Positions 1 to 64,000 of a stretch of 64,000 nt of DNA are shown here, piece after piece (position 1 is the first letter of the stretch; each line of letters opens with the position of its first letter). Source of the stretch: Octadecabacter arcticus 238 (GTDB lineage Bacteria > Pseudomonadota > Alphaproteobacteria > Rhodobacterales > Rhodobacteraceae). The position numbers and the translations under genes were made by a program. Where the stretch lies: NCBI RefSeq assembly GCF_000155735.2, contig NC_020908.1, positions 1,121,001-1,185,000 on the forward strand, in the 5' to 3' direction. A model generated the notes under the pieces. The model did not search any database and had not been told where the DNA came from. It worked only from the letters and a program-made list of their open reading frames with translations.

Positions 1-357
1 ATTGCTGCCTGCCTTGTGTGCCTACTGGCCTATTTCGGGATGACACAAGCGTTGGGCGCGCATCCGTGGTGGGCCTTTGATGTCGCGCTATTCGGGGCTG
101 TGCCAGGGATCTTGCTGGCGGTTGGTTTGGCATATGTGACGCGGTTTGCCTTATTTTTTGCAGCATTTGATCTGGCTTTGTCGGGTGCAATCGTGTGGTG
201 GGGCAAACGGATGTTTGTCGTGGCCAACGGCGACAATGCATTGGCGGGGCAGATGTGGTTTTTTGGTTGGATCGCAGTTTGTGCCTGCGCTGTGGCCGTG
301 ATCGCTTTGCTGGTTCAAAAGATTAAAAGTGACGCTGCGCAGTCACCCGCCAATTAA
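1..357 (+). CDS. Partial integral membrane protein, unknown function
   Basis: The reading frame is open from the first base, so the 5' end of the gene probably lies outside the window; the first possible start inside is GTG at 16. The visible 118 or so residues are very hydrophobic and hold about four membrane segments, with a short positively charged tail (QKIKSD) before the TAA. No catalytic motif is visible and I do not recognise the family. It sits 85 bp upstream of fabF on the same strand. An inner-membrane location is inferred from hydrophobicity only. Confidence 0.6.
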   Translation: MAACLVCLLAYFGMTQALGAHPWWAFDVALFGAVPGILLAVGLAYVTRFALFFAAFDLALSGAIVWWGKRMFVVANGDNALAGQMWFFGWIAVCACAVAVIALLVQKIKSDAAQSPAN

Positions 358-442
358 ACCCAAAGGCACTGTCGTTATACTTGGCACCTCGTGCGTCACA
401 CGGTATCAGGTAAAAAAGAAATTTAAACGTGAGGGTTGAGCC

Positions 443-1702
443 ATGCGTCGAGTAGTTATTACCGGATTGGGGCTGATTACCCCGCTGGCTGACGGGGTCG
501 AGAAATCGTGGGAACGGCTTCTTGCTGGCCAATCAGGTGCAGGGCCGATCACGCGCTTTGATCCCGAAGGGTTTGCGACCACCTATGCGTGCGAAGTCCC
601 CTACGGTGACGGCACGGACGGCACGTTCAATCCAGACAAATATATGCATCCCAAAGATCAGCGTAAAATCGACACCTTCATCCTGTTCGCGATGGCTGCT
701 GCGATCCAAGCGGTTGAGGATTCAGGTTGGATGCCCGAAAATACTGCCGATCTGGAACGCACCGGCGTTCTGACGGGGTCGGGCATTGGCGGTCTGCAAT
801 CCATCGCTGAAACCGCGATTATGATGAAAGAAAAGGGCCCGCGCCGTGTGTCGCCGTTCTTTGTTCCTGGTGCATTGATCAACCTGATTTCGGGTCAGAT
901 TGCCATCAAGTACGGCTTTAAAGGGCCAAATCATGCGGTCGTCACCGCCTGTTCCACGGGTGCGCACGCTATTGGCGATGCGACGCAACTGATCAAAACT
1001 GGCCGCGCTGATGTGATGGTTGCGGGCGGTGCAGAAGCGACAATCTGTGAGATTGGCATCGCGGGTTTCAACGCCTGCAAAGCCCTATCCACCAAACGCC
1101 CTGATGATCCGACTAAGGCCAGCCGTCCGTATGACGCGGACCGCGATGGGTTTGTGATGGGTGAGGGCGCGGGCATGGTTGTGCTGGAAGAATACGAACA
1201 TGCCAAGGCGCGCGGTGCGACGATTTATGCAGAGGTATTGGGCTATGGTCTGACCGGTGACGCACACCATATTACAGCCCCGTCCGAAACTGGCGAGGGT
1301 GGCGAGCGGTCCATGCGCATGGCGCTCGATGACGCAGGGCTTCAGGCCAGAGATATCGATTACATCAACGCGCACGGCACATCCACGATGGCGGATACAA
1401 TTGAACTTGGCGCAGTGGAGCGGCTGATGGGGGATGCGGCCAATAAGGTGACGATGTCGTCAACCAAATCGGCAACTGGGCACCTGTTGGGGGCTGCGGG
1501 TGCGATTGAAGCGATTTTCTCTGTGCTGGCGATCCGTGATCAGGTGGCGCCACCGACGATCAATCTGGACAATCTGGCAGTTGAAACGACCATTGATCTG
1601 GCGGCCAACAAGAAGGTTGAACGCGAAATTAATATTGCGCTGTCCAATTCGTTTGGTTTTGGCGGCACCAATGCAAGCGTATTGTTCGGAAAGGTTTCCT
1701 GA
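443..1702 (+). CDS. fabF: 3-oxoacyl-[acyl-carrier-protein] synthase II
   Basis: Condensing enzyme of type II fatty acid synthesis: it extends acyl-ACP by two carbons with malonyl-ACP in the cytoplasm. At 419 residues it has normal KAS II length. The Cys-His-His catalytic set is visible: Cys170 in VTACSTGAHA, His311 in NAHGTSTMADT and His347 in KSATGHLLGAAGA, with the conserved Lys342. The C-terminal NSFGFGGTNAS motif is intact. The start MRRVVITGLG is the usual KAS II N-terminus, 10 bp after a GAGGG ribosome site. The TGA is followed directly by the ATG of mltG, so the two are probably co-transcribed. Family assignment is firm; FabF rather than FabB rests on the N-terminal and active-site sequences. 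Confidence 0.97.
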   Translation: MRRVVITGLGLITPLADGVEKSWERLLAGQSGAGPITRFDPEGFATTYACEVPYGDGTDGTFNPDKYMHPKDQRKIDTFILFAMAAAIQAVEDSGWMPENTADLERTGVLTGSGIGGLQSIAETAIMMKEKGPRRVSPFFVPGALINLISGQIAIKYGFKGPNHAVVTACSTGAHAIGDATQLIKTGRADVMVAGGAEATICEIGIAGFNACKALSTKRPDDPTKASRPYDADRDGFVMGEGAGMVVLEEYEHAKARGATIYAEVLGYGLTGDAHHITAPSETGEGGERSMRMALDDAGLQARDIDYINAHGTSTMADTIELGAVERLMGDAANKVTMSSTKSATGHLLGAAGAIEAIFSVLAIRDQVAPPTINLDNLAVETTIDLAANKKVEREINIALSNSFGFGGTNASVLFGKVS

Positions 1703-2878
1703 ATGTGGAAACATATTGCGGCCAATGCGCTGACGTTTCTGATCGTCGCGTTGTTCCTGTTTGGCGGTGTCATTGCCTGGGGAACCAATGAATACAGCGC
1801 TGAGGGCCCGCTAGATCAGGCGATTTGTGTGCAGGTCCGGTCCGGGTCCAACATGCGACTGGTGAGCGTCGATCTGGCCGAGCAGAACGCGATTTCATCG
1901 CCGGCAATTTTCCGTATGGGCGTGGATTATTCCGATAAGGCGTCGCTGCTGAAAGCGGGCAGTTTTCTGGTGCCCGAACGATCTTCGATGGCTGAGATCG
2001 TCGATATTGTGACGCGCGGTGGCCAAAGCACCTGTGGCACAGAAATTGTGTACCGTGTCGGTGTGACACGCGTTGTGGCGCAGGTGCGTGAATTGGACCC
2101 TGTGTCCGGTCGGTTTGTTGAATTGGCAGATTTCGATCCCGCAGAGGTTGGCGAAACGCCTGTGGCATACACCGAAACCCGCGCGGCTGATGACACGCAA
2201 TACCGGGTTGTGATCGCCGAAGGTGTCACCAGCTGGCAGGTGGTTCAGGCACTCAATTCATTAGAATTTATGGACGGTGAAGTTTCGGATATTCCGCTTG
2301 AGGGCAATTTGGCGCCTGATTCTTATCAGGTGCAACCCGGGGATTCTGTGGCCGAACTGTTGGCTGTAATGGAGTCTTCGCAAGCCCGCATTCTGGCGTC
2401 GGCTTGGGCGGAGCGCGCCGATGGATTGCCATTATCATCCCCGCAAGAGGCGCTGATTCTTGCGTCGATCATCGAGAAAGAAGCATCGACATCAGATGAG
2501 CGGTTTGACGTGGCATCAGTGTTTGTGAACCGCCTGAACTTAGGCATGCGTTTGCAGACGGACCCGACGGTCATTTATGGCGTAACCGAAGGACGCGGCG
2601 TGCTGGGTCGTGGATTGCGACAGAGTGAACTTCGCGCTGAAACGCCCTGGAATACTTACGTTATTGCCGGATTGCCCGAAACGCCGATTGCCAATCCCGG
2701 GGCCGCCACGATTGAGGCGGCGCTGAACCCCGCGAGCACGGATTTCATCTTTTTCGTGGCAAAAACATTGGACCCGCGCGACGGCCATAACTTTGCGGTG
2801 ACGCTGGATGATCACAACGCGAACGTTGCGATTTACCGCGCCCTTGAAGCGGAACGTGCGGCACTCACCGACAACTAG
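1703..2878 (+). CDS. mltG: Endolytic transglycosylase MltG (YceG family)
   Basis: Inner-membrane lytic transglycosylase that cuts nascent glycan strands and is thought to end peptidoglycan polymerisation. It has 391 residues, with one N-terminal membrane helix (about residues 7-27) and a long periplasmic part. The family signature lies at about residues 253-290: ASIIEKEAS carrying the presumed catalytic Glu (258), then VFVNRLNLGMRLQTDPTVIYG. The motif GLPETPIANPG near residue 320 is also typical. The ATG touches the fabF stop codon with no spacer, which implies translational coupling. A hairpin terminator follows about 100 bp downstream. Confidence 0.96.
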   Translation: MWKHIAANALTFLIVALFLFGGVIAWGTNEYSAEGPLDQAICVQVRSGSNMRLVSVDLAEQNAISSPAIFRMGVDYSDKASLLKAGSFLVPERSSMAEIVDIVTRGGQSTCGTEIVYRVGVTRVVAQVRELDPVSGRFVELADFDPAEVGETPVAYTETRAADDTQYRVVIAEGVTSWQVVQALNSLEFMDGEVSDIPLEGNLAPDSYQVQPGDSVAELLAVMESSQARILASAWAERADGLPLSSPQEALILASIIEKEASTSDERFDVASVFVNRLNLGMRLQTDPTVIYGVTEGRGVLGRGLRQSELRAETPWNTYVIAGLPETPIANPGAATIEAALNPASTDFIFFVAKTLDPRDGHNFAVTLDDHNANVAIYRALEAERAALTDN

Positions 2879-2978
2879 ACGTTAACGATTGGTTGACGCG
2901 GCGAACGCTAACGCACTGGTAAGATTTGGTTAAAACCACCGCCCAGCGTATCAATACCACACGCTGGACGAAAGCTGA

Positions 2979-3022
2979 ACGGGCTTTGGGCGCAATCCCA
3001 AGGCCCGTTTTCGTTTTCGTTT
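2979..3022 (+). terminator. Rho-independent terminator after mltG
   Basis: The arms ACGGGCTTTGGG (2979-2990) and CCCAAGGCCCGT (2997-3008) form a 12-bp stem with one G-U pair and a 6-nt loop. A T-rich tail follows (TTTTCGTTTTCGTTTC). It would end the fabF-mltG transcript and separate it from the GTA cluster. Confidence 0.8.
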
Positions 3023-3326
3023 CATGGGCGGAGTAACCTGAGAGGGATCTCCCTGATGACCAACCAAAGCGGTGGTGAACCCACCGAACATAAAACGGCT
3101 GCCGAACGTATCGAGGAGGCTAGGCAGCTTAACCGAAACATCAATCAAACTCTCAAGACGATCATCGAGCTGTTTCAGGAGGGTGATTTTGACAACGTCG
3201 CGCTGCTGCCCAAGCAGATGGCGTTGCTGAATACCGTCGTCACCGAGAGCCAGAAGAGAGAGACAGAATTCAATGACAGACATGGAACAGGGCTTGCCGA
3301 GGGGGACATCGATTTCGACGACCTCA

Positions 3327-4493
3327 TACCAGCGGCCAGAATATCTGACTCATTTATTTGGTTTTAATTTTTGGCAAACTCTGAATCAATATTCTCCATA
3401 GATTGGGAGGTGCTCATGGGTGGAGTCATAAAAATTACGCGCACGGATATGTCTGCGAAAGATTTGCGCCGTGCGGCAAAGCGAACCAAGGATGGGCGGG
3501 TTGTACGGCGACTACTGGCCATAGCGCTGGTGCTTGATGGGGTGGATCGTGAAACGGCTGCCCGCAGCAGTGGTATGGATCGACAAACACTTCGGGATTG
3601 GGCGCATCGCTTTAACGCAGAAGGCATTGAGGGGTTATCGGATCGGAATGGCAAGGGGGCAAAACCACGGTTGTCGCCCAAGCAACAGGCGCAATTTGTG
3701 GCGTGGGTGGAGGCCGGGCCCGACCCAGTAAAAGATGGCGTAGTACGATGGCGTTGTGTCGACTTGCAGGCTCGTGTTGAAGAGGAGTTCGACGTGAAAC
3801 TGCATGTGCGTACGATTGGGAAATATCTAACCAAGCATGGCTTTCGCCGCCTGTCTGTGCGTCCAGAGCATCCGAAAACTGATCGCGAAGCGCAGCAGAC
3901 TTTTAAAAAAACTTTACCAGCCTCGTAAACGATACTCTGCCAGAACATGCAAAGGGGAAGCCTCTTGAGGTATGGTTCCAAGATGAAGCCCGCGTTGGAC
4001 AACAGGGGACACTCACCCGTAAATGGGCCAAGCGTGGAACTCGCCCGCGCGCACCCCGTGATATACGCTTCAAATGGAGTTATATCTTTGGTGCCGCTTG
4101 TCCCGCACGTGGTACCGCCGCAGGTCTCGTCCTGCCCTACGTCAACGCCGAGGCTATGGGGCTGCATCTTGATGAGATCGCAAAAGCTGTCGCACCCGGC
4201 TCACATGCCTTGCTGATTGTTGATGGGGCGGGGTGGCATGGCGCAAAATGTTTGCAGGTGCCAGATAAAATTACGCTCGTTAAGCTGCCACCGTATTCAC
4301 CCGAACTGAACCCCATGGAAAACGTCTGGGCTTATCTGCGAGCCAATAAACTCGCAATCACAGTTTTCGACACCTATGACGAAATACTCGACAAATGTGC
4401 ACAAGCTTGGAACTTCTTTGCGAACGACCCAGAGCGAATAAGTTCAATCACAGATCGAGAATGGGCAAGGGTCACTTAATTCGGCCGTTGGTA
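3327..4493 (+). mobile_element. IS630-family insertion sequence in GTA g1
   Basis: The ends form an imperfect terminal inverted repeat. The left end reads TACCAGCGGCCAGAAT and the complement of the right end reads TACCAACGGCCGAAT, and similarity continues into TGAC(T/C)C. The length is about 1.17 kb and it holds one frameshifted transposase gene. The flanking triplet TCA occurs on both sides (3324-3326 and 4494-4496). IS630 elements normally duplicate TA, and TA does form the outermost bases here. However, excision down to one TA leaves g1 out of frame, while excision down to one TCA restores it. Confidence 0.85.
3416..4479 (+). CDS. IS630-family transposase (two frames, -1 frameshift)
   Basis: DDE transposase. 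The chosen start ATG 3416 lies 5 nt after GGGAGG. Frame 0 (to the TAA at 3926) carries the helix-turn-helix half, with ETAARSSGMDRQTLRDWAHRF and a winged-helix region to about residue 170. The second half continues in the -1 frame from about 3905 to 4479 with VWFQDEARVGQ, LLIVDGAGWHG and the family signature PPYSPELNPMENVWAYLR. The switch falls at TTTTAAAAAAC (3901-3911), an A6 run that could allow programmed -1 slippage, as in some IS630 members, or may just be a decay mutation. The full product would be about 354 residues, normal for the family. Confidence 0.8.
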
Positions 4494-4499
4494 TCAGGC

Positions 4500-5843
4500 G
4501 TGAGATCGGGTGCCGCCTTGGTCGCATCCGCCGATGTTGCAAATCGTAAGGCGTTTTTGCGCGGGTTGTCGGGGCCGCAATTAAAGGCACTGCCCTATTT
4601 GTTCGAGATCTGGGCATTGGACCATCAGTTGGCCCCAGAGGGGGACTGGCGGACGTGGATTATTTTAGGCGGTCGCGGCGCGGGTAAGACGCGCGCGAGT
4701 GCTGAATGGGTCCGCTCAATGGTGGAGGGGTCGCGTCCGCGCGACCCCGGCATGGCGCGCCATGTGGGGCTGATCGGCGAAACGATGGAACAGGCGCGCG
4801 AAGTCATGGTGTTCGGGGCAAGCGGCATTCTGGCGTGTTCGCCGCCCGACAGGCGACCACAATGGATTTTAGGGCGCAATTTGCTGGTCTGGCCGAATGG
4901 TGCCGAGGCAAGATTGTATTCGGCATTTGACCCCGAGAGGTTGCGCGGGCCGCAGTTTGATGAGGTTTGGGCCGATGAACTGGCAAAGTAGCCAAAGGCG
5001 CAGAACACGTGGGACATGATGCAGTTTTGTTTGCGTTTGGGCAAAAAACCGCGTGCATGTGTCACCACGACACCCAAAAACGTCGAGATATTGAAAGACC
5101 TGATGGCGCGCAAAAGCACGGTTCAAACTCATGCCACGACGCACGCCAATCGCGCCTATCTGGCTGATAGTTTTCTGACAGAGGTGCAGGAACGCTACGC
5201 GGGGACGCGGCTGGGGCGTCAGGAATTGGAGGGTGTTTTATTGGCGGATGTTGACGGCGCGCTGTGGACGTCGGCGCGCCTTCAGGCCGCGCACATGAGC
5301 AAACTGCCCGAGATGGACCGCATTGTCGTAGCAGTGGACCCGCCCGCGGGGGCGAATGCGACGTCTGATGCCTGCGGGATTATTGTGGCCGGGATGGTCA
5401 GCCAAGGACCCGTATCGGACTGGATGATATACGTGATTGAAGACGCCAGTGTGCAGGGTGTCAGCCCGTACGAGTGGGCGGCGGCGGCGATTGCCGCGAT
5501 GGACCGCCACGGCGCGGACCGCATGGTCGCGGAGGTCAATCAAGGGGGGGCGATGGTTGAAACTATTGTGCGTTCTATTGATCCGTCCGTGTCCTACCGC
5601 GCGGTCCATGCGACGCGGGGCAAGGCGATGCACGCGGAGCCTGTGGCGGCGTTGTATGAACAGGGGCGGGTGCGTCACGCGCTAGGGCTGGGAGAGCTTG
5701 AGGACGAGATGTGCCAGATGACGGCGCAGGGATACGGCGGAACAGGGTCGCCGGACCGCGTGGATGCGCTGGTTTGGGCGCTGACCGATTTGTTCTTGGA
5801 ACCTGCCAAACGCTGGCGGGCACCGCATATCCGCACACTTTAG
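4500..5843 (+). pseudogene. GTA large terminase (g2), interrupted by a TAG codon
   Basis: DNA-packaging ATPase/nuclease of the GTA head. The Walker A motif GGRGAGKT lies at about nt 4668-4691 and the Walker B-like stretch FDEVWADELAK at about 4957-4988. The nuclease half follows from 4992 (TTTPKNVEIL, VAVDPPAG, EVNQGGAMV, DRVDALVWAL). Codon 4989-4991 is TAG, exactly where homologues have the Trp of ADELAKW, so a single TGG to TAG change explains the break and the frame is otherwise open to 5843. The start GTG 4500 is tentative, because the IS630-like element ends 7 bp upstream. The reconstructed length is about 447 residues. Without suppression the ATPase is truncated and DNA packaging should fail. 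Confidence 0.9.
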
Positions 5844-5859
5844 CCCTATAAATATAGGG
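5844..5859. repeat. 16-bp perfect palindrome after g2
   Basis: CCCTATAAATATAGGG starts one base after the g2 stop codon and is followed by TTTTG. The weak AT-rich stem plus T-run could act as a poor terminator or pause site before the portal gene; function is not established. Confidence 0.4.
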
Positions 5860-5977
5860 TTTTGCAGGGTGTTGCGCGGCCACAGAGCGGTAGGTTTCCA
5901 TCTTCGTAAGAATTTTAGTCGAAATTGTATCGTGTTGGATCGAACGCCTGTCAGGGGCGGCACCAAAGGGGATTTGA

Positions 5978-7171
5978 ATGTTTGATTTTCTGAAGCGGGC
6001 GGACGCGGGCCAAGAGATGGGCAAGATGGATGTGCCAGAAGTTAAGGCGTCAGCAACGGGCAAGATTGCGGCGTGGGGCACGGTGGGTCGGTCTGTTTGG
6101 GGTGCTCGGGACGTGGCGACGCTGACGCGCAGTGGTTTAACCAGCAACCCCGTCGGTTTTCGCGCGGTCAAGATCATTGCCGAAGCTGCGGCGGCTTTGC
6201 CGTTGGTGTTGCAGGACAATGAGCGCCGTTATGACACGCATCCGGTGTTGGACCTGATCCAGCGCCCGAACGCGGCGCAAGGACGTGCTGAATTGTTTGA
6301 AACTTTGTTCGGTCAGTTGTTATTGACTGGCAACGGGTATCTTGAGGCCGTTGGCGGTGACGATACGCCGCTTGAGCTGCATGTGTTGCGGTCCGATCGC
6401 ATGACGTTTGTGCCAGGTGCGGATGGCTGGCCGGTTGCCTATTACTACACAGTTGGCGGGCGCAAGCATCGTTTCGCTGTCGGTGAAGGCGCAAGCCCGA
6501 TTTGCCATGTCAAAAGTTTCCACCCGCAGGACGATCATTACGGGTTGTCGCCGATGCAGGCCGCGGCGACGGCGCTGGATGTGCACAATGTGGCGAGCCG
6601 TTGGTCCAAAGCGTTGCTTGATAATGCGGCGCGTCCAAGTGGTGCAATCATTTACAAGGGTGCAGACGGTCAAAGCCAGTTGAGTGCGGATCAATATGAT
6701 CGGTTGTTGAGCGAGATGGAGACCCAGCATCAAGGTGCCAAGAATGCGGGCCGTCCGATGTTGCTGGAAGGTGGGCTTGACTGGAAGCCGATGGGGTTCA
6801 GCCCGTCGGATATGGAATTTCAGAAGACAAAAGAGGCGGCAGCGCGCGAGATTGCGATTGCGTTCGGGGTGCCGCCGATGCTGCTGGGTCTGACGGGCGA
6901 CGCGACCTATGCGAATTATCAGGAAGCCAACCGCGCGTTTTACCGGCTGACCGTGTTGCCATTGGTGACGCGCGTTGCAGGGTCGATTGCCGATTGGCTT
7001 GGCGATTTCACCGGTGAGCGCTTCGATCTCAAGCCGGATCTGGATCAGGTCGCAGCACTTTCTGTTGAGCGGGACGCGCAGTGGAAACGGGTCGCAACCG
7101 CGGCATTCCTGACCGACGCCGAGAAGCGCAATCTTCTGGGGTTACCGATCCTTGAGGTGGGCGATGGGTAA
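5978..7171 (+). CDS. GTA portal protein (g3), HK97-type
   Basis: It forms the dodecameric ring at the capsid vertex through which DNA enters and leaves. The 397 residues are uninterrupted. HK97 portal features are present: NPVGFRAVKIIAEAAAALPL near residue 55, the clamp/stem region with PVLDLIQRPN, then HVLRSDRM, YGLSPMQAAATALDVHN and PPMLLGLTGDATYANYQEANRAFY. The start MFDFLKR follows AAGGGG by 6 nt. It lies 134 bp after g2, a gap that holds only the 16-bp palindrome, and its end overlaps g3.5. Confidence 0.93.
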   Translation: MFDFLKRADAGQEMGKMDVPEVKASATGKIAAWGTVGRSVWGARDVATLTRSGLTSNPVGFRAVKIIAEAAAALPLVLQDNERRYDTHPVLDLIQRPNAAQGRAELFETLFGQLLLTGNGYLEAVGGDDTPLELHVLRSDRMTFVPGADGWPVAYYYTVGGRKHRFAVGEGASPICHVKSFHPQDDHYGLSPMQAAATALDVHNVASRWSKALLDNAARPSGAIIYKGADGQSQLSADQYDRLLSEMETQHQGAKNAGRPMLLEGGLDWKPMGFSPSDMEFQKTKEAAAREIAIAFGVPPMLLGLTGDATYANYQEANRAFYRLTVLPLVTRVAGSIADWLGDFTGERFDLKPDLDQVAALSVERDAQWKRVATAAFLTDAEKRNLLGLPILEVGDG

Positions 7172-7382
7172 TGTGCGTGAAACGTTTCAGTGCGGCCCGT
7201 CGCTGCGCATTGATGCGCAGGAGCGCATGACCGCCCTGCAATTTGCCCAGATGAGTATCCAGCTTGGCAAGATCGAAGCAATGATGGAGCGGCTGGAACG
7301 GCGGTTGTGGCTGACGGTTTACGGCGTGGTCGGTGTGGTGCTGGCCAAGGCGGTTCAATCATTCGCCGTGTTGATGCCTTGA
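7164..7382 (+). CDS. GTA small protein g3.5
   Basis: A 72-residue protein that overlaps the end of the portal gene by 8 bp. It contains an amphipathic stretch, QFAQMSIQLGKIEAMMERLERRLW, and a single C-terminal membrane-like helix (LTVYGVVGVVLAKAV). Small proteins with this layout occur at the same place in Rhodobacterales GTA clusters (called g3.5); their role is not clear to me. ATG 7164 was chosen over the upstream TTG 7152 because it gives a short overlap with the portal stop. Confidence 0.7.
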   Translation: MGNVRETFQCGPSLRIDAQERMTALQFAQMSIQLGKIEAMMERLERRLWLTVYGVVGVVLAKAVQSFAVLMP

Positions 7383-7393
7383 AAGGAATTGAG

Positions 7394-7936
7394 ATGACTT
7401 TGGAACATAAATTTATTGCCCTTGGCGACAGTGTTTCTGTCACGAACGGAATCGAGATCAGTGGCTAGGCGTCGCTGTTTGGCAAGGCCGATCAGGGCGG
7501 CGATGTGGTTGAAACCGGCGCTTATGTGGCGTCGTTGGCGACGCTGGCGGGCAAGGGCGGGCGGGTTAAAATGCTGTGGCAGCACGATCCCGCACAACCG
7601 ATTGGCGTGTGGGACGAGGTCCGGGAGGACGCCGCTGGCCTTTGGGTCAAGGGCCATATCCTGCGCGATGTCGAGAAGGGCCGCGAGGCCGCCACGCTGA
7701 TCGAGGCGGGCGCCATTGACGGGCTTTCCATAGGCTATCGCACCGTGCGGGCCACCAAGAATGCGAAGGGCGGTCGCCTTTTGTCCGAACTGGAGCTTTG
7801 GGAGGTGTCACTGGTGACGTTCCCGATGCTTCCCGATGCGCGGGTGGGGGCGAAGGGGGATGACCCTGCCGACTGCACCTTGCGTGAATTGGCGGGGGTG
7901 TTCGAGACTGCCCGCGCCGTGCTGGGCCACCGCTAG
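7394..7936 (+). pseudogene. GTA prohead protease (g4), interrupted by a TAG codon
   Basis: HK97-family prohead protease that would process the GTA capsid protein. It starts at ATG 7394 after GAAAGGAATTG. The catalytic region follows with MLWQHDPAQPIG (His) and DGLSIGYRT (Ser), then LLSELELWEVSLVTFPM. Codon 25 (7466-7468) is TAG in the sequence EISG*ASLFG, where family members read EISGYASLFG, so a Tyr codon (TAT or TAC) has become TAG. The rest is open to 7936, giving 180 residues if read through. Restart at GTG 7505 would lose the N-terminal strands of the protease fold. Confidence 0.88.
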
Positions 7937-7974
7937 GACTGGCGTTTCCACCCATTGATCAAGAGGATCTGAAC

Positions 7975-9159
7975 ATGACCAAACCCGAAGCTACGGCTCG
8001 GGCCGGGGAAGATACGCCCTCTCCGGCTCAGGACCTAAAGACCGCGATGGCGGGATTTGTGATCGATTTCAAACACTTCACCACTGATATTCAAACCAAG
8101 ATGACCGAATGACCAAACTTGACCGTAAATCTATGACCTTTGGCGCACGCCCTGCGTTGGCGAGCAATGTAAGCGATCAAGCGCCGCACCAGAAAGCGTT
8201 CGAAGCTTATCTGCGGTCGGGCGACGATGATGCGCTGCGTGGCCTTGAGCTGGAAGGCAAATCCCTTTCGTCCGCCGTGGCGGCTGATGGCGGCTGATGG
8301 TGGCTATCTGGTGGACCCGCAGACATCTGCGTTCGTTCAATCCACGCTGGCATCTACCGCGTCGATCCGTGCGATCGCCAATGTCGTGAACGTCGAGGCG
8401 ACGTCCTATGATGTGTTGATTGATCACACTGAAATGGGCGCTGGATGGGCGACGGAAAACGACCCGACAGCTAAATTCGGCACACCGCAGATTGATCGTA
8501 TCACGATTGGTTTGCATGAGCTGTCCGCACTGCCAAAGGCATCGCAACGATTGCTGGACGATTCAGCGTTCAACATCGATGAATGGCTTGCTGGCCGTAT
8601 CGCTGACAAGTTTGCACGATCAGAGGCGGCGGCGTTTGTGAACGGCAATGGCGTTGATAAGCCCACGGGCTTTCTGACAGTGCCACAGGTCAACAATGAC
8701 GTCTGGGTTTGGGGCAATATCGGCTATGTCGTGTCCGGCGCAGACGGTGATTTTTCCGGTGCAGAGGCGTTGATTGATCTGGTCTACGCACTTGGTGCAG
8801 CATATCGCGCCAACGGCACGTTTGTGATGAATTCCAAGACCGCTGGCGCTGTGCGCAAGCTGAAGGACAACGATGACCGTTTCTTGTGGTCTGACGGTTT
8901 GGTGGCTGGTGAACCAGCACGCTTGCTGGGCTATCCGGTCCTTATCGCCGAAGACATGCCAGACATCGCGTCTGATGCCACGGCGATTGCGTTCGGTGAT
9001 TATGGTACTGGTTATACGGTGGCCGAACGTCCCGATTTGCGCGTGCTACGTGATCCATTCAGCGCAAAGCCACACGTGCTGTTCTACGCAACCAAGCGCG
9101 TCGGCGGTGCAGTGTCTGATTTTGGCGCGATTAAGCTTCTCAAGTTCGGCCTGTCCTAA
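7975..9159 (+). pseudogene. GTA major capsid protein (g5), two frameshifts
   Basis: HK97-fold capsid protein with its N-terminal scaffold-like delta domain. It starts at ATG 7975, 7 nt after AGAGGA. The first frame ends at TGA 8110. The next part continues from 8109 (LDRKSMTFGARPALA) and stops at TGA 8296. The main capsid domain then follows in a third frame from AADGGYLVDPQTSAF to LLKFGLS (9159). The first break coincides with an imperfect 8-bp tandem repeat (8101-8116). The second coincides with a perfect 10-bp tandem duplication, CGGCTGATGG twice (8281-8300). Deleting one unit of each restores a single frame of 388 residues, close to the usual GTA capsid size. Confidence 0.92.
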
Positions 9160-9173
9160 GGGCTGAGGGGGAC

Positions 9174-9295
9174 GGGGGCGCCTTTTATAAGGTGCCCCCG
9201 GGTCCGGGCGTGTGCGTAACGCGGGTAAACCCTCGCGTTGTCCAGCTGCTTCCTTCCGTCCAAGCAATGCGAGGGCTGGCACGCGCCCGGATTTT
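9174..9295. other. Structured intergenic element between capsid and g6
   Basis: Two hairpins fill the 172-bp gap. The first has arms GGGGGCGCCTT (9177-ish) and AAGGTGCCCCC with one mismatch. The second is long: CCGGGCGTGTGC (9204-9215) pairs with GCACGCGCCCGG (9279-9290) and an inner stem pairs CCCTCGCGTTG with CAATGCGAGGG. On the plus strand it is followed by ATTTTTAAT, so it can work as a terminator or attenuator after the capsid gene. On the minus strand the apical part reads GGACGGAAGGAAGCAGCTGG, which contains the CGGAAGGAAGCAGC core of bacterial SRP RNA domain IV. The structure is seen directly; a true SRP-like RNA is uncertain. Confidence 0.6.
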
Positions 9296-9331
9296 TAATC
9301 AATTTATCCAGCCGATTTCGGAGTTAAGTCC

Positions 9332-9931
9332 ATGATGTTGATCGAAGAAACCACAGTGCCCACGGGCGCGTTGCCAGTTGCGTTTTTCAAAGAACACCTG
9401 CGCCTTGGTTCGGGCTTTTCCGATGCTGGATTGCAGGATGATCTGTTGGAGAGTTTCCTGCGATCCGCACTTGCTGCCATCGAGGGGCGCACAGGCAAGG
9501 CGCTGATAGAACGCACGTTCAGCTGGTCGGTAACGCGGTGGCGTGACAGCGGCGCGCAGGCATTGCCGATCGCACCTGTCAGCGCGATTGTTGATGTTGT
9601 GCTGCTGGATCGTCTGGACAACGAGGCGGTTGTCGATGCGAACAGTTACCAGTTGCGCCCCGATATGCAGCGCCCGATCTTGGCTGCCATTGGTGCGAGT
9701 TTACCGCCCATCGGCCAGAGCGATACGGTGCGGGTTCGCATGCTGGCGGGCTTTGGCCCGGAGTGGAGCGATTTGCCAGCCGATTTGCGCCAGGCGGTGC
9801 TGTTACTGGCGGCGCATTACTACGAATACCGCCATGAAGTTCAGTACGACGGCGGCTGCATGCCTTTTGGCGTCAGCGCGTTGATTGAACGTTACCGCAC
9901 CATGCGGTTGCTGGGCGGGGGTGCCGCCTGA
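9332..9931 (+). CDS. GTA head-tail connector/adaptor protein (g6)
   Basis: A 199-residue protein of the phage gp6-like head-tail connector family, forming the ring below the portal. Typical features are the N-terminal VAFFKEHLRL, SFLRSALAAIEGRTGKAL, the central beta region with WSVTRWRD, and the C-terminal helix LPADLRQAVLLLAAHYYEYRHE. The start is ATG 9332, after GGAGTTAAGTCC. Its stop overlaps the g7 start (TGATGG), so g6 and g7 are translationally coupled. No lesion is seen. Confidence 0.88.
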   Translation: MMLIEETTVPTGALPVAFFKEHLRLGSGFSDAGLQDDLLESFLRSALAAIEGRTGKALIERTFSWSVTRWRDSGAQALPIAPVSAIVDVVLLDRLDNEAVVDANSYQLRPDMQRPILAAIGASLPPIGQSDTVRVRMLAGFGPEWSDLPADLRQAVLLLAAHYYEYRHEVQYDGGCMPFGVSALIERYRTMRLLGGGAA

Positions 9932-10266
9932 TGGCCCCGCGATTGAACCGCCAACTGGTGTTGGAAAGCCCGACGCAGATCGCTGACGGGGCGGGGGGCT
10001 ACTCGCAAGGCTGGGACGCACTGGGCACTGTGTGGGCCAATGTAGTGGCGCGCACCGGTCGTGAGGCGGTGGGCGTCGTGGCCCCGCTGAGCCGCGTGGC
10101 CTATAAGATTATAGTCCGCGCGGCGCCGGTCGGATCGGACGCACGCCCAAAGGCAAACCAGCGATTTCGCGAGGGTCTGCGGGTGTTCGTTATTCTGGCC
10201 GTGGCTGAGGACGACGCGGATGCTCGGTATCTGATGTGCACCGCGCAAGAGGAGACAGTGGCATGA
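9931..10266 (+). CDS. GTA head closure / head-tail joining protein (g7)
   Basis: A 111-residue protein of the phage head-tail joining family (stopper ring). The pattern LNRQLVLESPTQIADGAGGYSQGWDALGTVWANVVARTGRE is the classical N-terminus of this family, followed by a small beta-barrel. It overlaps g6 by one base and g8 by four (ATGA), giving tight coupling within the head-tail connection block. The gene is intact. Confidence 0.87.
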   Translation: MAPRLNRQLVLESPTQIADGAGGYSQGWDALGTVWANVVARTGREAVGVVAPLSRVAYKIIVRAAPVGSDARPKANQRFREGLRVFVILAVAEDDADARYLMCTAQEETVA

Positions 10267-10676
10267 GTTATGGCGTTTCAGCGGCATTGCAGACAGCCGT
10301 CTATCAAGCACTGGTCGGTGACGCGACGCTTGGCGCGTTGGTTGGGTCAGACATCTATGACGCCTTCCCGACGGGCACGTTGCCCGCGCTGTATGTGGCG
10401 CTGGGGCCTGAGGTGGTCAAAGACCGGTCCGACAAAACTGGTGGTGGCGCGACACATGAATTTACGGTGTCCATCGTGACCGAAAATGCAGGCTTCGCCA
10501 CGGCCAAACATGCGGCGGCGGCGGTGTCTGACGCGCTGGTGGACGCCAATCTGACATTGGCGCGCGGCAGCCTGATTGCGCTGAACTTCTTTCGCGCCAA
10601 GGCGGTTCGGGTGGGGACCGCCGACCAGCGGCGCATTGATCTGACGTTCAAGGGGATCGTGCAGGATGACGGATAA
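10263..10676 (+). CDS. GTA tail completion protein, DUF3168 (g8)
   Basis: A 137-residue protein (tail terminator-like). The N-terminus MSYGVSAALQTAVYQALVGD and the sequences YDAFPTGTLPALYVALG and THEFTVSIVTE fit DUF3168. ATG 10263 was chosen because it gives the usual ATGA overlap with g7, whereas the frame is open to a GTG at 10236. A 48-bp gap with a GGAG ribosome site separates it from g9. The gene is intact. Confidence 0.87.
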   Translation: MSYGVSAALQTAVYQALVGDATLGALVGSDIYDAFPTGTLPALYVALGPEVVKDRSDKTGGGATHEFTVSIVTENAGFATAKHAAAAVSDALVDANLTLARGSLIALNFFRAKAVRVGTADQRRIDLTFKGIVQDDG

Positions 10677-10724
10677 TCCCGCATCTCGAATGATTTATTT
10701 TTAAACACTTACGGAGTATTCGAC

Positions 10725-11141
10725 ATGGTAGCTCAAAATGGCAAGGATCTGTTGATCAAGATCGATATGACGGGTGATGGCCTGTTTGAAACCGCAGCCG
10801 GCCTGCGGGCCACGCGGATCAATTTCAACGCGGAAACAGTTGATGTGACGTCGCTGGACAGCACAGGTGGCTGGCGTGAAGTATTGGGCGGTGCGGGTGT
10901 AAAAACCGCGTCGATTTCAGGGTCGGGCGTGTTCAAAGACGAAAGCACCGACGAGCGGGTGCGCGAGATTTTCTTTGATGGCGAAACTCCGGATTTTCAG
11001 GTCATCGTACCGGATTTTGGCACCATCGAAGGCCCATTTCTGGTGAGTTCGATTGAGTATTCGGGCGCGCATAACGGTGAGGCGACATATGAGATGTCAC
11101 TGACATCGGCGGGTGAGATTACCTTTGTTGCGTTTCCATAA
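10725..11141 (+). CDS. GTA major tail protein (g9)
   Basis: A 138-residue phage major tail tube protein. The N-terminus MVAQNGKDLLIKIDM is typical of GTA tail proteins, as are ETVDVTSLDSTGGWREVLGGAGVKTASISGSG and the C-terminal YSGAHNGEATYEMSLTSAG. A good ribosome site (CGGAG) lies upstream. The gene is intact, and its last base is the first base of the g10 start codon. Confidence 0.9.
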   Translation: MVAQNGKDLLIKIDMTGDGLFETAAGLRATRINFNAETVDVTSLDSTGGWREVLGGAGVKTASISGSGVFKDESTDERVREIFFDGETPDFQVIVPDFGTIEGPFLVSSIEYSGAHNGEATYEMSLTSAGEITFVAFP

Positions 11142-11479
11142 TGAACGCGGTCGCGCCACATTGCCCCCCGTTCAACCCCTGGGCAGGCGAGGTTGCGCTT
11201 GTCGTCGACGGGCAGCCCCATGTCTGCAAGTTGACGCTTGGCGCGTTGGCTGAACTTGAGGCCGCGCTGGGGGCGGACACGCTGGTCGAGCTGGTCAAAC
11301 GGTTCGAGAGTGGCGGGTTTTCAAGCCGCGATGTGCTGGCGTTGATCGTTGCGGGCTTGCGTGGCGGTGGCTGGCAGGGATCGGCCAAAGATCTTGTGAG
11401 TGCGGAAATTGAAGGTGGCGTCGTGCGGGCGGCCGAGGCGGCGGCCGAACTGCTTGCGCGCGCGTTCGCCGCGCCATGA
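11141..11479 (+). CDS. GTA tail assembly chaperone (g10)
   Basis: A 112-residue protein of the GTA gene transfer agent/tail tube assembly family. PFNPWAGEVALVVDGQPHVCKLTLGALAELEAALGADTLVELVKRFESG is the hallmark, followed by SRDVLALIVAGLRGGGW. It overlaps g9 by one base and the next gene by four. By family analogy it works with the following small gene as a chaperone for the tape measure protein. The gene is intact. Confidence 0.85.
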   Translation: MNAVAPHCPPFNPWAGEVALVVDGQPHVCKLTLGALAELEAALGADTLVELVKRFESGGFSSRDVLALIVAGLRGGGWQGSAKDLVSAEIEGGVVRAAEAAAELLARAFAAP

Positions 11480-11703
11480 CTGGATCAAAAACGGGACTGG
11501 ATTGGCCGGGATTGATGCGCGCAGGATTATGCGGGTTGGGCTTAAAGCCGGATGAGTTTTGGAATCTGACGCCAGCCAAATTGTGGCTGATGTTGGGGCC
11601 AGCGGCGGGTGAGATGCCCATGGGCAAATCTCGGCTGGACGAATTGAGCCGCAGCTTTCCGGATCTGGAACGTGAGTTGGATATTGGAGCAGATGATGGA
11701 TGA
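11476..11703 (+). CDS. GTA phage tail assembly chaperone, short (g10.1)
   Basis: A 75-residue protein (Phage_TAC type). The core is LDWPGLMRAGLCGLGLKPDEFWNLTPAKLWLML, with Trp-rich helices, then SRLDELSRSFPDLE. It overlaps g10 by 4 bp and the tape measure start by 11 bp. This position between major tail and tape measure genes is where many tailed phages encode their frameshifted chaperone pair. The gene is intact. Confidence 0.85.
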   Translation: MTGSKTGLDWPGLMRAGLCGLGLKPDEFWNLTPAKLWLMLGPAAGEMPMGKSRLDELSRSFPDLERELDIGADDG

Positions 11704-12355
11704 TATTGACGGGCTCGACGCCCTAGAAAGCGAAGCCAAGGCCCTCGAGCAGACATTGGGGTCCGTGACGGCGATGACGGATGCGTTTGACAGCCAGTTG
11801 GGGCGTATGAAGGCCACATTGGGCGAAACGACGCGCGATCTGGGCAATCTGGAACGCGGTTTTTCCGGTGGCTTGCGTAAAGCATTTGACGGTCTGGTTT
11901 TTGATGGGCGGTCCTTGTCGGACGCTCTGGCGACAGTCGGCGAAGCGATGTCGCGCACTGTTTACAACAATGCGTTGAAGCCTGTGACTGATCATTTTGG
12001 TGGCTTGCTCGCGAGCGGTGTCAATTCATTGATTGGCAGTTTGACGCCGTTTGAATCTGCCGGTGCATTCAGCCAAGGCCGCGTGATGCCTTTTGCCAAG
12101 GGTAGCGTCGTATCGGGGGCGACACATTTCCCGATGCGCGGCGGCACCGGATTGATGGGTGAGGCAGGACCAGAGGCAATTATGCCATTGACGCGCGGCG
12201 CTGACGGCAGCTTGGGCGTCAAGGCGCAGGGCGGTCAGTCGGTAAATATCACCATGAATATCAGCACGCCGGATGTGGCGGGTTTCAAGCGCAGCCAGAG
12301 CCAGATTGCGGCGTCTGTTGGTCGGGCTTTGGGCCGTGGCCAGCGCAACCGCTAG
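11693..12355 (+). CDS. GTA tape measure protein (g11)
   Basis: A 220-residue short tape measure protein, as expected for the short GTA tail. The N-terminal half is helical (LDALESEAKALEQTLGSVTAMTDAF). The C-terminal half has the tape measure tail motif GTGLMGEAGPEAIMPLTRG, after FAKGSVVSGATHFPMRGG, and ends with VNITMNISTPDVAGFKRSQSQIAAS. ATG 11693 follows GGAGCAG by 3 nt. The gene is intact. Confidence 0.88.
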   Translation: MMDDIDGLDALESEAKALEQTLGSVTAMTDAFDSQLGRMKATLGETTRDLGNLERGFSGGLRKAFDGLVFDGRSLSDALATVGEAMSRTVYNNALKPVTDHFGGLLASGVNSLIGSLTPFESAGAFSQGRVMPFAKGSVVSGATHFPMRGGTGLMGEAGPEAIMPLTRGADGSLGVKAQGGQSVNITMNISTPDVAGFKRSQSQIAASVGRALGRGQRNR

Positions 12356-12369
12356 GAAGGATCAGGCAG

Positions 12370-13002
12370 ATGAGTTTTCATGAAATACGGTTCCCCACGA
12401 CGTTGAGTTTTGGGGCCCTTGGCGGTCCTGAACGGCGCACGGAAGTGGTGACGCTGGCCAACGGGTTTGAGGAACGCAACACGCCGTGGGCGCATTCGCG
12501 TCGCCGCTATGACGCGGGCCTTGGGCTGCGATCCTTGGACGATGTGGCGGTGGTGATTGCGTTCTTTGAGGCGCGTCAGGGGCAGATGTTCGGGTTCCGC
12601 TGGAAAGACTGGTCAGACCACAAATCAGCCAGGCCGAGCCGCGCAATCACTGGCGATGATCAGGCGCTGGGCATGGGTGACGAAGTCCGCTCCGAGTTTC
12701 AGATCGTTAAGAATTATGCATCCGGAACAGCGCGTTATGCGCGACCAATGACCAAACTGGTTGCTGGCACAGTGTTGGTGTCTGTCAGTGGTGAGCCGCA
12801 GGTTGAGGGTGTTGATTACACGGTGGATGTCACCACAGGTCTGGTCACGTTTAACCATCCGCCGGATTTTCAGGCGGTCGTGACGGCGGGCTATGAGTTT
12901 GATGTTCCGGTGCGGTTTGACACCGACGCGATCATCACATCGATGACGACGTTTCAGGCTGGTGAAGTGCCGGATGTCCCCGTGGTTGAGGTGCGGGTAT
13001 GA
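12370..13002 (+). CDS. GTA distal tail protein, DUF2460 (g12)
   Basis: A 210-residue baseplate/distal tail protein. DUF2460 features are FHEIRFPTTLSFGALGGPERRTEVV at the start, FFEARQGQMFGFRWKDWSDHKS near residue 70, and the end FDVPVRFDTDAI with FQAGEVPDVPVVEVRV. The start follows AGGAAGGATCAGGCAG. It overlaps g13 by 4 bp. The gene is intact. Confidence 0.9.
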   Translation: MSFHEIRFPTTLSFGALGGPERRTEVVTLANGFEERNTPWAHSRRRYDAGLGLRSLDDVAVVIAFFEARQGQMFGFRWKDWSDHKSARPSRAITGDDQALGMGDEVRSEFQIVKNYASGTARYARPMTKLVAGTVLVSVSGEPQVEGVDYTVDVTTGLVTFNHPPDFQAVVTAGYEFDVPVRFDTDAIITSMTTFQAGEVPDVPVVEVRV

Positions 13003-13883
13003 CCGAGTTTCAGGCGCATCTAGGCACCGGAACGACCAAACTGGCGCGGTGTTGGGCGGTGCTGCGGCGCGATGGCACGACCTATGGGTTTACCGATCAT
13101 GATTGCCCGCTGACGTTTGGCGGCATCACGTTTAAGGCGGACGCGGGCATGACCGCGCGCGCAGTTATGTCGGCAACCGGACTGTCGGTTGATAACTCCG
13201 AAGCGATGGGCGCGCTGAGCGATGCGGCCATCACCGAGGCGGACATTGAAGCGGGCAGGTTTGACGGGGCAGAGGTCAAGGCGTGGCTGGTAAATTGGGC
13301 AGATGTGGCGACGCGGACGTTTCGGTTTGCCGGCACGATTGGCGAGTTGCGCCGATCCGGTGGCGCATTTCACGCGGAACTGCGTGGGCTGACCGAACCG
13401 CTGAACCAGCCGCAGGGTCGCGTTTATCAGACACCGTGTTCAGCGATTTTGGGTGACGGGGATTGCGGGTTTGATCTGGATACCGATGGTTTTGCGACAG
13501 AAGTCGCGGTTGAAGGGCTGGTGGATCGCCGCCGGTTTACGTTTTTCGATATGGCAGGGTTTGAGCCTGCGTGGTTTGAACGCGGCCGTCTGCGCGTGAT
13601 TTCCGGTGCGGCCGCAGGGTTGATCGGGCTGATCAAGCGGGATCGTTTCATAGGTGACACGCGCGAGGTTGAAGTTTGGGAGGGGTTTCGGACCGAAATC
13701 GCCGCAGGTGATATGATCCGGCTTGAAGCGGGTTGCGACAAACGGTTTGAAACCTGTCGCTTGAAGTTCGCCAACTTGCTGAATTTCCGCGGATTTCCGG
13801 ATATTCCTGGCGATGACTGGTTGGTCAGCACGCCCGCAAATGGCGCTCAGACCGTAGGCGGAAGTCTGCGGCGCAGTGTGTGA
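12999..13883 (+). CDS. GTA baseplate hub protein, DUF2163 (g13)
   Basis: A 294-residue protein of the DUF2163 / phage BR0599 family. It contains CWAVLRRDGTTYGFTDHD and ATGLSVDNSEAMGALSDAAITEADI. The cysteines TPCSAILGDGDCGFD, AGCDKRFETCRLKFANLLNFRG and FPDIPGDD fit the iron-sulfur-binding hub described for the GTA baseplate. It overlaps g12 and g14 by 4 bp each. The gene is intact. Confidence 0.9.
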   Translation: MTEFQAHLGTGTTKLARCWAVLRRDGTTYGFTDHDCPLTFGGITFKADAGMTARAVMSATGLSVDNSEAMGALSDAAITEADIEAGRFDGAEVKAWLVNWADVATRTFRFAGTIGELRRSGGAFHAELRGLTEPLNQPQGRVYQTPCSAILGDGDCGFDLDTDGFATEVAVEGLVDRRRFTFFDMAGFEPAWFERGRLRVISGAAAGLIGLIKRDRFIGDTREVEVWEGFRTEIAAGDMIRLEAGCDKRFETCRLKFANLLNFRGFPDIPGDDWLVSTPANGAQTVGGSLRRSV

Positions 13884-14317
13884 TCGTGACTGATATTGTC
13901 GCGATTGCGCGAACGTGGATTGGCACGCCGTATGTGCATCAGGGCGCGCGTCGCGGTGCGGGGTGTGATTGTCTGGGTCTGTTGCGTGGCGTCTGGGCTG
14001 AGGCGAGCGCAAGCCCGTTGCAGCCCGTGCCGCCCTACACGTCCGATTGGTCAGAACCGCAAGGTGATGAAGTGTTGTGGCAGGCGCTCGCGCATCAACT
14101 GATCGCCAAGCCACGCGATGCACCACAGCAAGGCGATGTGCTGTTATTTCGGATGCGGCAAGGCGGCGTCGCCAAACACGTTGGATTGCAGGCCAATACC
14201 GGCCCGCATGCGACATTTATTCATGCGTATCAGGGGCATGGCGTGCGCGAAAGTACATTTTCGTCACCTTGGAAACGGCGTCTTGTAGCGCGGTTTTCAA
14301 CCCCTGAACGCCCTTAG
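13880..14317 (+). CDS. GTA NlpC/P60 peptidoglycan peptidase (g14)
   Basis: A 145-residue cell-wall peptidase thought to help the GTA tail cross the recipient wall. The NlpC/P60 core is visible: ARTWIGTPYVHQGARRGAGCDCLGLLRGVW carries the catalytic Cys. QQGDVLLFR and the His in VAKHVGLQ follow, and FIHAYQG supplies the third polar residue. The GTG start overlaps the g13 stop. The gene is intact. Confidence 0.9.
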   Translation: MIVTDIVAIARTWIGTPYVHQGARRGAGCDCLGLLRGVWAEASASPLQPVPPYTSDWSEPQGDEVLWQALAHQLIAKPRDAPQQGDVLLFRMRQGGVAKHVGLQANTGPHATFIHAYQGHGVRESTFSSPWKRRLVARFSTPERP

Positions 14318-16349
14318 GACAAGGTCTAGACATCATGGCAACGATTGTACTTTCAGCAGCCGGCATGGCGCTTGGCGGGTCTTTGGGCGGGTCCGTTTTG
14401 GGGCTTGGCATGGCGACGGTTGGTCGGGCCGTTGGCGCCACATTGGGGCAGGTTATCGACCAACGGATCATGGGGGCGGGCAGCGACGTCGTTGAAACCG
14501 GCCGCGTTGATCGGTTCCGGTTGACTGGCGCCAGCGAAGGCGCTGCGATTGCACAGCTTTACGGGCGTATGCCGATCGCGGGGCAAGTGATTTGGGCGAC
14601 CGATTTTGTTGAGACGACGACGGTTTCCGGTGGCGGCAAAGGCGGGCCGAGCAAACCCAAGACCAAAGACTACAGCTACACAGTGTCGCTGGCGATTGCG
14701 CTGTGTGAGGGCGAGATTTCGCGCGTGGGCCGCGTTTGGGCTGACGGGGTTGAAATTGCCCGCGATGATTTGAACATGCGCATTTATGCAGGTGCACGTG
14801 ACCAACTGCCTGATCCGAAAATGGAGGCCGTTGAAGGCGCTGGCAAAGTGCCCGCCTACCGTGGCACGGCCTACGTCGTGCTGGAGGATCTGGACCTCGG
14901 GCAGTTTGGCAATCGCGTGCCGCAATTCTCGTTTGAGGTCATGCGTCCGGGGCAAACTGACGGCGACACCGACACGGCGGTTCACGCTGATCTCGCCTCC
15001 TTGATCACAGGCGTCGCTTTGGTGCCAGGGACGGGGGAGTATTCGCTGGCGACCACGGCAGTCACAATCTCAAAAGGGTTCGGGCGGCGTGGTGTGACAA
15101 ACGTGAACACGCCGTCCGGCAAGAGTGATTATCTGGTGTCTGTTGAGGCGCTGGAAGAAGAATTGCCAAACTGTGGGTCGGTCACAATGGTGGTGTCTTG
15201 GTTCGGTGATGATCTTCGTTGCGGGGACTGTCAGATCAAACCCGAGGTCGAACAAACCGCGGCCGACGGCATCGAAATGGAATGGTCGGTTTCAGGCGTC
15301 ACGCGCAGCGCCACCGAGGTTGTCGCGATGGAGTCCGATCGCCCGATCTATGGCGGCACGCCCGCCGATGATGCGGTCATTGAAGCCCTGCGCGATTTGA
15401 CTGCACGCGGCCAAAGGGCGGTGTTTTATCCGTTCATTTTGATGGAACAACTTGCGGATAATTTGTTGCCCAATCCATGGGATGGCGGCGTGGGTCAGCC
15501 GCGCCTTCCTTGGCGCGGTCGGATCACCACATCTTTGGCTCCGAACGTTGATGGCACGCTGGATCAAACCGCGACCGCAGATGATGAGGTTGCAGCGTTC
15601 TTTGGTGCGGCGCAGGTGTCGGATTTCGCGATTGTCGGGGGCAGGGTCGCCTATTCCGGCCCGCCTGAATGGTCATACCGCCGTTTCATCCTGCACTACG
15701 CGCATCTATGTGCGCTGGCGGGTGATGTGGACGGATTTTGCATCGGATCAGAGATGCGATCATTGACCCAAATTCGCGGCGCTGCGGGGTTTCCTGCGGT
15801 GCAAGCGATGATTGATTTGACCCAAGACGTGCGCGCGGTTTTGGGACCGGACGTAAAGATCGGCTATGCTGCAGATTGGTCGGAATATCACGGCTATCAA
15901 CCCGGCGGAACGGCAGACAAAATCTATCATCTTGATCCGCTCTGGGCGCAAGAAGCCGTTGATTTCATTGGAATTGACCACTACATGCCGATGTCTGACT
16001 GGCGTGAGGGCGACGATCATCTGGATGCGGGCTATGGCTCGATCTATAACCTCGACTACCTTGCTGGCAACGTCGCGGGCGGCGAGGGGTATGATTGGTA
16101 TTATCACTCCCCTGAGGCTGCAGCCGCGCAAATCCGCACGCCAATCACCGATGGTCAAAACGAGCCTTGGATTTTCCGCTACAAGGACCTGCGCAGCTGG
16201 TGGTTTCGCGCGCACCATGACCGCGTGAACGGCGTTCGCGCACTGCTGCCGACCGCGTGGGAGCCGGGCAGCAAGCCGATCTGGTTTACTTTCCACAAAC
16301 GGGATTAAAGCCACCGGCTTCCAGCCGGTCCGCTTTAGCGTAATGTACT

Positions 16350-16418
16350 ATAATCTTCCCTCTCATTTTTAAGACCCCGCGAAGCGGTAAGGGTCTTAAA
16401 AATGAGAGGGAAGATTAT
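16350..16418 (+). promoter_or_regulatory. 28-bp perfect inverted repeat over the tnpA start
   Basis: The arms 16350-16377 (begins ATAATCTTCCC) and 16391-16418 are perfectly complementary over 28 bp. The 13-nt loop contains CGC-GAA-GCG. The right arm covers the region just before and into the tnpA ATG. Hairpins at this place in IS200 elements are known to stop transcription coming from outside and to hide the ribosome site, so a self-silencing role is inferred here. Confidence 0.8.
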
Positions 16419-16770
16419 GATCTATTCCACAGGAAGCCATACCAAATTTTATCACCGATTTCACGTCGTCTGGACAACAAAATACCGATACAAAGTTATG
16501 CGCGGAGAGATGCGTGAGCGTATCCGTGAAATCATTATCCAAACATGCCAAGAACTTGGCGTGCATATTGAGAAGGGCGTATTGTCGACCGATCACGTCC
16601 ACATGTTCATATCGGTCCCGCCTCAGATAGCTTTGTCAAAGGTGATGATGCGGATCAAGGGACGCTCGTCTTATAAGATACAGCGCGAGTTTCCCGAACT
16701 GCGCAAACGGTACTGGGGCCAGCGGTTTTGGGCTCGCGGATTTTTGCTCAACAACCAGCGGCAATGTCAC

Positions 16771-17905
16771 TGTGAATAAGTTCAGATAGATGTGAGACAA
16801 AATTTTGTTGCCAAGATTTAGGCGACCTCGGAGACTGAGAATTGAAAGAAACCAGCTCACGAGGCCAATATGCAAATCATCGGACTGCACAAGAACGTTT
16901 ATAAACTTTATGCTTGGGCGCGGACACAAGAATGTTTGGACGTGTACCGTATCAAATACGAATGTCAGGTTCGGCAATGGGACGACTTACGTACAGAGGG
17001 CGTTTCTCTATCAAAGTGCGCTGAATTCGTCGGCATCTCGCGCGCGACATATTACCGTCACAAGCGTATTTTGAAGGTTTTGGCGCAGGCAATCATACCG
17101 CCTTCAAAGGCTCCCAAACGCTGCAACAAGTCACAGTGGGGCGAGGCAGAAAAGCAATTGGTGCTTGAGGCCCGCCGCGACAATGAAACCTACGGTAAGG
17201 AGAAAATAGGGGCCATCTTGCGTCGCGACAAAAAGCAAACCATGAGCGATAGCACCGTGGGGCGCATTTTGAGCTTTCTAAGGAAAAAAGGCCTGATCAC
17301 ACGATCAAGATCTGCGCCCCAAAAGCGCAAGCGTAATTTTTCCAAGGGGCATGCCAAGGGATGGAAATATAGGGATTACAAAGATATTGTGGTTGGCGAG
17401 CGTGTGCAGATCGATCATATGACTGCCACGAAGAACGGCGTCACGTGCAAACACTTTCAAGCCTGGGAGAGGTGTAGCAAGCATATCCACGCGCAAGTTT
17501 ATTCGAATGCCACGGCACGCTCTGCCAAACGGTTTTTGCAAGAACTCGTGGAAATAGCTCCCTATAAGATCATCTCAATTCAAGTCGATGGCGGGTCTGA
17601 GTTTATGGCCGATTTTGAGACAGCGTGCGAACAGATGGAGATCCCGCTCATTGTGCTGCCGCCAGCAAGGCCAAAATACAACGGTGGTGTCGAGCGCGGT
17701 AACCGCACCTTCCGCGAAGAGTTCTATGCATGTCGTGATCTCATTGCCGACAGCATAGGAGCGATGCGGTTTGAACTTCGAAAAGCCGTCGATAAATACA
17801 ACACATTCAGGCCTCATCATGCCTTGAAAGGCAAGACACCAATGGAGTACATTCGAATCACTCAGGCCAAAGTCGTGTGAGTCTCAAAACACCTGAACCT
17901 ATACA
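16771..17905 (+). mobile_element. IS481-like insertion sequence, full length
   Basis: It is 1,135 bp long, inserted inside the IS200-type tnpA. The left end, TGTGAATAAGTTCAGATAG, and the complement of the right end, TGTATAGGTTCAGGTG, form an imperfect inverted repeat sharing GTTCAG and GAGAC. The flanks read GTCAC|TGT...ACA|ACTGAC, suggesting a 2-bp AC duplication. A 5'-truncated second copy lies at 51323-51945 in the same orientation. Confidence 0.82.
16870..17880 (+). CDS. IS481-like DDE transposase
   Basis: A 336-residue integrase-core transposase in one frame. There is an N-terminal helix-turn-helix (VSLSKCAEFVGISRATYYRHKR, about residues 46-67), then a second one (KEKIGAILRRDKKQTMSDSTVG). 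The catalytic triad is visible: Asp in VQIDHMTATK, Asp in IQVDGGSEF and Glu in YNGGVERGNRTFREEF. The end, TFRPHHALKGKTPMEYI, is typical. ATG 16870 follows GAGG. No defect is seen, so the element may still be active. Confidence 0.87.
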   Translation: MQIIGLHKNVYKLYAWARTQECLDVYRIKYECQVRQWDDLRTEGVSLSKCAEFVGISRATYYRHKRILKVLAQAIIPPSKAPKRCNKSQWGEAEKQLVLEARRDNETYGKEKIGAILRRDKKQTMSDSTVGRILSFLRKKGLITRSRSAPQKRKRNFSKGHAKGWKYRDYKDIVVGERVQIDHMTATKNGVTCKHFQAWERCSKHIHAQVYSNATARSAKRFLQELVEIAPYKIISIQVDGGSEFMADFETACEQMEIPLIVLPPARPKYNGGVERGNRTFREEFYACRDLIADSIGAMRFELRKAVDKYNTFRPHHALKGKTPMEYIRITQAKVV

Positions 17906-19937
17906 ACTGACGCTGTCATACTTCAGTATCTTGAATTACATTCAAAAAGGGAACCTACCGGCGTCAGCCGGTAGTCGTTCAGTGAAGTGGGTTGCGCTGC
18001 GGTCGACAAAGGCACCAATGAGCCGAACCGTTTTGTTGATCTGAAATCGTCGGAGTCCGGATTGCCACGGGCGTCCAATGGCATCCGTGATGATTATATC
18101 CAGATGCAATATCTGCGGGCGCTGTACACACACTACGGCGATCCAGACCTGAACCCGACATCAATGGTGACTGGCATTCAAATGGTTGATCCGGATCGCA
18201 TCCACGTCTGGGCCTGGGATGCACGGCCATTTCCTGCGTTTCCGGGCAATGCAGCACTTTGGTCGGACAATGTGAACTATGCGCGCGGGCACAGGATCAA
18301 CGGACGTGCCGCGTCGCGCCCGCTGTCGTCTGTGGTGGCTGAAATTTGTGAAAACACCGGCCTCATGGCTTATGATGTCAGTGCTTTGCACGGCGTCGTG
18401 CGGGGCTATGGCATCGATGATATGACAACCGCCCGGTCGGCCTTGCAGCCATTGATGATGGCCTATGGGTTTGATGCGATTGAGCGCGACGGCGTGTTGG
18501 TGTTTCGGACCCGCACAGCGCGGCTGGATGCCAGCGTGGACAGCGCGACCTTGGTTTATGAAAAAGGCACGGAGGGCGCAATTGAGCTCACGCGCACGCC
18601 AGAGGCGGAGGTCTCGGGCCGCGTGCGCGTTGGCTACGTTGAGGCGGATGCGGATTACGAAGTGCGCACGACCGAGGCCGTGTTCCCCGACACGCGCGGG
18701 CAAACCACGTCCGGATCGGACTTGTCGCTGGTGCTGACCAGCGCCGAGGGTCAGCGCATCGCAGAGCGGTGGTTGAGCGAGGCCCGCGTGGCGCGTGACA
18801 CAGCGCGGTTTACGCTGCCGCCATCGCTGATGTCGGTCGGCGCAGGGGATGTGATACGCCTGCCGGATGAATACGGCGACGGGCTGTTTCGCATTGATCA
18901 GGTCGAACAAACCGACCGACAAGCGCTTGAAGCCGTGCGGATAGAGCCTGCGATTTATGAACCGCAAGACGTCACGGAAAAGACGATTAACTTGCGCAAC
19001 TTCGTCCCACCGGTTCCGGTCGAGATGATGTTGATGGACCTCCCACTGTTGCGCGGCGACGAAGACCCCGTCGCGCCCTATGTGGCGGCGTCCGGTGTGC
19101 CGTGGCCCGGCAGTGTTGCACTGTATTCAGCGACGCAGGATGCGGGGTACGGATTGAACCAGTTGCTGACGTCCGCGTCGGTTATCGGAATGACGCAAAC
19201 TGCTTTGCCAAGGGTCAGCGCGGGGATTTATGATCGCGGTCCAGCGCTGCGGGTGCAGTTGATCCGTGGTGATCTGCAAAGCGTGTCCACAGACCAGATT
19301 TTGGGCGGTGCGAACCTTGCCGTCATTGGCGATGGGTCAGCGGAAAATTGGGAAGTGTTCCAGTTTGCGCAGGCCGTTATCATTGATGCTGACACATTCG
19401 ATTTGACCCTGCGTCTGCGGGGGCAGGCAGGGACGGACGGTGTCACCCCCACTGAATGGCCCGAAGGATCAATTTTTGTGCTGCTCAACGGGGTGCCGGA
19501 ACAGATCGAACTGGCCAGTTCCGCGCGCGGTGTGACGCAGCATTTCCGCTACGGTCCGGGCACGCGTCCGTTGGGCATGCCAGTTATCAATACCGCACCG
19601 AGGCTTTTAGCGGCATCGGGCTGCGCCCCTATTCAATAGCCCACTTGCGCGGCGTCTTGCGGGATGGTGATGTTGATCTGACATGGATTCGTCGTGCGCG
19701 CGTCGGCGGCGACAATTGGGGTACCGAAGATGTGCCGCTGTCAGAAGCGTTTGAGCGATACGTCGTGCGGGTCTTTAAGGACGACATTCAGGTGCGTCAG
19801 CTGGCTGTGTCCAATCCACGATGGACCTACACAGCCGCATTGCAGGCCACTGACGGGCCAGGTGCCACGCGCATTGATGTGGCGCAAATGTCCGAAACGT
19901 TTGGCGAGGGGCCGTCGTCAGGCCTCGTCTTGGCCAC

Positions 19938-20237
19938 ATGATGCGATCCGTGGGACTCAGCGATCTTGATCTTGCCGCACGCGCCCTGTTGGGGTTGCCG
20001 CAAGAAACATGGGCTGCGGCGGCAGGCCAGATGATCGAAGCCGCACACACTGCTGATCTGTGGCGCAAGCGCCATAGGCGCGCGCACCCTAGTGGCGGGA
20101 CCGGATCGCTTTATGCGCAGGCCAGTTTGTGCCCGCGTGCGGCGTCATCGCCGCCAAGCGCTAGCTATTGTGCGGCGCTGCTGGCTGTTCTGCAGGCGCT
20201 AGAGCTGTGGCGCAATCGGGGTCATCGCGAATTGTGA
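19938..20237 (+). CDS. DUF7742-like protein at the 3' end of the GTA cluster
   Basis: A 99-residue protein overlapping the g15 stop (ATGA). The sequence LSDLDLAARALLGLPQETW, AHTADLWRKRHRRAHPSGGTGSLYAQA and PSASYCAALLAVLQALELWR follows the pattern of a small alphaproteobacterial family found after g15. Its function is unknown to me. It is probably transcribed with the GTA genes and may belong to the cluster. Confidence 0.65.
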   Translation: MMRSVGLSDLDLAARALLGLPQETWAAAAGQMIEAAHTADLWRKRHRRAHPSGGTGSLYAQASLCPRAASSPPSASYCAALLAVLQALELWRNRGHREL

Positions 20238-20314
20238 TATGCACGTTCACAGGTTTATTCTTGGACCATCCACCCTATGTAGGGTAGAAGAAAGCCAACA
20301 AAGTGAGGTGGTCC

Positions 20315-21124
20315 ATGGCCCAGACAAATCCAAAACTCGCGCAGATCGATCCGGTTTGGCAGCGAATTTGCAACGAAGCCGAAGACGCGATCCGCAATGA
20401 GCCGCTGATCGGTGGCTTCGTGCATACGTCCGTTTTGCACCACAAATCGCTTGAGCATGCGCTGGCGTACCGTATTTCGATGAAGCTCGCATCCTCTGAG
20501 ATGTCGGACCAAATGCTGCGCGAGATTGCTGATCTTGCATATGCTGCTGATCCCTATCTGGCCGAGGCTGCGCGCGCCGATATCGTGGCGATCTATGACC
20601 GCGATCCTGCAAGTCATCGATTCTTGCAGCCGCTGTTGTTCTTTAAGGGTTTTCAAGCTGTTCAAGCTTACCGCATTGGTAATTCGTTGTGGAAACAAGG
20701 CCGTAAAGATTTGGCCTATTATGTGCAGATGCGGATTTCTGAGATTTTTGGCGTGGATATTCACCCCGGTGCAACCATCGGCAAGGGGTTGATGATTGAT
20801 CACGCCCATTCGATAGTGATCGGTGAGACGGCTGTGGTTGGCGACAATGTGTCGATGCTGCATTCCGTGACGCTGGGTGGTACCGGCAAAGAAGAAGAAG
20901 ACCGTCACCCCAAAATCGGTGATGGCGTGTTGATCGGTGCCGGAGCAAAGATTTTAGGCAATATCACTGTCGGCCATTGCAGCCGCATCGCGGCGGGTTC
21001 TGTGGTGTTGGAAGATGTGGCACCAATGAAGACGGTGGCGGGGGTTCCGGCCAAGGTTGTCGGCGAGGCGGGCTGTTCGCAGCCGTCGCGCACAATGGAT
21101 CAGTTGTTGCGCACCCACGGGTAG
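20315..21124 (+). CDS. cysE: Serine O-acetyltransferase
   Basis: It makes O-acetylserine from serine and acetyl-CoA, the first step of cysteine synthesis. It has 269 residues. The N-terminal helical domain (to about 140) contains DPASHRFLQPLLFFKGFQAVQAYR. The left-handed beta-helix follows with the hexapeptide repeats: GVDIHPGATIGKGLMIDHAHSIVIGETAVVGDNV, then VLIGAGAKILGNI, and the catalytic His in IDHAHS. ATG 20315 follows GAGGTGG; an upstream in-frame ATG at 20303 is less likely. The place directly after the GTA cluster is common in Rhodobacterales. Confidence 0.96.
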   Translation: MAQTNPKLAQIDPVWQRICNEAEDAIRNEPLIGGFVHTSVLHHKSLEHALAYRISMKLASSEMSDQMLREIADLAYAADPYLAEAARADIVAIYDRDPASHRFLQPLLFFKGFQAVQAYRIGNSLWKQGRKDLAYYVQMRISEIFGVDIHPGATIGKGLMIDHAHSIVIGETAVVGDNVSMLHSVTLGGTGKEEEDRHPKIGDGVLIGAGAKILGNITVGHCSRIAAGSVVLEDVAPMKTVAGVPAKVVGEAGCSQPSRTMDQLLRTHG

Positions 21125-21225
21125 TTTCGAATTTACGACGTAAATCCGAGGAGGCGGGGGCCAACCCCCGTCGCTGCGCGACTCCCCCGAGATATTTTGA
21201 AGCAAAGATAATGTTAGACAGAAAG

Positions 21226-21262
21226 AAGGGCCGTGCGGAGTGATCCGGCGCGGCCCTTTTAT
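21226..21262. terminator. Terminator between convergent cysE and pdhC
   Basis: The arms AAGGGCCGTGCGG (21226-21238) and CCGGCGCGGCCCTT (21245-21258) pair with one bulge, followed by TTATATTGTTTT. The minus-strand side has AAGAAGG-type flanks, so it works best for cysE but can serve both genes. Confidence 0.8.
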
Positions 21263-21279
21263 ATTGTTTTAGCGGTATT

Positions 21280-22620
21280 TTAGGCGAGCATCCCCATCGG
21301 ATTTTCGAGGTTGGCTTTGATCGCATTCAGCAGGTTCGCGCCCATTGCGCCGTCAATCACGCGGTGATCAACGGACAGGGTTGTGGACATCACTGTCGCG
21401 ACCTTGATGTCGCCATCTGCCCCGACGATCGGTTTTTTCGCGCCAGCGCCCACGGCCAGAATAGCGGAGTGGGGTGGGTTGATGATGGCGTCAAAGTTAT
21501 CGATGCCAAACATACCTAGGTTGGAAATCGCGAAGCTGCCGCCTTGGTATTCATGTGGTGCCAGTTTGCGATCCCGTGCCCGTGCTGCGAGGTCTTTCAT
21601 CTGCGCGCTCAGCGCAGAAAGCGACTTGGTTTCAGCGTCTTGCAGCACAGGAGTGAACAAACCACCTTCAATCGCCACGGCAACAGCCACGTCTGAGGCT
21701 GTCATTTGCAGCACACGATCACCGGCCCAAACTGCGTTGGCTTCGGGGATTTCTTGCAAGGCCAGTGCACAGGCTTTGATGATGAAATCGTTGACCGACA
21801 GTTTCACACCGCGCGGTTCCAGCGTTTTGTTCAGCTGGCTCCGAAATTTCAGCAAGGCGTCGAGTTCGATGTCGCGGCGCAAGTAGAAATGCGGCACGGT
21901 TTGTTTGGCTTCGGTCAGGCGCGACGCAATGATTTTACGCATCCCGTCGAGTTTGACTTCCTTAAACGTGCGGCCTTCGTACATCTTGATGACCTGCTCA
22001 GTGCTTGGGCCTGTGGCAGCGATGGCGCCAGTGGCAGCAGCAGGTGCGGCAGATGCCGGGGCGGCAGCAGCAGCGAGGGCGGCGGCAGGCTGGGCGGACG
22101 CGTTTTCAACGTCGGCTTTGATGATGCGGCCATGGGGGCCGGAGCCTTTGATGGTTGCAAGATCGAGGCCTTTGTCTTTGGCGATGCGCCGCGCAAGCGG
22201 TGTTGCGAACAGGCGGGAGCCGTCCTTTGCAGCAGGTGCGGCTTTGGGCGCGGAGGCTGGCGCGGCGGCGGGCTCGGAAGCTGGTGCAGCGGATTCGGCC
22301 TTATCCGCGGATAAGGTATCTCCTTGATCTTTAACACTTTCTTTACTTTTGGGGGCGGGCGCAGACGACATGTCCTCACCTTCTTCACCAATAATACAGA
22401 TTGGCGTATTCACTTTGACGCCTTCCGTGCCTTCGGCGACCAGAAGTTTGCTGACGATGCCTTCTTCGACGGCTTCAAATTCCATCGTCGCTTTGTCGGT
22501 CTCAATCTCGGCGATCAGGTCGCCGGATTTGACTTCGTCGCCTTCTTTGACCAGCCATTTGGCCAGTGTGCCTTCCTCCATTGTGGGGGACAGCGCGGGC
22601 ATGAGAATTTCGATAGCCAT
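21280..22620 (-). CDS. pdhC: Pyruvate dehydrogenase E2, dihydrolipoamide acetyltransferase
   Basis: Core of the pyruvate dehydrogenase complex; it transfers acetyl groups from lipoyl-lysine to CoA. It has 446 residues. One lipoyl domain (1-80) carries Lys43 in ETDKATMEF. An Ala/Pro-rich linker follows, then a peripheral subunit-binding domain ([31 protein letters not shown], about 135-170) and a second Ala-rich linker. The catalytic domain ends with [23 protein letters not shown], carrying the catalytic His and Asp. It is the last gene of the pdhABC operon, 12 bp after pdhB. Confidence 0.96.
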
Positions 22621-22632
22621 TGTCTGTGCTCC

Positions 22633-24009
22633 TTAACGGTAGGTGACTTTTTTCACGGCTGCGATGACGTCGTCTGTCGTCAAAAGCGCGTGTTTTTCAA
22701 GGTTGGCGGCATAAGGCATCGGCACGTCTTTGCCGGTGCAGTTGATCACCGGTGCGTCAAGGTAATCAAACGCTTCCTGCATGATCGTCGCACCAAGGTG
22801 GTTGCCGATGGACCCAACAGGCCAGCCTTCTTCGACAGTGACGCAACGGTTTGTTTTCTTTACAGATTCGAGGATCGTGGCATAATCAATCGGGCGTAGG
22901 GTGCGCAGGTTGATCACCTCGGCTGAAATACCATCAGCAGCCAGTTTTTCAGCAGCCTCCATCGCGTAGGTCATGCCGATACCAAATGATACGATGGTGA
23001 CATCGGTGCCCGGAACTTCGATATTGGCTTTGCCGAATGGAATGGTGAAATCATCCATCACAGGCACTTCAAACGAACGCCCATATAGGATTTCATTCTC
23101 AAGGAAGATGATAGGATTATTGTCGCGGATTGCGGTTTTCATAAGACCTTTGGCGTCGGAAGCAGAATAAGGTGTCACGACCTTCAGGCCGGGAACCATC
23201 GCATACCACGCTGAATAGTCTTGAGAATGTTGTGCACCAACACGGGCCGCAGCCCCGTTTGGCCCGCGAAACACCATAGGCGCACCCATCTGACCACCGG
23301 ACATATACAATGTCTTGGCGGCAGAGTTAATAATCTGGTCAATCGCTTGCATCGCGAAGTTCCATGTCATGAATTCAACGATTGGGCGCAAACCACCAAA
23401 CGCCGCACCAACGGCGATGCCGGCAAAGCCGTGTTCAGTGATAGGGGTATCGATAATCCGTCTTTCGCCGAACTTGTCAAGCATGCCTTGCGTTATCTTA
23501 TAAGCACCTTCGTACTCGGCGACTTCTTCACCGATCAGGAACACGTTTTCGTCGCGCTCCATCTCTTCGCACATGGCCTCGTTGAGAGCTTCGCGCACTG
23601 TCATCGATTTCACTTCGGTACCAGCTGGCCAGTCGGGTGACGTGTCTGAGGGCGCAAATGCGATGGCGATTTCGGACACAACAGCGGGGGAGGCAGGTGC
23701 CGCGACTGCTGGCGTGTCGTCTGGTTTTTCGGCTGCGGCTGCAGGTTCGGGCGCTGACATGTCTTCGCCTTCCTCACCGATGAGGGCGATTGGGGTGTTG
23801 ACCTTGACGCCCTCGGTGCCCTCAGCAATCAGGATTTTTCCGACGATACCTTCGTCCGTCGCCTCAAATTCCATCGTCGCCTTGTCGGTTTCAATTTCGG
23901 CTAAGATGTCGCCGGACTTAACGGTGTCGCCTTCTTTGACGAGCCATTTTGCCAGTGAACCTTCTTCCATCGTCGGGGAAAGCGCGGGCATGAGAAGTTC
24001 GATAGCCAT
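22633..24009 (-). CDS. pdhB: Pyruvate dehydrogenase E1 beta with N-terminal lipoyl domain
   Basis: Beta subunit of the thiamine-diphosphate-dependent E1. It has 458 residues. An extra lipoyl domain occupies residues 1-80 (ETDKATMEF with the lipoyl Lys), followed by an Ala/Pro linker. The transketolase-like core follows: [34 protein letters not shown], then [32 protein letters not shown]. The lipoyl extension is a known feature of alphaproteobacterial PdhB. The start is the ATG at 24009, whose [12 protein letters not shown] matches the E2 N-terminus, not the open frame that extends to 24054. It overlaps the pdhA stop by one base (TAATG). Confidence 0.96.
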
Positions 24010-25022
24010 TATGCTGTCTCCTGCGGCAGGTTCTCTGCGTAGATGTCCGTCCAAAGTTCGTCCAGATGTGGTATGGGGCTTTCTTTGGCGAACTCTGCTG
24101 CCTCATTTACGGTGGCCTTGATCTCTTTGTCGATTGCCTTGAGGTCGTCTTCGGTGGCGTGTTTGCCAGTCAGAAGTAGGCTGCGCACCTGTTCGATCGG
24201 GTCGCGTTCTTCGCGCATTTTCTGAACTTCGTCGCGGGTGCGATACTTTGCAGGGTCCGACATAGAGTGACCACGGTACCGGTATGTTTTTACTTCGAGA
24301 ACATAGGGTCCGGCGCCAGAGCGGCAGTGTGCCACCGCTTTTTCGGACGCTTCTTTGACCGCCAGAACGTTCATCCCGTCGACGATTTCACCGGGAATGC
24401 CGAAGGCCTCACCGCGGGTGTAAAGATCGGGGGTGGAGGTTGAGCGTTTTTGCGATGTGCCCATGGCGTATTGGTTGTTTTCAATTACGAAAATCACTGG
24501 CAGGTCCCAAAGGGCGGCCATGTTGAATGTTTCGTAGACTTGACCTTGGTTGGCTGCGCCATCTCCAAAATACGTGAAGGTCACGTTGTCGTTTCCGCGA
24601 TATTTGTCGGAAAATGCGAGTCCCGCGCCAAGTGGTACGTTCGCTCCGACGATCCCATGACCGCCGTAGAAGTCTTTTTCTTTTGAAAACATATGCATCG
24701 AGCCGCCCTTGCCTTTTGAGTAGCCATCTTGACGCCCTGTCAGCTCAGCCATCACTCCCTTTGGATCCATTCCGCAGGCCAACATATGTCCGTGGTCGCG
24801 GTAGGTTGTGATGCGTTTGTCGCCTTTTTTTGTTGCGGCCTCTAGACCGACAACAACGGCTTCTTGGCCGATATAAAGGTGGCAGAACCCGCCGATCAGA
24901 CCCATGCCATAGAGCTGGCCGGCCTTTTCTTCGAATCGTCGGATAAGAAGCATTTCACGATAATAACCAAGCAATTCGTCAGCTGAAACGTTTGGTTTCT
25001 TTGATGTTTTCTTAACGGCCAT
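24009..25022 (-). CDS. pdhA: Pyruvate dehydrogenase E1 alpha
   Basis: Alpha subunit of E1, which decarboxylates pyruvate and acetylates the E2 lipoyl group. At 337 residues it is of normal length. [29 protein letters not shown] and the thiamine diphosphate motif [20 protein letters not shown] to VIENN are present. The phosphorylation-loop-like [20 protein letters not shown] is conserved. It is the first gene of the operon. Its 164-bp upstream region, shared with a divergent GNAT gene, holds a 20-bp perfect palindrome. Confidence 0.96.
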
Positions 25023-25060
25023 GCGTCCTCCGGTGGGGTCTGCGAAAGGTCTGAGAAAAT

Positions 25061-25080
25061 ATAGTTTAATACTAAACTAT
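25061..25080. promoter_or_regulatory. Perfect palindrome in the pdhA/GNAT divergent promoter
   Basis: ATAGTTTAATACTAAACTAT: 8-bp arms around a 4-bp centre, 39 bp before the pdhA start. The sequence is AT-rich in a GC-rich region and looks like an operator for a dimeric regulator of the pdh operon. The regulator is not known. Confidence 0.55.
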
Positions 25081-25186
25081 CTCCTACAAGGGTAAACAGC
25101 AAAAATCGACAACCAATGTGACGTCGGGGCAGGCGGTTGGGAAATTGCCGCCTTGCGCTGGATGCATGGGGGGATAAACTTGAGCG

Positions 25187-25678
25187 ATGAAATGGAAGAT
25201 CAGACAAGAAACCGAAGGCGATGAAGTCGCAATCACGCAAGTTGTGGCGCGTGCGTTTGAGGGGAAATCCTACGGCGATGAGAACGATGCAAAGCTTGTA
25301 GACGCATTGCGCGATGCGGGTGCGCTGGTACTGTCACTCGTGGCGGCACACAAAGGGCAGATTATCGGGCAGGTGGCGCTGTCGCCTGCAAAGATCGGTG
25401 AGGGGCGCTATTTGTGTGTCGGGCCACTGGCCGTCTTGCCGGAGCATCAGCGCAAGGGAGTAGGCACGGGTTTGATGGGGCACGCCTTAGGCGTCGCACA
25501 GGTTTACGGTCGCGACGGCGTCGTGTTGCAGGGTGACCTCAATTACTATGCTCGTTTCGGGTTTGAGACATTCCCGTCGGTGAGCTACGCTGGCGAGGGG
25601 GCGCAGTTTATCCAAGTGCTGCCGTTCAAAGGCACCCCATCGGGCGAGGTGAAATTCCACCCAGTCTTTAGCGGATAA
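25187..25678 (+). CDS. GNAT family N-acetyltransferase
   Basis: A 163-residue acetyltransferase of the YhbS-like type; the substrate is unknown. The acetyl-CoA-binding motif A is VGPLAVLPEHQRKGVGTGLMGHAL (Q/RxxGxG/A pattern, about residues 82-105), followed by GVVLQGDLNYYARFGFETF. It is divergent from pdhA and convergent with ftsB, only 6 bp away. The last 13 bases of the gene (TTTAGCGGATAAC) are repeated just downstream inside the ftsB end, a small local duplication. Confidence 0.88.
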   Translation: MKWKIRQETEGDEVAITQVVARAFEGKSYGDENDAKLVDALRDAGALVLSLVAAHKGQIIGQVALSPAKIGEGRYLCVGPLAVLPEHQRKGVGTGLMGHALGVAQVYGRDGVVLQGDLNYYARFGFETFPSVSYAGEGAQFIQVLPFKGTPSGEVKFHPVFSG

Positions 25679-25684
25679 CAGTGT

Positions 25685-25981
25685 TTAGCGGATAACGATT
25701 TCATCCGCGCGCACCATGCCCAGCATGTCGCGGGCCTGTTCGTCCAGCAGATCAAGATCAAGGTAGGTGTCGGACAGGCGGCGGGTCAGGTTTTCCAACT
25801 GGTCGACCTGCATCTGCAAAATGGCGAGTTCTTGTGTCAACGCGCGGCCTTCGGCATCAATCTCGGCCCGTTTGAATACGCCGAAATCACCCTGCACAGC
25901 GGCAAAGGTGAAATAGAGCCCCAGCATCAGGGCACCCGCGAAATAAAGGAGAACACCCATTGGCGCGCGTCTGCGGTTCAT
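25685..25981 (-). CDS. ftsB: Septum formation initiator FtsB
   Basis: Small division protein that links FtsQ and FtsL at the septum. It has 98 residues from MNRRRAPMG: a short cytoplasmic part, one membrane helix (VLLYFAGALMLGLYFTFAAVQG), then a periplasmic coiled coil (LTQELAILQMQVDQLENLTRRL) and the tail LDLLDEQARDMLGMVRADEIVI. The frame is open 20 codons further upstream, but ATG 25981 gives the usual N-terminus. Its position near pdhABC is common in Rhodobacterales. Confidence 0.88.
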   Translation of the reverse strand: MNRRRAPMGVLLYFAGALMLGLYFTFAAVQGDFGVFKRAEIDAEGRALTQELAILQMQVDQLENLTRRLSDTYLDLDLLDEQARDMLGMVRADEIVIR

Positions 25982-26094
25982 TTTTGTCTGCCTCAACTGG
26001 CGATCTCTCACGGATCGCTTCGGGGCAGAATCGCACATATGCTTCGTCTTGGGAATCCCCTTTATGTGGGGAGGCCGTTCGGGGTGCCTACAAG

Positions 26095-27018
26095 CTAAGC
26101 GATAGAAGCCGCAAAGATGTTGTCGATGGTCCGCCCAAGTAACGCGTTGAATTCAGTGTCCGATTGGTGCGCGGACAGGCCTTCGGTCAAGGCACGGCTG
26201 AAACTGGCGACGACCGACGGGTTCTTGGCGAGGCGTTCGTTGGCTTCATCCCGTGAATAGCCACCGGATAGCGCGACGACCTTGAGGCACGCGGGGTGGT
26301 CAACGAGCGATTTGTACTGGCCCGCAATCTTGGGCAGGGACAGTTTCAACATCACCTGTTGGCCGTCCGCCAAGGTGTCGAGGTGGCGCAGCAGCGTGTC
26401 GCGCAGCATGTCTTCGGCCTGTGCCTTGTCGATGATGGTGATGTTAATCTCCGGCTCGAGGATCGGCATCAGCCCGTGGCTGGCGACCTGTGCGCCAAGT
26501 TCAAATTGCTGCGCTACAATGGCTTCGATGCCAGTTTGTGATGCCGCGTGAATAACAGAGCGTTCTTTGGTGCCAAAGACGCCGTGCGCCACAGCGCGTT
26601 GTAAAAGGTGGTCCAAATTGGGGATCGGTTTGAGCAGTTGCACGCCGTCCGCTTCATCCTCAAGTCCCTTGTCGATCTTCAAAAAAGGCACGACGCCGTT
26701 GTCTTCCCAAAGGGCTGCGGCGGAAGGTTTGCCGCCAATCTCGCGATCCATCGTCATTTCAAACAGGATCGCGCCGATGACTTTGTCACCGCTAAAGCTG
26801 GGCGCATTGACGATTCGCGCGCGCATGGCGTGGATCAGATCATACATTTGATCGTCGTTGCTGTAGGCATCCTCGGACACGCCGTAGGCTTTCAGCGCCT
26901 TGGGCGTGGACCCGCCCGATTGATCCAATGCGGCGATGAAGCCTTGGCCGTTGCGGATGAGGTTGGTCATTGCGTCGGTGGAGAATTCGTTCGGGGATTG
27001 GGCCGTCAATTGGGTCAT
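26095..27018 (-). CDS. Class I fructose-bisphosphate aldolase
   Basis: Schiff-base aldolase that splits or forms fructose 1,6-bisphosphate. It has 307 residues from MTQLTAQSPNEF. Family features are GFIAALDQSGGSTPKALKAYG, MRARIVNAPSF, ILFEMTMDREIGG, VPFLKIDKGL and PILEPEINI, with the presumed Schiff-base Lys in QQVMLKLSLPK. ATG 27018 follows AAGGACACGACCC; the open frame reaches back to 27066 without a better start. It lies downstream of pgk, giving a small glycolytic pair in the same direction, 135 bp apart. Confidence 0.92.
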   Translation of the reverse strand: MTQLTAQSPNEFSTDAMTNLIRNGQGFIAALDQSGGSTPKALKAYGVSEDAYSNDDQMYDLIHAMRARIVNAPSFSGDKVIGAILFEMTMDREIGGKPSAAALWEDNGVVPFLKIDKGLEDEADGVQLLKPIPNLDHLLQRAVAHGVFGTKERSVIHAASQTGIEAIVAQQFELGAQVASHGLMPILEPEINITIIDKAQAEDMLRDTLLRHLDTLADGQQVMLKLSLPKIAGQYKSLVDHPACLKVVALSGGYSRDEANERLAKNPSVVASFSRALTEGLSAHQSDTEFNALLGRTIDNIFAASIA

Positions 27019-27153
27019 GGGTCGTGTCCTTTTGATGCGTTCACCTGCATCATAAGGGACGGCCACAAGAGCACAATTCTGCTAACGCTAACTGGTCGCG
27101 CTAACAGGGTGCCTGTGTTGCTTATCCACCCGCGCTGTCACTCTTTGCGGCCA

Positions 27154-28332
27154 TTAACCGCCAAGAGCCGCGACACCGGGAAGGGTCTTGCCCTCCATCC
27201 ATTCCAGAAACGCACCGCCTGCGGATGAAATATAGGTGAAATTATCCGCCACGCCCGCAAGGTTGAGCGCGGCCACAGTGTCGCCGCCACCTGCGACGGT
27301 AATCAGGTCGCCGGATTTGGTCAGGTCCGCCGCAGCCTTTGCAGCCGCAAATGTCGCCGTCTGAAACGGGTCGATTTCGAACGCACCAAGGGGCCCATTC
27401 CAGATCACGGTCTTTGCCGTGCTAAACAGCGCCGCGATTTGGGCGACAGAATTTGGCCCCGCATCAAGAATCATCATATCGGGCGGGCAGGCGTCGGCGG
27501 CGACAGTTTCATGCGCTGCACCCGCTTTGAATTCAGCCGCCACTACCACGTCACTGGGCAACAGTAGGCTGCAATTAGCTGCTTTTGCCTTGGCCATGAT
27601 GTCCTGCGCGGTGCCTGCCAGATCATGCTCGCACAGGGATTTGCCGACATCGTGTCCTTGGGCTGCAAGGAATGTGTTGGCCATGCCGCCACCGATGACA
27701 ATTGAATCGACGCGTGAGATCAGATTGCCCAGCAGGTCGAGTTTGGTGGACACTTTCGCACCGCCAACCACCGCAACAACAGGGCGCTGCGGGTTGCCAA
27801 GCGCCTTTTCCAGCGCGGAGAGTTCTTCGGCCATCAGACGGCCCGCGCAATTGGGCAGCAATTCGGCCACGCCTGTGGTCGATGCATGGGCGCGGTGGGC
27901 GGCTGAAAAAGCATCGTTGCAAAAGACATCGCCCAAACTTGCTAAAAAACTGGCCATTTTGGGATCATTGGCTTCTTCCATCGCGGAAAAGCGGGTGTTT
28001 TCAATCAGGATGACGGCACCCGCCGGGGCTGCGTCAAGTGTCGCGCGGTCGGGGCGTTCAATGAATGTCACGGGGCGGCCAAGAACCTTTTCCAAGGTTG
28101 GGACGGTCACGCGCAACGACATCTCAGGCACATATTCGCCCTTTGGTCTGCCAAAATGCGCCAACAACACGGGCTTGCCGCCAGCGGCGAGGGTATCCAT
28201 GATCGTCGGCTTGATCCGTTCGATCCGTGTTGCGTCCGTGACGACGCCATTCTCAACGGGGACATTGATATCAACCCGTGTCAGCACCACTTTGCCCGCC
28301 AAATCCATGTCGTCGAGTGTGTTCCAGCCCAT
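27154..28332 (-). CDS. pgk: Phosphoglycerate kinase
   Basis: Glycolytic kinase, 1,3-bisphosphoglycerate + ADP to 3-phosphoglycerate + ATP. It has 392 residues from [73 protein letters not shown] and the C-terminal nucleotide motif [11 protein letters not shown] are all present. ATG 28332 follows AGGAGAGTATC; the longer open frame to 28422 has no support. It is transcribed towards the aldolase gene. Confidence 0.97.
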
Positions 28333-28470
28333 GATACTCTCCTGTTTTGTTGGCTTGTTCATGGGCAATCGGTGCAGTGTGGTCAACCGCGTCTTGGAAT
28401 CGCATCTTGGAATCGGTGGCAACCCGCACTAGGTAACGCGGCAACGTATTCAAGTTTAGGAGCCCTACAG

Positions 28471-28980
28471 ATGGCCGAGATCAAAGACCCAGAAAACACG
28501 ATCCTGATGGAACTGACCAACGGGACGGTTACGATTGAACTGCTGCCAGACGTCGCACCAAAGCACGTCGCGCGGATGAAAGAGCTCGTGCGTTTGGGAT
28601 CGTATAACAACGTGGTGTTCCACCGCGTCATCGACGGGTTCATGGCGCAGACGGGCGATGTGGCCAACGGCAACATGGAAAACGATTTCAACATCAGCCG
28701 CGCTGGCACAGGCGGGTCCGACATGCCCGATTTGCCTGCTGAATTTTCCAAGATTCCCCATGCACGTGGTTCGATTGGTGCAGCACGTTCGGCCAGCCCA
28801 AATTCCGCCAACAGCCAGTTTTTCATCAACTTTGGCGACAACGATTTCCTGAACGGTCAGTACACTGTGTACGGCATGGTGTCTTCGGGCATGGAACATG
28901 TGGACAAGCTTACCCGTGGTGAACCGCCAACGTCCCCTGACCGGATGATTTCGATGAAGGTCGCTGCAGATGATGCTTAA
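28471..28980 (+). CDS. Peptidyl-prolyl cis-trans isomerase, cyclophilin type (cytoplasmic)
   Basis: A 169-residue cyclophilin without signal peptide. The core motifs are VVFHRVIDGFMAQTGDVANG, GSIGAARSASPNSANSQFFINFGDNDFLNGQYTVYG and VSSGMEHVDKL. The start is ATG 28471, after TTTAGGAGCC. It overlaps the next gene, an exported cyclophilin, by 11 bp, so the two are translationally coupled. It probably assists protein folding in the cytoplasm. Confidence 0.93.
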   Translation: MAEIKDPENTILMELTNGTVTIELLPDVAPKHVARMKELVRLGSYNNVVFHRVIDGFMAQTGDVANGNMENDFNISRAGTGGSDMPDLPAEFSKIPHARGSIGAARSASPNSANSQFFINFGDNDFLNGQYTVYGMVSSGMEHVDKLTRGEPPTSPDRMISMKVAADDA

Positions 28981-29569
28981 AGGCGCAGTTTTCGCGACAC
29001 TTCTGGCAGGAGCTGCGGCGGCTGACGGAATAGCGATTGATGTGACCGGCGACGCAAGTGGCACGGTCTACATTGACCTGTTTGAAGACATTGCACCGCT
29101 TCACGCGGCGCAAATCACCGCTTTGGCGGCTGATGGGTCTTATGATGGCGTGGTGTTTCACCGTGTGATTAATGGCTTTATGGCCCAGACAGGCGATGTT
29201 GAGTTTGGCGATGCATCCGACGCGCAGTTCGATATGCGTCGCGCTGGCACAGGCGGTTCGCAGCTTGACGACATCGCGCTTGAGGCGAGCACAGAGCGGT
29301 CGTTCACCCGTGGTATGGTCGGCATGGCGCGCTCGCAGAACCCTGATTCAGCAAACAGCCAGTTCTTCATCATGTTTGATGATGGCGCGTTCCTGGACGG
29401 TCAGTACACCATCGTTGGCGAAGTGGTCGTTGGCATGGACGTGGTTGACGCCATCAAGCTTGGCACGGGGGCAAATGGCGCGGTAATCGGTGAAGCAGAC
29501 GCGATGGACGTTGTCCGGGTGATCAACGCTGATGAGCTGAGCGACATCGTGGACGCCGCGACGCTGTAG
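28970..29569 (+). CDS. Peptidyl-prolyl cis-trans isomerase, cyclophilin type (exported)
   Basis: A 199-residue cyclophilin. The N-terminus MMLKGAVFATLLAGAAAADG is a signal peptide, probably cleaved after AAA. The catalytic core is VVFHRVINGFMAQTGDVEFG, GMVGMARSQNPDSANSQFFIMFDDGAFLDGQYTIVG. Its start lies inside the end of the cytoplasmic cyclophilin gene. It is a periplasmic counterpart of its neighbour, clearly derived from the same ancestor. Confidence 0.92.
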   Translation: MMLKGAVFATLLAGAAAADGIAIDVTGDASGTVYIDLFEDIAPLHAAQITALAADGSYDGVVFHRVINGFMAQTGDVEFGDASDAQFDMRRAGTGGSQLDDIALEASTERSFTRGMVGMARSQNPDSANSQFFIMFDDGAFLDGQYTIVGEVVVGMDVVDAIKLGTGANGAVIGEADAMDVVRVINADELSDIVDAATL

Positions 29570-29657
29570 GACACGGTAACATCACAATGACGTTGAGGGG
29601 CTAGGCAGAGATGTCTGGCCCCTTTTACGTTCAGGGGGAACAAACGGGAGAGATTTG

Positions 29658-30617
29658 ATGCGCGTTCTAGCACTGGTATTTTCACTGATGGCGACAGGCG
29701 TGTGGGCGAGCCCAGAATTTTGGCGCAATGAATGGCCGAACACGGATTTTGACAACACCAGTATCGAAAGATGGGTGGAAATCATGTCAGGCGGGCCGCC
29801 GAAAGACGGTATTCCCGCGCTGAATGATCCGTCGTTTATTGCAGTGGCGGTTGAGACAGACCTCAGTGCGCGTGAACCTGTTATTACCTTGGAGATACAG
29901 GGGGAAACCCCACGTGCCTACCCGATCCGGTTCCTAATTTGGCACGAGATTGTGAATGACGAGGTTGGCGGCATTCCCGTCGCGGTGACGTTCTGCCCGC
30001 TGTGCAATTCCGGCATTACTTTCGATCGCCGTACTGACGCGGGTGTGTTGACGTTTGGTGTGTCCGGCAAGCTGCGCAATTCCGACATGATCATGTTTGA
30101 CCGTGAGACCGAAAGCTGGTGGCAGCAGGCCATCGGTGAAGCCGTTGTCGGTGATTTGACCGGAACCGAGCTGCAAACGCTGCCGTCCTGGATGGAAAGC
30201 TGGTCAGAGTTCGAGGCGCGCAATCCAGATGGTCTGGTCATGGCCGAGCCTGATTTTCCGCGCAACTATGGCGCCAATCCGTATGTGCAATATGACAGTT
30301 CCAACCGCCCGTTCCTGTATTCCGGTGAAATGCCGCCACATGACATTCCAGCGCTGGCGCGGGTTGTGCGGGTCGGGGATGCGGCGTGGCCAATGACGCG
30401 GATTGCTGAGGCGGGGGAGATCATGGAAAACGGTGTCGTGCTCAGCTGGTCAGCCGGACAAGCGTCGGCTCTGGATTCACGAGATATCGGTAGCGGGCGT
30501 GATGTTGGCACCGTGCGGGTACGTGACGCCGCGGGCAATGATCTGGCCCACGACGTGATGTTCGCCTTTGCCTATGACGCGTTTTGGCCCGATGGGGCGT
30601 GGATGCTGGGGCAATAG
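29658..30617 (+). CDS. DUF3179 domain-containing exported protein
   Basis: 319 residues with signal peptide MRVLALVFSLMATGVWA. The DUF3179 core contains PRAYPIRFLIWHEIVNDEVGGIPVAVTFCPLCNSGITFDR, with a conserved CPLC pair, and LRNSDMIMFDRETESWWQQAIGEAV. The CxxC pair suggests metal binding or redox chemistry, but no function is established for the family. ATG 29658 follows GGGAGAGATTTG. The gene stands alone, convergent with selO. Confidence 0.88.
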   Translation: MRVLALVFSLMATGVWASPEFWRNEWPNTDFDNTSIERWVEIMSGGPPKDGIPALNDPSFIAVAVETDLSAREPVITLEIQGETPRAYPIRFLIWHEIVNDEVGGIPVAVTFCPLCNSGITFDRRTDAGVLTFGVSGKLRNSDMIMFDRETESWWQQAIGEAVVGDLTGTELQTLPSWMESWSEFEARNPDGLVMAEPDFPRNYGANPYVQYDSSNRPFLYSGEMPPHDIPALARVVRVGDAAWPMTRIAEAGEIMENGVVLSWSAGQASALDSRDIGSGRDVGTVRVRDAAGNDLAHDVMFAFAYDAFWPDGAWMLGQ

Positions 30618-30661
30618 GTCAAGACGCTGCGCGGGCGAGGTGTTTAAGAACCAAAGGCGCG

Positions 30662-32038
30662 CTAAGTCCCGCAAAAAGTCTGGTGTACTTTCTCAGCTTC
30701 TTCGGGAGGATGTGCGTAGTCCGCGTTTGGGGTGAACGGGTCGTGTAGCGCTGCGAGCATGGCGTGGAAGGGTTCGAAATCCCCACTCGTGGCGGCAACG
30801 ATTGCCTGTTCGATTTTATGAGTGCGCGGTATTATCGCGGGATTGGTCTTGCGCCACAACGCATCGTCGGGGTCCGCCGCGCGCCATGTCGCGTACCAGT
30901 CAGGGAACGTGGTCGCAGTTTCGTCCAACGCGTTGAACGTGTTGGTAAAGTCCGCGCCAGCGTTGGCCATTTGCGCCAGCAGTTCTTTGGCGAGCGCGGT
31001 GGTGGCATCGTTTTGTGGCAACCCGAGTTTTGGCGCAAAGGCCTTGGCCCATTCGGCGTCAAACAGGCTTGGGAATTGGTTCAATCGGGCGGTAAAATCT
31101 TCAATGGCTTGGTCGGTGTCGGGCATGATCTGCACCAGTGACGTGGCAAACTGCGCCAGGTTCCAATGGGTGATCGGGCCCTGATTGCTATAGGCATATC
31201 GCCCCTGTCGGTCGATGGAACTGAACACGGTATCGGGATGATAGCTGTCCATAAAGGCGCAGGGGCCGTAGTCGATGGTTTCGCCCGCAATCGCGACGTT
31301 GTCGGTGTTCATCACCCCGTGGATAAAGCCAACCGACATCCATTTAGCCACCAAGGTCGCATGCTTTTGCATGACCATTTCAAACAATTGCAACGGATCA
31401 TTGGCGTCGGGGTAGTGGCGGTTAATTGTGTAGGCCGTCAGCTTTTCCAATGCCTCAACATCGCGCTGGGCGGCGAAGTATTGGAAGGTGCCAACGCGGA
31501 TATGGGACGCCGCTGTGCGGGTCAGGATCGCACCGGGCAGGCGGCCTTGTTCACGCCCGATGAAATCGCCGGTTGTGACGGCCGCAAGTGCCTGTGTTGT
31601 AGGTATATCGAGGGCGTGCATCGCACATGACATCAGGTATTCGCGCAGCACAGGGCCAACCCATGCGCGCCCGTCACCGTTGCGCGAATAGGGCGTCGGG
31701 CCGGAGCCTTTGAGCTGGATGTCAACGCGGCCCGACGGCGCGGCGATCTCCCCCAAATGCAAGGCACGACCATCCCCGAGCTGCGGTGAAAACCCGCCAA
31801 ACTGGTGGCCCGCGTAGACCTGTGCGAATGGCGTTGCATTAGCCGGAATATTGTTTCCCGAAAACAGGTTAGCGGCGTCTTCATCGCTCATGTCTGATGT
31901 GTCTAGCCCCAGTTCAGCGGCCAGCGCGTGGTTGAACGCGATCAGGGTCGGGGCGCTGACAGGGGTGGCATTCAGTTTGGAATGAAACCGTGCTGGCAGG
32001 GTCAAATATGTGGTGTCAAACGGGATGTTGATGGGCAT
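30662..32038 (-). CDS. selO: Protein adenylyltransferase SelO (YdiU family)
   Basis: Pseudokinase-fold enzyme that transfers AMP from ATP to Ser/Thr/Tyr of proteins. It has 458 residues. Conserved parts are PFAQVYAGHQFGGFSPQLGDGRALHLGE, VDIQLKGSGPTPYSRNGDGRA (Lys of the nucleotide site), VLREYLMSCAMHALDIPTTQALA, and GFIHGVMNTDNVAIAGETIDYGPCAFMD with the metal-binding Asn and Asp. A C-terminal Cys pair typical of many SelO proteins is not visible; the single Cys near the end is in HQTFCGT. Confidence 0.95.
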   Translation of the reverse strand: MPINIPFDTTYLTLPARFHSKLNATPVSAPTLIAFNHALAAELGLDTSDMSDEDAANLFSGNNIPANATPFAQVYAGHQFGGFSPQLGDGRALHLGEIAAPSGRVDIQLKGSGPTPYSRNGDGRAWVGPVLREYLMSCAMHALDIPTTQALAAVTTGDFIGREQGRLPGAILTRTAASHIRVGTFQYFAAQRDVEALEKLTAYTINRHYPDANDPLQLFEMVMQKHATLVAKWMSVGFIHGVMNTDNVAIAGETIDYGPCAFMDSYHPDTVFSSIDRQGRYAYSNQGPITHWNLAQFATSLVQIMPDTDQAIEDFTARLNQFPSLFDAEWAKAFAPKLGLPQNDATTALAKELLAQMANAGADFTNTFNALDETATTFPDWYATWRAADPDDALWRKTNPAIIPRTHKIEQAIVAATSGDFEPFHAMLAALHDPFTPNADYAHPPEEAEKVHQTFCGT

Positions 32039-32108
32039 TTTTTGGGCCTTTGGTGGTTTGGCACCGAGCGTACACAGGGCGTATACAGGCGCTGGGCATT
32101 AAGTCTCG

Positions 32109-32558
32109 TCAGAGCAGTCGCGTCATCAGGGAACAGGTGTCCCGTAATTTGAAATGCGCCCGCGCGTACAGGCGCTGTGTGGCGTCATCGCTGCGGTCAA
32201 CTTCAAGGTGCAACGCCTTGACGTCAACCCCCGCAAGGCTGGACGAGATCGCCATTAACACCTCGGATGCGATGCCGCGCTTGCGCACGCTGGGGCGGAT
32301 GAACAGCTCATCGATAAAGGCGTCCATGCCGCCCATTTCCATCGACCAGCCAAAGGTGATGATCGTGTAGCCGGTTGGTGCCTTTGCAGGACCGAACAGC
32401 CACGCCGCACCGAGAGGTGAGCCTTGCAACAGGGGCATCAGTGCCGCTTGGCGTTGTTCGTCGCTCCGCTCGATACCGCATTCGGCGTGGAAGGCTGCGA
32501 TCAGCGTCAGCAGGCGCGGCGCATCATCAGGGGTGGCGAGGTGGATGGCAGTGGTCAT
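32109..32558 (-). CDS. GNAT family N-acetyltransferase
   Basis: A 149-residue acetyltransferase; the substrate is unknown. GNAT motif A is FIDELFIRPSVRKRGIASEVLMAI and motif B is LHLEVDRSDDATQRLYARAHFK. The ATG at 32558 (MTTAIHLATPDDAPRLL) is preferred because the extra N-terminal open frame to 32675 does not look like GNAT sequence. It is downstream of nothing obvious and upstream of selO, 70 bp away in the same direction. Confidence 0.87.
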   Translation of the reverse strand: MTTAIHLATPDDAPRLLTLIAAFHAECGIERSDEQRQAALMPLLQGSPLGAAWLFGPAKAPTGYTIITFGWSMEMGGMDAFIDELFIRPSVRKRGIASEVLMAISSSLAGVDVKALHLEVDRSDDATQRLYARAHFKLRDTCSLMTRLL

Positions 32559-32726
32559 GGGGGTGCGGCCTTTGGGGTAGTGAGGCCGCCTCTTAGCGTC
32601 TGGCACGTCGGAAAGATAGCCGGATTGGTTTGCAGCATTGCGACCCGTTTCAAAGACGGCTTTTAAATAAGCCATGCAAATAAGCCATGGGCCGCAATGC
32701 CCGCTAGGACGACGTCGCCCGACAGA

Positions 32727-33269
32727 TCAGCTCATTGAGCTTATGACCACAACCATGAGCAATGAATACAATGCGACACCACCACCAATCAAAAAGAAGG
32801 GCCAGTTCTTGGTCACAGTTGCCGTCGCGATTGACTTCATTTGATACATCAAATCCGGCCACGTGTAGGACACGAAATCGCCTTGCGTGAAGACGGCTTT
32901 GATTTGCCCGTTGTCATCCACAACAGGAAGGCGTCTGAATCGTTCATTCGACATTATCCTGAGCCAATCCAGCATATTGTCGGTCTCACGTGCCACGCGC
33001 GGGTCTTTTGTCATTATTTCAGACACGGCGGTCTTTCGGGCATCCAATTCTTGGGCAACCAGTTTGTTCATCACATCGCGTTCGGTGGCAACGCCAAGAA
33101 CCTTTTTGTCAGCGTCAATTACAACGACCGCCCCGTAATTCTTTTCAGACATCGCGGTGATGGCGTCAAAAACACTGGTGTCGGGTGAACAGGTCAGTGG
33201 CTGCTGTTTTGATTTGTACTCGGGCCGGTCCATGAGGCGGTTACCGGGGCGGTTGACTTTATCTGGCAT
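32727..33269 (-). CDS. CBS-domain protein with C-terminal membrane helix
   Basis: 180 residues from MPDKVNRPGN. There are two CBS motifs: SVFDAITAMSEKNYGAVVVIDADKKVLGVATERDVMNK (about 34-71), then MTKDPRVARETDNMLDWLRIMSNERFRRLPVVDDNGQIKAVFTQGDF. The C-terminus holds one membrane segment, WPFFLIGGGVALYSLLMVVVI. CBS pairs usually bind adenine nucleotides; a membrane-tethered sensor role is inferred. The frame is open upstream to 33428, but ATG 33269 gives the natural start. Confidence 0.85.
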   Translation of the reverse strand: MPDKVNRPGNRLMDRPEYKSKQQPLTCSPDTSVFDAITAMSEKNYGAVVVIDADKKVLGVATERDVMNKLVAQELDARKTAVSEIMTKDPRVARETDNMLDWLRIMSNERFRRLPVVDDNGQIKAVFTQGDFVSYTWPDLMYQMKSIATATVTKNWPFFLIGGGVALYSLLMVVVISSMS

Positions 33270-33619
33270 GTTTTTGATCTTTCCATCTGGCGTGTAGAAG
33301 GAAGTAGCCCTTGGAGGGCACGCGACCAGTTTGGCGGGCCGTAAAAATGTGTAGCACCCCTGTTTTGCCGTCAAGAACGCCCACAAATTGGGGGTTTGCC
33401 CCAAACGCGCCAAACGCTCTGCCAGCAATGCAAAGAATCCGTCGGCGTCGATGGGTAGGTACCTGTCCGCATCAACACGAAGCTGGTTTTGTCACGGTTT
33501 AGTTCCGGTCTCTTTCGAGCAACGTTTGCTATGAAGGAGATATGGAATGGCAACGAGATACACAGACGAGTTTCGGCGTGAGGCGGTGCGCATAGCGATC
33601 AGCAGCGGCTTAACCCTTG

Positions 33620-33653
33620 CCCGACAGTCGATACGCAGTATCGTTGAGAGGGG
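33620..33653 (+). repeat. Palindromic repeat family, copy 1
   Basis: CCCGACAG box, inner stem CGATAC-GCA-GTATCG, then TGAGAGGGG. It interrupts the IS3 OrfA frame between SSGLT and the QVSSDLG part. Confidence 0.75.
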
Positions 33654-33724
33654 CGACGCAGGTATCATCAGATTTGGGCGTTGGCCTTTCGACGCTAAAC
33701 AAGTGGGTTCAACAACATCCGGCG

Positions 33725-33763
33725 CCCGGCAGGGTATTGCGCAGCAATGTCCCGAGAGGGAGC
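33725..33763 (+). repeat. Palindromic repeat family, copy 2
   Basis: CCCGGCAG box, inner stem TATTGC-GCA-GCAATG, then CCCGAGAGGG. It lies directly after the NKWVQQHP segment of the same IS3 remnant. Confidence 0.8.
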
Positions 33764-33960
33764 ATGATGATTTGATGATCGTCATTTGAGCGCCATTGGT
33801 CCAAGTGAAGATGGCGATGGCCGCATGAGGACGTTGAGAAGGAGAACACCCGCCTTAGCAAATAAGTCCGGCTGCTGCGTGAGGAGAGGTAAGTGCTAAA
33901 GTGGAGGCGTTGGCAATTGATCCAGTGGATCATTTGTCGCCGATATCGCGGCGATCCACT

Positions 33961-33997
33961 GACCGGCAGGGCATTGCGCAGCAATGTCCCGAGAGGT
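33961..33997 (+). repeat. Palindromic repeat family, copy 3
   Basis: ACCGGCAG box, inner stem CATTGC-GCA-GCAATG, then CCCGAGAGG. It is close to copy 2 in sequence. Confidence 0.8.
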
Positions 33998-34014
33998 TCT
34001 TTGCAGGCCAGAGC

Positions 34015-34051
34015 CCCCTCTCGTGCATGTAAACATGCACTGCCGGGCAGT
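34015..34051 (-). repeat. Palindromic repeat family, copy 4
   Basis: Read on the minus strand: TGCCCGGCAG box, inner stem GTGCATG-TTTA-CATGCAC, then GAGAGGGG. The stem sequence shares nothing with copies 1-3 yet pairs perfectly. It is 17 bp from copy 3, in opposite orientation. Confidence 0.8.
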
Positions 34052-34128
34052 GGGTGGGTAATCCTCCCGAAAAATGGTCGTGCTGAAAGCTAGAATTTTC
34101 TCGGCAGGATAAGCTAAGGAGATTTACG

Positions 34129-34250
34129 ATGAAGAAATCACGTTATTCAGAGGCCCAGATTGTCGCGGTTTTGAAAGAAGCTGAGAATGGTGTGCCTGTA
34201 TCTGAACTGTGCCACAGCCATGGAATGAGCAGCGCTGCGTTTTACCAGTG
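34129..34250 (+). pseudogene. Second IS3-family OrfA remnant (5' part only)
   Basis: [40 protein letters not shown] is the start of an IS3-type OrfA with its helix-turn-helix, preceded by AAGGAGATTTACG. The similarity ends at about 34250, where IS30 transposase sequence begins without a gap. It is a junction created by insertion or deletion. Confidence 0.75.
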
Positions 34251-34254
34251 CCAG

Positions 34255-34600
34255 GCCCAGACTTTCCCCGTGAGCGATAAATCTCTGACCTGGGATCGCG
34301 GTAGAGAGCTGGCAGACCCTCCGCGCTTCACAATGGCAACCAATGTTAACGTCTACTTCTGCGACCCGCAGTCGCCCTCTCGGAAGATTGCTACGCAATC
34401 GCCTGCCGGGCAATGCATGGCAACGCGGATCGAACGAAAACACCAACCGGCTTTTGAGGCAGTATTTGTCAAAAGGAACCGACTGATCCAGCCTTTCTCA
34501 GGCGAAACTCAGCGCAATCGCAAGGCAACTCAACGAACGTCCTCGCAAAACCTTGCAATATCCCCCCCCCGCGGAGAAGTTTGCGGAGTGTGTTGCGTCG
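34255..34600 (+). pseudogene. IS30-family transposase C-terminal remnant
   Basis: [33 protein letters not shown] is the second half of the IS30 integrase core. After palindromic repeat 5 it resumes in a shifted frame as [24 protein letters not shown] and [14 protein letters not shown], ending with PAEKF...CVAS near 34600. A run of nine or more C (about 34562-34570) lies near the end. The 5' half is missing. Confidence 0.78.
34375..34412 (-). repeat. Palindromic repeat family, copy 5
   Basis: Minus-strand reading: TGCCCGGCAGGC box, inner stem GATTGC-GTA-GCAATC, then CCGAGAGGG. It is inserted in the IS30 gene between CDPQSP and WQRGSNEN. About 40 nt are added, so the downstream frame is shifted by one. 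Confidence 0.85.
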
Positions 34601-34632
34601 ATCAGTTGAGACTGCCGCTCAAGCAGACCTTA

Positions 34633-35758
34633 AAGGCTTATACCCTTTGCTCCGGCGACACTTGATGTAGTGCGACGCGGCTTGCCAATCTATAATGTTC
34701 TGGAATTGTTCTACCTAGGCCAGCCAGGTGGAAAAACGACAAACCCATGTCCCGCCCGGCGTTCGACGCCAGGTTTTGTGATGAGGAAGCCTGTTCGCAT
34801 TATCTGGCGGAACATCGTTGGCCTGAGGGCTTCGTGTGTCCGTCCTGTGGCACCTGCAAGGGCTGGCCGTTAAAGCGAAATCGCGCGACTTGGGAATGTG
34901 CCGGTTGCGCACGGCAGACATCCGTGACGGCTGGCACGGTAATGCACAGCAGCCATTTGCCGTTGCGAATTTGGTTTCTTGCCGCGCACATCATCACCAG
35001 CCATTCCAACGGCATGTCAGCGCTGCAACTTCAGGCGCAACTTGGCCTTGGCAGCTACAAGACGGGTCGCCATCGTCGCTCGGACCGATGGCGCTTCTCG
35101 GCGACCTCCTCTTGCAAAAGCTGCGGCGGTCGATGGTCAACCCTGACCGCAACCCCCTAAAAGACCTTGTCGAAATCGATGAAACAGAGATGCCGTTCCG
35201 GTCCCGGCATGATCCCGAGGACCGGCCAAAGGGTGGGCGCAGCCCGGTTGGAGAGATGTTTGTCGTCTGTGCCGTCGAGTTATCAAGTGACGGACATCCG
35301 CGCCGTATCAGGATGAAACACATTCCCGACGGCGCGTCAAAGACGCTGCACGGGTTCATTGGTCAGGCTGTAGAGCCTGGCGCTCACATCATCACGGATG
35401 GCTGGCTCGGTTACGAAAATCCTCCTGCAAACACGCATGAGGCAAAGGTCGTCAGCGGCAAAAAGGCACACGACATACTCCACTGGGTCCACCGCGTGTT
35501 CTCCAACCTAAAAACGTGGGCAAAAGGCGTCTTCCACGGCCTCAGAAAGTGCCATCTACAACGCTATCTCGACGAATTCGTGTTCCGCTGGAACCGACGG
35601 CGACACATGCGAAGCGGCTTCGACACGCTGCTGGGGATCGGTGTTGGTCTCGGGCCAGCGACATATCGTGATGATCCGATCCGCCTCTCAAGCCACAAGG
35701 GCGAGGTTCTGCGCCACGTCAACATGTGCGGCAACCGGACTAAAAGGGATAAGCCTTT
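34633..35758 (+). mobile_element. IS1595-family (ISXO2-like) element, decayed
   Basis: The ends AAGGCTTATACCC (left) and GGGATAAGCCTTT (right) form terminal inverted repeats. The element is flanked on both sides by AGACCTTA (34625-34632 and 35759-35766), an 8-bp target duplication, which fits IS1595. Its length is 1,126 bp. It landed just behind the IS30 remnant. Confidence 0.85.
34747..35757 (+). pseudogene. ISXO2-like transposase, frameshifted
   Basis: The N-terminal zinc ribbon is clear (CPSCGTCKGW, then CAGC), followed by TSVTAGTVMHSSHLPLRIWFLA and LQAQLGLGSYKT in the frame from 34747. The catalytic half is in another frame from about 35105: KLRRSMVNPDRNPLKDLVEIDETEM, HIITDGWLGY and HRVFSNLKTWAKGVFHGL (DDE/N type). 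At the break (35070-35109) about 40 bp with internal complementarity (CGCCATCG / CGATGGCG, outer GTCGCC / GGCGAC) replace a few expected codons. The C-terminus also looks decayed and runs out of the element. Confidence 0.8.
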
Positions 35759-35847
35759 AGACCTTATTTGCAGTGACGATGCGATATTCGCCTTTGGAAC
35801 TTCCGCGGCAACTCAGAAAGGTTTGGCGGTAATTTTTGGATGCTGGC

Positions 35848-37488
35848 TCAGGTTTGTTCAACCAGGTTTTTCGCGCGCTCACGCAGGACGAATTTCTGGA
35901 TCTTACCAGTTGAGGTTCTGGGGACACTCGTTACCACAAATCTTCCTGGAACTTTGTAGGCAGCGAGCCTGTCACGGCACCAAACGCGCAGCGCGTCTGT
36001 ATCGATCTCTTGGCCCAGCGTGGCTTCGATAAAGGCGCAAGGCGTTTCGCCCCATTTTTCATGGGGCATGGCGACAACCGCTGCAATTTCTATGGAGGGG
36101 TAACTATAGAGCACCTCTTCTATCTCGATAGAGGAAATGTTCTCGCCACCCGAAATGATAATGTCCTTCGAGCGGTCCTTGAGCTGGATATAGCCATCGG
36201 GATGTACCACTCCCAGATCGCCTGAATGGAACCACCCGCCCTCAAAGGCCTTTTTAGTGGCCACGGGATTACGGAAATACCCCTTCATCACGACATTACC
36301 GCGAAACATCACTTCGCCCATTGTTACACCATCGCGCGGAACAGCGTGCAGTGTTTCAGGGTCAAGCACGTCAAGCCCTTCGAGGGGGAGGTAGCGCACG
36401 CCCTGACGCGACTTGAGACGCGCCTGTTCATCGTTGGGCAGGGACGACCAGCTTTCATGCCAGTCATTCACAACGGCTGGACCGTAGGTTTCGGTCAGCC
36501 CGTAAAGGTGGGTTACGTCGAAGCCAGCCGTTTTCATATCCGCCAGCAGCTTTTCAGGAGGCGGAGCGGCGGCGGTGAAGAATTGCACTGTATGATCAAG
36601 TGTCCGCCGCGCATCTACGGGCGCAGCGATCAGCAGCGACATCACAATTGGCGCGCCGCACAGGTGTGTCACATTATCATCGGCCAATGCGTTCCAGATC
36701 GGCTCGGCGCGTACTTGGCGCAGGCAAACGTGTGTGCCAATGATGGCAGAGAGTGTCCACGGGAAGCACCAACCGTTGCAGTGAAACATCGGCAGCGTCC
36801 AGAGATAGACTGCGTGTTTGCGCATCGACGTGGTGATCGCGTTGCCTTGTGCCAAAAGATATGCGCCCCGGTGGTGCGAGACGACGCCCTTTGGGTCGCC
36901 CGTTGTGCCGGACGTGTAGTTGATCGAGATCGCGTCCCATTCGTCTGCGGGCATGAGCCAAGCGAAGGCCGGATCACCATCTGCAAGGAAGGATTCATAG
37001 CCTCCCCCATCAAACGCCGCCTTTGCACCTTCATATTCAGGATCATCAACCTGTATCACCAGCGGGCTGACCTCGGCCAGCGCCAACGCCTCTTGCATCA
37101 GTGGCATGAACTCGGCATCCACGATGATGATCTTTGACATTGCATGATCGAGCTGGAAAGCAATGATCGCCGCATCAAGCCGCGTATTGATCGAATGGAG
37201 AACGCCCCCGCACATTGGCACACCATAGTGACATTCCAGCATGGCTGGCGTGTTGGGCAGCATGGCCGCCACAGTGTCGCCCCGCCCGATACCGCGCTGC
37301 GTAAGGGCAGAGGCAAGTTGCCTTGAGCGCGCATAAAACGTGGCGTAGTTGCGGCGCAGCTTGCCATGAATGATCGCCGTATGATCCGGGAAAACCGCGG
37401 CCGCGCGCTCCAGAAAGGTGAGCGGTGTCAGCGGCTGGTGGTTTGCCGGGTTGCGATCCAGATCGGTGTTGTAAGGGTTTGAAGTCAT
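35848..37488 (-). CDS. AMP-forming acyl-CoA synthetase (candidate MMPA-CoA ligase)
   Basis: Adenylate-forming ligase of 546 residues that activates a carboxylic acid with ATP and CoA. The P-loop-like motif is INYTSGTTGDPKGVVSHHRGAYL; LYGLTETYGP, GWFHSGDLGVVHPDGYIQLKDRSKDIIISGGENIS and the C-terminal lysine in PRTSTGKIQKF are present. The family includes medium/short-chain ligases. Because the operon starts with a DmdA-like gene and holds an enoyl-CoA hydratase, a role as methylmercaptopropionate-CoA ligase (DmdB function) is plausible but not proven. It is the last gene of the cluster, 3 bp after the hydratase, and its end faces the IS1595 remnant. Confidence 0.88.
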   Translation of the reverse strand: MTSNPYNTDLDRNPANHQPLTPLTFLERAAAVFPDHTAIIHGKLRRNYATFYARSRQLASALTQRGIGRGDTVAAMLPNTPAMLECHYGVPMCGGVLHSINTRLDAAIIAFQLDHAMSKIIIVDAEFMPLMQEALALAEVSPLVIQVDDPEYEGAKAAFDGGGYESFLADGDPAFAWLMPADEWDAISINYTSGTTGDPKGVVSHHRGAYLLAQGNAITTSMRKHAVYLWTLPMFHCNGWCFPWTLSAIIGTHVCLRQVRAEPIWNALADDNVTHLCGAPIVMSLLIAAPVDARRTLDHTVQFFTAAAPPPEKLLADMKTAGFDVTHLYGLTETYGPAVVNDWHESWSSLPNDEQARLKSRQGVRYLPLEGLDVLDPETLHAVPRDGVTMGEVMFRGNVVMKGYFRNPVATKKAFEGGWFHSGDLGVVHPDGYIQLKDRSKDIIISGGENISSIEIEEVLYSYPSIEIAAVVAMPHEKWGETPCAFIEATLGQEIDTDALRVWCRDRLAAYKVPGRFVVTSVPRTSTGKIQKFVLRERAKNLVEQT

Positions 37489-37491
37489 ATC

Positions 37492-38292
37492 TCAGGCGTC
37501 CTGCCATTGGGGCGCGCGCTTTTCGATGAAAGCGCCGATCCCTTCCTGCGCATCATGCGCCAGCATGTTGTCGACCATCACCTGAGAAGCGTAATCATAG
37601 GCTTCGGCAATCGGCATTTCGCGCTGCGCATAAAAGGCGCGCTTGCCTGTGGTTAGCGTCATGCTTGATTTGGAGGCGATCTTGCGGGCCATTTCGGTTG
37701 TTGCGTGTTGTAGCGTGTCTTCGGACGTAACGCGGTGGATCAACCCGATCTCGGCGGCGCGGGCGGCTGGGGTCATGTCGCCGGTCAGGAGCATTTCCAT
37801 CGCATGTTTGTTGGCTACATTGCGCGACAGGGCGACCATAGGTGTAGAGCAAAAAAGGCCAATATGAACCCCTGGCGTGCTGAACTGCGCCGTGTCTGCT
37901 GCGATGGCCAGATCGCAGGTGGCCACCAGTTGGCAACCCGCCGCCGTGGCGATGCCTGTGACTTCGGCAATCACGGGCTTGGGGCAGTTGAGGATGCCCT
38001 GCATCACGCCTGAGCACATGGACATAACCTTAGCGAAATATGCCTCACCACCATCCGGCCCGCGGCGCCCCGCTGTCATCTCTTTTAGGTCGTGGCCCGC
38101 GCAAAACGCCGGACCGTTCGCGGCAAGGATAATCACCCGCACAGCAGGATCACGCCCCGCCTCAGAGAAGGTTGTGCCAAGCGCGCTCAACATCGCTTCC
38201 GAGAGCGCGTTGCGCCGTTTCATATCATTGAGCGTCAGGCGCAGAATGCCGTCATCGCTCAGATCACGCAGTAGAATATCGCTCGACGCCAA
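37492..38292 (-). CDS. Enoyl-CoA hydratase/isomerase family protein
   Basis: 266 residues with the crotonase fold. ANGPAFCAGHDLKEM and KPVIAEVTGIATAAGCQLVATCDLAIAADTAQFSTPGVHIGLF hold the oxyanion-hole regions. The Glu of the usual second catalytic pair is not evident in this region, so hydratase versus other crotonase chemistry is open. The start is set as TTG 38292 (LASSDILLRD): AAGGAG lies 6 nt before it, and no ATG is nearby. In this operon it could act on methylthioacryloyl-CoA or another acyl-CoA intermediate. Confidence 0.85.
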   Translation of the reverse strand: MASSDILLRDLSDDGILRLTLNDMKRRNALSEAMLSALGTTFSEAGRDPAVRVIILAANGPAFCAGHDLKEMTAGRRGPDGGEAYFAKVMSMCSGVMQGILNCPKPVIAEVTGIATAAGCQLVATCDLAIAADTAQFSTPGVHIGLFCSTPMVALSRNVANKHAMEMLLTGDMTPAARAAEIGLIHRVTSEDTLQHATTEMARKIASKSSMTLTTGKRAFYAQREMPIAEAYDYASQVMVDNMLAHDAQEGIGAFIEKRAPQWQDA

Positions 38293-38314
38293 AGGGCGGC
38301 TCCTTAAATCAAGC

Positions 38315-38764
38315 TTAGCGGATGTTGATCTCAACACTGTCCACAAGGGTGTTTGCAATAAAGCAATAGCGGTGCGCGCGCTCTTGCATCTCGTCCATTT
38401 GCGCATCGGTTACGGCAAAGCCCGTGTCGAAACGCACCACGGGATGAAGGTCAATCCGCGTGACCGACATTTGCCCTTTGGGGTTTTTACCAAGATGTGC
38501 CTCGGCATAGTCGTGATAGCTTGCCACCCGCCAGGCCGCTTTCGCCGCCAGCGCGAGAAAGGTCATCATGTGGCAGCTAGAGAGCGCTGAGGCCAGCGCC
38601 TGTTCGGGGTTTGTATTTGCCGGATCGCCACCCCAATCGGGGGCGGAATCCACGATAATATCATATAATCTATTCATCTGCACGGTATGTGCGTTTGAAT
38701 ATGTGCCTGTTGCAAACACGGGCTCGGCGCGCTGCCAATGCAGTTCGATGGAAAGATCTGACAT
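38315..38764 (-). CDS. OsmC family protein
   Basis: A 149-residue OsmC/Ohr-like protein. The two conserved cysteines of the family are placed as ALASALSSCHMMTFLALAAKAAW (first Cys at about 60) and AHRYCFIANTLV near residue 132. The family reduces organic peroxides with a Cys pair. It sits between the DmdA-like gene and the hydratase in the same direction, suggesting protection from, or handling of, reactive sulfur or peroxide by-products. Confidence 0.88.
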   Translation of the reverse strand: MSDLSIELHWQRAEPVFATGTYSNAHTVQMNRLYDIIVDSAPDWGGDPANTNPEQALASALSSCHMMTFLALAAKAAWRVASYHDYAEAHLGKNPKGQMSVTRIDLHPVVRFDTGFAVTDAQMDEMQERAHRYCFIANTLVDSVEINIR

Positions 38765-38846
38765 AACTGAAATCTCTTATGATGATGTGGAATGCTGCAG
38801 CGCATGCACCCCGGGGAGCATACGCGCTGCTTGTGATCTAGGTAGC

Positions 38847-39989
38847 CTACGCTGCCGCAATCTGCTTCTTTGGGTCGTAGAACGGACGCTCGACAACAGT
38901 AGCCTTAGTCGGACCGGACTTTGTCACAACTTCCACTTCGGCCCCTATCACCGCCGCATCTGCCGCAACCATCGCCAGGGCTATGTTTTTCTCAAGGCGG
39001 GGCGAATAGACCGCCGATGTCACCTTGCCAATATCTGCGCCGCCTTGGTTAATCGTCCAGAACATGGTGTTCGGGCCTGTGAGCGGCTCACAATCAATCA
39101 CCAGACCAACTTGCTTGCGCTTGGGGCCTTCGTCCTTGATGCGGCGCAGTGCAGCCTTGCCGATGAAATCCGCGTCCATGTCGAGGTTCACAAGGCGGTC
39201 AAAGCCCAACTCGTAAGGATTTGTATGAATGTCCGCATCTGCATGATACGACAGCATGCCGCCTTCAATCCGGCGAATGGAGGAGGTGTGACCGGGTTTG
39301 AGACCATATTCCATGCCTGCCGCCATGATCCGCTCCCAAAGTAGATCGCCTCTTGAGCCATCGCGCAGGTAAAGTTCGTAGCCGAGCTCGCTCGACCAGC
39401 CGGTGCGCGACACGACGAGCGGGATGCCATCCAACTCGACTTCGCGGAGCCAGTAGTATTTAAGGTCCATGATGCTCTCGCCAAAAAGCTCTTGCATGAT
39501 CAGGCCCGAGTTTGGCCCCTGAAGCTGGAGCGGTGAGACATCAGGTTCGACAATCTGCACATCCATACCCGAATGCACAGCAACGCCTTGCGCCCAAAGC
39601 AGGATGTCGCTGTCTGCCAGCGAAATCCAGAAATGGTTTTCCGCAAGACGCAGCAGGATCGGATCATTCAGAAGGCCACCATCCGCATTTGTAATCAGTA
39701 TGTATTTGCACTGGCCCACGGCCATCTTCGACAGATCACGCGGCGTCAGGATCTGCACGAATTTTGCGGCATCCGGCCCGGTGATTTCAACCTGGCGTTC
39801 GACGGCCACATCACACAGGATCGCCTTGTCCACAAGGTTCCAGAAATTCTGCTCAGGATCACCAAAGTCACGCGGAATATACATATGATTATAAACAGAA
39901 AAACCCTTGGCGCCCCAGCGAACCGTTGCATCGAAGTAGGGTGATTTGCGGATTTGTGTGCCGAAGCCAAAGTCATTTGCTTGTGTCAT
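38847..39989 (-). CDS. DmdA-like aminomethyltransferase (candidate DMSP demethylase)
   Basis: A 380-residue protein of the glycine cleavage T / GcvT fold, tetrahydrofolate-dependent. Features shared with DMSP demethylase as I recall it are GFSVYNHMYIPRDF, CDVAVERQVEITGPDA, LLTPRDLSKM-like QILTPRDLSKMAVGQCKYILITNADGGLLNDPILLRL, ISLADSDILLWAQG, and RTGWSSELGYELYL. Related non-DmdA paralogues exist, so the exact substrate is uncertain. It is the first gene of an apparent operon with OsmC, hydratase and ligase, and an Lrp-type regulator lies just upstream; this fits conversion of DMSP to MMPA and then to a CoA thioester. Confidence 0.78.
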   Translation of the reverse strand: MTQANDFGFGTQIRKSPYFDATVRWGAKGFSVYNHMYIPRDFGDPEQNFWNLVDKAILCDVAVERQVEITGPDAAKFVQILTPRDLSKMAVGQCKYILITNADGGLLNDPILLRLAENHFWISLADSDILLWAQGVAVHSGMDVQIVEPDVSPLQLQGPNSGLIMQELFGESIMDLKYYWLREVELDGIPLVVSRTGWSSELGYELYLRDGSRGDLLWERIMAAGMEYGLKPGHTSSIRRIEGGMLSYHADADIHTNPYELGFDRLVNLDMDADFIGKAALRRIKDEGPKRKQVGLVIDCEPLTGPNTMFWTINQGGADIGKVTSAVYSPRLEKNIALAMVAADAAVIGAEVEVVTKSGPTKATVVERPFYDPKKQIAAA

Positions 39990-40149
39990 ATTTACGCCCT
40001 CATAGCAGGTGGCCTGACCGGCCAGTGAAGTGTTGAAACCTGCTATGATTTAGCTTGAATTACGAAAAATTCTTGGTCTGATAACGTGCGCCATTTAGGC
40101 CGATCAGACCGATTATGGGGCCTCGATTAGCCCGTTCAGTCTTTGAGGG

Positions 40150-40641
40150 CTATTTCTGGCTCTTTGTGATCAGTTTAGTCAGATTGGGCTGGCTGGTTTT
40201 GACCTGACGAGTCGCAATGTATATCATGTAGCGATCAATCGCGAGATCGGACGAAAGCATCTCATCGATGAGCGCCTGAAAGGCGGCAAGGCTTGGCGTA
40301 GCCGTTTTCATCACGTAGTCCACGCCGCCACCGGTCGCGATGCAATCCGTCACCTCGTCAAGATTTCGGATGTAGCCTTCAAAGCGATCAAATTCTGCTT
40401 TGCGGTGCGAGCCGAGAGAGACAGTCACCACAACCTGCGTGAAATCAACGATGCGTTCCAAAGCTAACTCAGCGTGATAGCCACGGATATAGCCCGCAGT
40501 CTTCAGCCGGTCCAAACGTGCCCAGCACGGGGTGGGCGACAGGTTCACGAGCTCGGCCAACCTTGCCTTACTAAGTTGCCCGTGCTGCTGGACAGCGCTG
40601 AGGATACGAATATCCGTGGCATCAAGGCCGAGCTTCTTCAT
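40150..40641 (-). CDS. Lrp/AsnC family transcriptional regulator
   Basis: 163 residues from MKKLGLDATD. The N-terminal winged helix reads DIRILSAVQQHGQLSKARLAELVNLSPTPCWARLDRLKTAGYI, followed by the RAM/AsnC ligand-binding domain (VVVTVSLGSHRKAEFDRFEGYI, VTDCIATGGGVDYVMK). ATG 40641 is chosen; the open frame to 40707 lacks support. It lies 160 bp upstream of the DmdA-like gene in the same direction and probably controls it, sensing a small amino-acid-like ligand. Confidence 0.9.
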   Translation of the reverse strand: MKKLGLDATDIRILSAVQQHGQLSKARLAELVNLSPTPCWARLDRLKTAGYIRGYHAELALERIVDFTQVVVTVSLGSHRKAEFDRFEGYIRNLDEVTDCIATGGGVDYVMKTATPSLAAFQALIDEMLSSDLAIDRYMIYIATRQVKTSQPNLTKLITKSQK

Positions 40642-41285
40642 GCGCGTGTTTCTTTCACTTGGTCGAAGTGGCGGTTGCCCGAGTTTCCCTGAGAATAACC
40701 TTCCCATCTAATCTCAGCCAAATAACTGGATTTGGCACACACCTTTCCGACCTATTCTCCCATAATCGCGCCAACAACTCCTTGCTGCGCTTCGTCTCGA
40801 TTTATAAATAGCGGCCAAGGTTGGGGGGGCAGAAGAAGGCGATGGATAACGCGAACACGATGTACGCTGTGGGGGCTTGTCAGGTCGTTTTGTGCGGCAC
40901 GCCGACCCTAGAGCAAATGCAGTGACCCGTTGAAACCGCACCATAGACCGACGTTTCAGCCAACAAAATGCTGGGCTGCGGATGAATGACATGGTGTGTC
41001 TGTGGATGCCGCTCTCCTTGGGCAAACGAGGTACAGTATACTGGCTTCGGCCCATCTCGGCGATGCACGCATCGCCTACCGTCGCGATATGCGCTGCGGC
41101 CAGCACAAAACCGCCCTTGTTTATGCGAGGTTCGGGGCGCCGCCGAGACGGCGAACGCTACTAAGGATCTATGTCGGCAGATCACTACTTGGGCGATATA
41201 TGTGCCGTCGCTTTGATCCAGCATTCGTAGGCTTGACCTGAATCGAAATGAGACAACAGCCAAATTAACGGACTTCCCCATATGC
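40642..41285. other. Intergenic region without recognisable gene
   Basis: About 640 bp between the Lrp-type regulator and the DCC-family gene. Open frames exist on both strands (up to about 140 codons), but none has a recognisable family, ribosome site or consistent codon use, and several overlap each other. It may be the decayed remains of a former gene. I see no repeat copies, tRNA or strong terminator. Confidence 0.5.
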
Positions 41286-41738
41286 TTACTTCGGGACGTT
41301 TCGCGCACTCAAGCGTCCCACAGCCTTTGATATGAACGGACGGATCGGCAGAAATGCGCGATACCCGACCTCAAGCACCGGCAATACGCCGCGGACCCTG
41401 GCCGCACGGGCGGCCCACTGCCAGCCCGGTAGCGTATCCCAGACCTCTACAAACGCCCGTGCGCCCGAGACGAGTGAGCCATCTGATCGGCGAACATGGA
41501 ACCGCCGCATTGCTGTATCAGACGTAAGATCAGCGCCAAGTCGGGCATCGTTGCGGGATACATCGATAAAGCCCAATTTGTCGCCACCCACACGAGACGC
41601 GTAATGATCTATTTCAATCGAACACAGTGCACACGACCCGTCAAAGTAGATGGTCGGCCCATTTTTAAACGCTTGGTCTGGACTGCTATTCTCTGGATTG
41701 CTCCGGATTTCGATCACATCATTGTCGTTATGCTGCAT
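41286..41738 (-). CDS. DCC-family thiol-disulfide oxidoreductase-like protein (DUF393)
   Basis: 150 residues from MQHNDNDVIE. The signature DGSCALCSIEIDHY holds the DxxCxxC motif of the family (about residues 33-40), followed by LGFIDVSRND and the aromatic C-terminal helix VLEVGYRAFLPIRPF. The biochemical role of the family is unclear. Its start overlaps the RegA-type regulator gene by 11 bp, so the two form an operon. Confidence 0.88.
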   Translation of the reverse strand: MQHNDNDVIEIRSNPENSSPDQAFKNGPTIYFDGSCALCSIEIDHYASRVGGDKLGFIDVSRNDARLGADLTSDTAMRRFHVRRSDGSLVSGARAFVEVWDTLPGWQWAARAARVRGVLPVLEVGYRAFLPIRPFISKAVGRLSARNVPK

Positions 41739-42279
41739 CTTTGACGACCTGATGACGGCGCAAAATGCGCTGCAATGTTCGACGGTGCATCTGTAAAAGT
41801 CGCGCGGTTTCCGAAACGTTTTTGCCCGTCTCGTGAAAGACCTGTTCGATGTGTTCAAACCGTGCATCATCGGGTGAAATGGGCGCATCTGGTGCCGGTG
41901 GCCGCGTGCCTTTTGGGGCCATGAGCGTATCGACAATCTCGTCGGCTGTGGCGGGTTTAGTAATATAGTCGATGGCCCCAAGACGCGTTGCCGCAACGGC
42001 AGTCGGGATATTGCCGTATCCCGTCAGAATGATTGCGCGCGCATCAGGGCGTTGTTGTTCTAGCGCCTCAACGACGTCCAACCCGCTTCCATCCTGCAAC
42101 CTAAGGTCAATGACTGCATAGTCTGGTGCATTCGCGCGAACTGCACGCAGACCCTCAGCGACGCTTGACGCAGACGTGATGTTAAACCCTCTTTTTTGCA
42201 TCGCGGTACCTAGACGCGACCGAAGCGCATCATCATCCTCGACCAGCAGCAGGGTCTTTGTATAGTCGCACAAATACAT
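41728..42279 (-). CDS. Two-component response regulator, ActR/RegA/PrrA type
   Basis: A 183-residue redox-type response regulator. The receiver domain holds LLLVEDDDALRSRL (acidic pocket), VIDLRLQDGSG with the phosphorylated Asp, ILTGYGNIPTAV and YITKPA (conserved Lys). The C-terminal Fis-like helix-turn-helix is NVSETARLLQMHRRTLQRILRRH, the hallmark of RegA/PrrA. No RegB-type kinase or SenC gene is in the window, so this may be a paralogue. The ribosome site AAGGAAAAA precedes the ATG. Confidence 0.92.
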   Translation of the reverse strand: MYLCDYTKTLLLVEDDDALRSRLGTAMQKRGFNITSASSVAEGLRAVRANAPDYAVIDLRLQDGSGLDVVEALEQQRPDARAIILTGYGNIPTAVAATRLGAIDYITKPATADEIVDTLMAPKGTRPPAPDAPISPDDARFEHIEQVFHETGKNVSETARLLQMHRRTLQRILRRHQVVKDAA

Positions 42280-42315
42280 AATTTTTTTCCTTTGTTATAG
42301 ATACGCCGGAGATCG

Positions 42316-42918
42316 CTACATGGACGTTGATCGCGTCAATCTGCCGCTGATGTATGCGCCGATCGTCCTTTGGGACCTGTCAGGCTTACTGCTATCGCGT
42401 GTGATCACTGCCAGCGGGTCTTTTGGTTCGCCATGACGCACAGTTGGCGCATCCCCCGACACGGCGGCCATTAACGTAAGACCTGGCGACATTTCAACGT
42501 CTGCAATTTGCGCAACCAACGGATGCTGTGCGCCTAAATTGCCAGACACCTGCGGTTCGGGCACATTTTTACGACATGACGCGCGTCCAATTGGCCATCA
42601 TCGTACTGCACACAGCAGTCCGACCCGTTTGGCACCACTGCGCTAACCGGTGTTCCGAGCTGCACGTCAAATCCTGCTGCCATTTCTTTGGGACATGCCG
42701 ACATGCCGGGGCTTCCCACGCTCCAAAACTCTCCTGCATTATTGATCCACGGGGCGGCATGATTATAGTCACATAGGCGGCGAAGTACGTTGTGAAACTG
42801 CCCCTTTCGCACGGGCACGCCGCGTGGCGACACCGATCACGTCCAGGCCCGCATCAGCCAAGAGGCGCGCACAGGCCAAGCCTGAGATGCCCGCACCAAT
42901 GATAATAATATTCGTCAT
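42316..42918 (-). pseudogene. FAD/NAD(P)-binding amine oxidase-like gene, decayed
   Basis: The start MTNIIIIGAGISGLACARLLADAGLDV (Rossmann motif GxGxxG) reads from 42918, overlapping the photolyase-like stop. The frame then breaks. APWINNAGEFWSVGSPGMSACPKEMAAGFDVQLGTPVSAVV follows in another frame at about 42590-42770, and VSGNLGAQHPLVAQIADVEMSPGLTLMAAVSG in a third at 42400-42550. The 3' end is lost. Renalase-like oxidoreductases often sit next to photolyase genes in this group. There are at least two frameshifts and a truncation. Confidence 0.78.
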
Positions 42919-44132
42919 GCCAGTCCCGTTTCTCCCAAGATACGCGGGATTTTTTTTCTGACTTTGAAAAAGCCCGCCGTGGCGTGCGGCCAGATCGCGT
43001 CATCCCATTTACGACGCTGTTCGCATAATGTGATGCCGTGTTGCGCGAGGATAGGTTCAGCAAGCGTCAGCCAATCGCGCAGTGGCCCGCGTGTGACGTA
43101 AGGTGTGAAAATTTGTTTGACGCCGCAGGAAAAGGCCCAGTTTGCCAACTCCTGCGGGTCATCTGCCTTTAATTGTGTTGGGCTAACGTCAAGGCGTGCG
43201 GCGGCGTCGGCCAGTGCGGCACGTTCAAATGTACCGACCATCGCGCCCACAGCGCGCGGCGACCGTAGGTGAGTACACGACAAAGTCGCCGTGACGCAGA
43301 CATTAAGGCCGGACAAATCAAAGTCCTCGATCCGGCAATCCTCGTCTGTGATCAACAACGCGGTCGCAACATCTGGCGCGGGGGCGTGCATATCGCGCAG
43401 GGGCAAAACGATTGGCAACCCATCAGGTTCGGTGGCGTCTAACCCCTGCGTGACTTCGGCCAGATCACGGTCGCGCGGGTTAAACCGCCCGCCCGTAAAC
43501 GCGGCAATATTCTGGGCGCGTGCAGGATAGGGTTTGCCGCGCGTGTGCAGCCCCGCCGCCCACCGCCAATTTAGCGTGTTCGCCGCCGCGTCACCGTCTA
43601 ATAAGTGGCGATAGAAAAAATCCGCCCCCAAACGCCATGGCAAACCAAGGGTGAAAATCCAGATCGACGCGAACCACATACGGGCGTGATTGTGCAGATA
43701 ACCGGTATCGACCAGTTCCTGTGCCCACGTGTCAAAATAGTCCATTCCGGTTTGCCCCGTTTCGGCGAGCTCAAGATCGCGGCGCAGTCGTCGGTCGCAG
43801 TTCAATGACACGAGTTTTGCATTCAGCCCAAGGACATAGCTATCCCAAACCTGTGGCCGCCGTTCAAGCCAGCCTTTGAAATATCCCCGCCAAATCACTT
43901 CTTCGATGAATACGCGCGCATCGTTGGGCCCGTGGGTGGCAAGTGCCGCAGCGACAACTTCAGCCTCGGTCAATAACCGGCGACGAATGTAGGGCGACAG
44001 GACAGATACCGCAGAATGCTGGCCCGGACCATGATCGTAATTGCGCCCGATTTCGTACCGCTTCCCCATGACAGGTATGAAGGCCTGCATTGCGGCGAGC
44101 CCCGCACTGCGGGTAATTGTTCCGTCAGACAT
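42915..44132 (-). CDS. Photolyase/cryptochrome-like FAD-binding protein, permuted domain order
   Basis: A 405-residue protein. The first 230 residues are the photolyase FAD-binding helical domain: NYDHGPGQHSAVSVLSPYIRRRLL, FIEEVIWRGYFKGWLERRP, TGYLHNHARMWFASIWIF and DGDAAANTLNWRWAAGLHTRGKPY. The usual N-terminal antenna domain is absent. The C-terminal 130 residues (from about 265) look like an alpha/beta domain with CTHLRSPRAVG, WAFSCGVKQIFTPYVTRGPLRDWL and WPHATAGFFKVRKKIP, resembling the end of an antenna domain. It may repair DNA or sense light. The start ATG 44132 has only modest support. Confidence 0.8.
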   Translation of the reverse strand: MSDGTITRSAGLAAMQAFIPVMGKRYEIGRNYDHGPGQHSAVSVLSPYIRRRLLTEAEVVAAALATHGPNDARVFIEEVIWRGYFKGWLERRPQVWDSYVLGLNAKLVSLNCDRRLRRDLELAETGQTGMDYFDTWAQELVDTGYLHNHARMWFASIWIFTLGLPWRLGADFFYRHLLDGDAAANTLNWRWAAGLHTRGKPYPARAQNIAAFTGGRFNPRDRDLAEVTQGLDATEPDGLPIVLPLRDMHAPAPDVATALLITDEDCRIEDFDLSGLNVCVTATLSCTHLRSPRAVGAMVGTFERAALADAAARLDVSPTQLKADDPQELANWAFSCGVKQIFTPYVTRGPLRDWLTLAEPILAQHGITLCEQRRKWDDAIWPHATAGFFKVRKKIPRILGETGLA

Positions 44133-44284
44133 ATTGCAGTCCCTTTTAAATCCTAATCAGGAGGGTGACCCTGAATGCAAAGAGTTCAACCCCACGGCTG
44201 GCAACGCCTCGTGTTTCTTTAGGCGCACTGACGCGATCTGCGGGGGCCATATGCACGGCTGTATGCGCAGCGATAAGGGTTTGA

Positions 44285-45106
44285 GGGGCACTGCTACAGC
44301 AAAATCGGTTGAGGCGGGCAGGGTGAGCACTTAGCCTCTGTGGATGACAAAACGCAGCCCTTTTCGCTACTTCAAGACGAGCCCGGAGATCATCCGTCTG
44401 GCCGTGATTATGTATGTTCGGTTTCCGCTTTCGCTTCGGAATGTCGAGGATATTTTGCACGAGTGTGGCATCGAGATCAGCCACGAGAAAGTTCGATTTT
44501 GGTGGAACAGATTTGGCCTGCAGTTTGCCGCTGGGATCCGCGAGCAAAGGGTCAGCTAGATGCGCGGATATTCGATTTGGCAATGGCACATGGACGAGGT
44601 GTTCGTGAAGATTAACGGCTAGCCGCACTACCTTTGGGGGCAGTGGATCTCGACGGGGAAGTCCTGGAAATCTTCGTCACAAAGCGCCGTGATCGCAAGG
44701 CAGCCTAAAAATTCCCGAGGAAAACCATGAAACGCCATGGTCGCGCAGATATCTTCGTCACCGACAAGCTCCGTTTGTACAGCGCGGCGATGAAGGAAAT
44801 CTGCAACGCTGATCGGCAAGAGACCGGGCGTTGGCTTGATGGCAGGGTGGAAAATTCACACCAACCGTTTAGGCGAAGAGAACGGGCTATGCCGCGCTTC
44901 AGGCGGATGCGAAGTTTGCAGAAGTTCACCGCCGACTGCGCCTCAGTCCACACCCATTTCAACGCGGAGCGCCATCTTTACAACCGATCAAATTTTAAGC
45001 TGAACCGTGCCGCCGCTCTTACCGGATGGCGCGGCCTCAGCGCAGCCTAAGGGATTGAGGTGGCTGGAAAACTGAGACTGGTTCTCATTTGTCTGACAGC
45101 ACCGCC
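44285..45106 (+). pseudogene. IS6-family element remnant
   Basis: A transposase of IS6/IS26 type in several frames: SPFRYFKTSPEIIRLAVIMYVRFPLSLRNVEDIL (from 44350), WHMDEVFVKING, LEIFVTKRRDRKAALKFLRKTMKRHG, FVTDKLRLYSAAMKEI and ENSHQPFRRRERAMPRFR. At least two frameshifts and two stop codons are present. End-like sequences GGCACTGCTACAG (about 44288) and the complement of GACAGCACCGCC (about 45095-45106) resemble IS6 terminal repeats. The right end reaches into the last codons of the MATE gene. Confidence 0.8.
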
Positions 45107-46491
45107 GCAAGTGTAAAAGGCGGCCCTGAAGCTGACTTCAACAGGCCGCCCATGGTTGATCGAGCCACGCGCTGCGCCACAACAAGCGAAAGGACCCAAC
45201 CGCTTGTAACGGCAGTTGCGATCCCCAACCAGACACCCCAGACGCTGAAATCCAGCACGCTGATGAACATCCACACGAAGAACGCGACACCGAAGCCTTG
45301 TCGGTAGATGCTGATCCAAAGCGTCCAGATAGGTTTCTTAAGCGCCTGAAGGAGCGAGTTGATCGAAAACAGCATCATATAAATAGGGAACAAAAATGCG
45401 TCGACCCGCAAATAACTGAAACCAACGCGGATGACTTCTGGATCGTCCGAAAACAGCGACATCGCCTTTCCGCCACCAAATAGGAGGATTGGGGTCGCAA
45501 TCAGGGTCATCGCGAACCCAGTTTTCCAACAGAACAGCACTGCCGCGCGAACGCGATCGAAGTCTTGAGCGCCAAAATTCTGTCCTGCGATCGGCAGCAA
45601 GGCACCTGTCATTCCAAGAACTGGAAGCAGCAGAATTTGCTCGATCCGCAGCGCGATACCGTATGCTGCAACCGCGTGCCCACCAAATTCCTTGAGCGCG
45701 AATTGCACTACAAAGCCTGACACAAACATAACCATCATCGCTGAACTAGCGGGGATCAGTTGCCCAATGATCTGCATAAAGCTGGCGCGGTCTGGCCAGA
45801 ATGCGGCGAGGTTAACTGAACGCATCATCTCAAGTTTCAGAATGCGTGTGATGATAAAGATCATGACGCCTGTCTGGCTGATGATCGTGGCGACAGCGAT
45901 GCCGTTGAACCCGATACCGTTCCAAATGCCGTCGATCCCAAACATCAAAAGCGGGTTCAGCCCGATGTTGGCAAGAAATGCCACCATCATGGCCCGCTGC
46001 ATTGTGCGGCTATCACCATGTGCTTGCAAAATACCGTTGCCGCCGTAAGCGAGAAAAAAACCGGGTAAGGCAAGGATCAGAAACTTGAAGTAACCTAAAG
46101 CTGCATCTCGGTATGCACCCGGTTCAGAAACAAGGTTGATCAGCAATGGTCCGATGAACCAACCGATGACCATTGACACAAAAGTCGCGATTATGCCAAA
46201 AGATAGACCCTGAGCGGCAAGGCGTTGGGTCTGGGAATTGTCACCGCTGCCTTTGGCATTTGAGACCAACGCACTGAGTGCGGAACTGAGGCCAAAGCCA
46301 ATGGCCATCAAGACAAAGAAAGCTTGGTATCCGATTGCAAGGCCAGCTTGCGCGTCTGTCGAAAGTCGCCCTGCCCAATAAACGTCGACGACGTTATATA
46401 ACGTCGCAAACAGCATTCCTAATGCAGCGGGGATTGCAAGAGTACGGAAATGGGTCGCCATCGCACCCTTTGTCAGATCTTCAGTTTGCAT
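45085..46491 (-). CDS. MATE family efflux transporter
   Basis: A 468-residue transporter with twelve predicted membrane helices. MATE features are the N-terminal PAALGMLFATLYNVVDVYWAGRLS and the repeat in the second half, GFVVQFALKEFGGHAVAAYGIALRIEQILLLPVLGMTGALLPIAGQNFGA. It probably exports small molecules in exchange for Na+ or H+. The ATG overlaps the stop of the ABC permease (TGATG), which puts it in the amino-acid ABC operon. The last residues are encoded by the end of the IS6 remnant, so the native C-terminus may be changed. Confidence 0.92.
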   Translation of the reverse strand: MQTEDLTKGAMATHFRTLAIPAALGMLFATLYNVVDVYWAGRLSTDAQAGLAIGYQAFFVLMAIGFGLSSALSALVSNAKGSGDNSQTQRLAAQGLSFGIIATFVSMVIGWFIGPLLINLVSEPGAYRDAALGYFKFLILALPGFFLAYGGNGILQAHGDSRTMQRAMMVAFLANIGLNPLLMFGIDGIWNGIGFNGIAVATIISQTGVMIFIITRILKLEMMRSVNLAAFWPDRASFMQIIGQLIPASSAMMVMFVSGFVVQFALKEFGGHAVAAYGIALRIEQILLLPVLGMTGALLPIAGQNFGAQDFDRVRAAVLFCWKTGFAMTLIATPILLFGGGKAMSLFSDDPEVIRVGFSYLRVDAFLFPIYMMLFSINSLLQALKKPIWTLWISIYRQGFGVAFFVWMFISVLDFSVWGVWLGIATAVTSGWVLSLVVAQRVARSTMGGLLKSASGPPFTLAAVLSDK

Positions 46492-47234
46492 CAGGTATCA
46501 CTAGCTTTCAGGCGTCGCTCGAACCAGCGCACGCCAGCAGAAACAATGAGGATTAGGACAAGATATTCCAGAACCAAAATGGTATAGATTTCGAGGGGCC
46601 GGTATTCTGATACAACCAACTCGTTGGCCTTGCGTGTCAATTCTTGCAGTCCGATCACGGAGACCAGCGACGACATCTTCAGCATATACACGAGCTGGTT
46701 ACCCAACGCAGGCAGGATACGCCGGATCGCTTGAGGTAAGATAATATACCGCATCGTGTCGCGGTAATTCAGGGAGACAGACTGCGCCGCCTCGTATTGG
46801 CCGCGTCCGATGGACTGGATGCCTGCGCGAAAGATCTCAGCTTGAAAGGCACTGTCGCTGAGGGCCAAAGCTAAAACACCAGCCCAAAACACGCTAAGTG
46901 TGATGCCCGAAACTGTAGGGAGACCGTAGTAAACCCAAAGGATCAACACGAGTATTGGCACTGAGCGCACTATTTCGACATAAGTTCGGTTAAACATACG
47001 CCAGCCGCGTTTTTCCGATAGGCCTGGAAGGGCAACGAGAAGGCCCACAACGACTGAAATCAAGATCGCCGTAACCGAAATCAAGATCGTGTAGTAGGCG
47101 CCAAAAGCCATAAATTTTAGATTAGTCCAGCCCGACGATGTTGTCGGGTCGACCACATACCAGCCCCAATTGCCGGAACAGCCTGAGAGTAGAAGCAAGA
47201 TTGAGGTAAGGATCAAACATTTCTTCATGGTCAT
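46491..47234 (-). CDS. Polar amino acid ABC transporter permease
   Basis: 247 residues. The permease domain (about 45-240) has the HisM-type pattern and the EAA loop EAAQSVSLNYRDTMRYIILPQAIRRILPAL for contact with the ATPase. Unusually, the N-terminus MTMKKCLILTSILLLLSGCSGN looks like a lipoprotein signal with a lipobox (LSGC). Either the start is further in (for example at MAFGAYYTIL) and the upstream part is chance, or the permease carries a lipoprotein-like leader. It is cotranscribed with the ATPase upstream (4 bp) and the MATE gene downstream. Confidence 0.9.
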   Translation of the reverse strand: MTMKKCLILTSILLLLSGCSGNWGWYVVDPTTSSGWTNLKFMAFGAYYTILISVTAILISVVVGLLVALPGLSEKRGWRMFNRTYVEIVRSVPILVLILWVYYGLPTVSGITLSVFWAGVLALALSDSAFQAEIFRAGIQSIGRGQYEAAQSVSLNYRDTMRYIILPQAIRRILPALGNQLVYMLKMSSLVSVIGLQELTRKANELVVSEYRPLEIYTILVLEYLVLILIVSAGVRWFERRLKASDT

Positions 47235-47238
47235 TCAC

Positions 47239-47973
47239 CTAATGGTTCAAGATTTGTTTGATGAATTTCTCAAAACGCTTAGATTTAGGCGCGTTGAATA
47301 CGTCTTGCGGTGCGCCAACTTCGACGATCTCGCCTTTGTCCATAAACACCATCCGATCAGCGACACGGCGGGCGAAACCCATCTCGTGTGTGACGACAAT
47401 CATGGTCATACCGCTCGACGCCAGTTCGGTCATCACGTCAAGGACCTCTGCGATCATTTCAGGATCCAATGCCGATGTTGGTTCATCGAACAACAATATC
47501 CGTGGCTCCATACAGAGCGACCTGGCAATCGCAACACGTTGTTGTTGACCACCGGAGAGCTGGCGCGGAAATTTATCAGCCTGTTCAGAGATCTGCACCC
47601 TTTCAAGGTAAGTCATGGCCCGTTCACGTGCTTGGATCTGCGTCAGTCCAAGAACACGGCGGGGTCCCAGACACAGGTTGTCCAAGACTGTCAGGTGCGG
47701 AAAAAGATTGAACTGCTGGAAAACCATGCCAACATTGCTACGGACTTTTTCAAGGTTAGCAGGGTCAGCTGTTAGGGTCGTGCCATCGACCACAATGTCG
47801 CCAACTTCATGTGCCTCTAGGCCATTGATACAGCGGATCAAAGTAGACTTGCCTGATCCCGAGGGACCACAGATGACAACGCGCTCACCTAGGGCCACAT
47901 CTAGAGAAACGTCCTTGAGTGCTTGGAAGTCCCCAAAGAACTTTGATACGTCGCGCATTGATATAATGGTCAT
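47239..47973 (-). CDS. Polar amino acid ABC transporter ATPase
   Basis: 244 residues from [14 protein letters not shown], of the GlnQ/HisP type. Walker A is GPSGSGKST, the Q-loop [10 protein letters not shown], the signature [15 protein letters not shown], Walker [13 protein letters not shown] and the H-loop VVTHEMGFA. The start at 47973 is preferred over the longer open frame to 48012. It pairs with the permease 4 bp downstream and with the divergent binding protein gene at 48104. Confidence 0.95.
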
Positions 47974-48103
47974 GGCAGCCGCGCTCCTATTGGTCTTACA
48001 AAACAACGACATGTTGCAGATTTTTATTATTATGTCACGCCATCTGCATTTCCTATTAGCGCTACCGTCCTAAGTTCAACATAGTACTTTGAAAGGGAAA
48101 CCA

Positions 48104-48883
48104 ATGAAATTCTTCAAAATAGTCGCTGCTGCGGCCCTCCTCGCGACAGGTGCCGTACAGGCATCTGCACAATCTGCCTTGGACGAAATCCTATCTGGAG
48201 GCGTTCTTAAAGTAGGCACAACGGGCGACTGGAACCCGATGACGATGCGCGACATCGCAACAAATTCATATGTTGGCTACGATATCGATGTCATGACCGC
48301 GCTAGCCAATGATTTGGGTGTCGAAATCGAATTCGTACCGACAGACTGGAAAACTCTGGTCGCTGGTGTGACGTCTGGTCAATATCACATAACAGGATCG
48401 GCGTCGGTATCGCCAGCCCGTGCCAAGGCAGCCGGTTATTCCGACAGCTATTTTTCGCTCATGACTGTGCCACTTACATTGCGAGAGAACGCCGATCGTT
48501 TTACCAGCTGGGATGATTTGAACGTTGAAGGCGTGTCCGTGGCTGCAACGCTTGGCACCACCCAAGAAGGACAAGTCAAACAGTACTTCCCCGAAGCAAC
48601 ACACCGCATCGTAGAAGCGCCGGCTCGCGATTTTCAAGAAGTTCTGTCAGGCCGTGCGGATGCTAGCATCACATCAAACATCGAAGCTGCTACGCTTGTT
48701 GAGCAATATGAAAATCTGATTATTATTCCAGTCGATGCTGGGCGTTCGCCAACACCGGTTGCGATGTTGTTACCGCAAGCAGATCAGGTTTGGATTAATT
48801 ATGTAAACACATGGATCGGCCTCAAGCAGGAACAAGGTTTCTTTGACGATCTTGGCGAGCAGTGGGGTTTGAACGCCGAATAA
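48104..48883 (+). CDS. Transporter substrate-binding protein (SBP family 3)
   Basis: 259 residues with signal peptide MKFFKIVAAAALLATGAVQASA. The family 3 binding-protein fold is indicated by GVLKVGTTGDWNPMTMRD, SYVGYDIDVMTALANDLGVEIEFVPTDWKTLVAGVTSGQYHI and LGTTQEGQVKQYFPEA. It resembles the cyclohexadienyl dehydratase-like branch of amino-acid-binding proteins. It is divergent from the ATPase gene, with 130 bp of shared promoter region. ATG 48104 follows GAAAGGGAAA. A terminator follows. Confidence 0.9.
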   Translation: MKFFKIVAAAALLATGAVQASAQSALDEILSGGVLKVGTTGDWNPMTMRDIATNSYVGYDIDVMTALANDLGVEIEFVPTDWKTLVAGVTSGQYHITGSASVSPARAKAAGYSDSYFSLMTVPLTLRENADRFTSWDDLNVEGVSVAATLGTTQEGQVKQYFPEATHRIVEAPARDFQEVLSGRADASITSNIEAATLVEQYENLIIIPVDAGRSPTPVAMLLPQADQVWINYVNTWIGLKQEQGFFDDLGEQWGLNAE

Positions 48884-48908
48884 TCCAATCCTGACGACTA
48901 AGGCATTT

Positions 48909-48940
48909 GGGCCAGTCCAACGCGGCTGGCCCTTTGCATT
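48909..48940 (+). terminator. Terminator after the binding protein gene
   Basis: GGGCCAG (48909-48915) pairs with CTGGCCC (48926-48932) around a 10-nt loop, followed by TTTGCATTT. It is a short but clean stem in the 78-bp gap before the GST gene. Confidence 0.65.
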
Positions 48941-48961
48941 TCTGCTACTCGGAGGTTCTAC

Positions 48962-49609
48962 ATGCTGACAATTTATTCGGTTCCTGTTGCGGTCTATTGC
49001 GCAAAATTGCGCATCATGTTGCGTTATAAATCCATCCCGTTTGAACAACTACCCCCACCGGGCGGATACGGGTCAGATGAATACCGTGCAATCGTTCCGT
49101 CTGGCAATCTGCCTGCAATGATCCACGACGGGTTCATGTTGTCTGATTCCGAAGCAATTGCTGAATATCTGGAAGAAACATTCCTTGATATGCCAATGCT
49201 GCCAAACACTGTGAAATTACGCGCAAAAGCACGCGAATTCAGTCGGTCACACGATACGCGTTTGGAACCCGCGGTGCGGGCAATCTATCCGCAAGTCGCG
49301 TACCTTACCCGTGATGCAGACGCGGTGCAGATAGGAGGGCTTACAATCTCCAAACACCTGTCATCCCTCGCATTGTTATTGGAAAAAAATCCCATGGACA
49401 CGAACAAGCTGTGGCTATGTGATTGCGGATTTACAGTAACTTTTGCTTGGATCAGGGCGTTTCAGGATGCCGTCAATCTTCCAGTCGAATGGCCACAGAT
49501 CGTGACTGACTACGAGATGCGCCTTAAGGAATTCGAAGTGGTTTCTAGCGAATTGGAAGCCTACCGTCCTGCGATGGACGCGTATTTGGAAAAAGCCAAA
49601 CCCGCCTAG
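48962..49609 (+). CDS. Glutathione S-transferase family protein
   Basis: A 215-residue protein. The N-terminal thioredoxin-like domain reads TIYSVPVAVYCAKLRIMLRYKSIPFEQLPPPGGYGSDEYRAIVPSGNLPAMI and LSDSEAIAEYLEE, which contains the glutathione-binding Ser-Glu pair. The all-helical C-terminal domain follows. The ATG follows CGGAGGTTCTAC. The substrate is unknown. The gene ends about 200 bp before the second IS graveyard. Confidence 0.9.
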   Translation: MLTIYSVPVAVYCAKLRIMLRYKSIPFEQLPPPGGYGSDEYRAIVPSGNLPAMIHDGFMLSDSEAIAEYLEETFLDMPMLPNTVKLRAKAREFSRSHDTRLEPAVRAIYPQVAYLTRDADAVQIGGLTISKHLSSLALLLEKNPMDTNKLWLCDCGFTVTFAWIRAFQDAVNLPVEWPQIVTDYEMRLKEFEVVSSELEAYRPAMDAYLEKAKPA

Positions 49610-49814
49610 ACGCACAACGGGTCAAAGCAGGACGACATGTCCAAGTCGGTTGATCGCTCAATGAAGGTGTAAGGTAAACACCAAGGGAACCCCCTTGTTT
49701 GGGCCCGGTTTGATCTGGGCTTCTTGTGCGAAGCTGTTATTTGGCCGGCGTAATGGGTTTGGATTTTATGATGAGCTAGGGGCCGCGGAGACATAATTAT
49801 CAGCACGGCCTTGA

Positions 49815-50490
49815 TCAAGCAGCGTCTTTTGCCTCGGCCTCGGCGGTTTTAGCGTTGATCATGTCCTGATAGGCCCACGGCATGAGATCGTTTATACGGT
49901 TTGCTGGATGGTCCTGGATGCGTTCCAGCACCCAAGCAAGCCAGGCTTCGGGATTTACCTTGTTCATCTTGGCTGTCTCAATGAGGGTATAGGCGATGGC
50001 GGCAGATTTACCGCCTGCTTCTGATCCCATGAAGAGATAGTTTTTACGGCCAACGGCCACAGGGTGCACTGCGTTCTCAGCTGTGTTGTTGTCCAACTCA
50101 AGAAAGCCGTGATCGAGATAGGGACGTGCCTTGGGCAGGCGGGCAAGCGCATATTTGATCGCCTTGGCCAGCGGCGTCTTGCTGGAGATTTTACCCAGTT
50201 GCTCTTTAAGCCAGACCTCTAGGTCGTCAAAGATCGGTTTGGCGTATTCCTGACGCAGGGCCACGCGTTCAGATGCTGGCAGGAACCGCGCTTGTGTCTC
50301 AACATCATAGAGCTTTTTAATCCGCAGCACAGCTTCGCCAGCTACAGGCAGCTTTGTGCTTTCATAAAGATCAAAGATCTCACGTCGCACATGCGCGATA
50401 CAGGCCATCTCTTTGATGCGTCCCGTTCGGTACGCGTCATTATACCCAGCATAGGCGTCCGCATGGGCAAAGCCTTCATAGGTAGCCGGT
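49815..50490 (-). pseudogene. IS66-family TnpC, C-terminal fragment A
   Basis: About 225 residues of the end of an IS66 transposase: ADAYAGYNDAYRTG, CIAHVRREIFDLYE, GFLELDNNTAENAVHPVAVGRKNYLFMGSEAGGKSAAIAYTLIETAKMN and DLMPW. The N-terminal two thirds are missing. The fragment abuts an unrelated IS66 fragment in the opposite orientation at about 50490-50503, so one interrupted or recombined with the other. Confidence 0.82.
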
Positions 50491-50502
50491 GGCGTCGTCG
50501 AA

Positions 50503-51270
50503 CACATTCTGGCCCGGCTCAATGAAGGCGGCGTTCGGCATCTGGATGAGACCGGACTTCGTGTTGATGGTAAGCTGCACTGGCTGCACTCAATCAGCGA
50601 TCTCGCCTTCACGCATTATCGCATCAGCGCCAAGCGCGGTGCTGTTCCATCCTTCCTGACCGGCGGGACAATTGTTCATGACCACTGGAAGTCCTATTAC
50701 GCCCATATGAGTGGGGTGGACGCGCACGCCCTGTGCGGGGCGCATCATTTACGGGAACTCAAGGCCATCGAAGAAATCGAAAAGGAGCCGTGGGCGTGCG
50801 CGATGAGCGTGCTGCTCAACAGCGCCAATCAGCTCAAGTGCGCGGCTCAGGGGCGAGGCGAGACCGAACTCCCCACGTCGGTTCACCACGGCATCCTCAC
50901 CAAATACATGGCGATCCTCACCGAGGGCCTCGCCTTCCATGAGCGACAAGACCCACTGGCTAGACGCACTGGTGCGCGAGGCCGAAAAGCCAGGCGGCCA
51001 GGCCATAACCTTCTGGTCCGCTTGCGCGACTACCGTGATGACGTCCTAAGGTTCCTTACGGACTTCACAGTTCCCTTCACCAACAATCAGGCCGAACGGG
51101 ACCTGCGCATGATGAAGTTGCGCATGAAAATCTCGGGAACTTTCCGCACCCTCGAGGGCGCGCAGGTCTTCGCTGACATCAGATCCGTCATCTCGACGGT
51201 CAGAAAACACGGGGGCAATATCCTCGAAACACTCACCCTATCACCACAACAGATCATCGCTCGGCTCTAA
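50503..51270 (+). pseudogene. IS66-family TnpC, C-terminal fragment B
   Basis: From HILARLNEGGVRHLDETGLRVDG through HALCGAHHLRELKAIEEIEKEPW and TVPFTNNQAERDLRMMKLRMKISGTFRTLEGA to SPQQIIARL and its stop. It is a different IS66 lineage from fragment A. The N-terminal part is missing, so no complete transposase can be made. Confidence 0.82.
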
Positions 51271-51322
51271 CGTCGCAAGGGCAACACAAAACCCGATATC
51301 CGATGGGGTCCTTGGGAGTTAC

Positions 51323-51945
51323 GAAAAAAGGCCTGATCACACGATCAAGATCTGCGCCCCAAAAGCGCAAGTGTAATTTTTCCAAGGGGCATGCCAAGGG
51401 ATGGAAATATAGGGATTACAAAGATATTGTGGTTGGCGAGCGTGTGCAGATCGATCATATGACTGCCACGAAGAACGGCGTCACGTGCAAACACTTTCAA
51501 GCCTGGGAGAGGTGTAGCAAGCATATCCACGCGCAAGTTTATTCGAATGCCACGGCACGCTCTGCCAAACGGTTTTTGCAAGAACTCGTGGAAATAGCTC
51601 CCTATAAGATCATCTCAATTCAAGTCGATGGCGGGTCTGAGTTTATGGCCGATTTTGAGACAGCGTGCGAACAGATGGAGATCCCGCTCATTGTGCTGCC
51701 GCCAGCAAGGCCAAAATACAACGGTGGTGTCGAGCGCGGTAACCGCACCTTCCGCGAAGAGTTCTATGCATGTCGTGATCTCATTGCCGACAGCATAGGA
51801 GCGATGCGGTTTGAACTTCGAAAAGCCGTCGATAAATACAACACATTCAGGCCTCATCATGCCTTGAAAGGCAAGACACCAATGGAGTACATTCGAATCA
51901 CTCAGGCCAAAGTCGTGTGAGTCTCAAAACACCTGAACCTATACA
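51323..51945 (+). mobile_element. 5'-truncated copy of the IS481-like element
   Basis: Matches 17283-17905 base for base by eye, with one visible C to T difference at 51372 that changes Arg to Cys. The right inverted repeat is kept; the left 512 bp, with the start of the transposase, are missing. The rest of the transposase frame is open and an ATG-like start at 51303 lies in foreign DNA. It is in direct orientation with the full copy 34,040 bp away. Confidence 0.85.
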
Positions 51946-52163
51946 TGGGAGAGACTGTCGTTGACCAAAACGCCGAACTGAGACATGATTCAAACGTGTC
52001 GAGATACCTCGATGCGACAATGATCTGACGCCAAATCAACCAATCGTTCCGCGCATAGGACGTTATCACTGACGATACAGGCGGGCTTTCCATAGACGCG
52101 CACAAGCGCATCCAGCTCGCGTGCCGCCCTCGCACCAGAGATGCTGGTGTCGGCCATCCGTTG

Positions 52164-52202
52164 CCCGGCAGGCGATTGAAAAGCAATCTGCCGAGAGGGG
52201 GC
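52164..52202 (+). repeat. Palindromic repeat family, copy 6
   Basis: CCCGGCAGGC box, inner stem GATTG-AAAAG-CAATC, then TGCCGAGAGGGGG. It interrupts the IS3 OrfB between CCRENL and ADTSISGAR. Confidence 0.82.
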
Positions 52203-52297
52203 ACAGGTTCTCGCGACAGCAATCGTCATTCACGGCCAACATACGGAACTTGCGTGATGCGCCAAAGGTGTCGGACACAAAGTCCAGCGATCCCGCT

Positions 52298-52335
52298 GAC
52301 CGGCAGGTGATTGCAAGCAATCACCGAGAGGGGGC
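52298..52335 (+). repeat. Palindromic repeat family, copy 7
   Basis: GACCGGCA box, stem GGTGATTGC-AA-GCAATCACC, then GAGAGGGGG. It interrupts OrfB between PGER and SLDFVSD. CGCT occurs on both sides (52294-52297 and just after the G-run), a possible 4-bp target duplication. Confidence 0.85.
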
Positions 52336-52497
52336 GCTCGCCAGGACGCAAAGCCACTGGCATCGACGTGCGCGATCCCCGCGCACGTTTGCGGCCCCTT
52401 CGCCGCCTGACGCCAAGCTTTTCTTCAGTATAGAGGCGATACAGCTTCTTGTGATTCATGGTCATTCCTTTGCGTTCCAACAGCACGCCGATCCGGC

Positions 52498-52532
52498 GCT
52501 TCTCGGTGATTGTTAACAATCACCTGTCAGCC
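52498..52532 (-). repeat. Palindromic repeat family, copy 8
   Basis: Minus-strand reading: CTGACA box, then GGTGATTGTTAACAATCACC, a perfect 20-bp palindrome, then GAGAAG. It lies between RRRFGY and RRIGVLLERKG of OrfB; about 39 nt are added. Confidence 0.85.
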
Positions 52533-52601
52533 AATGGATAGCCGAACCGACGCCGCTTGCTGGCAATCGCCTTCATCTCTTCGCGAACCTCTGGATTATC
52601 T

Positions 52602-52641
52602 CCCTCTCACCGAAACTGCGTTTCGACTGCCGGGCAGCGGG
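52602..52641 (-). repeat. Palindromic repeat family, copy 9
   Basis: Minus-strand reading: CTGCCCGGCAG box, stem CGAAAC-GCA-GTTTCG, then GTGAGAGGG. It lies between VRRDEP and DNPEVREEM of OrfB. Confidence 0.82.
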
Positions 52642-53106
52642 ACGGCTCATCGCGCCGGACGGTCTTGGGATCGACACCGACCAGCCTGCACGCTCCGCGT
52701 TGTGAGATATTATGATCGCGCATTGCCTTGCGTGCTGCAGCCCATCGCACGTTCGGTGTCGTAAGTTTTTTTCAAGCAAATCTTTCAACACAACATTGTC
52801 CAACATGGTGTCTGCCAAAAGGCGCTTCAGCTTAGCGTTCTCATCCTCCAGCGATTTAAGGCGGTGGGTGTCAGAAACGTCCACTCTCGGGACATCGCTC
52901 CACGATACCCTGCAGTACAGTGCATGCCAGCCTTTGAGCCTAGCGCTGCATAATGCGGTTCTAGTTCGGTCTCTGGCGTTTGGCAGGATTCGCAGGGAAT
53001 AGGGGCGCATGGGCGATAAGGTCACGCGTTCCGTGGGAGCGCGGAAGTGGCGACAGGTTAACCAAGTATGGGAATATAGAGGGTTATTCTGATCCGCGTG
53101 CGTCCA

Positions 53107-53144
53107 AGTGCGGCCCTGACACGATTTGGCGTCAGGGCCGCACT
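53107..53144. terminator. Perfect 14-bp inverted repeat downstream of the helicase gene
   Basis: AGTGCGGCCCTGAC (53107-53120) and GTCAGGGCCGCACT (53131-53144) pair perfectly around a 10-nt loop, 9 bp from the helicase stop. There is no T-run on the minus-strand side, so it is a strong hairpin with uncertain terminator function; it may stabilise the mRNA end. Confidence 0.55.
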
Positions 53145-53152
53145 GCTAGATT

Positions 53153-55273
53153 TTAGGACTTCGCGCGCGACTTGCGTGGAGCGGCGGTGCCACCCTTTGC
53201 GGCCAGTTGGCGGGCACGGTTTTTCTTGCTCGACGCTTTGCCCTGTGCCGGCGATCCGCCAGCGTTGGTTTTCGCATCTTTGCCTGCGTAGGGCTTGCCA
53301 GCTGGTTTGCCCGCATAGGGTTTGCCGCCAGACTTGTCGTCGTAAGGTTTGCGCGCCTTGATCGGTTCGATTGTGTCGTCAGAGGCTTTGTTTTTATCGT
53401 TCTTGCCTGCATAGGGCTTTTTGGTGTCGTATTTTGGCTTGGCACCCACTTTGGGCTTTCTCGGCTTTGGCGTGGATGTATCGTTCCAATCCACAGGCGT
53501 GGTGTTGCCGCTTGGTTTGAGTTCTGGTTTTTCGAAAGGTTTTTCCGCAGCCGGTTTAAAATCGGATTTATCTTTCGCCTTATACGCAGGCTTGTCCTTG
53601 TTTTTGTAGTCCGGCTTATCGCCAGACTTGTAATCGGGCTTGCCGCCAGACTTTGGACCATCATAGCGTGGTTTTGATTCTTTGCGGGCGGGGCCACGCT
53701 CAAAGCTTGGCGGGTTGGCAACGCGTGTCAATGGAGCGCCGTTTTCCAGTGTCATATCAGAGCCGAGCGCGGCGGTGAGGGTTTTTACAGACGCCTCACG
53801 GACCTCGATATAGGACGTGTCCGGTTGGATGCGGATCGCACCGATGTCGTCCTTGGTGATGTTGCCCATTTTACAGATCATCGGCAGGATGCGGCGCGGT
53901 TCAGCGCCGGCGTCGCGACCACCGGGCAGAGAGAACCAAACGCTTGGGCCAAAGGCTTGGCGTGGCTTTGCAGGCTCGCCCACGTCAGACAGCTCTTCTG
54001 GTGCGGTGTGCTTTTCACGGTAAAGACGCAGGTAGGCCGCGGCGAGTTGTTCTGGCGCGAAGCGTTCGGCCATCGTCGCGACCATCGCAGTTGCCGATTC
54101 TTCGACGTCGGCGGACCAATCGGTGTCTTCGAGCATGCGTTCTTCGTCTTTGGCGGTGACTTCGTCGGCGGAGGGCGCATCGGCCCATGTTGCCGTTAGT
54201 TTGGCCCATCCCAACAGACGCTCAGCTTTTTTGCGCACAGCTGGTGGCACGATCATTGCGGATGTGCCTTTGCGACCGGCGCGACCGGTGCGGCCAGAGC
54301 GGTGCAGCAGCGTGTCTTGGTTGGTCGGCAGTTCAGCGTGGATTACAAGGTCGAGGTTGGGCAGGTCGATGCCACGGGCTGCAACGTCAGTGGCCACACA
54401 AACCCGCGCACGGCCATCGCGCATGGATTGCAGCGCGTGGGTGCGTTCGGTTTGGGACAATTCGCCCGACAAGGCCACAACGCTAAAGCCACGGTTGGAC
54501 AGGCGGGTGGTCATGCGGTTGACGGTTGCGCGGGTGTTGCAGAACACGATGGCATTTGGCGCCTCGAAATAGCGCAGCACGTTGATGATGGCGTTTTCGG
54601 TATCGCGCGCCGACACGCGGAAGGCGCGGTATTCGATGTCTGCGTGCTGCTTTTCGCCGGTGGTGGTGGCGACGCGTTCTGCGTTGCGCTGATAGCGCTG
54701 CGCGAGTTTTGCGATGGACGCAGGCACGGTCGCAGAGAACAGCAACGTCTGACGGTCTTTTGGCGATTCATCGAGGATGAATTCAAGGTCTTCGCGAAAC
54801 CCAAGGTCGAGCATTTCATCGGCTTCGTCCAGCACAACCGCCTTCAGGTTGGACAGGTCGATGGATTTGCGCATGATGTGGTCGCGCAAACGTCCCGGAG
54901 TGGACACAACGATATGCGCACCACGGCCAAGGGCACGGCGTTCGTCGCGCATGTCCATGCCGCCAACAGTCGATGCGATGACTGCGCCAGTCTTTTCGTA
55001 CAGCCATTCAAGTTCGCGTTTAACCTGTAAGGCCAATTCGCGTGTCGGTGCGATTACCAAGGCTAGCGGCGCATCGGCGCGATCAAAGCGTTCAGCGTCT
55101 CCGAGCAGGTTGGGCGCGATGGCAATACCAAAGCCGAGCGTCTTGCCCGATCCAGTTTGCGCAGAGACCAAAAGGTCGCGGCCTTCCAGCGCGGGATCGC
55201 CGCATGCTTCTTGGACGGGGGTGAGCGTGTCGTAGCCACGCGCTTCGATGGCATCAGCAAGAGCCTGTTTCAC
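53153..55273 (-). CDS. DEAD-box ATP-dependent RNA helicase with RNA-binding and Lys-rich tail
   Basis: 706 residues. Helicase motifs in order: TPVQEAC (Q motif), AQTGSGKT (I), PTRELAL (Ia), TPGRL, DEAD (II), SAT (III), then ATDVAARGID and HRSGRTGRAGRKG (V/VI). A DbpA/CsdA-like RNA-binding domain lies at about 455-545 (FSLPGGRDAGAEPRRILPMICKMGNITKDDIGAIRIQ). The last 150 residues are low-complexity basic repeats (units such as KPDYKSGD, KPAYKAKD and KPYAGKP). This type of enzyme acts in ribosome assembly and RNA unwinding, often in the cold. It is a single gene with a strong hairpin after it. Confidence 0.93.
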   Translation of the reverse strand: MKQALADAIEARGYDTLTPVQEACGDPALEGRDLLVSAQTGSGKTLGFGIAIAPNLLGDAERFDRADAPLALVIAPTRELALQVKRELEWLYEKTGAVIASTVGGMDMRDERRALGRGAHIVVSTPGRLRDHIMRKSIDLSNLKAVVLDEADEMLDLGFREDLEFILDESPKDRQTLLFSATVPASIAKLAQRYQRNAERVATTTGEKQHADIEYRAFRVSARDTENAIINVLRYFEAPNAIVFCNTRATVNRMTTRLSNRGFSVVALSGELSQTERTHALQSMRDGRARVCVATDVAARGIDLPNLDLVIHAELPTNQDTLLHRSGRTGRAGRKGTSAMIVPPAVRKKAERLLGWAKLTATWADAPSADEVTAKDEERMLEDTDWSADVEESATAMVATMAERFAPEQLAAAYLRLYREKHTAPEELSDVGEPAKPRQAFGPSVWFSLPGGRDAGAEPRRILPMICKMGNITKDDIGAIRIQPDTSYIEVREASVKTLTAALGSDMTLENGAPLTRVANPPSFERGPARKESKPRYDGPKSGGKPDYKSGDKPDYKNKDKPAYKAKDKSDFKPAAEKPFEKPELKPSGNTTPVDWNDTSTPKPRKPKVGAKPKYDTKKPYAGKNDKNKASDDTIEPIKARKPYDDKSGGKPYAGKPAGKPYAGKDAKTNAGGSPAQGKASSKKNRARQLAAKGGTAAPRKSRAKS

Positions 55274-55407
55274 GAGATTTCACTTTTCTACATTGGGGTT
55301 TGGGCGCAGCCCCGATGGGCACGCGTCATTGTTTGACGCGGCCTTAACCTGTTGGAGCGCGCTTGTATAGGGCGCTTGGGTGGCAATCTGGTATGCAGTT
55401 TAGGGCG

Positions 55408-56175
55408 TCAACCCGTCTGCACGACACGCCGAAACGTGCGTGATTGCCACAATGGCCAGCCGATTATTTGGCTGATGGTGACAAATCGCAGCTCGCGCGC
55501 GGTCAGCCCGTCGAGGGTCTGGGGCATGGCGTCAATCGTGCCGCGGTGGATGTCGTGGCTTAGAACGATGCTGCCTTAATGGGTGTGCTGAAGGATGCGG
55601 TTGGCGACGACGCTGGTACCCGGTCGTCGCCAATCTTGTGGGTCGACAGACCACAGAATTGTCGGCAAGGCCCGCGTGGCGTGAAGGCCTGTGCGTTGGC
55701 TGCGGGTAAATGCGCCGTAGGGCGGGCGAAAAGTGACCGGTGGGCGACCGGTGACCTGAAAGATGGCATCCGTGGTGCGGTCAATTTCACTGGCGACGGT
55801 CGATGCGCTCAAGCGATCCAGAAACGGATGTGTGTAGCTGTGATTGCCAATCTCGTGGCCTTCTTCGGCGATGCGCCGCGCGATTTCAGGGTATTGCACC
55901 ACGCGGTTGCCAATCAGATAGAACGTGGCGCGAATGTCGCGTTCGCGCAGCATATCGAGAAGGCGCGGCGTGTTGGTGGGGTGTGGCCGATCATCAAACG
56001 TCATGGCAACCACGGGAGACGGTGTGCTGACGGCGGTTATCGTCGCCGCATCCGTGTTGATGATGTCGTCTGGCAGGGCAATCAACGCCCGCGCCGAGGC
56101 TTGTGTGCCGCTCATTGTAGCGGCGCATGCGCCAAGACCAGCCGCCAATGCGTGGCGGCGCGAAAGTAATACCAT
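55408..56175 (-). pseudogene. Polysaccharide deacetylase family gene with an in-frame TAA
   Basis: The frame opens at 56175 with a Tat-like leader (LSRRHALAAGLGACAATMSGTQASA) and carries the NodB domain: VVAMTFDDRPHP, ATFYLIGNRVVQYPEIARRIAEEGHEIGNHSYTHPF (metal-binding His pair), and VTFRPPYGAFT. TAA at 55576-55578 stops it at residue 199. The same frame continues without another stop through GSIVLSHDIHRGTIDAMPQTLDGL to a TGA at 55408-55410, so one point mutation is enough to explain the break. The usual TFDDGP is TFDDRP here, an unusual change next to the catalytic Asp. Confidence 0.82.
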
Positions 56176-56384
56176 TTGATCCCCCCAGGGATTTATCTGC
56201 AGACTCGACGACAGCTGGCGGTATTTCGCACTGAAATTAAAGTATTTTTTGTAAAATCGTGGCGGCGCAGGGCGCGCACATCACACACACACTGCATCTT
56301 GTGGGGGTTGATGTGTGAAAAGCTGCGATTGTGCTTCGCTTGTGGCTTGACGGGGTGCGCACCCGTCCCTAGAAGCCAAGCACG

Positions 56385-56398
56385 TTGATGCAAATCAG
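56385..56398 (+). promoter_or_regulatory. FNR-like box upstream of tRNA-Asp
   Basis: TTGATGCAAATCAG matches the FNR/FnrL consensus TTGAT-N4-ATCAA at all but the last base and lies 11 bp before the first tRNA-Asp. Regulation of a tRNA gene by FnrL would be unusual; a chance match is possible. Confidence 0.35.
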
Positions 56399-56408
56399 CG
56401 GACAGTGG

Positions 56409-56485
56409 GCGGTTGTAGCTCAGTTGGTTAGAGTACCGGCCTGTCACGCCGGGGGTCGCGGGTTCGAGTCCCGTCAACCGCGCCA
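56409..56485 (+). tRNA. tRNA-Asp (GTC), copy 1
   Basis: A 77-nt cloverleaf with acceptor stem GCGGTTG/CAACCGC, D arm, anticodon loop CTGTCAC (anticodon GTC), T arm GGGTTCGAGTCCC and encoded CCA. The frame on the minus strand through it (56193-56486) is a known type of false ORF. Confidence 0.97.
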
Positions 56486-56567
56486 CCGCTGTCCCTTTGG
56501 TCCCTAGGTTTGGGACCCGTTGGCCCAGGACTTGGGCTCCCTTGGTTCGGGGTTACGAACCAAGTGC

Positions 56568-56644
56568 GCGGTTGTAGCTCAGTTGGTTAGAGTACCGGCC
56601 TGTCACGCCGGGGGTCGCGGGTTCGAGTCCCGTCAACCGCGCCA
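56568..56644 (+). tRNA. tRNA-Asp (GTC), copy 2
   Basis: Identical to copy 1 over all 77 nt, 82 bp further. The spacer contains the hairpin CTTGGTTCG-GGGTTA-CGAACCAAG (about 56540-56564). The pair is probably cotranscribed. Confidence 0.97.
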
Positions 56645-56758
56645 CTTTTATCTTCATAAAATTATCGGCAAATCAGTGGCTCATTGCCGCCACATTTGCT
56701 GTTTAATGATTCTCCAAAATATAGTGCAGTAATGAGCTGTCGCAGTTTTGAGGCTTCG

Positions 56759-57517
56759 ATGATGACCTATGAAATGGCAATGTTAATGAACTGGCTACTG
56801 GTGGCGTCCGGTTTGCTTGCGTCTGATCTGTTCAGCGATTTGTTCACCAGCAGTTCTAATGATGCGTCTGACGACGACGTGGACGTTGAGCCGATCCGCG
56901 AACTGACCCTGCTCGGACTGGGGGATAATACATTTGTCGGTACCGACGCGGATGACAGTGTTTTGGGCCAAGCGGGAAATGATACGATTTCTGGCGAGGG
57001 CGGCGCGGACGATATTGAGGGCAATACCGGCGACGATTTCATTTCTGGCGGTTCGGGCAACGATATTTTGGCCGGTGGCAGTGACACTGACAAGATCTTT
57101 GGTGGCGACGGCGACGATATTTTGTCGAGCGATCGTTTAGATGAGGATGCGGATTGGTCACGCGGTGAAGATGAAATCTTGCATGGTGGCGCGGGCGACG
57201 ATCAGCTGTACTTTTCGGATGGCGATGAAGCGATTGGCGGCACTGGTGCCGATACGTTTGGCATGATCTTCTCGGATGAAGGCAGTGCGCAAATTTCCGA
57301 TTTTAACCCCGAAGAGGACAATGTCGTTCTTTATGTCGACGACCTCAGTGAGGAGACATCGCTGATCATCAGTTATTTTACTGATGAGGATGCTGGAAAT
57401 ACCACTGTATCCTTGGACGGCACCCCGACGTTGGTTTTTGACGGTGTGTTTACGCCAGAACAGCTCGCGGTGACGCTGGCGGACACTGATTCGAATGATT
57501 TTTCCACCGCGCCATAA
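56759..57517 (+). CDS. RTX (hemolysin-type) calcium-binding repeat protein
   Basis: About 252 residues from MMTYEMAMLM. A hydrophobic N-terminal helix (MNWLLVASGLLASDLF) is followed by an acidic linker. RTX nonapeptide repeats (GGxGxDxUx) then run at about 70-155: GQAGNDTISGEGGADDIEG, NTGDDFISGGSGNDILAGG and FGGDGDDIL. The repeats fold into a calcium-loaded beta-roll, usually on secreted or surface proteins. The start is uncertain, since the frame is open to 56684. It is convergent with the Hint-domain gene, and in this group RTX and Hint proteins often occur close together. Confidence 0.85.
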   Translation: MMTYEMAMLMNWLLVASGLLASDLFSDLFTSSSNDASDDDVDVEPIRELTLLGLGDNTFVGTDADDSVLGQAGNDTISGEGGADDIEGNTGDDFISGGSGNDILAGGSDTDKIFGGDGDDILSSDRLDEDADWSRGEDEILHGGAGDDQLYFSDGDEAIGGTGADTFGMIFSDEGSAQISDFNPEEDNVVLYVDDLSEETSLIISYFTDEDAGNTTVSLDGTPTLVFDGVFTPEQLAVTLADTDSNDFSTAP

Positions 57518-57670
57518 TGCTCCCACCTTAGGGACTACGTCATGGAGTTGATGAGGGTCGTGTGCGTGACAAGACTGTTTCGTTGCCGGTTGCGTCCCTG
57601 AAGGGGCGCAGCAGCTGCGTGGGTGCAGCTGTATTCGTAAATAACTAAATGTGGGTTTCCCGTTTGAGCG

Positions 57671-57716
57671 CACAGCCTGCACGCGGGGCCAATGGTGCAT
57701 AAACACGCAGGCTGTG
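57671..57716. terminator. Inverted repeat between convergent RTX and Hint genes
   Basis: CACAGCCTGC (57671-57680) and GCAGGCTGTG (57707-57716) are perfectly complementary around a 26-nt loop, in the 206-bp gap between two genes that end towards each other. There is no clear T-run, so the terminator role is only likely. Confidence 0.4.
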
Positions 57717-57723
57717 GTGCGCC

Positions 57724-58791
57724 CTAAACCTGTTGGAGGGCGCGGCCGTTGCGGTTGTGGCGCGCGATCAATTTGATCTGTTCGCGCCGCGCCGGAATGA
57801 GAACTGCTGGGGCAGGAGTTATGCCCTGCGACAATTCTGGAAGCAGCGTCAGGATTTCAAGGCGCGCGTCGTGCGACAATGCTTCCATCGCGGCGGGGCC
57901 TGCAAACAGGCTTTCGGTGTGCGCACCGTCCGCACAGATGACTTCGTGTTCGTCAAATAACAGGTGGAAATAAGTGGTGGGCCGCACGGTCGTGTCCACG
58001 TCAATGCCGGGCAGGTCGGTGAGGCGAATTGCGCTGACCAGCACGTCACGCACACCGAACATGCGCTGTGCGATGATAGATGACACCATCATGCGGTGTT
58101 GGCGCGACACACGCATGTCACGCGCAGGCACGCCGTGCCCAAGTGCGTCGGCACGGATCAACACGGGACGAAGTTTTTCATTTTTGGTCAGGTCGTCCGC
58201 CGTTAGCGATTTACAGCCAATCCAGCGCAGTGGGCGCGCGCCATTGAGAGTATCGACAATTGATCCCGCGCGCAGGTCTTGCACCAATGTTGGCCCGTTC
58301 GGGGTATCGATTAGCGTGTCTTTCGTCAGGCAAACCATGATGGAGATGTCATCAATCAGAGCGCCGTAAGAATCGTTCGGGCCGATTTCGGTGAACGTGA
58401 GTGTATATTCACCAGTCGTCGGAAACGTGACGGGGAAGGTGAACGTCTGGAATGTCTCAGTTGTGGGCAGGATCGTGGTCTCAAAGATGACCGCGCCGAC
58501 GTTGTCGGTAATTTGAACGGTAAACCCATCCTCACCCGCGATCGTTTTTTGTGAGCGCAAGGCGGCTTCAAATACAAGATCAGTGGTTTGGCCTGCAGCG
58601 ACGCTGAACGTTTGTTGCATCACTGTGGTCTGGTTCGCGCCACCGTTCATTTCTGCAACGCTGTCGTTGGATCCGTTACTTTGATAGGTATTTTCCGAAT
58701 ACGTGGTTTCCAGATCGGTGCCGGACCACCCGAAGTTGGCGTCGCCAGGGTTTTGATCAAATGATCCGTTTACAATAACATTTGTTGGCAT
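57724..58791 (-). CDS. Hint (Hedgehog/intein) domain-containing protein
   Basis: 355 residues. The N-terminal 150 form a beta-rich domain (VNGSFDQNPGDANFGWSGTDLETTY, TFPTTGEYTLTFTEIG) like a carbohydrate-binding or adhesion module. From about residue 155 a Hint domain starts at the nucleophile-like Cys (CLTKDTLIDTPNGPTLVQDLRAG) and includes RPLRWIGCKSL, VSRQHRMMV and FHLLFDEHEVICADGAHTESL. Such proteins are common and multi-copy in Roseobacters; self-processing or attachment of the N-terminal part is inferred, not shown. ATG 58791 is a good start with no classical signal peptide. Confidence 0.88.
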   Translation of the reverse strand: MPTNVIVNGSFDQNPGDANFGWSGTDLETTYSENTYQSNGSNDSVAEMNGGANQTTVMQQTFSVAAGQTTDLVFEAALRSQKTIAGEDGFTVQITDNVGAVIFETTILPTTETFQTFTFPVTFPTTGEYTLTFTEIGPNDSYGALIDDISIMVCLTKDTLIDTPNGPTLVQDLRAGSIVDTLNGARPLRWIGCKSLTADDLTKNEKLRPVLIRADALGHGVPARDMRVSRQHRMMVSSIIAQRMFGVRDVLVSAIRLTDLPGIDVDTTVRPTTYFHLLFDEHEVICADGAHTESLFAGPAAMEALSHDARLEILTLLPELSQGITPAPAVLIPARREQIKLIARHNRNGRALQQV

Positions 58792-58966
58792 CGATAAGCA
58801 CTCGCAGGTTGTGGCACACGGTTAAGATGCAATGGTTGAGCCTGCGCAATAGGGTACGTAATCGTTGATAAAATGGCGTCAACAGCGTTTTAGTTTGGTG
58901 ATAATAAGGCTGGGTCAGAAGAGCGCACCCGGGACGTTTCCCGTCAGGGTTGTCTGGCCGGATACG

Positions 58967-60286
58967 CTAATTGGCGGATCGTGCCTGCGCAAAGGCGGCC
59001 CGCAGCAAGGGGTCTTCGCCTGCCAACAGGGGCGCGGCGGTGATCGCAAAGGCGATGTCGGGCGGGACGCCGACGGCTTCAAACGATTGGCCGTCCAGTG
59101 TGCGGTAGGTCTGATGTGACAGTCCAAGGTCCCAACCGTTTGCCAGTTTGAACCCCAGAATGTCGGACAACCCGCCAGAGGTGGTCTGGCCCATCGTGGT
59201 CACTTGTGGCAGGTCGCGCAGCGCCATCGTCAGGATTTCTGCGGCAGACCCAGTGAGTTGGCTGGTCAGCACGATCACGGGTTGCATCATCGGTGTTGCG
59301 TCAAACGGCTGCAGCGTGGCTGTGAACGGCGCGGATTGGCCCGACCCGTCGCGGGTGGTTTTGGTGAACATATCCAACGGGGTGTCTACGAAATGGCTGG
59401 CGACGCCAACGGACACTGAATCTGATCCGCCTGGATTGTAGCGCAGATCGATGATGAACGAATTGGCGTCTGCCATGCCGTCCGTGACCTGTGCAAACGC
59501 CAGTGCCATGGCGGTTTGGCTTGTGGTGCCAAACGGTGTGTCGATGTCCATATGCCGGATCAACACATAGCCGACCCCGTCGGGCAGCAGGACGTATTCA
59601 ATGCCCGTTAGGTCAACGGCGGTGAGGTCCGTGCCAAGCGTGTCGCGTGCGATTTGTGTTAGGGTATCGCGGTTGAGAGGATCCACCAGCCAGTCAGGCC
59701 CCTGCGCAGGAGAGACATAGCCGATGGGCGCGCCGATCTGGACGTGACCGTCATCAAGGCCCTGCAAAGTGTCTGACAGCAGCGCGAGGAGAGCGCTGTC
59801 CGTCATCGTGTCGCCAACTGCGGGCGCGAATGCGCGCCGCGCATCCCAATCGACGCCGTGCAGATCAAAAAACGCGTAATGTTCATCCATGGCCGACCAC
59901 AGGGAGTCGAACACGGCGCGCGGGGTGGCGTTGGGATCGGCGGGGCCGCAGGTGTCAGGCAAGGCGTCAATACGATCAAGGATCATCGGGTCAAGCGAGC
60001 CATCCACTGTCAGGTGCAATTGGGTGTCAATCACGGACACAGTTGCGCCTTGGGTCAGTTCGACAAGCTTCATATGGGCGGGGAACGACAGCTGATGCAG
60101 ACAGGCCACGCTGGTTTCTGAATACATCTTGGCGGTAAACGGCGATAGCGTGATGATCGTGCCGCCGGATTGCGCCCGCCAGACACCGCGTTCGTCGCCG
60201 TTTGGCATGTAAAAGACCCATGTCACCGCGATGGCTGCAACAAAGGTGGCAATCACAATCCAGATTTGGTTGAGAAGGCGTTTCAT
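58967..60286 (-). CDS. S41 family peptidase, exported/membrane-anchored
   Basis: 439 residues with an N-terminal membrane anchor (IWIVIATFVAAIAVTWVFYM). The tail-specific protease core holds LLPDGVGYVLIRHM, FIIDLRYNPGGSDSVSVGVASHF, VIVLTSQLTGSAAEILTMALR with the nucleophile Ser in LTGSAAE, and TMGQTTSGGLSD. No PDZ domain is evident. It probably acts in the periplasm; its substrate is unknown. It is transcribed after the M20 dipeptidase gene, 19 bp apart, and the two may form an operon for peptide breakdown. Confidence 0.9.
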   Translation of the reverse strand: MKRLLNQIWIVIATFVAAIAVTWVFYMPNGDERGVWRAQSGGTIITLSPFTAKMYSETSVACLHQLSFPAHMKLVELTQGATVSVIDTQLHLTVDGSLDPMILDRIDALPDTCGPADPNATPRAVFDSLWSAMDEHYAFFDLHGVDWDARRAFAPAVGDTMTDSALLALLSDTLQGLDDGHVQIGAPIGYVSPAQGPDWLVDPLNRDTLTQIARDTLGTDLTAVDLTGIEYVLLPDGVGYVLIRHMDIDTPFGTTSQTAMALAFAQVTDGMADANSFIIDLRYNPGGSDSVSVGVASHFVDTPLDMFTKTTRDGSGQSAPFTATLQPFDATPMMQPVIVLTSQLTGSAAEILTMALRDLPQVTTMGQTTSGGLSDILGFKLANGWDLGLSHQTYRTLDGQSFEAVGVPPDIAFAITAAPLLAGEDPLLRAAFAQARSAN

Positions 60287-60305
60287 CTACAGGCCTCGTG
60301 CTTGG

Positions 60306-61691
60306 TTAAGTCAGTGCGGCCAGCACACGGGCCCAAGACCGCGTGCCTTTGTGAAACGCCTCAACGTCATATTTTTCGTTCGGGGAATGGATGCGGTCGT
60401 CCTCGGCCCCAAAGCCGATCAGCATGGCGTCCATGTCGAGAACGGATTTGAAATGGCCCGCGATGGGGATGGAGCCGCCCATGCCAACAAACACGGCCTC
60501 GCGGTTCCATTCATCAGAAAGGGCCTGACGTGCCAGTTCGAATTCGGGGCGGTCGGTGTTCATGACAGATGCGGGCGCGCCTTCGAGGTCGTTGTTCCAT
60601 GTGATGGTTGTGTCAGGCCGCAACTGGTCCTCGACGTGTTTGCGCAGCGCGGTGCGCAGTTTGTCAGGGTCCATATCGCCCACCAAACGGCAGGTGATTT
60701 TGCAATGGGCGTCGGCGGGGATCACGGTTTTGGATCCCGCACCTTGATAGCCGCCCCACAGTCCGTTGATTTCCAAAGTGGGCCGCGACCATTGCTGTTC
60801 GAGCACGGAATAGCCTTTTTCGCCAGCGGGCGTCGTTAGCACTGCGCCGGACATATAATCCGCCTCATTAAAACCGCAGGTTTCCCATTGCGCCAACAGG
60901 TTGTCACCGATTTCAATGACGTCGTCATAAAACCCGTCGATCGTCACGCGGCCTTGGTCATCATGAAACGACGCGATAATGCGGCTGATTTCACGAAGCG
61001 GGTTGATTGCCGGGCCGCCGTAGTGCCCCGAATGAAGGTCCATCGCGGGGCCGTGCAGGGTGAATTCCTCCTTTAGCATGCCACGCAATTGGCTGGCGAT
61101 TGACGGCACGCCCGGCGCGACCATGCCAGTGTCGCAGATCAGCGCGAGGTCGGCTTTCAATTCATCGGCATTCGCGTGCATGAACGGAACGAGCGAGGGC
61201 GATCCGGTTTCTTCTTCGCCTTCAAATAGGAAGCTGATTTTGCACGGCAGTTCACCGTTTACCGCGATCCAGGCGCGGCAGGCTTCCATGAACGTCATCA
61301 ACTGGCCTTTGTCGTCGGCTGTGCCTCGGCCACGAATAACTTTCTTGCCGTCCCTGTCTTCGATAAACGGCGCAAACGGATCGTGATCCCATAAGTCAAT
61401 TGGATCAACCGGTTGCACGTCGTAGTGGCCATAAAACAGCAAGTGAGGTCCGGTGTTGCCCACATGCCCGATGACAATGGGGTGCAGCGGGGTTTCGCGT
61501 TTGGATGCATCCACACCAAGGGACGCGAGATCGGCAACCAGCCAGTCGGCGGCTTTGTTAATCCCGTCTTTATAGGCAGGGTCGGTGGACACCGATTGCA
61601 GCCGCAGCAGCCCCATCAACCGATCAAGAGAGACATCAAGGTCAGCGTCGATTTTTGCGAGGACGGCATCAAGGTTGCTGTTGTGGGACAT
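60306..61691 (-). CDS. M20 family dipeptidase
   Basis: A 461-residue zinc dipeptidase of the carnosinase-like M20 branch. Metal and catalytic sites are HLLFYGHYDVQPVDP (His and Asp), GRGTADDKGQL, ISFLFEGEEETGSP (Glu pair), LICDTG and, in the C-terminal part, the His in DRIHSPNEKYDVEAFHKGTR. The dimerisation domain (about 200-320) includes LHSGHYGG. The cytoplasmic enzyme hydrolyses small peptides. It lies just upstream of the S41 peptidase gene. Confidence 0.94.
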   Translation of the reverse strand: MSHNSNLDAVLAKIDADLDVSLDRLMGLLRLQSVSTDPAYKDGINKAADWLVADLASLGVDASKRETPLHPIVIGHVGNTGPHLLFYGHYDVQPVDPIDLWDHDPFAPFIEDRDGKKVIRGRGTADDKGQLMTFMEACRAWIAVNGELPCKISFLFEGEEETGSPSLVPFMHANADELKADLALICDTGMVAPGVPSIASQLRGMLKEEFTLHGPAMDLHSGHYGGPAINPLREISRIIASFHDDQGRVTIDGFYDDVIEIGDNLLAQWETCGFNEADYMSGAVLTTPAGEKGYSVLEQQWSRPTLEINGLWGGYQGAGSKTVIPADAHCKITCRLVGDMDPDKLRTALRKHVEDQLRPDTTITWNNDLEGAPASVMNTDRPEFELARQALSDEWNREAVFVGMGGSIPIAGHFKSVLDMDAMLIGFGAEDDRIHSPNEKYDVEAFHKGTRSWARVLAALT

Positions 61692-61763
61692 GGGGATACT
61701 CCGGCGGTTGGATTTTGCGCAAGAGTGTCACAGTAAATCGCCGCGTCAAGCGCGTGTGATTGC

Positions 61764-61777
61764 TTGATGCAGATCAA
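61764..61777 (+). promoter_or_regulatory. FNR/FnrL binding site upstream of hemA
   Basis: TTGATGCAGATCAA is a perfect TTGAT-N4-ATCAA box, about 160 bp upstream of the hemA start. Control of hemA by FnrL is known in Rhodobacter, so oxygen-dependent regulation of tetrapyrrole synthesis is likely here. Confidence 0.8.
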
Positions 61778-61937
61778 AGAAACGGGTGGCACAGGTTGCT
61801 ATATGTGCGACCAACGGTAACAGGGGCGTAATAACGACGTTCCAAGTGTTGCCTGACATGGGACGGGTATATATCAAGGAGTACGAACCTTGACCTCGGG
61901 ATGTGTCCCAAGGCTGCACGACAAGGGAACGAAAACA

Positions 61938-63161
61938 TTGAACTTTGACGCAAAACTCGACGTGGCATTGGCCCGACTTCATGATGAAGGCCGATATCGT
62001 ACGTTTATCGACATAGAACGCAAAAAGGGTCATTACCCGCATGCGATCTGGACCACGCCCGAGGGCGAGGAAAAGGACATCACCGTGTGGTGTGGCAACG
62101 ACTATCTTGGCATGGGCCAGCATCCGGTGGTGCTTGACGCAATGCACGCCGCACTTGACGCCACTGGCGCCGGGTCAGGCGGGACGCGCAATATTTCGGG
62201 CACCACGGTGTATCACAAGCGGCTTGAGGCCGAGTTGTCGGACCTGCACGGCAAAGAAGAGGCGCTGCTGTTTACATCCGCCTACATCGCCAATGATGCG
62301 ACACTGTCGACATTGCCGCGCCTGTTCCCTGGTCTGATTATCTATTCGGACTCTTTGAACCACGCATCGATGATCGAAGGTATCCGGCGCAACGGCGGCG
62401 AAAAACGGATTTTCAAGCACAATGATCTGGATGATCTGCGCCGCATTATGGCCGCTGATAATCCTGATGCGCCGAAGCTGATCGCATTCGAATCAGTGTA
62501 TTCCATGGATGGCGATTTCGCGCCGATTGAGGCGATTTGTGATCTGGCCGATGAATTTGGAGCGCTGACGTATATCGACGAAGTCCACGCTGTTGGCATG
62601 TATGGCCCGCGCGGCGGCGGCATTGCCGAACGCTATGGGCTGGCGCACCGCGTCGATATTATCAACGGCACATTGGCCAAGGCGTTTGGCGTCATGGGCG
62701 GCTACATCGCGGCAAGCGCGAAAATGTGTGACGCGGTACGGTCTTATGCGCCGGGGTTTATTTTCACGACATCGATCCCGCCCGCCGTTGCGGCGGGGGC
62801 GGCTGCGTCTGTTGCGCATCTGAAGACCGATCAGAACCTGCGCGATGAGCAGCAAACACAGGCGAAAATCCTGAAAACCCGTCTGCGTGGGCTTGGACTG
62901 CCAATTATTGATCATGGCAGCCATATCGTGCCGCTGATTGTTGGTGATCCGGTCCACACGCAAAAACTGTCCAATATGTTGTTGCAGGAACATGGCATGT
63001 ACGTGCAGCCGATCAATTTTCCGACGGTGCCGCGTGGCACCGAACGGTTGCGGTTCACTCCATCGCCAGTTCATGGACCAAAGGAAATGGACGCGCTTGT
63101 GAAAGCGCTGGATTCACTGTGGTCCCATTGTGCGCTGAATCGCGCCGAGCTTGCCGGTTGA
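61938..63161 (+). CDS. hemA: 5-aminolevulinate synthase
   Basis: PLP enzyme that condenses glycine and succinyl-CoA, the first step of haem and bacteriochlorophyll synthesis by the Shemin pathway. It has 408 residues. Conserved parts are [43 protein letters not shown], the PLP Asp in [12 protein letters not shown], and the Schiff-base Lys in [14 protein letters not shown]. The start is set at TTG 61938 ([11 protein letters not shown]), after AGGGAACG, because family members begin here; the frame extends to another TTG at 61890. An FnrL box lies upstream. Confidence 0.95.
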
Positions 63162-63268
63162 CTATCGATAGATATGCAAATGCCTTTTTCTTGTGATAAC
63201 TAGACTATAAGGAATGGCGACGAGACGAATCAAATCGTCTCGCTGGGGCAGACAGGCAAGGGTACCGG

Positions 63269-64000
63269 ATGATCCGAAAAGGGTTCAGACGCGGGAAAGA
63301 ACAACAGGTCGTTGAAGCGGTCGGTTTTGATGCGTTCGAGCTGCGTCTGGGTGATTTGATGCGCGGCGAACGTGCGACCATGGGCAAAAGCCTATTGGAC
63401 GTGCAGCGTGAATTGAAAATTAAAGCCGCCTATATTGCAGCGATTGAAAATGCCGACCCGACAGCTTTTGACACACCTGGATTTATTGCTGGCTACGTTC
63501 GCTCGTATGCGCGGTATCTGAGCATGGATCCTGATTGGGCCTATGACACGTTCTGTACCGAAAGCGGATTTGTCACCGCCCACGGAATGTCCAAGCAAGC
63601 GTCTGGTGCCAAGGCCGTGCGACATGCGCCATTTGACAAAGATATTTTCGCCATGCCAGCGACGCCATTTATTCCTGCAAGTGATGCGATGTTTGCGGCC
63701 GTTGAACCGCGCGCTGTTGGGTCTTTTTTGGTGCTGATCGCGTTGATTGGTGGCTTGGGCTACGGTGGCTACACGGTGCTGCAAGAAGTTCAAAAGGTGC
63801 AAATGGCGCCGATCGAGAATACGCCGACGGTTGTGGCAAACATTGACCCGCTGGCGGGTGGCGGCTTGCCGACCGCCGATGCTGGCGTGAATGTCATTGC
63901 CGGATTTGATGCGCCGTCGACCGAAAGTCTGAACCGCCTCTATCGGCCACAAGCGCTGGACGCGCCTGTTCTTGTGCCACGTGATGGTCCGATCGCATCG
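63269..64000 (+). CDS. RodZ-like helix-turn-helix membrane protein (partial)
   Basis: The frame opens at ATG 63269 and runs without a stop to the end of the window (244 codons seen). The N-terminal XRE-type helix-turn-helix of the RodZ type reads SLLDVQRELKIKAAYIAAIENADPTAFDTPGFIAGYVRSYARYL (about 42-85). A membrane helix follows at about 151-170 (SFLVLIALIGGLGYGGYTVL), and then a periplasmic region. RodZ links MreB to the cell-wall machinery; in Rhodobacterales this gene usually precedes ispG. The C-terminal domain is outside the window. Confidence 0.85.
   Translation, partial: MIRKGFRRGKEQQVVEAVGFDAFELRLGDLMRGERATMGKSLLDVQRELKIKAAYIAAIENADPTAFDTPGFIAGYVRSYARYLSMDPDWAYDTFCTESGFVTAHGMSKQASGAKAVRHAPFDKDIFAMPATPFIPASDAMFAAVEPRAVGSFLVLIALIGGLGYGGYTVLQEVQKVQMAPIENTPTVVANIDPLAGGGLPTADAGVNVIAGFDAPSTESLNRLYRPQALDAPVLVPRDGPIAS

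Follow-up and report, generated by a model that had tools for sequence, protein, structure and literature searches.

The window analyzed here, a 64-kb stretch of the genome of Octadecabacter arcticus 238 (G000), carries ten copies of a short palindrome, all of which sit, by reading, in remnants of IS3 or IS30 transposase genes. Nine of these had been predicted from the sequence, and each was confirmed within 5 bases of its predicted position. A covariance model (R1), trained on four window copies (2, 3, 5 and 6), recovered all nine when the window was scanned, together with a tenth at 52877-52919 on the minus strand (E = 4e-8); beyond these ten, the 64 kb contained one further R1 match at E ≤ 10 (E = 1.6). 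Against Rfam at gathering threshold, the window yielded two tRNAs and nothing else.

Copies 1 to 5, whose ends were set by motif, are located in IS3 and IS30 transposase remnants at 33490..34700, a region delimited and assigned to families by reading, whose context clusters with transposase loci. Copy 1 (33615..33652, plus strand, 38 nt; R1 E = 2e-4), copy 2 (33720..33760, plus, 41 nt) and copy 3 (33957..33997, plus, 41 nt) lie in IS3 sequence and copy 5 (34375..34415, minus, 41 nt) in IS30 sequence, while copy 4 is found at 34016..34052 (minus, 37 nt; E = 2e-5). Copies 6 to 10 are hosted by an IS3 transposase remnant on the minus strand (51900..53000; assigned by context cluster, with its extent set by reading), for which uninterrupted homologous stretches were found in loci L195, L100 and L144. 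Copy 6 (52159..52199, plus, 41 nt) has a homologous empty site in L144, the best boundary being two bases off, and the site of copy 7 (52294..52332, plus, 39 nt; E = 3e-8) is also occupied in L100 and L180; a CGCT duplication, as first suggested, may flank copy 7, while clean junctions at other sites are free of duplication. For copy 8 (52498..52536, minus, 39 nt; recovered in the R1 scan), the homologous empty site in L100 gave an exact junction, and copy 9 (52602..52639, minus, 38 nt; E = 1e-3) is matched by an empty site in L195, with a best net length of 39. Copy 10 (52882..52922, minus, 41 nt), which was absent from the original prediction, has partly decayed boxes.

The palindrome consists of CRYTGMCCGGCAG, followed by a variable inner stem and then by GAGAGGG, to give a hairpin of about 36-44 nt. 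The outer boxes, the occurrence in both orientations and the self-pairing inner stems were all as first described. Among 71 aligned copies (67 distinct), both sides change in all 11 modelled pairs, the outer CCC/GGG included, which bears out the earlier claim that the hairpin is selected by structure. Pairing cells amounted to 97.7% in this alignment (versus 77.8% when shuffled and 30-70% with the partner slid), a figure biased upward because the alignment was fitted to the covariance model. The single-strand folding energy was unremarkable in eight of nine window copies (z from -0.2 to -1.6), with copy 8 at z -3.0.

Comparison with homologous loci supported the view that the palindrome is mobile, as homologous IS lack it at the same sites. 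The queries covered at most 231 elements, those with short flanks being dropped, and in 151 cases a homologous locus aligned across the joined flanks. Of 72 clean, non-redundant junctions, 41 start at C(A/G)YTG with a net length of 36-44 nt, and these are preceded by T at -2 in 37 cases and C at -1 in 36, and followed by G at +1 in 28; the remaining 31 begin elsewhere, offset by a few bases or with variant letters. In the cleanest pair (L037 versus L046), 47 of 48 flank bases are identical. The site logo of 397 distinct elements carries its information chiefly at -5 to -1 and +1. Insertion occurs exactly between two host bases, 3′ of (A/G)TC and mostly before G, with both orientations relative to the host gene represented; host DNA is neither duplicated nor lost at clean junctions, and the RTC to the left of the palindrome is host sequence that is already present in empty sites. 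In both respects, the fixed short sequence on the 5′ side and the missing target duplication, insertion behaves as in IS200/IS605-type single-strand transposition.

Positions in homologous transposases are reused. On an IS3 reference, 36 elements were distributed over 21 positions (5 elements on YRTC^G of the reference), and on one IS5-type gene, 48 elements over 13 positions, with 21 of the 48 on YRTC^G. In 32 of 53 same-site clusters in homologous transposases, the inner sequences are of unequal length or have 4 or more letter differences. A six-frame test of 337 elements, noisy in this GC-rich DNA, gave frames of at least 250 codons in 71 cases upon exact removal, in 39-54 upon shifted removal and in 42 with the palindrome kept; in the same noisy test, exact removal beat the better one-base shift in 141 cases and was shorter in 193. 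The target signal does not explain the sparing of ordinary genes and intergenic DNA.

The near-confinement to transposase DNA was upheld on the scale of the genome: a transposase match is found no more than 600 bp away for 92 of 100 elements of G000 and for 104 of 121 named elements, versus 1342 of 8000 random positions (17%). Among the other eight, one looks intergenic (L036:4209-4247). In 200 kb of random DNA from the same genome, model R2 detected four elements, each of them at most 600 bp from such a match. For 76 flanking fragments, chosen for having relatives at other loci, the 25 families listed of the 33 matched were all transposases, integrase cores, transposase accessories or HTH domains. 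The original host range of IS3 and IS30 holds within the window, by reading, but is too narrow elsewhere, where the hosts are of ten or more IS types, ten of them named by Pfam.

With respect to the host gene, 187 elements are antisense and 119 sense, and both orientations occur even inside one gene. The length is divisible by three in 14 of 141 elements with known frame, such that in-frame insertion is not favoured and the host frame is mostly broken. An exceptional in-frame palindrome was observed in an IS630 (L039). Several favoured sites stand, by reading, immediately 5′ of Asp/Glu codons, which we take to be catalytic on the basis of transposase motifs. G000 has 37 full-length IS256 copies of palindrome-free length, and the eight that were fetched contained no internal palindrome; insertion therefore seems rare or inactive at present.

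The family was found in at least 100 places in G000. Exact-pattern carriers comprised 96 of 394 genomes of Rhodobacteraceae and one of 380 from the rest of the Alphaproteobacteria, while the backward-pattern control gave no match in all 394 listed Rhodobacteraceae genomes; in a set of 198 genomes of the family, 88 bear elements. By exact-pattern count, none of 394 family and 385 class genomes was a source with hundreds of copies, the highest count being the 38 of G000 itself. One 41-nt element gave no match in phage records, and a query with the CACTG form found five exactly matching stretches in viral contigs. Genome annotation is affected: of 45 listed plasmid places, 44 had no listed gene underneath, in a gene table that omits pseudogenes, and one was on a record lacking annotation. 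A search of titles and abstracts, with subscription journals mostly outside its scope, found no description of palindromes confined to transposase genes in Rhodobacteraceae.

Several IS were found as near-identical copies in different surroundings, with 1-4 palindromes each and the same palindromes in each copy, indicating that movement of the host IS multiplies the palindrome along with it. Dinoroseobacter shibae DFL 12, for instance, has three near-identical IS5 copies with two palindromes apiece on its 86-kb plasmid. Genome G013 contains six IS3 copies (98.6-99.9% identical) with four palindromes apiece, and no palindrome-free copy of this IS3 was found in the 99% complete genome; among the 30 of its 47 rve loci that were fetched, no other transposase exceeded 36% identity over 200 residues. 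When the palindromes are left out, one frame is open over 308 codons in all six copies, compared with longest frames of 213 and 165 when they are kept, and the variable codons (five replacement, two silent) give no sign of selection. Genome G055 contains four IS copies with two palindromes apiece (75 nt in total), and here too no palindrome-free copy of the IS was found; its frame is longer with the palindromes than without in three of the four copies. Since palindrome-bearing IS have multiplied, in two genomes with no palindrome-free copy found, the label of dead transposase DNA is not always right: some transposase frames are otherwise unbroken, although other hosts are degenerate by frame reading (an IS3 of G075, an IS5 of G035, and L015/L016).

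The suggestion of a RAYT-like Y1 transposase as partner was not supported. Of the 198 Rhodobacteraceae genomes, 18 gave a Y1_Tnp match and 21 a Y2_Tnp match, and among the 88 that bear elements, 73 gave none for Y1_Tnp; a Y1/Y2 partner was rejected for want of consistent co-occurrence. Elements are commoner in genomes with Y1 (15 of 18, versus 73 of 180 others) or Y2 (16 of 21, versus 72 of 177), but the same might hold for any sign of IS load. In ten fetched Y1 loci (L215-L224), R2 revealed elements in two, L216 and L220, the L220 element adjoining IS remnants at a distance of roughly 190 bp from the Y1 gene; no Y1 gene flanked by the palindrome emerged among the loci examined. The one IS200 copy read in G000 has hairpins that differ from the palindrome.

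Taken together, the palindromes are probably non-autonomous mobile hairpins of a new kind, which live in IS and are carried along by them. The element would consist of the hairpin alone, with outer boxes that are conserved and include an internal loop, and an inner stem that varies freely while remaining self-complementary. HUH (Y1-type) transposases join single strands 3′ of a short target, as in IS200/IS605 and REP elements, and by analogy the inserting enzyme may recognize the folded single-strand hairpin and join it 3′ of its target; because no enzyme was found, the HUH mechanism rests on that analogy. Confinement would result from tolerance in transposase genes combined with onward spread on IS, to which a further site preference perhaps adds.

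Other explanations were weighed against this one. The notion that the palindromes belong natively to the IS genes or reflect chance similarity retains almost no probability, even though at least one model match is, by reading, native IS30 sequence, in two places: the empty homologous sites rule it out, and the covariation and the empty backward-pattern control also contradict it. The outcome named at the outset as a refutation was thus not realized, because the palindromes are absent from the homologous sites. Under random insertion everywhere, followed by loss from functional DNA, transposase genes would simply be the most extensive neutral ground available; selection would remove copies from functional genes, and both the degeneracy of several host IS noted above and the lack of preference for in-frame lengths agree with this. 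Intergenic DNA is partly neutral too, yet a single one of the 100 G000 elements looks intergenic, all four elements from random DNA were near transposase matches, and REP families, by comparison, are mostly intergenic (PMC3733652), all of which renders this explanation unlikely. Spread from IS to IS by same-site recombination or homing, by which repeats alone could collect palindromes, appears quite unlikely. It would fit the identical same-site elements found within one genome in IS with flanks only 73-84% alike (two sites in G064, three copies in G134), and 17 of 294 same-site pairs with 60-90% flanks are identical in the element, versus 0.26% of random pairs. Conversion does not produce the differing inner stems of 32 of the 53 same-site clusters, inspection of the aligned flanks by eye showed no extended stretch of higher identity around the palindrome, and an enzyme would still be needed for the first insertion at each site.

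Two further explanations concern the fate of the host IS. The palindromes could be intervening sequences that are taken out at the DNA or RNA level or passed over by the ribosome, such that the host IS stay active; they would then be the smallest known intervening elements, homing to conserved and often catalytic transposase codons, and an IS bearing four of them could still move. The restored 308-codon frame of G013 and the failure to find palindrome-free copies in G013 and G055 favour this reading, which we nevertheless regard as very unlikely. Both orientations occur, a poor fit to an RNA signal; the G055 frame is mostly longer with the palindromes; the G013 codons give no sign of selection; and the further breaks read in other multi-copy hosts make trans-acting helpers a plain alternative. 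Bypass with matching take-off and landing codons was considered separately, and the palindrome ends, by reading, did not fit. A host system that inactivates IS by placing palindromes in transposase genes would account for the near-exclusive placement in many transposase families and for the favoured sites before presumed catalytic codons, but is highly improbable, given that the 37 IS256 copies, which make up the commonest intact IS observed in G000, are of palindrome-free length and that IS with palindromes still multiply.

Small bacterial palindromes are usually described as lying between genes, where they are thought to be tolerated. The mobile hairpins favoured here look like a parasite of parasites, because within one family of bacteria, most of them marine, they reside almost exclusively in transposase genes that belong to other mobile elements, and their near-absence from intergenic DNA and their home in unrelated IS suggest selfish DNA that specializes on selfish DNA. 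The many pairs of insertion and empty site are a resource for finding the enzyme, and the question is raised of how palindrome-loaded IS still multiply.

Among known systems, Rickettsia palindromic elements likewise occur inside reading frames, in their case in housekeeping genes, in contrast to the transposase hosts and mostly broken frames seen here; Rickettsia-like in-frame insertion was rejected on the lengths. The cyanobacterial small dispersed repeats and the mitochondrial byp or double-hairpin elements are similarly very small dispersed hairpins, and byp elements also lie inside genes and are skipped by the ribosome, which for the palindromes here appears very unlikely. The palindromes derived from IS200/IS605 ends (PATEs) share the precise insertion immediately 3′ of a short constant sequence, the lack of duplication and the hairpin, but the IS200 copy read in G000 has other hairpins and most carriers have no Y1 match. 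Unlike a MITE, the palindrome produces no target duplication at clean junctions. The original comparison with REP units holds for the short imperfect palindrome with a paired stem, the many dispersed copies and the lack of an own gene. It fails, relative to the GTAG type of REP/RAYT, in that the palindromes are in or beside transposase genes rather than extragenic, a GTAG foot is not shared by the listed copies, a palindrome-flanked RAYT was not seen, and the inner stem is very variable inside one genome. According to Di Nocera 2013 (PMC3733652), CGTC-tagged REPs (20-40 bp) occur mostly in Alphaproteobacteria, including Rickettsia RPE-4 and RPE-6, have no known dedicated transposase and carry an RTC-like sequence beside the left end; they are found mainly between genes and have a CCA-like tail as well as the CGTC tag, which sits at the stem end. 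The present family resembles them in its alphaproteobacterial hosts, size, lack of a known dedicated transposase and RTC-like left neighbour, and differs from them in that the RTC is part of the host site before insertion, its outer boxes are unlike theirs and it resides in transposase genes.

All nine palindromes of the original prediction are real, being recovered by a covariance model (R1) built from four of them, which also finds a tenth copy in the window (52882-52922); the proposed whole-genome search with this model yielded many more matches. At least 78 matches at E≤10 were obtained across the Octadecabacter arcticus genome, with 150 of 1774 candidates scored, and when the neighbourhoods of matches were searched, 102 distinct places reached E≤1. 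Two of these were rejected on reading as native IS30 sequence, and the remaining 100 elements constitute the O. arcticus set used for location counts; additional copies turn up in random DNA of this genome and by exact pattern. At one locus (L060:1501-1632) three palindromes lie end to end or overlapping within ∼130 bp, one perhaps having inserted beside or into another. The window also carries two tandem tRNA genes (56409-56482 and 56568-56641) whose model scores are identical.

Read in one direction, an element consists of C-R-Y-T-G-M-CCGGCAG, one arm of the inner stem, the loop, the other arm and GAGAGGG, with a conserved GGCA/GAGA internal loop spanned by CCC-GGG pairing, while the inner stem varies widely from copy to copy. 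In an alignment of 71 rows (67 distinct), which was fitted to the model so that pairing figures lean on it, each of the 11 pairs varied on both sides, and 97.7% of cells were paired, versus 77.8% in shuffles. Folding energies taken alone were unremarkable. Among 397 distinct elements collected with a permissive motif, which tolerates up to three mismatches in the boxes and may thus have admitted a few false ones, lengths were 41 nt in 165, 37 in 61, 38 in 50, 40 in 42, 39 in 41, 43 in 21 and 42 in 8, the other nine measuring 31, 33, 34, 36 or 44 nt. An IS200-type Y1 gene occurs in the O. arcticus genome in 20 copies of equal score; one of these (L227, ∼7330-7880) has a leader with a long hairpin bearing CCCTCTC / GAGAGGG in its arms. 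GAGAGGG repeats the letters of the palindromes' right box, probably by coincidence.

The predicted confinement to transposase DNA was largely borne out. When 30 confirmed fragments were searched against sequence in which every palindrome had been masked, a transposase match lay within 600 bp of 92 of the 100 O. arcticus elements and 104 of 121 elements from named public genomes, versus 1342 of the 8000 positions taken from 200 kb of random O. arcticus DNA; the zero-distance figures (27, 28 and 5.9%, respectively) are low because the element itself was masked. The hosts are not limited to IS3 and IS30, as had been supposed. Pfam was applied to 76 fragments beside elements in named genomes (one per locus, 76 of 80 loci, chosen for relatives at other loci), and of the 33 matched families the 25 listed were all transposase, integrase-core, transposase-accessory or HTH families. 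Single fragments matched IS3, IS30, IS4/IS5 types, IS630, IS66, IS21, IS110, IS256, IS6 (IS240), IS91-like (Y2) types and a phage-integrase family recombinase, and about one third matched no family; by our own reading, IS481 may also be a host. Among the eight O. arcticus misses, Pfam assigns L030 to IS30, L031 and L054 group with L030 in one context cluster, L051 is putatively IS481, and L009, L020 and L021 fall within IS context clusters; L036:4209-4247 is the sole miss that looks intergenic. Pfam identifies two of the 17 misses from named genomes, L098 and L162, as transposases; three in L169 appear, partly by our reading, to lie inside an IS21 unit, L110 and L164 belong to an IS3-like same-site cluster, L121 belongs to a different site cluster, and L099, L103, L127 and L175 read as probable IS; no IS was assigned for L105 (154 bases), L107, L157 or two in L159.

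Empty sites, a comparison also proposed originally, were found in homologous IS: of the elements queried (at most 231), 151 had some locus that aligned across their joined flanks. Of 121 scored junctions, 76 were clean (72 non-redundant); 41 of the 72 started at C(A/G)YTG, and the other 31 were shifted by a few bases or had variant letters. No target duplication was seen at junctions scored against empty sites. Read from the empty sites, the target is (A/G)TC^G: among the 41 C(A/G)YTG junctions, position -2 was T in 37, position -1 was C in 36 and position +1 was G in 28, and a logo of the 397 filled sites added pyrimidines at -5 and -4.

The same sites carry different stems. A set of 335 distinct elements yielded 53 same-site clusters, of which 43 contained more than one inner sequence and 32 contained inner sequences of unequal length or with four or more differing letters; the largest had 13 members, with flanks 57-98% alike. 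One IS5-type gene takes 48 elements at 13 positions (21 at YRTC^G of the reference), and an IS3 reference takes 36 at 21 positions (5 at YRTC^G). Several favoured sites lie directly 5' of codons that, by our reading, probably encode catalytic Asp or Glu. Same-site pairs with 60-90% flanks had identical elements in 17 of 294 cases, versus 0.26% of random pairs, and two genomes (G064 and G134) each contain identical elements in IS copies with 73-84% flanks. Given such site sharing and identical elements at diverged flanks, either a site receives insertions more than once or copies of an element pass from one IS to another, two courses that the data do not fully separate.

The description of the hosts as dead does not apply to all of them, since near-identical palindrome-bearing IS have multiplied. 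In O. arcticus, such copies occur in differing surroundings for IS630 (three), IS256 (two), IS110 (two) and the L015/L016 pair. The same is seen in other genomes, namely G035 (three IS5 copies, two palindromes each), G075 (four IS3, two to four), G013 (six IS3, four each), G055 (four IS5, two each) and G302 (two IS21, three each); no palindrome-free copy of the multiplied IS was found in G013 or G055. In all six G013 copies the palindromes are the only breaks in the main transposase frame. Among 30 of the 47 rve loci of G013, no other transposase matched over 200 residues at more than 36% identity, and the variable codons (5 replacement, 2 silent) gave no sign of selection among the copies. 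The hosts in G035, G075 and L015/L016 agree better with the description, appearing to us to carry additional frame breaks. The frame was longer with palindromes than without in three of four G055 copies, and O. arcticus contains 37 full-length relatives of the IS256 host (82-86% identity, palindrome-free length), with no palindrome inside any of the eight copies examined. On these three grounds, movement of the host IS by trans-acting helpers, present or lost, remains a plain explanation. This IS256 (∼1387 bp, 37 full-length places) is the most abundant IS seen in the genome. Dinoroseobacter shibae plasmid pDSHI04 (L444, L450) likewise carries three IS5 copies that are nearly identical and each contain two palindromes; at L444 the palindrome place is shown without a listed gene over it, so such IS are easily missed.

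HUH single-strand transposases (IS200/IS605) insert exactly at a short one-sided target, without duplication, and use a hairpin. The exact insertion, one-sided target, lack of duplication and covarying hairpin of the palindromes resemble this behaviour. No HUH enzyme common to the carriers was found, Y1_Tnp occurring in 18 and Y2_Tnp in 21 of 198 Rhodobacteraceae genomes, and the Y1 (RAYT-like) mover first proposed is thus not upheld. Removal of the palindromes as sense RNA is disfavoured, since both orientations to the host gene occur (187 antisense and 119 sense among 306 placed of the 397), which favours a DNA-level process. We consider it reasonably probable that the hairpin is processed and transposed by an enzyme, and that the palindromes additionally spread by riding on IS.

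A second model (R2), built from the 71-row alignment, matched 88 of 198 Rhodobacteraceae genomes (up to 32 candidates scored per genome). The exact pattern occurred in 96 of 394 genomes of the family, O. arcticus included, its backward control in none of the 394, and outside the family it was found in 1 of 380 alphaproteobacterial genomes. Among the 80 matched loci listed, nearly all were named Rhodobacteraceae, Paracoccaceae or genera of that group, the exceptions being two Vreelandella and one Robiginitomaculum MAG. Contig 24 of Vreelandella neptunia HM116 (L104, L128) places palindromes in one gammaproteobacterial assembly, reflecting either transfer or contamination. One 41-nt element matched 77 plasmid records and zero records of a phage collection, and the CACTG form matched five viral contigs exactly (L445-L449).

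A literature search found no published description in which this family could be recognised. The GTAG and CGTC REPs (PMC3733652, PMC6006769) are the nearest kind, but most of them lie between genes, and they bear other tags. The palindromes are filed as a new variety of small mobile palindromes, and not as REPs.
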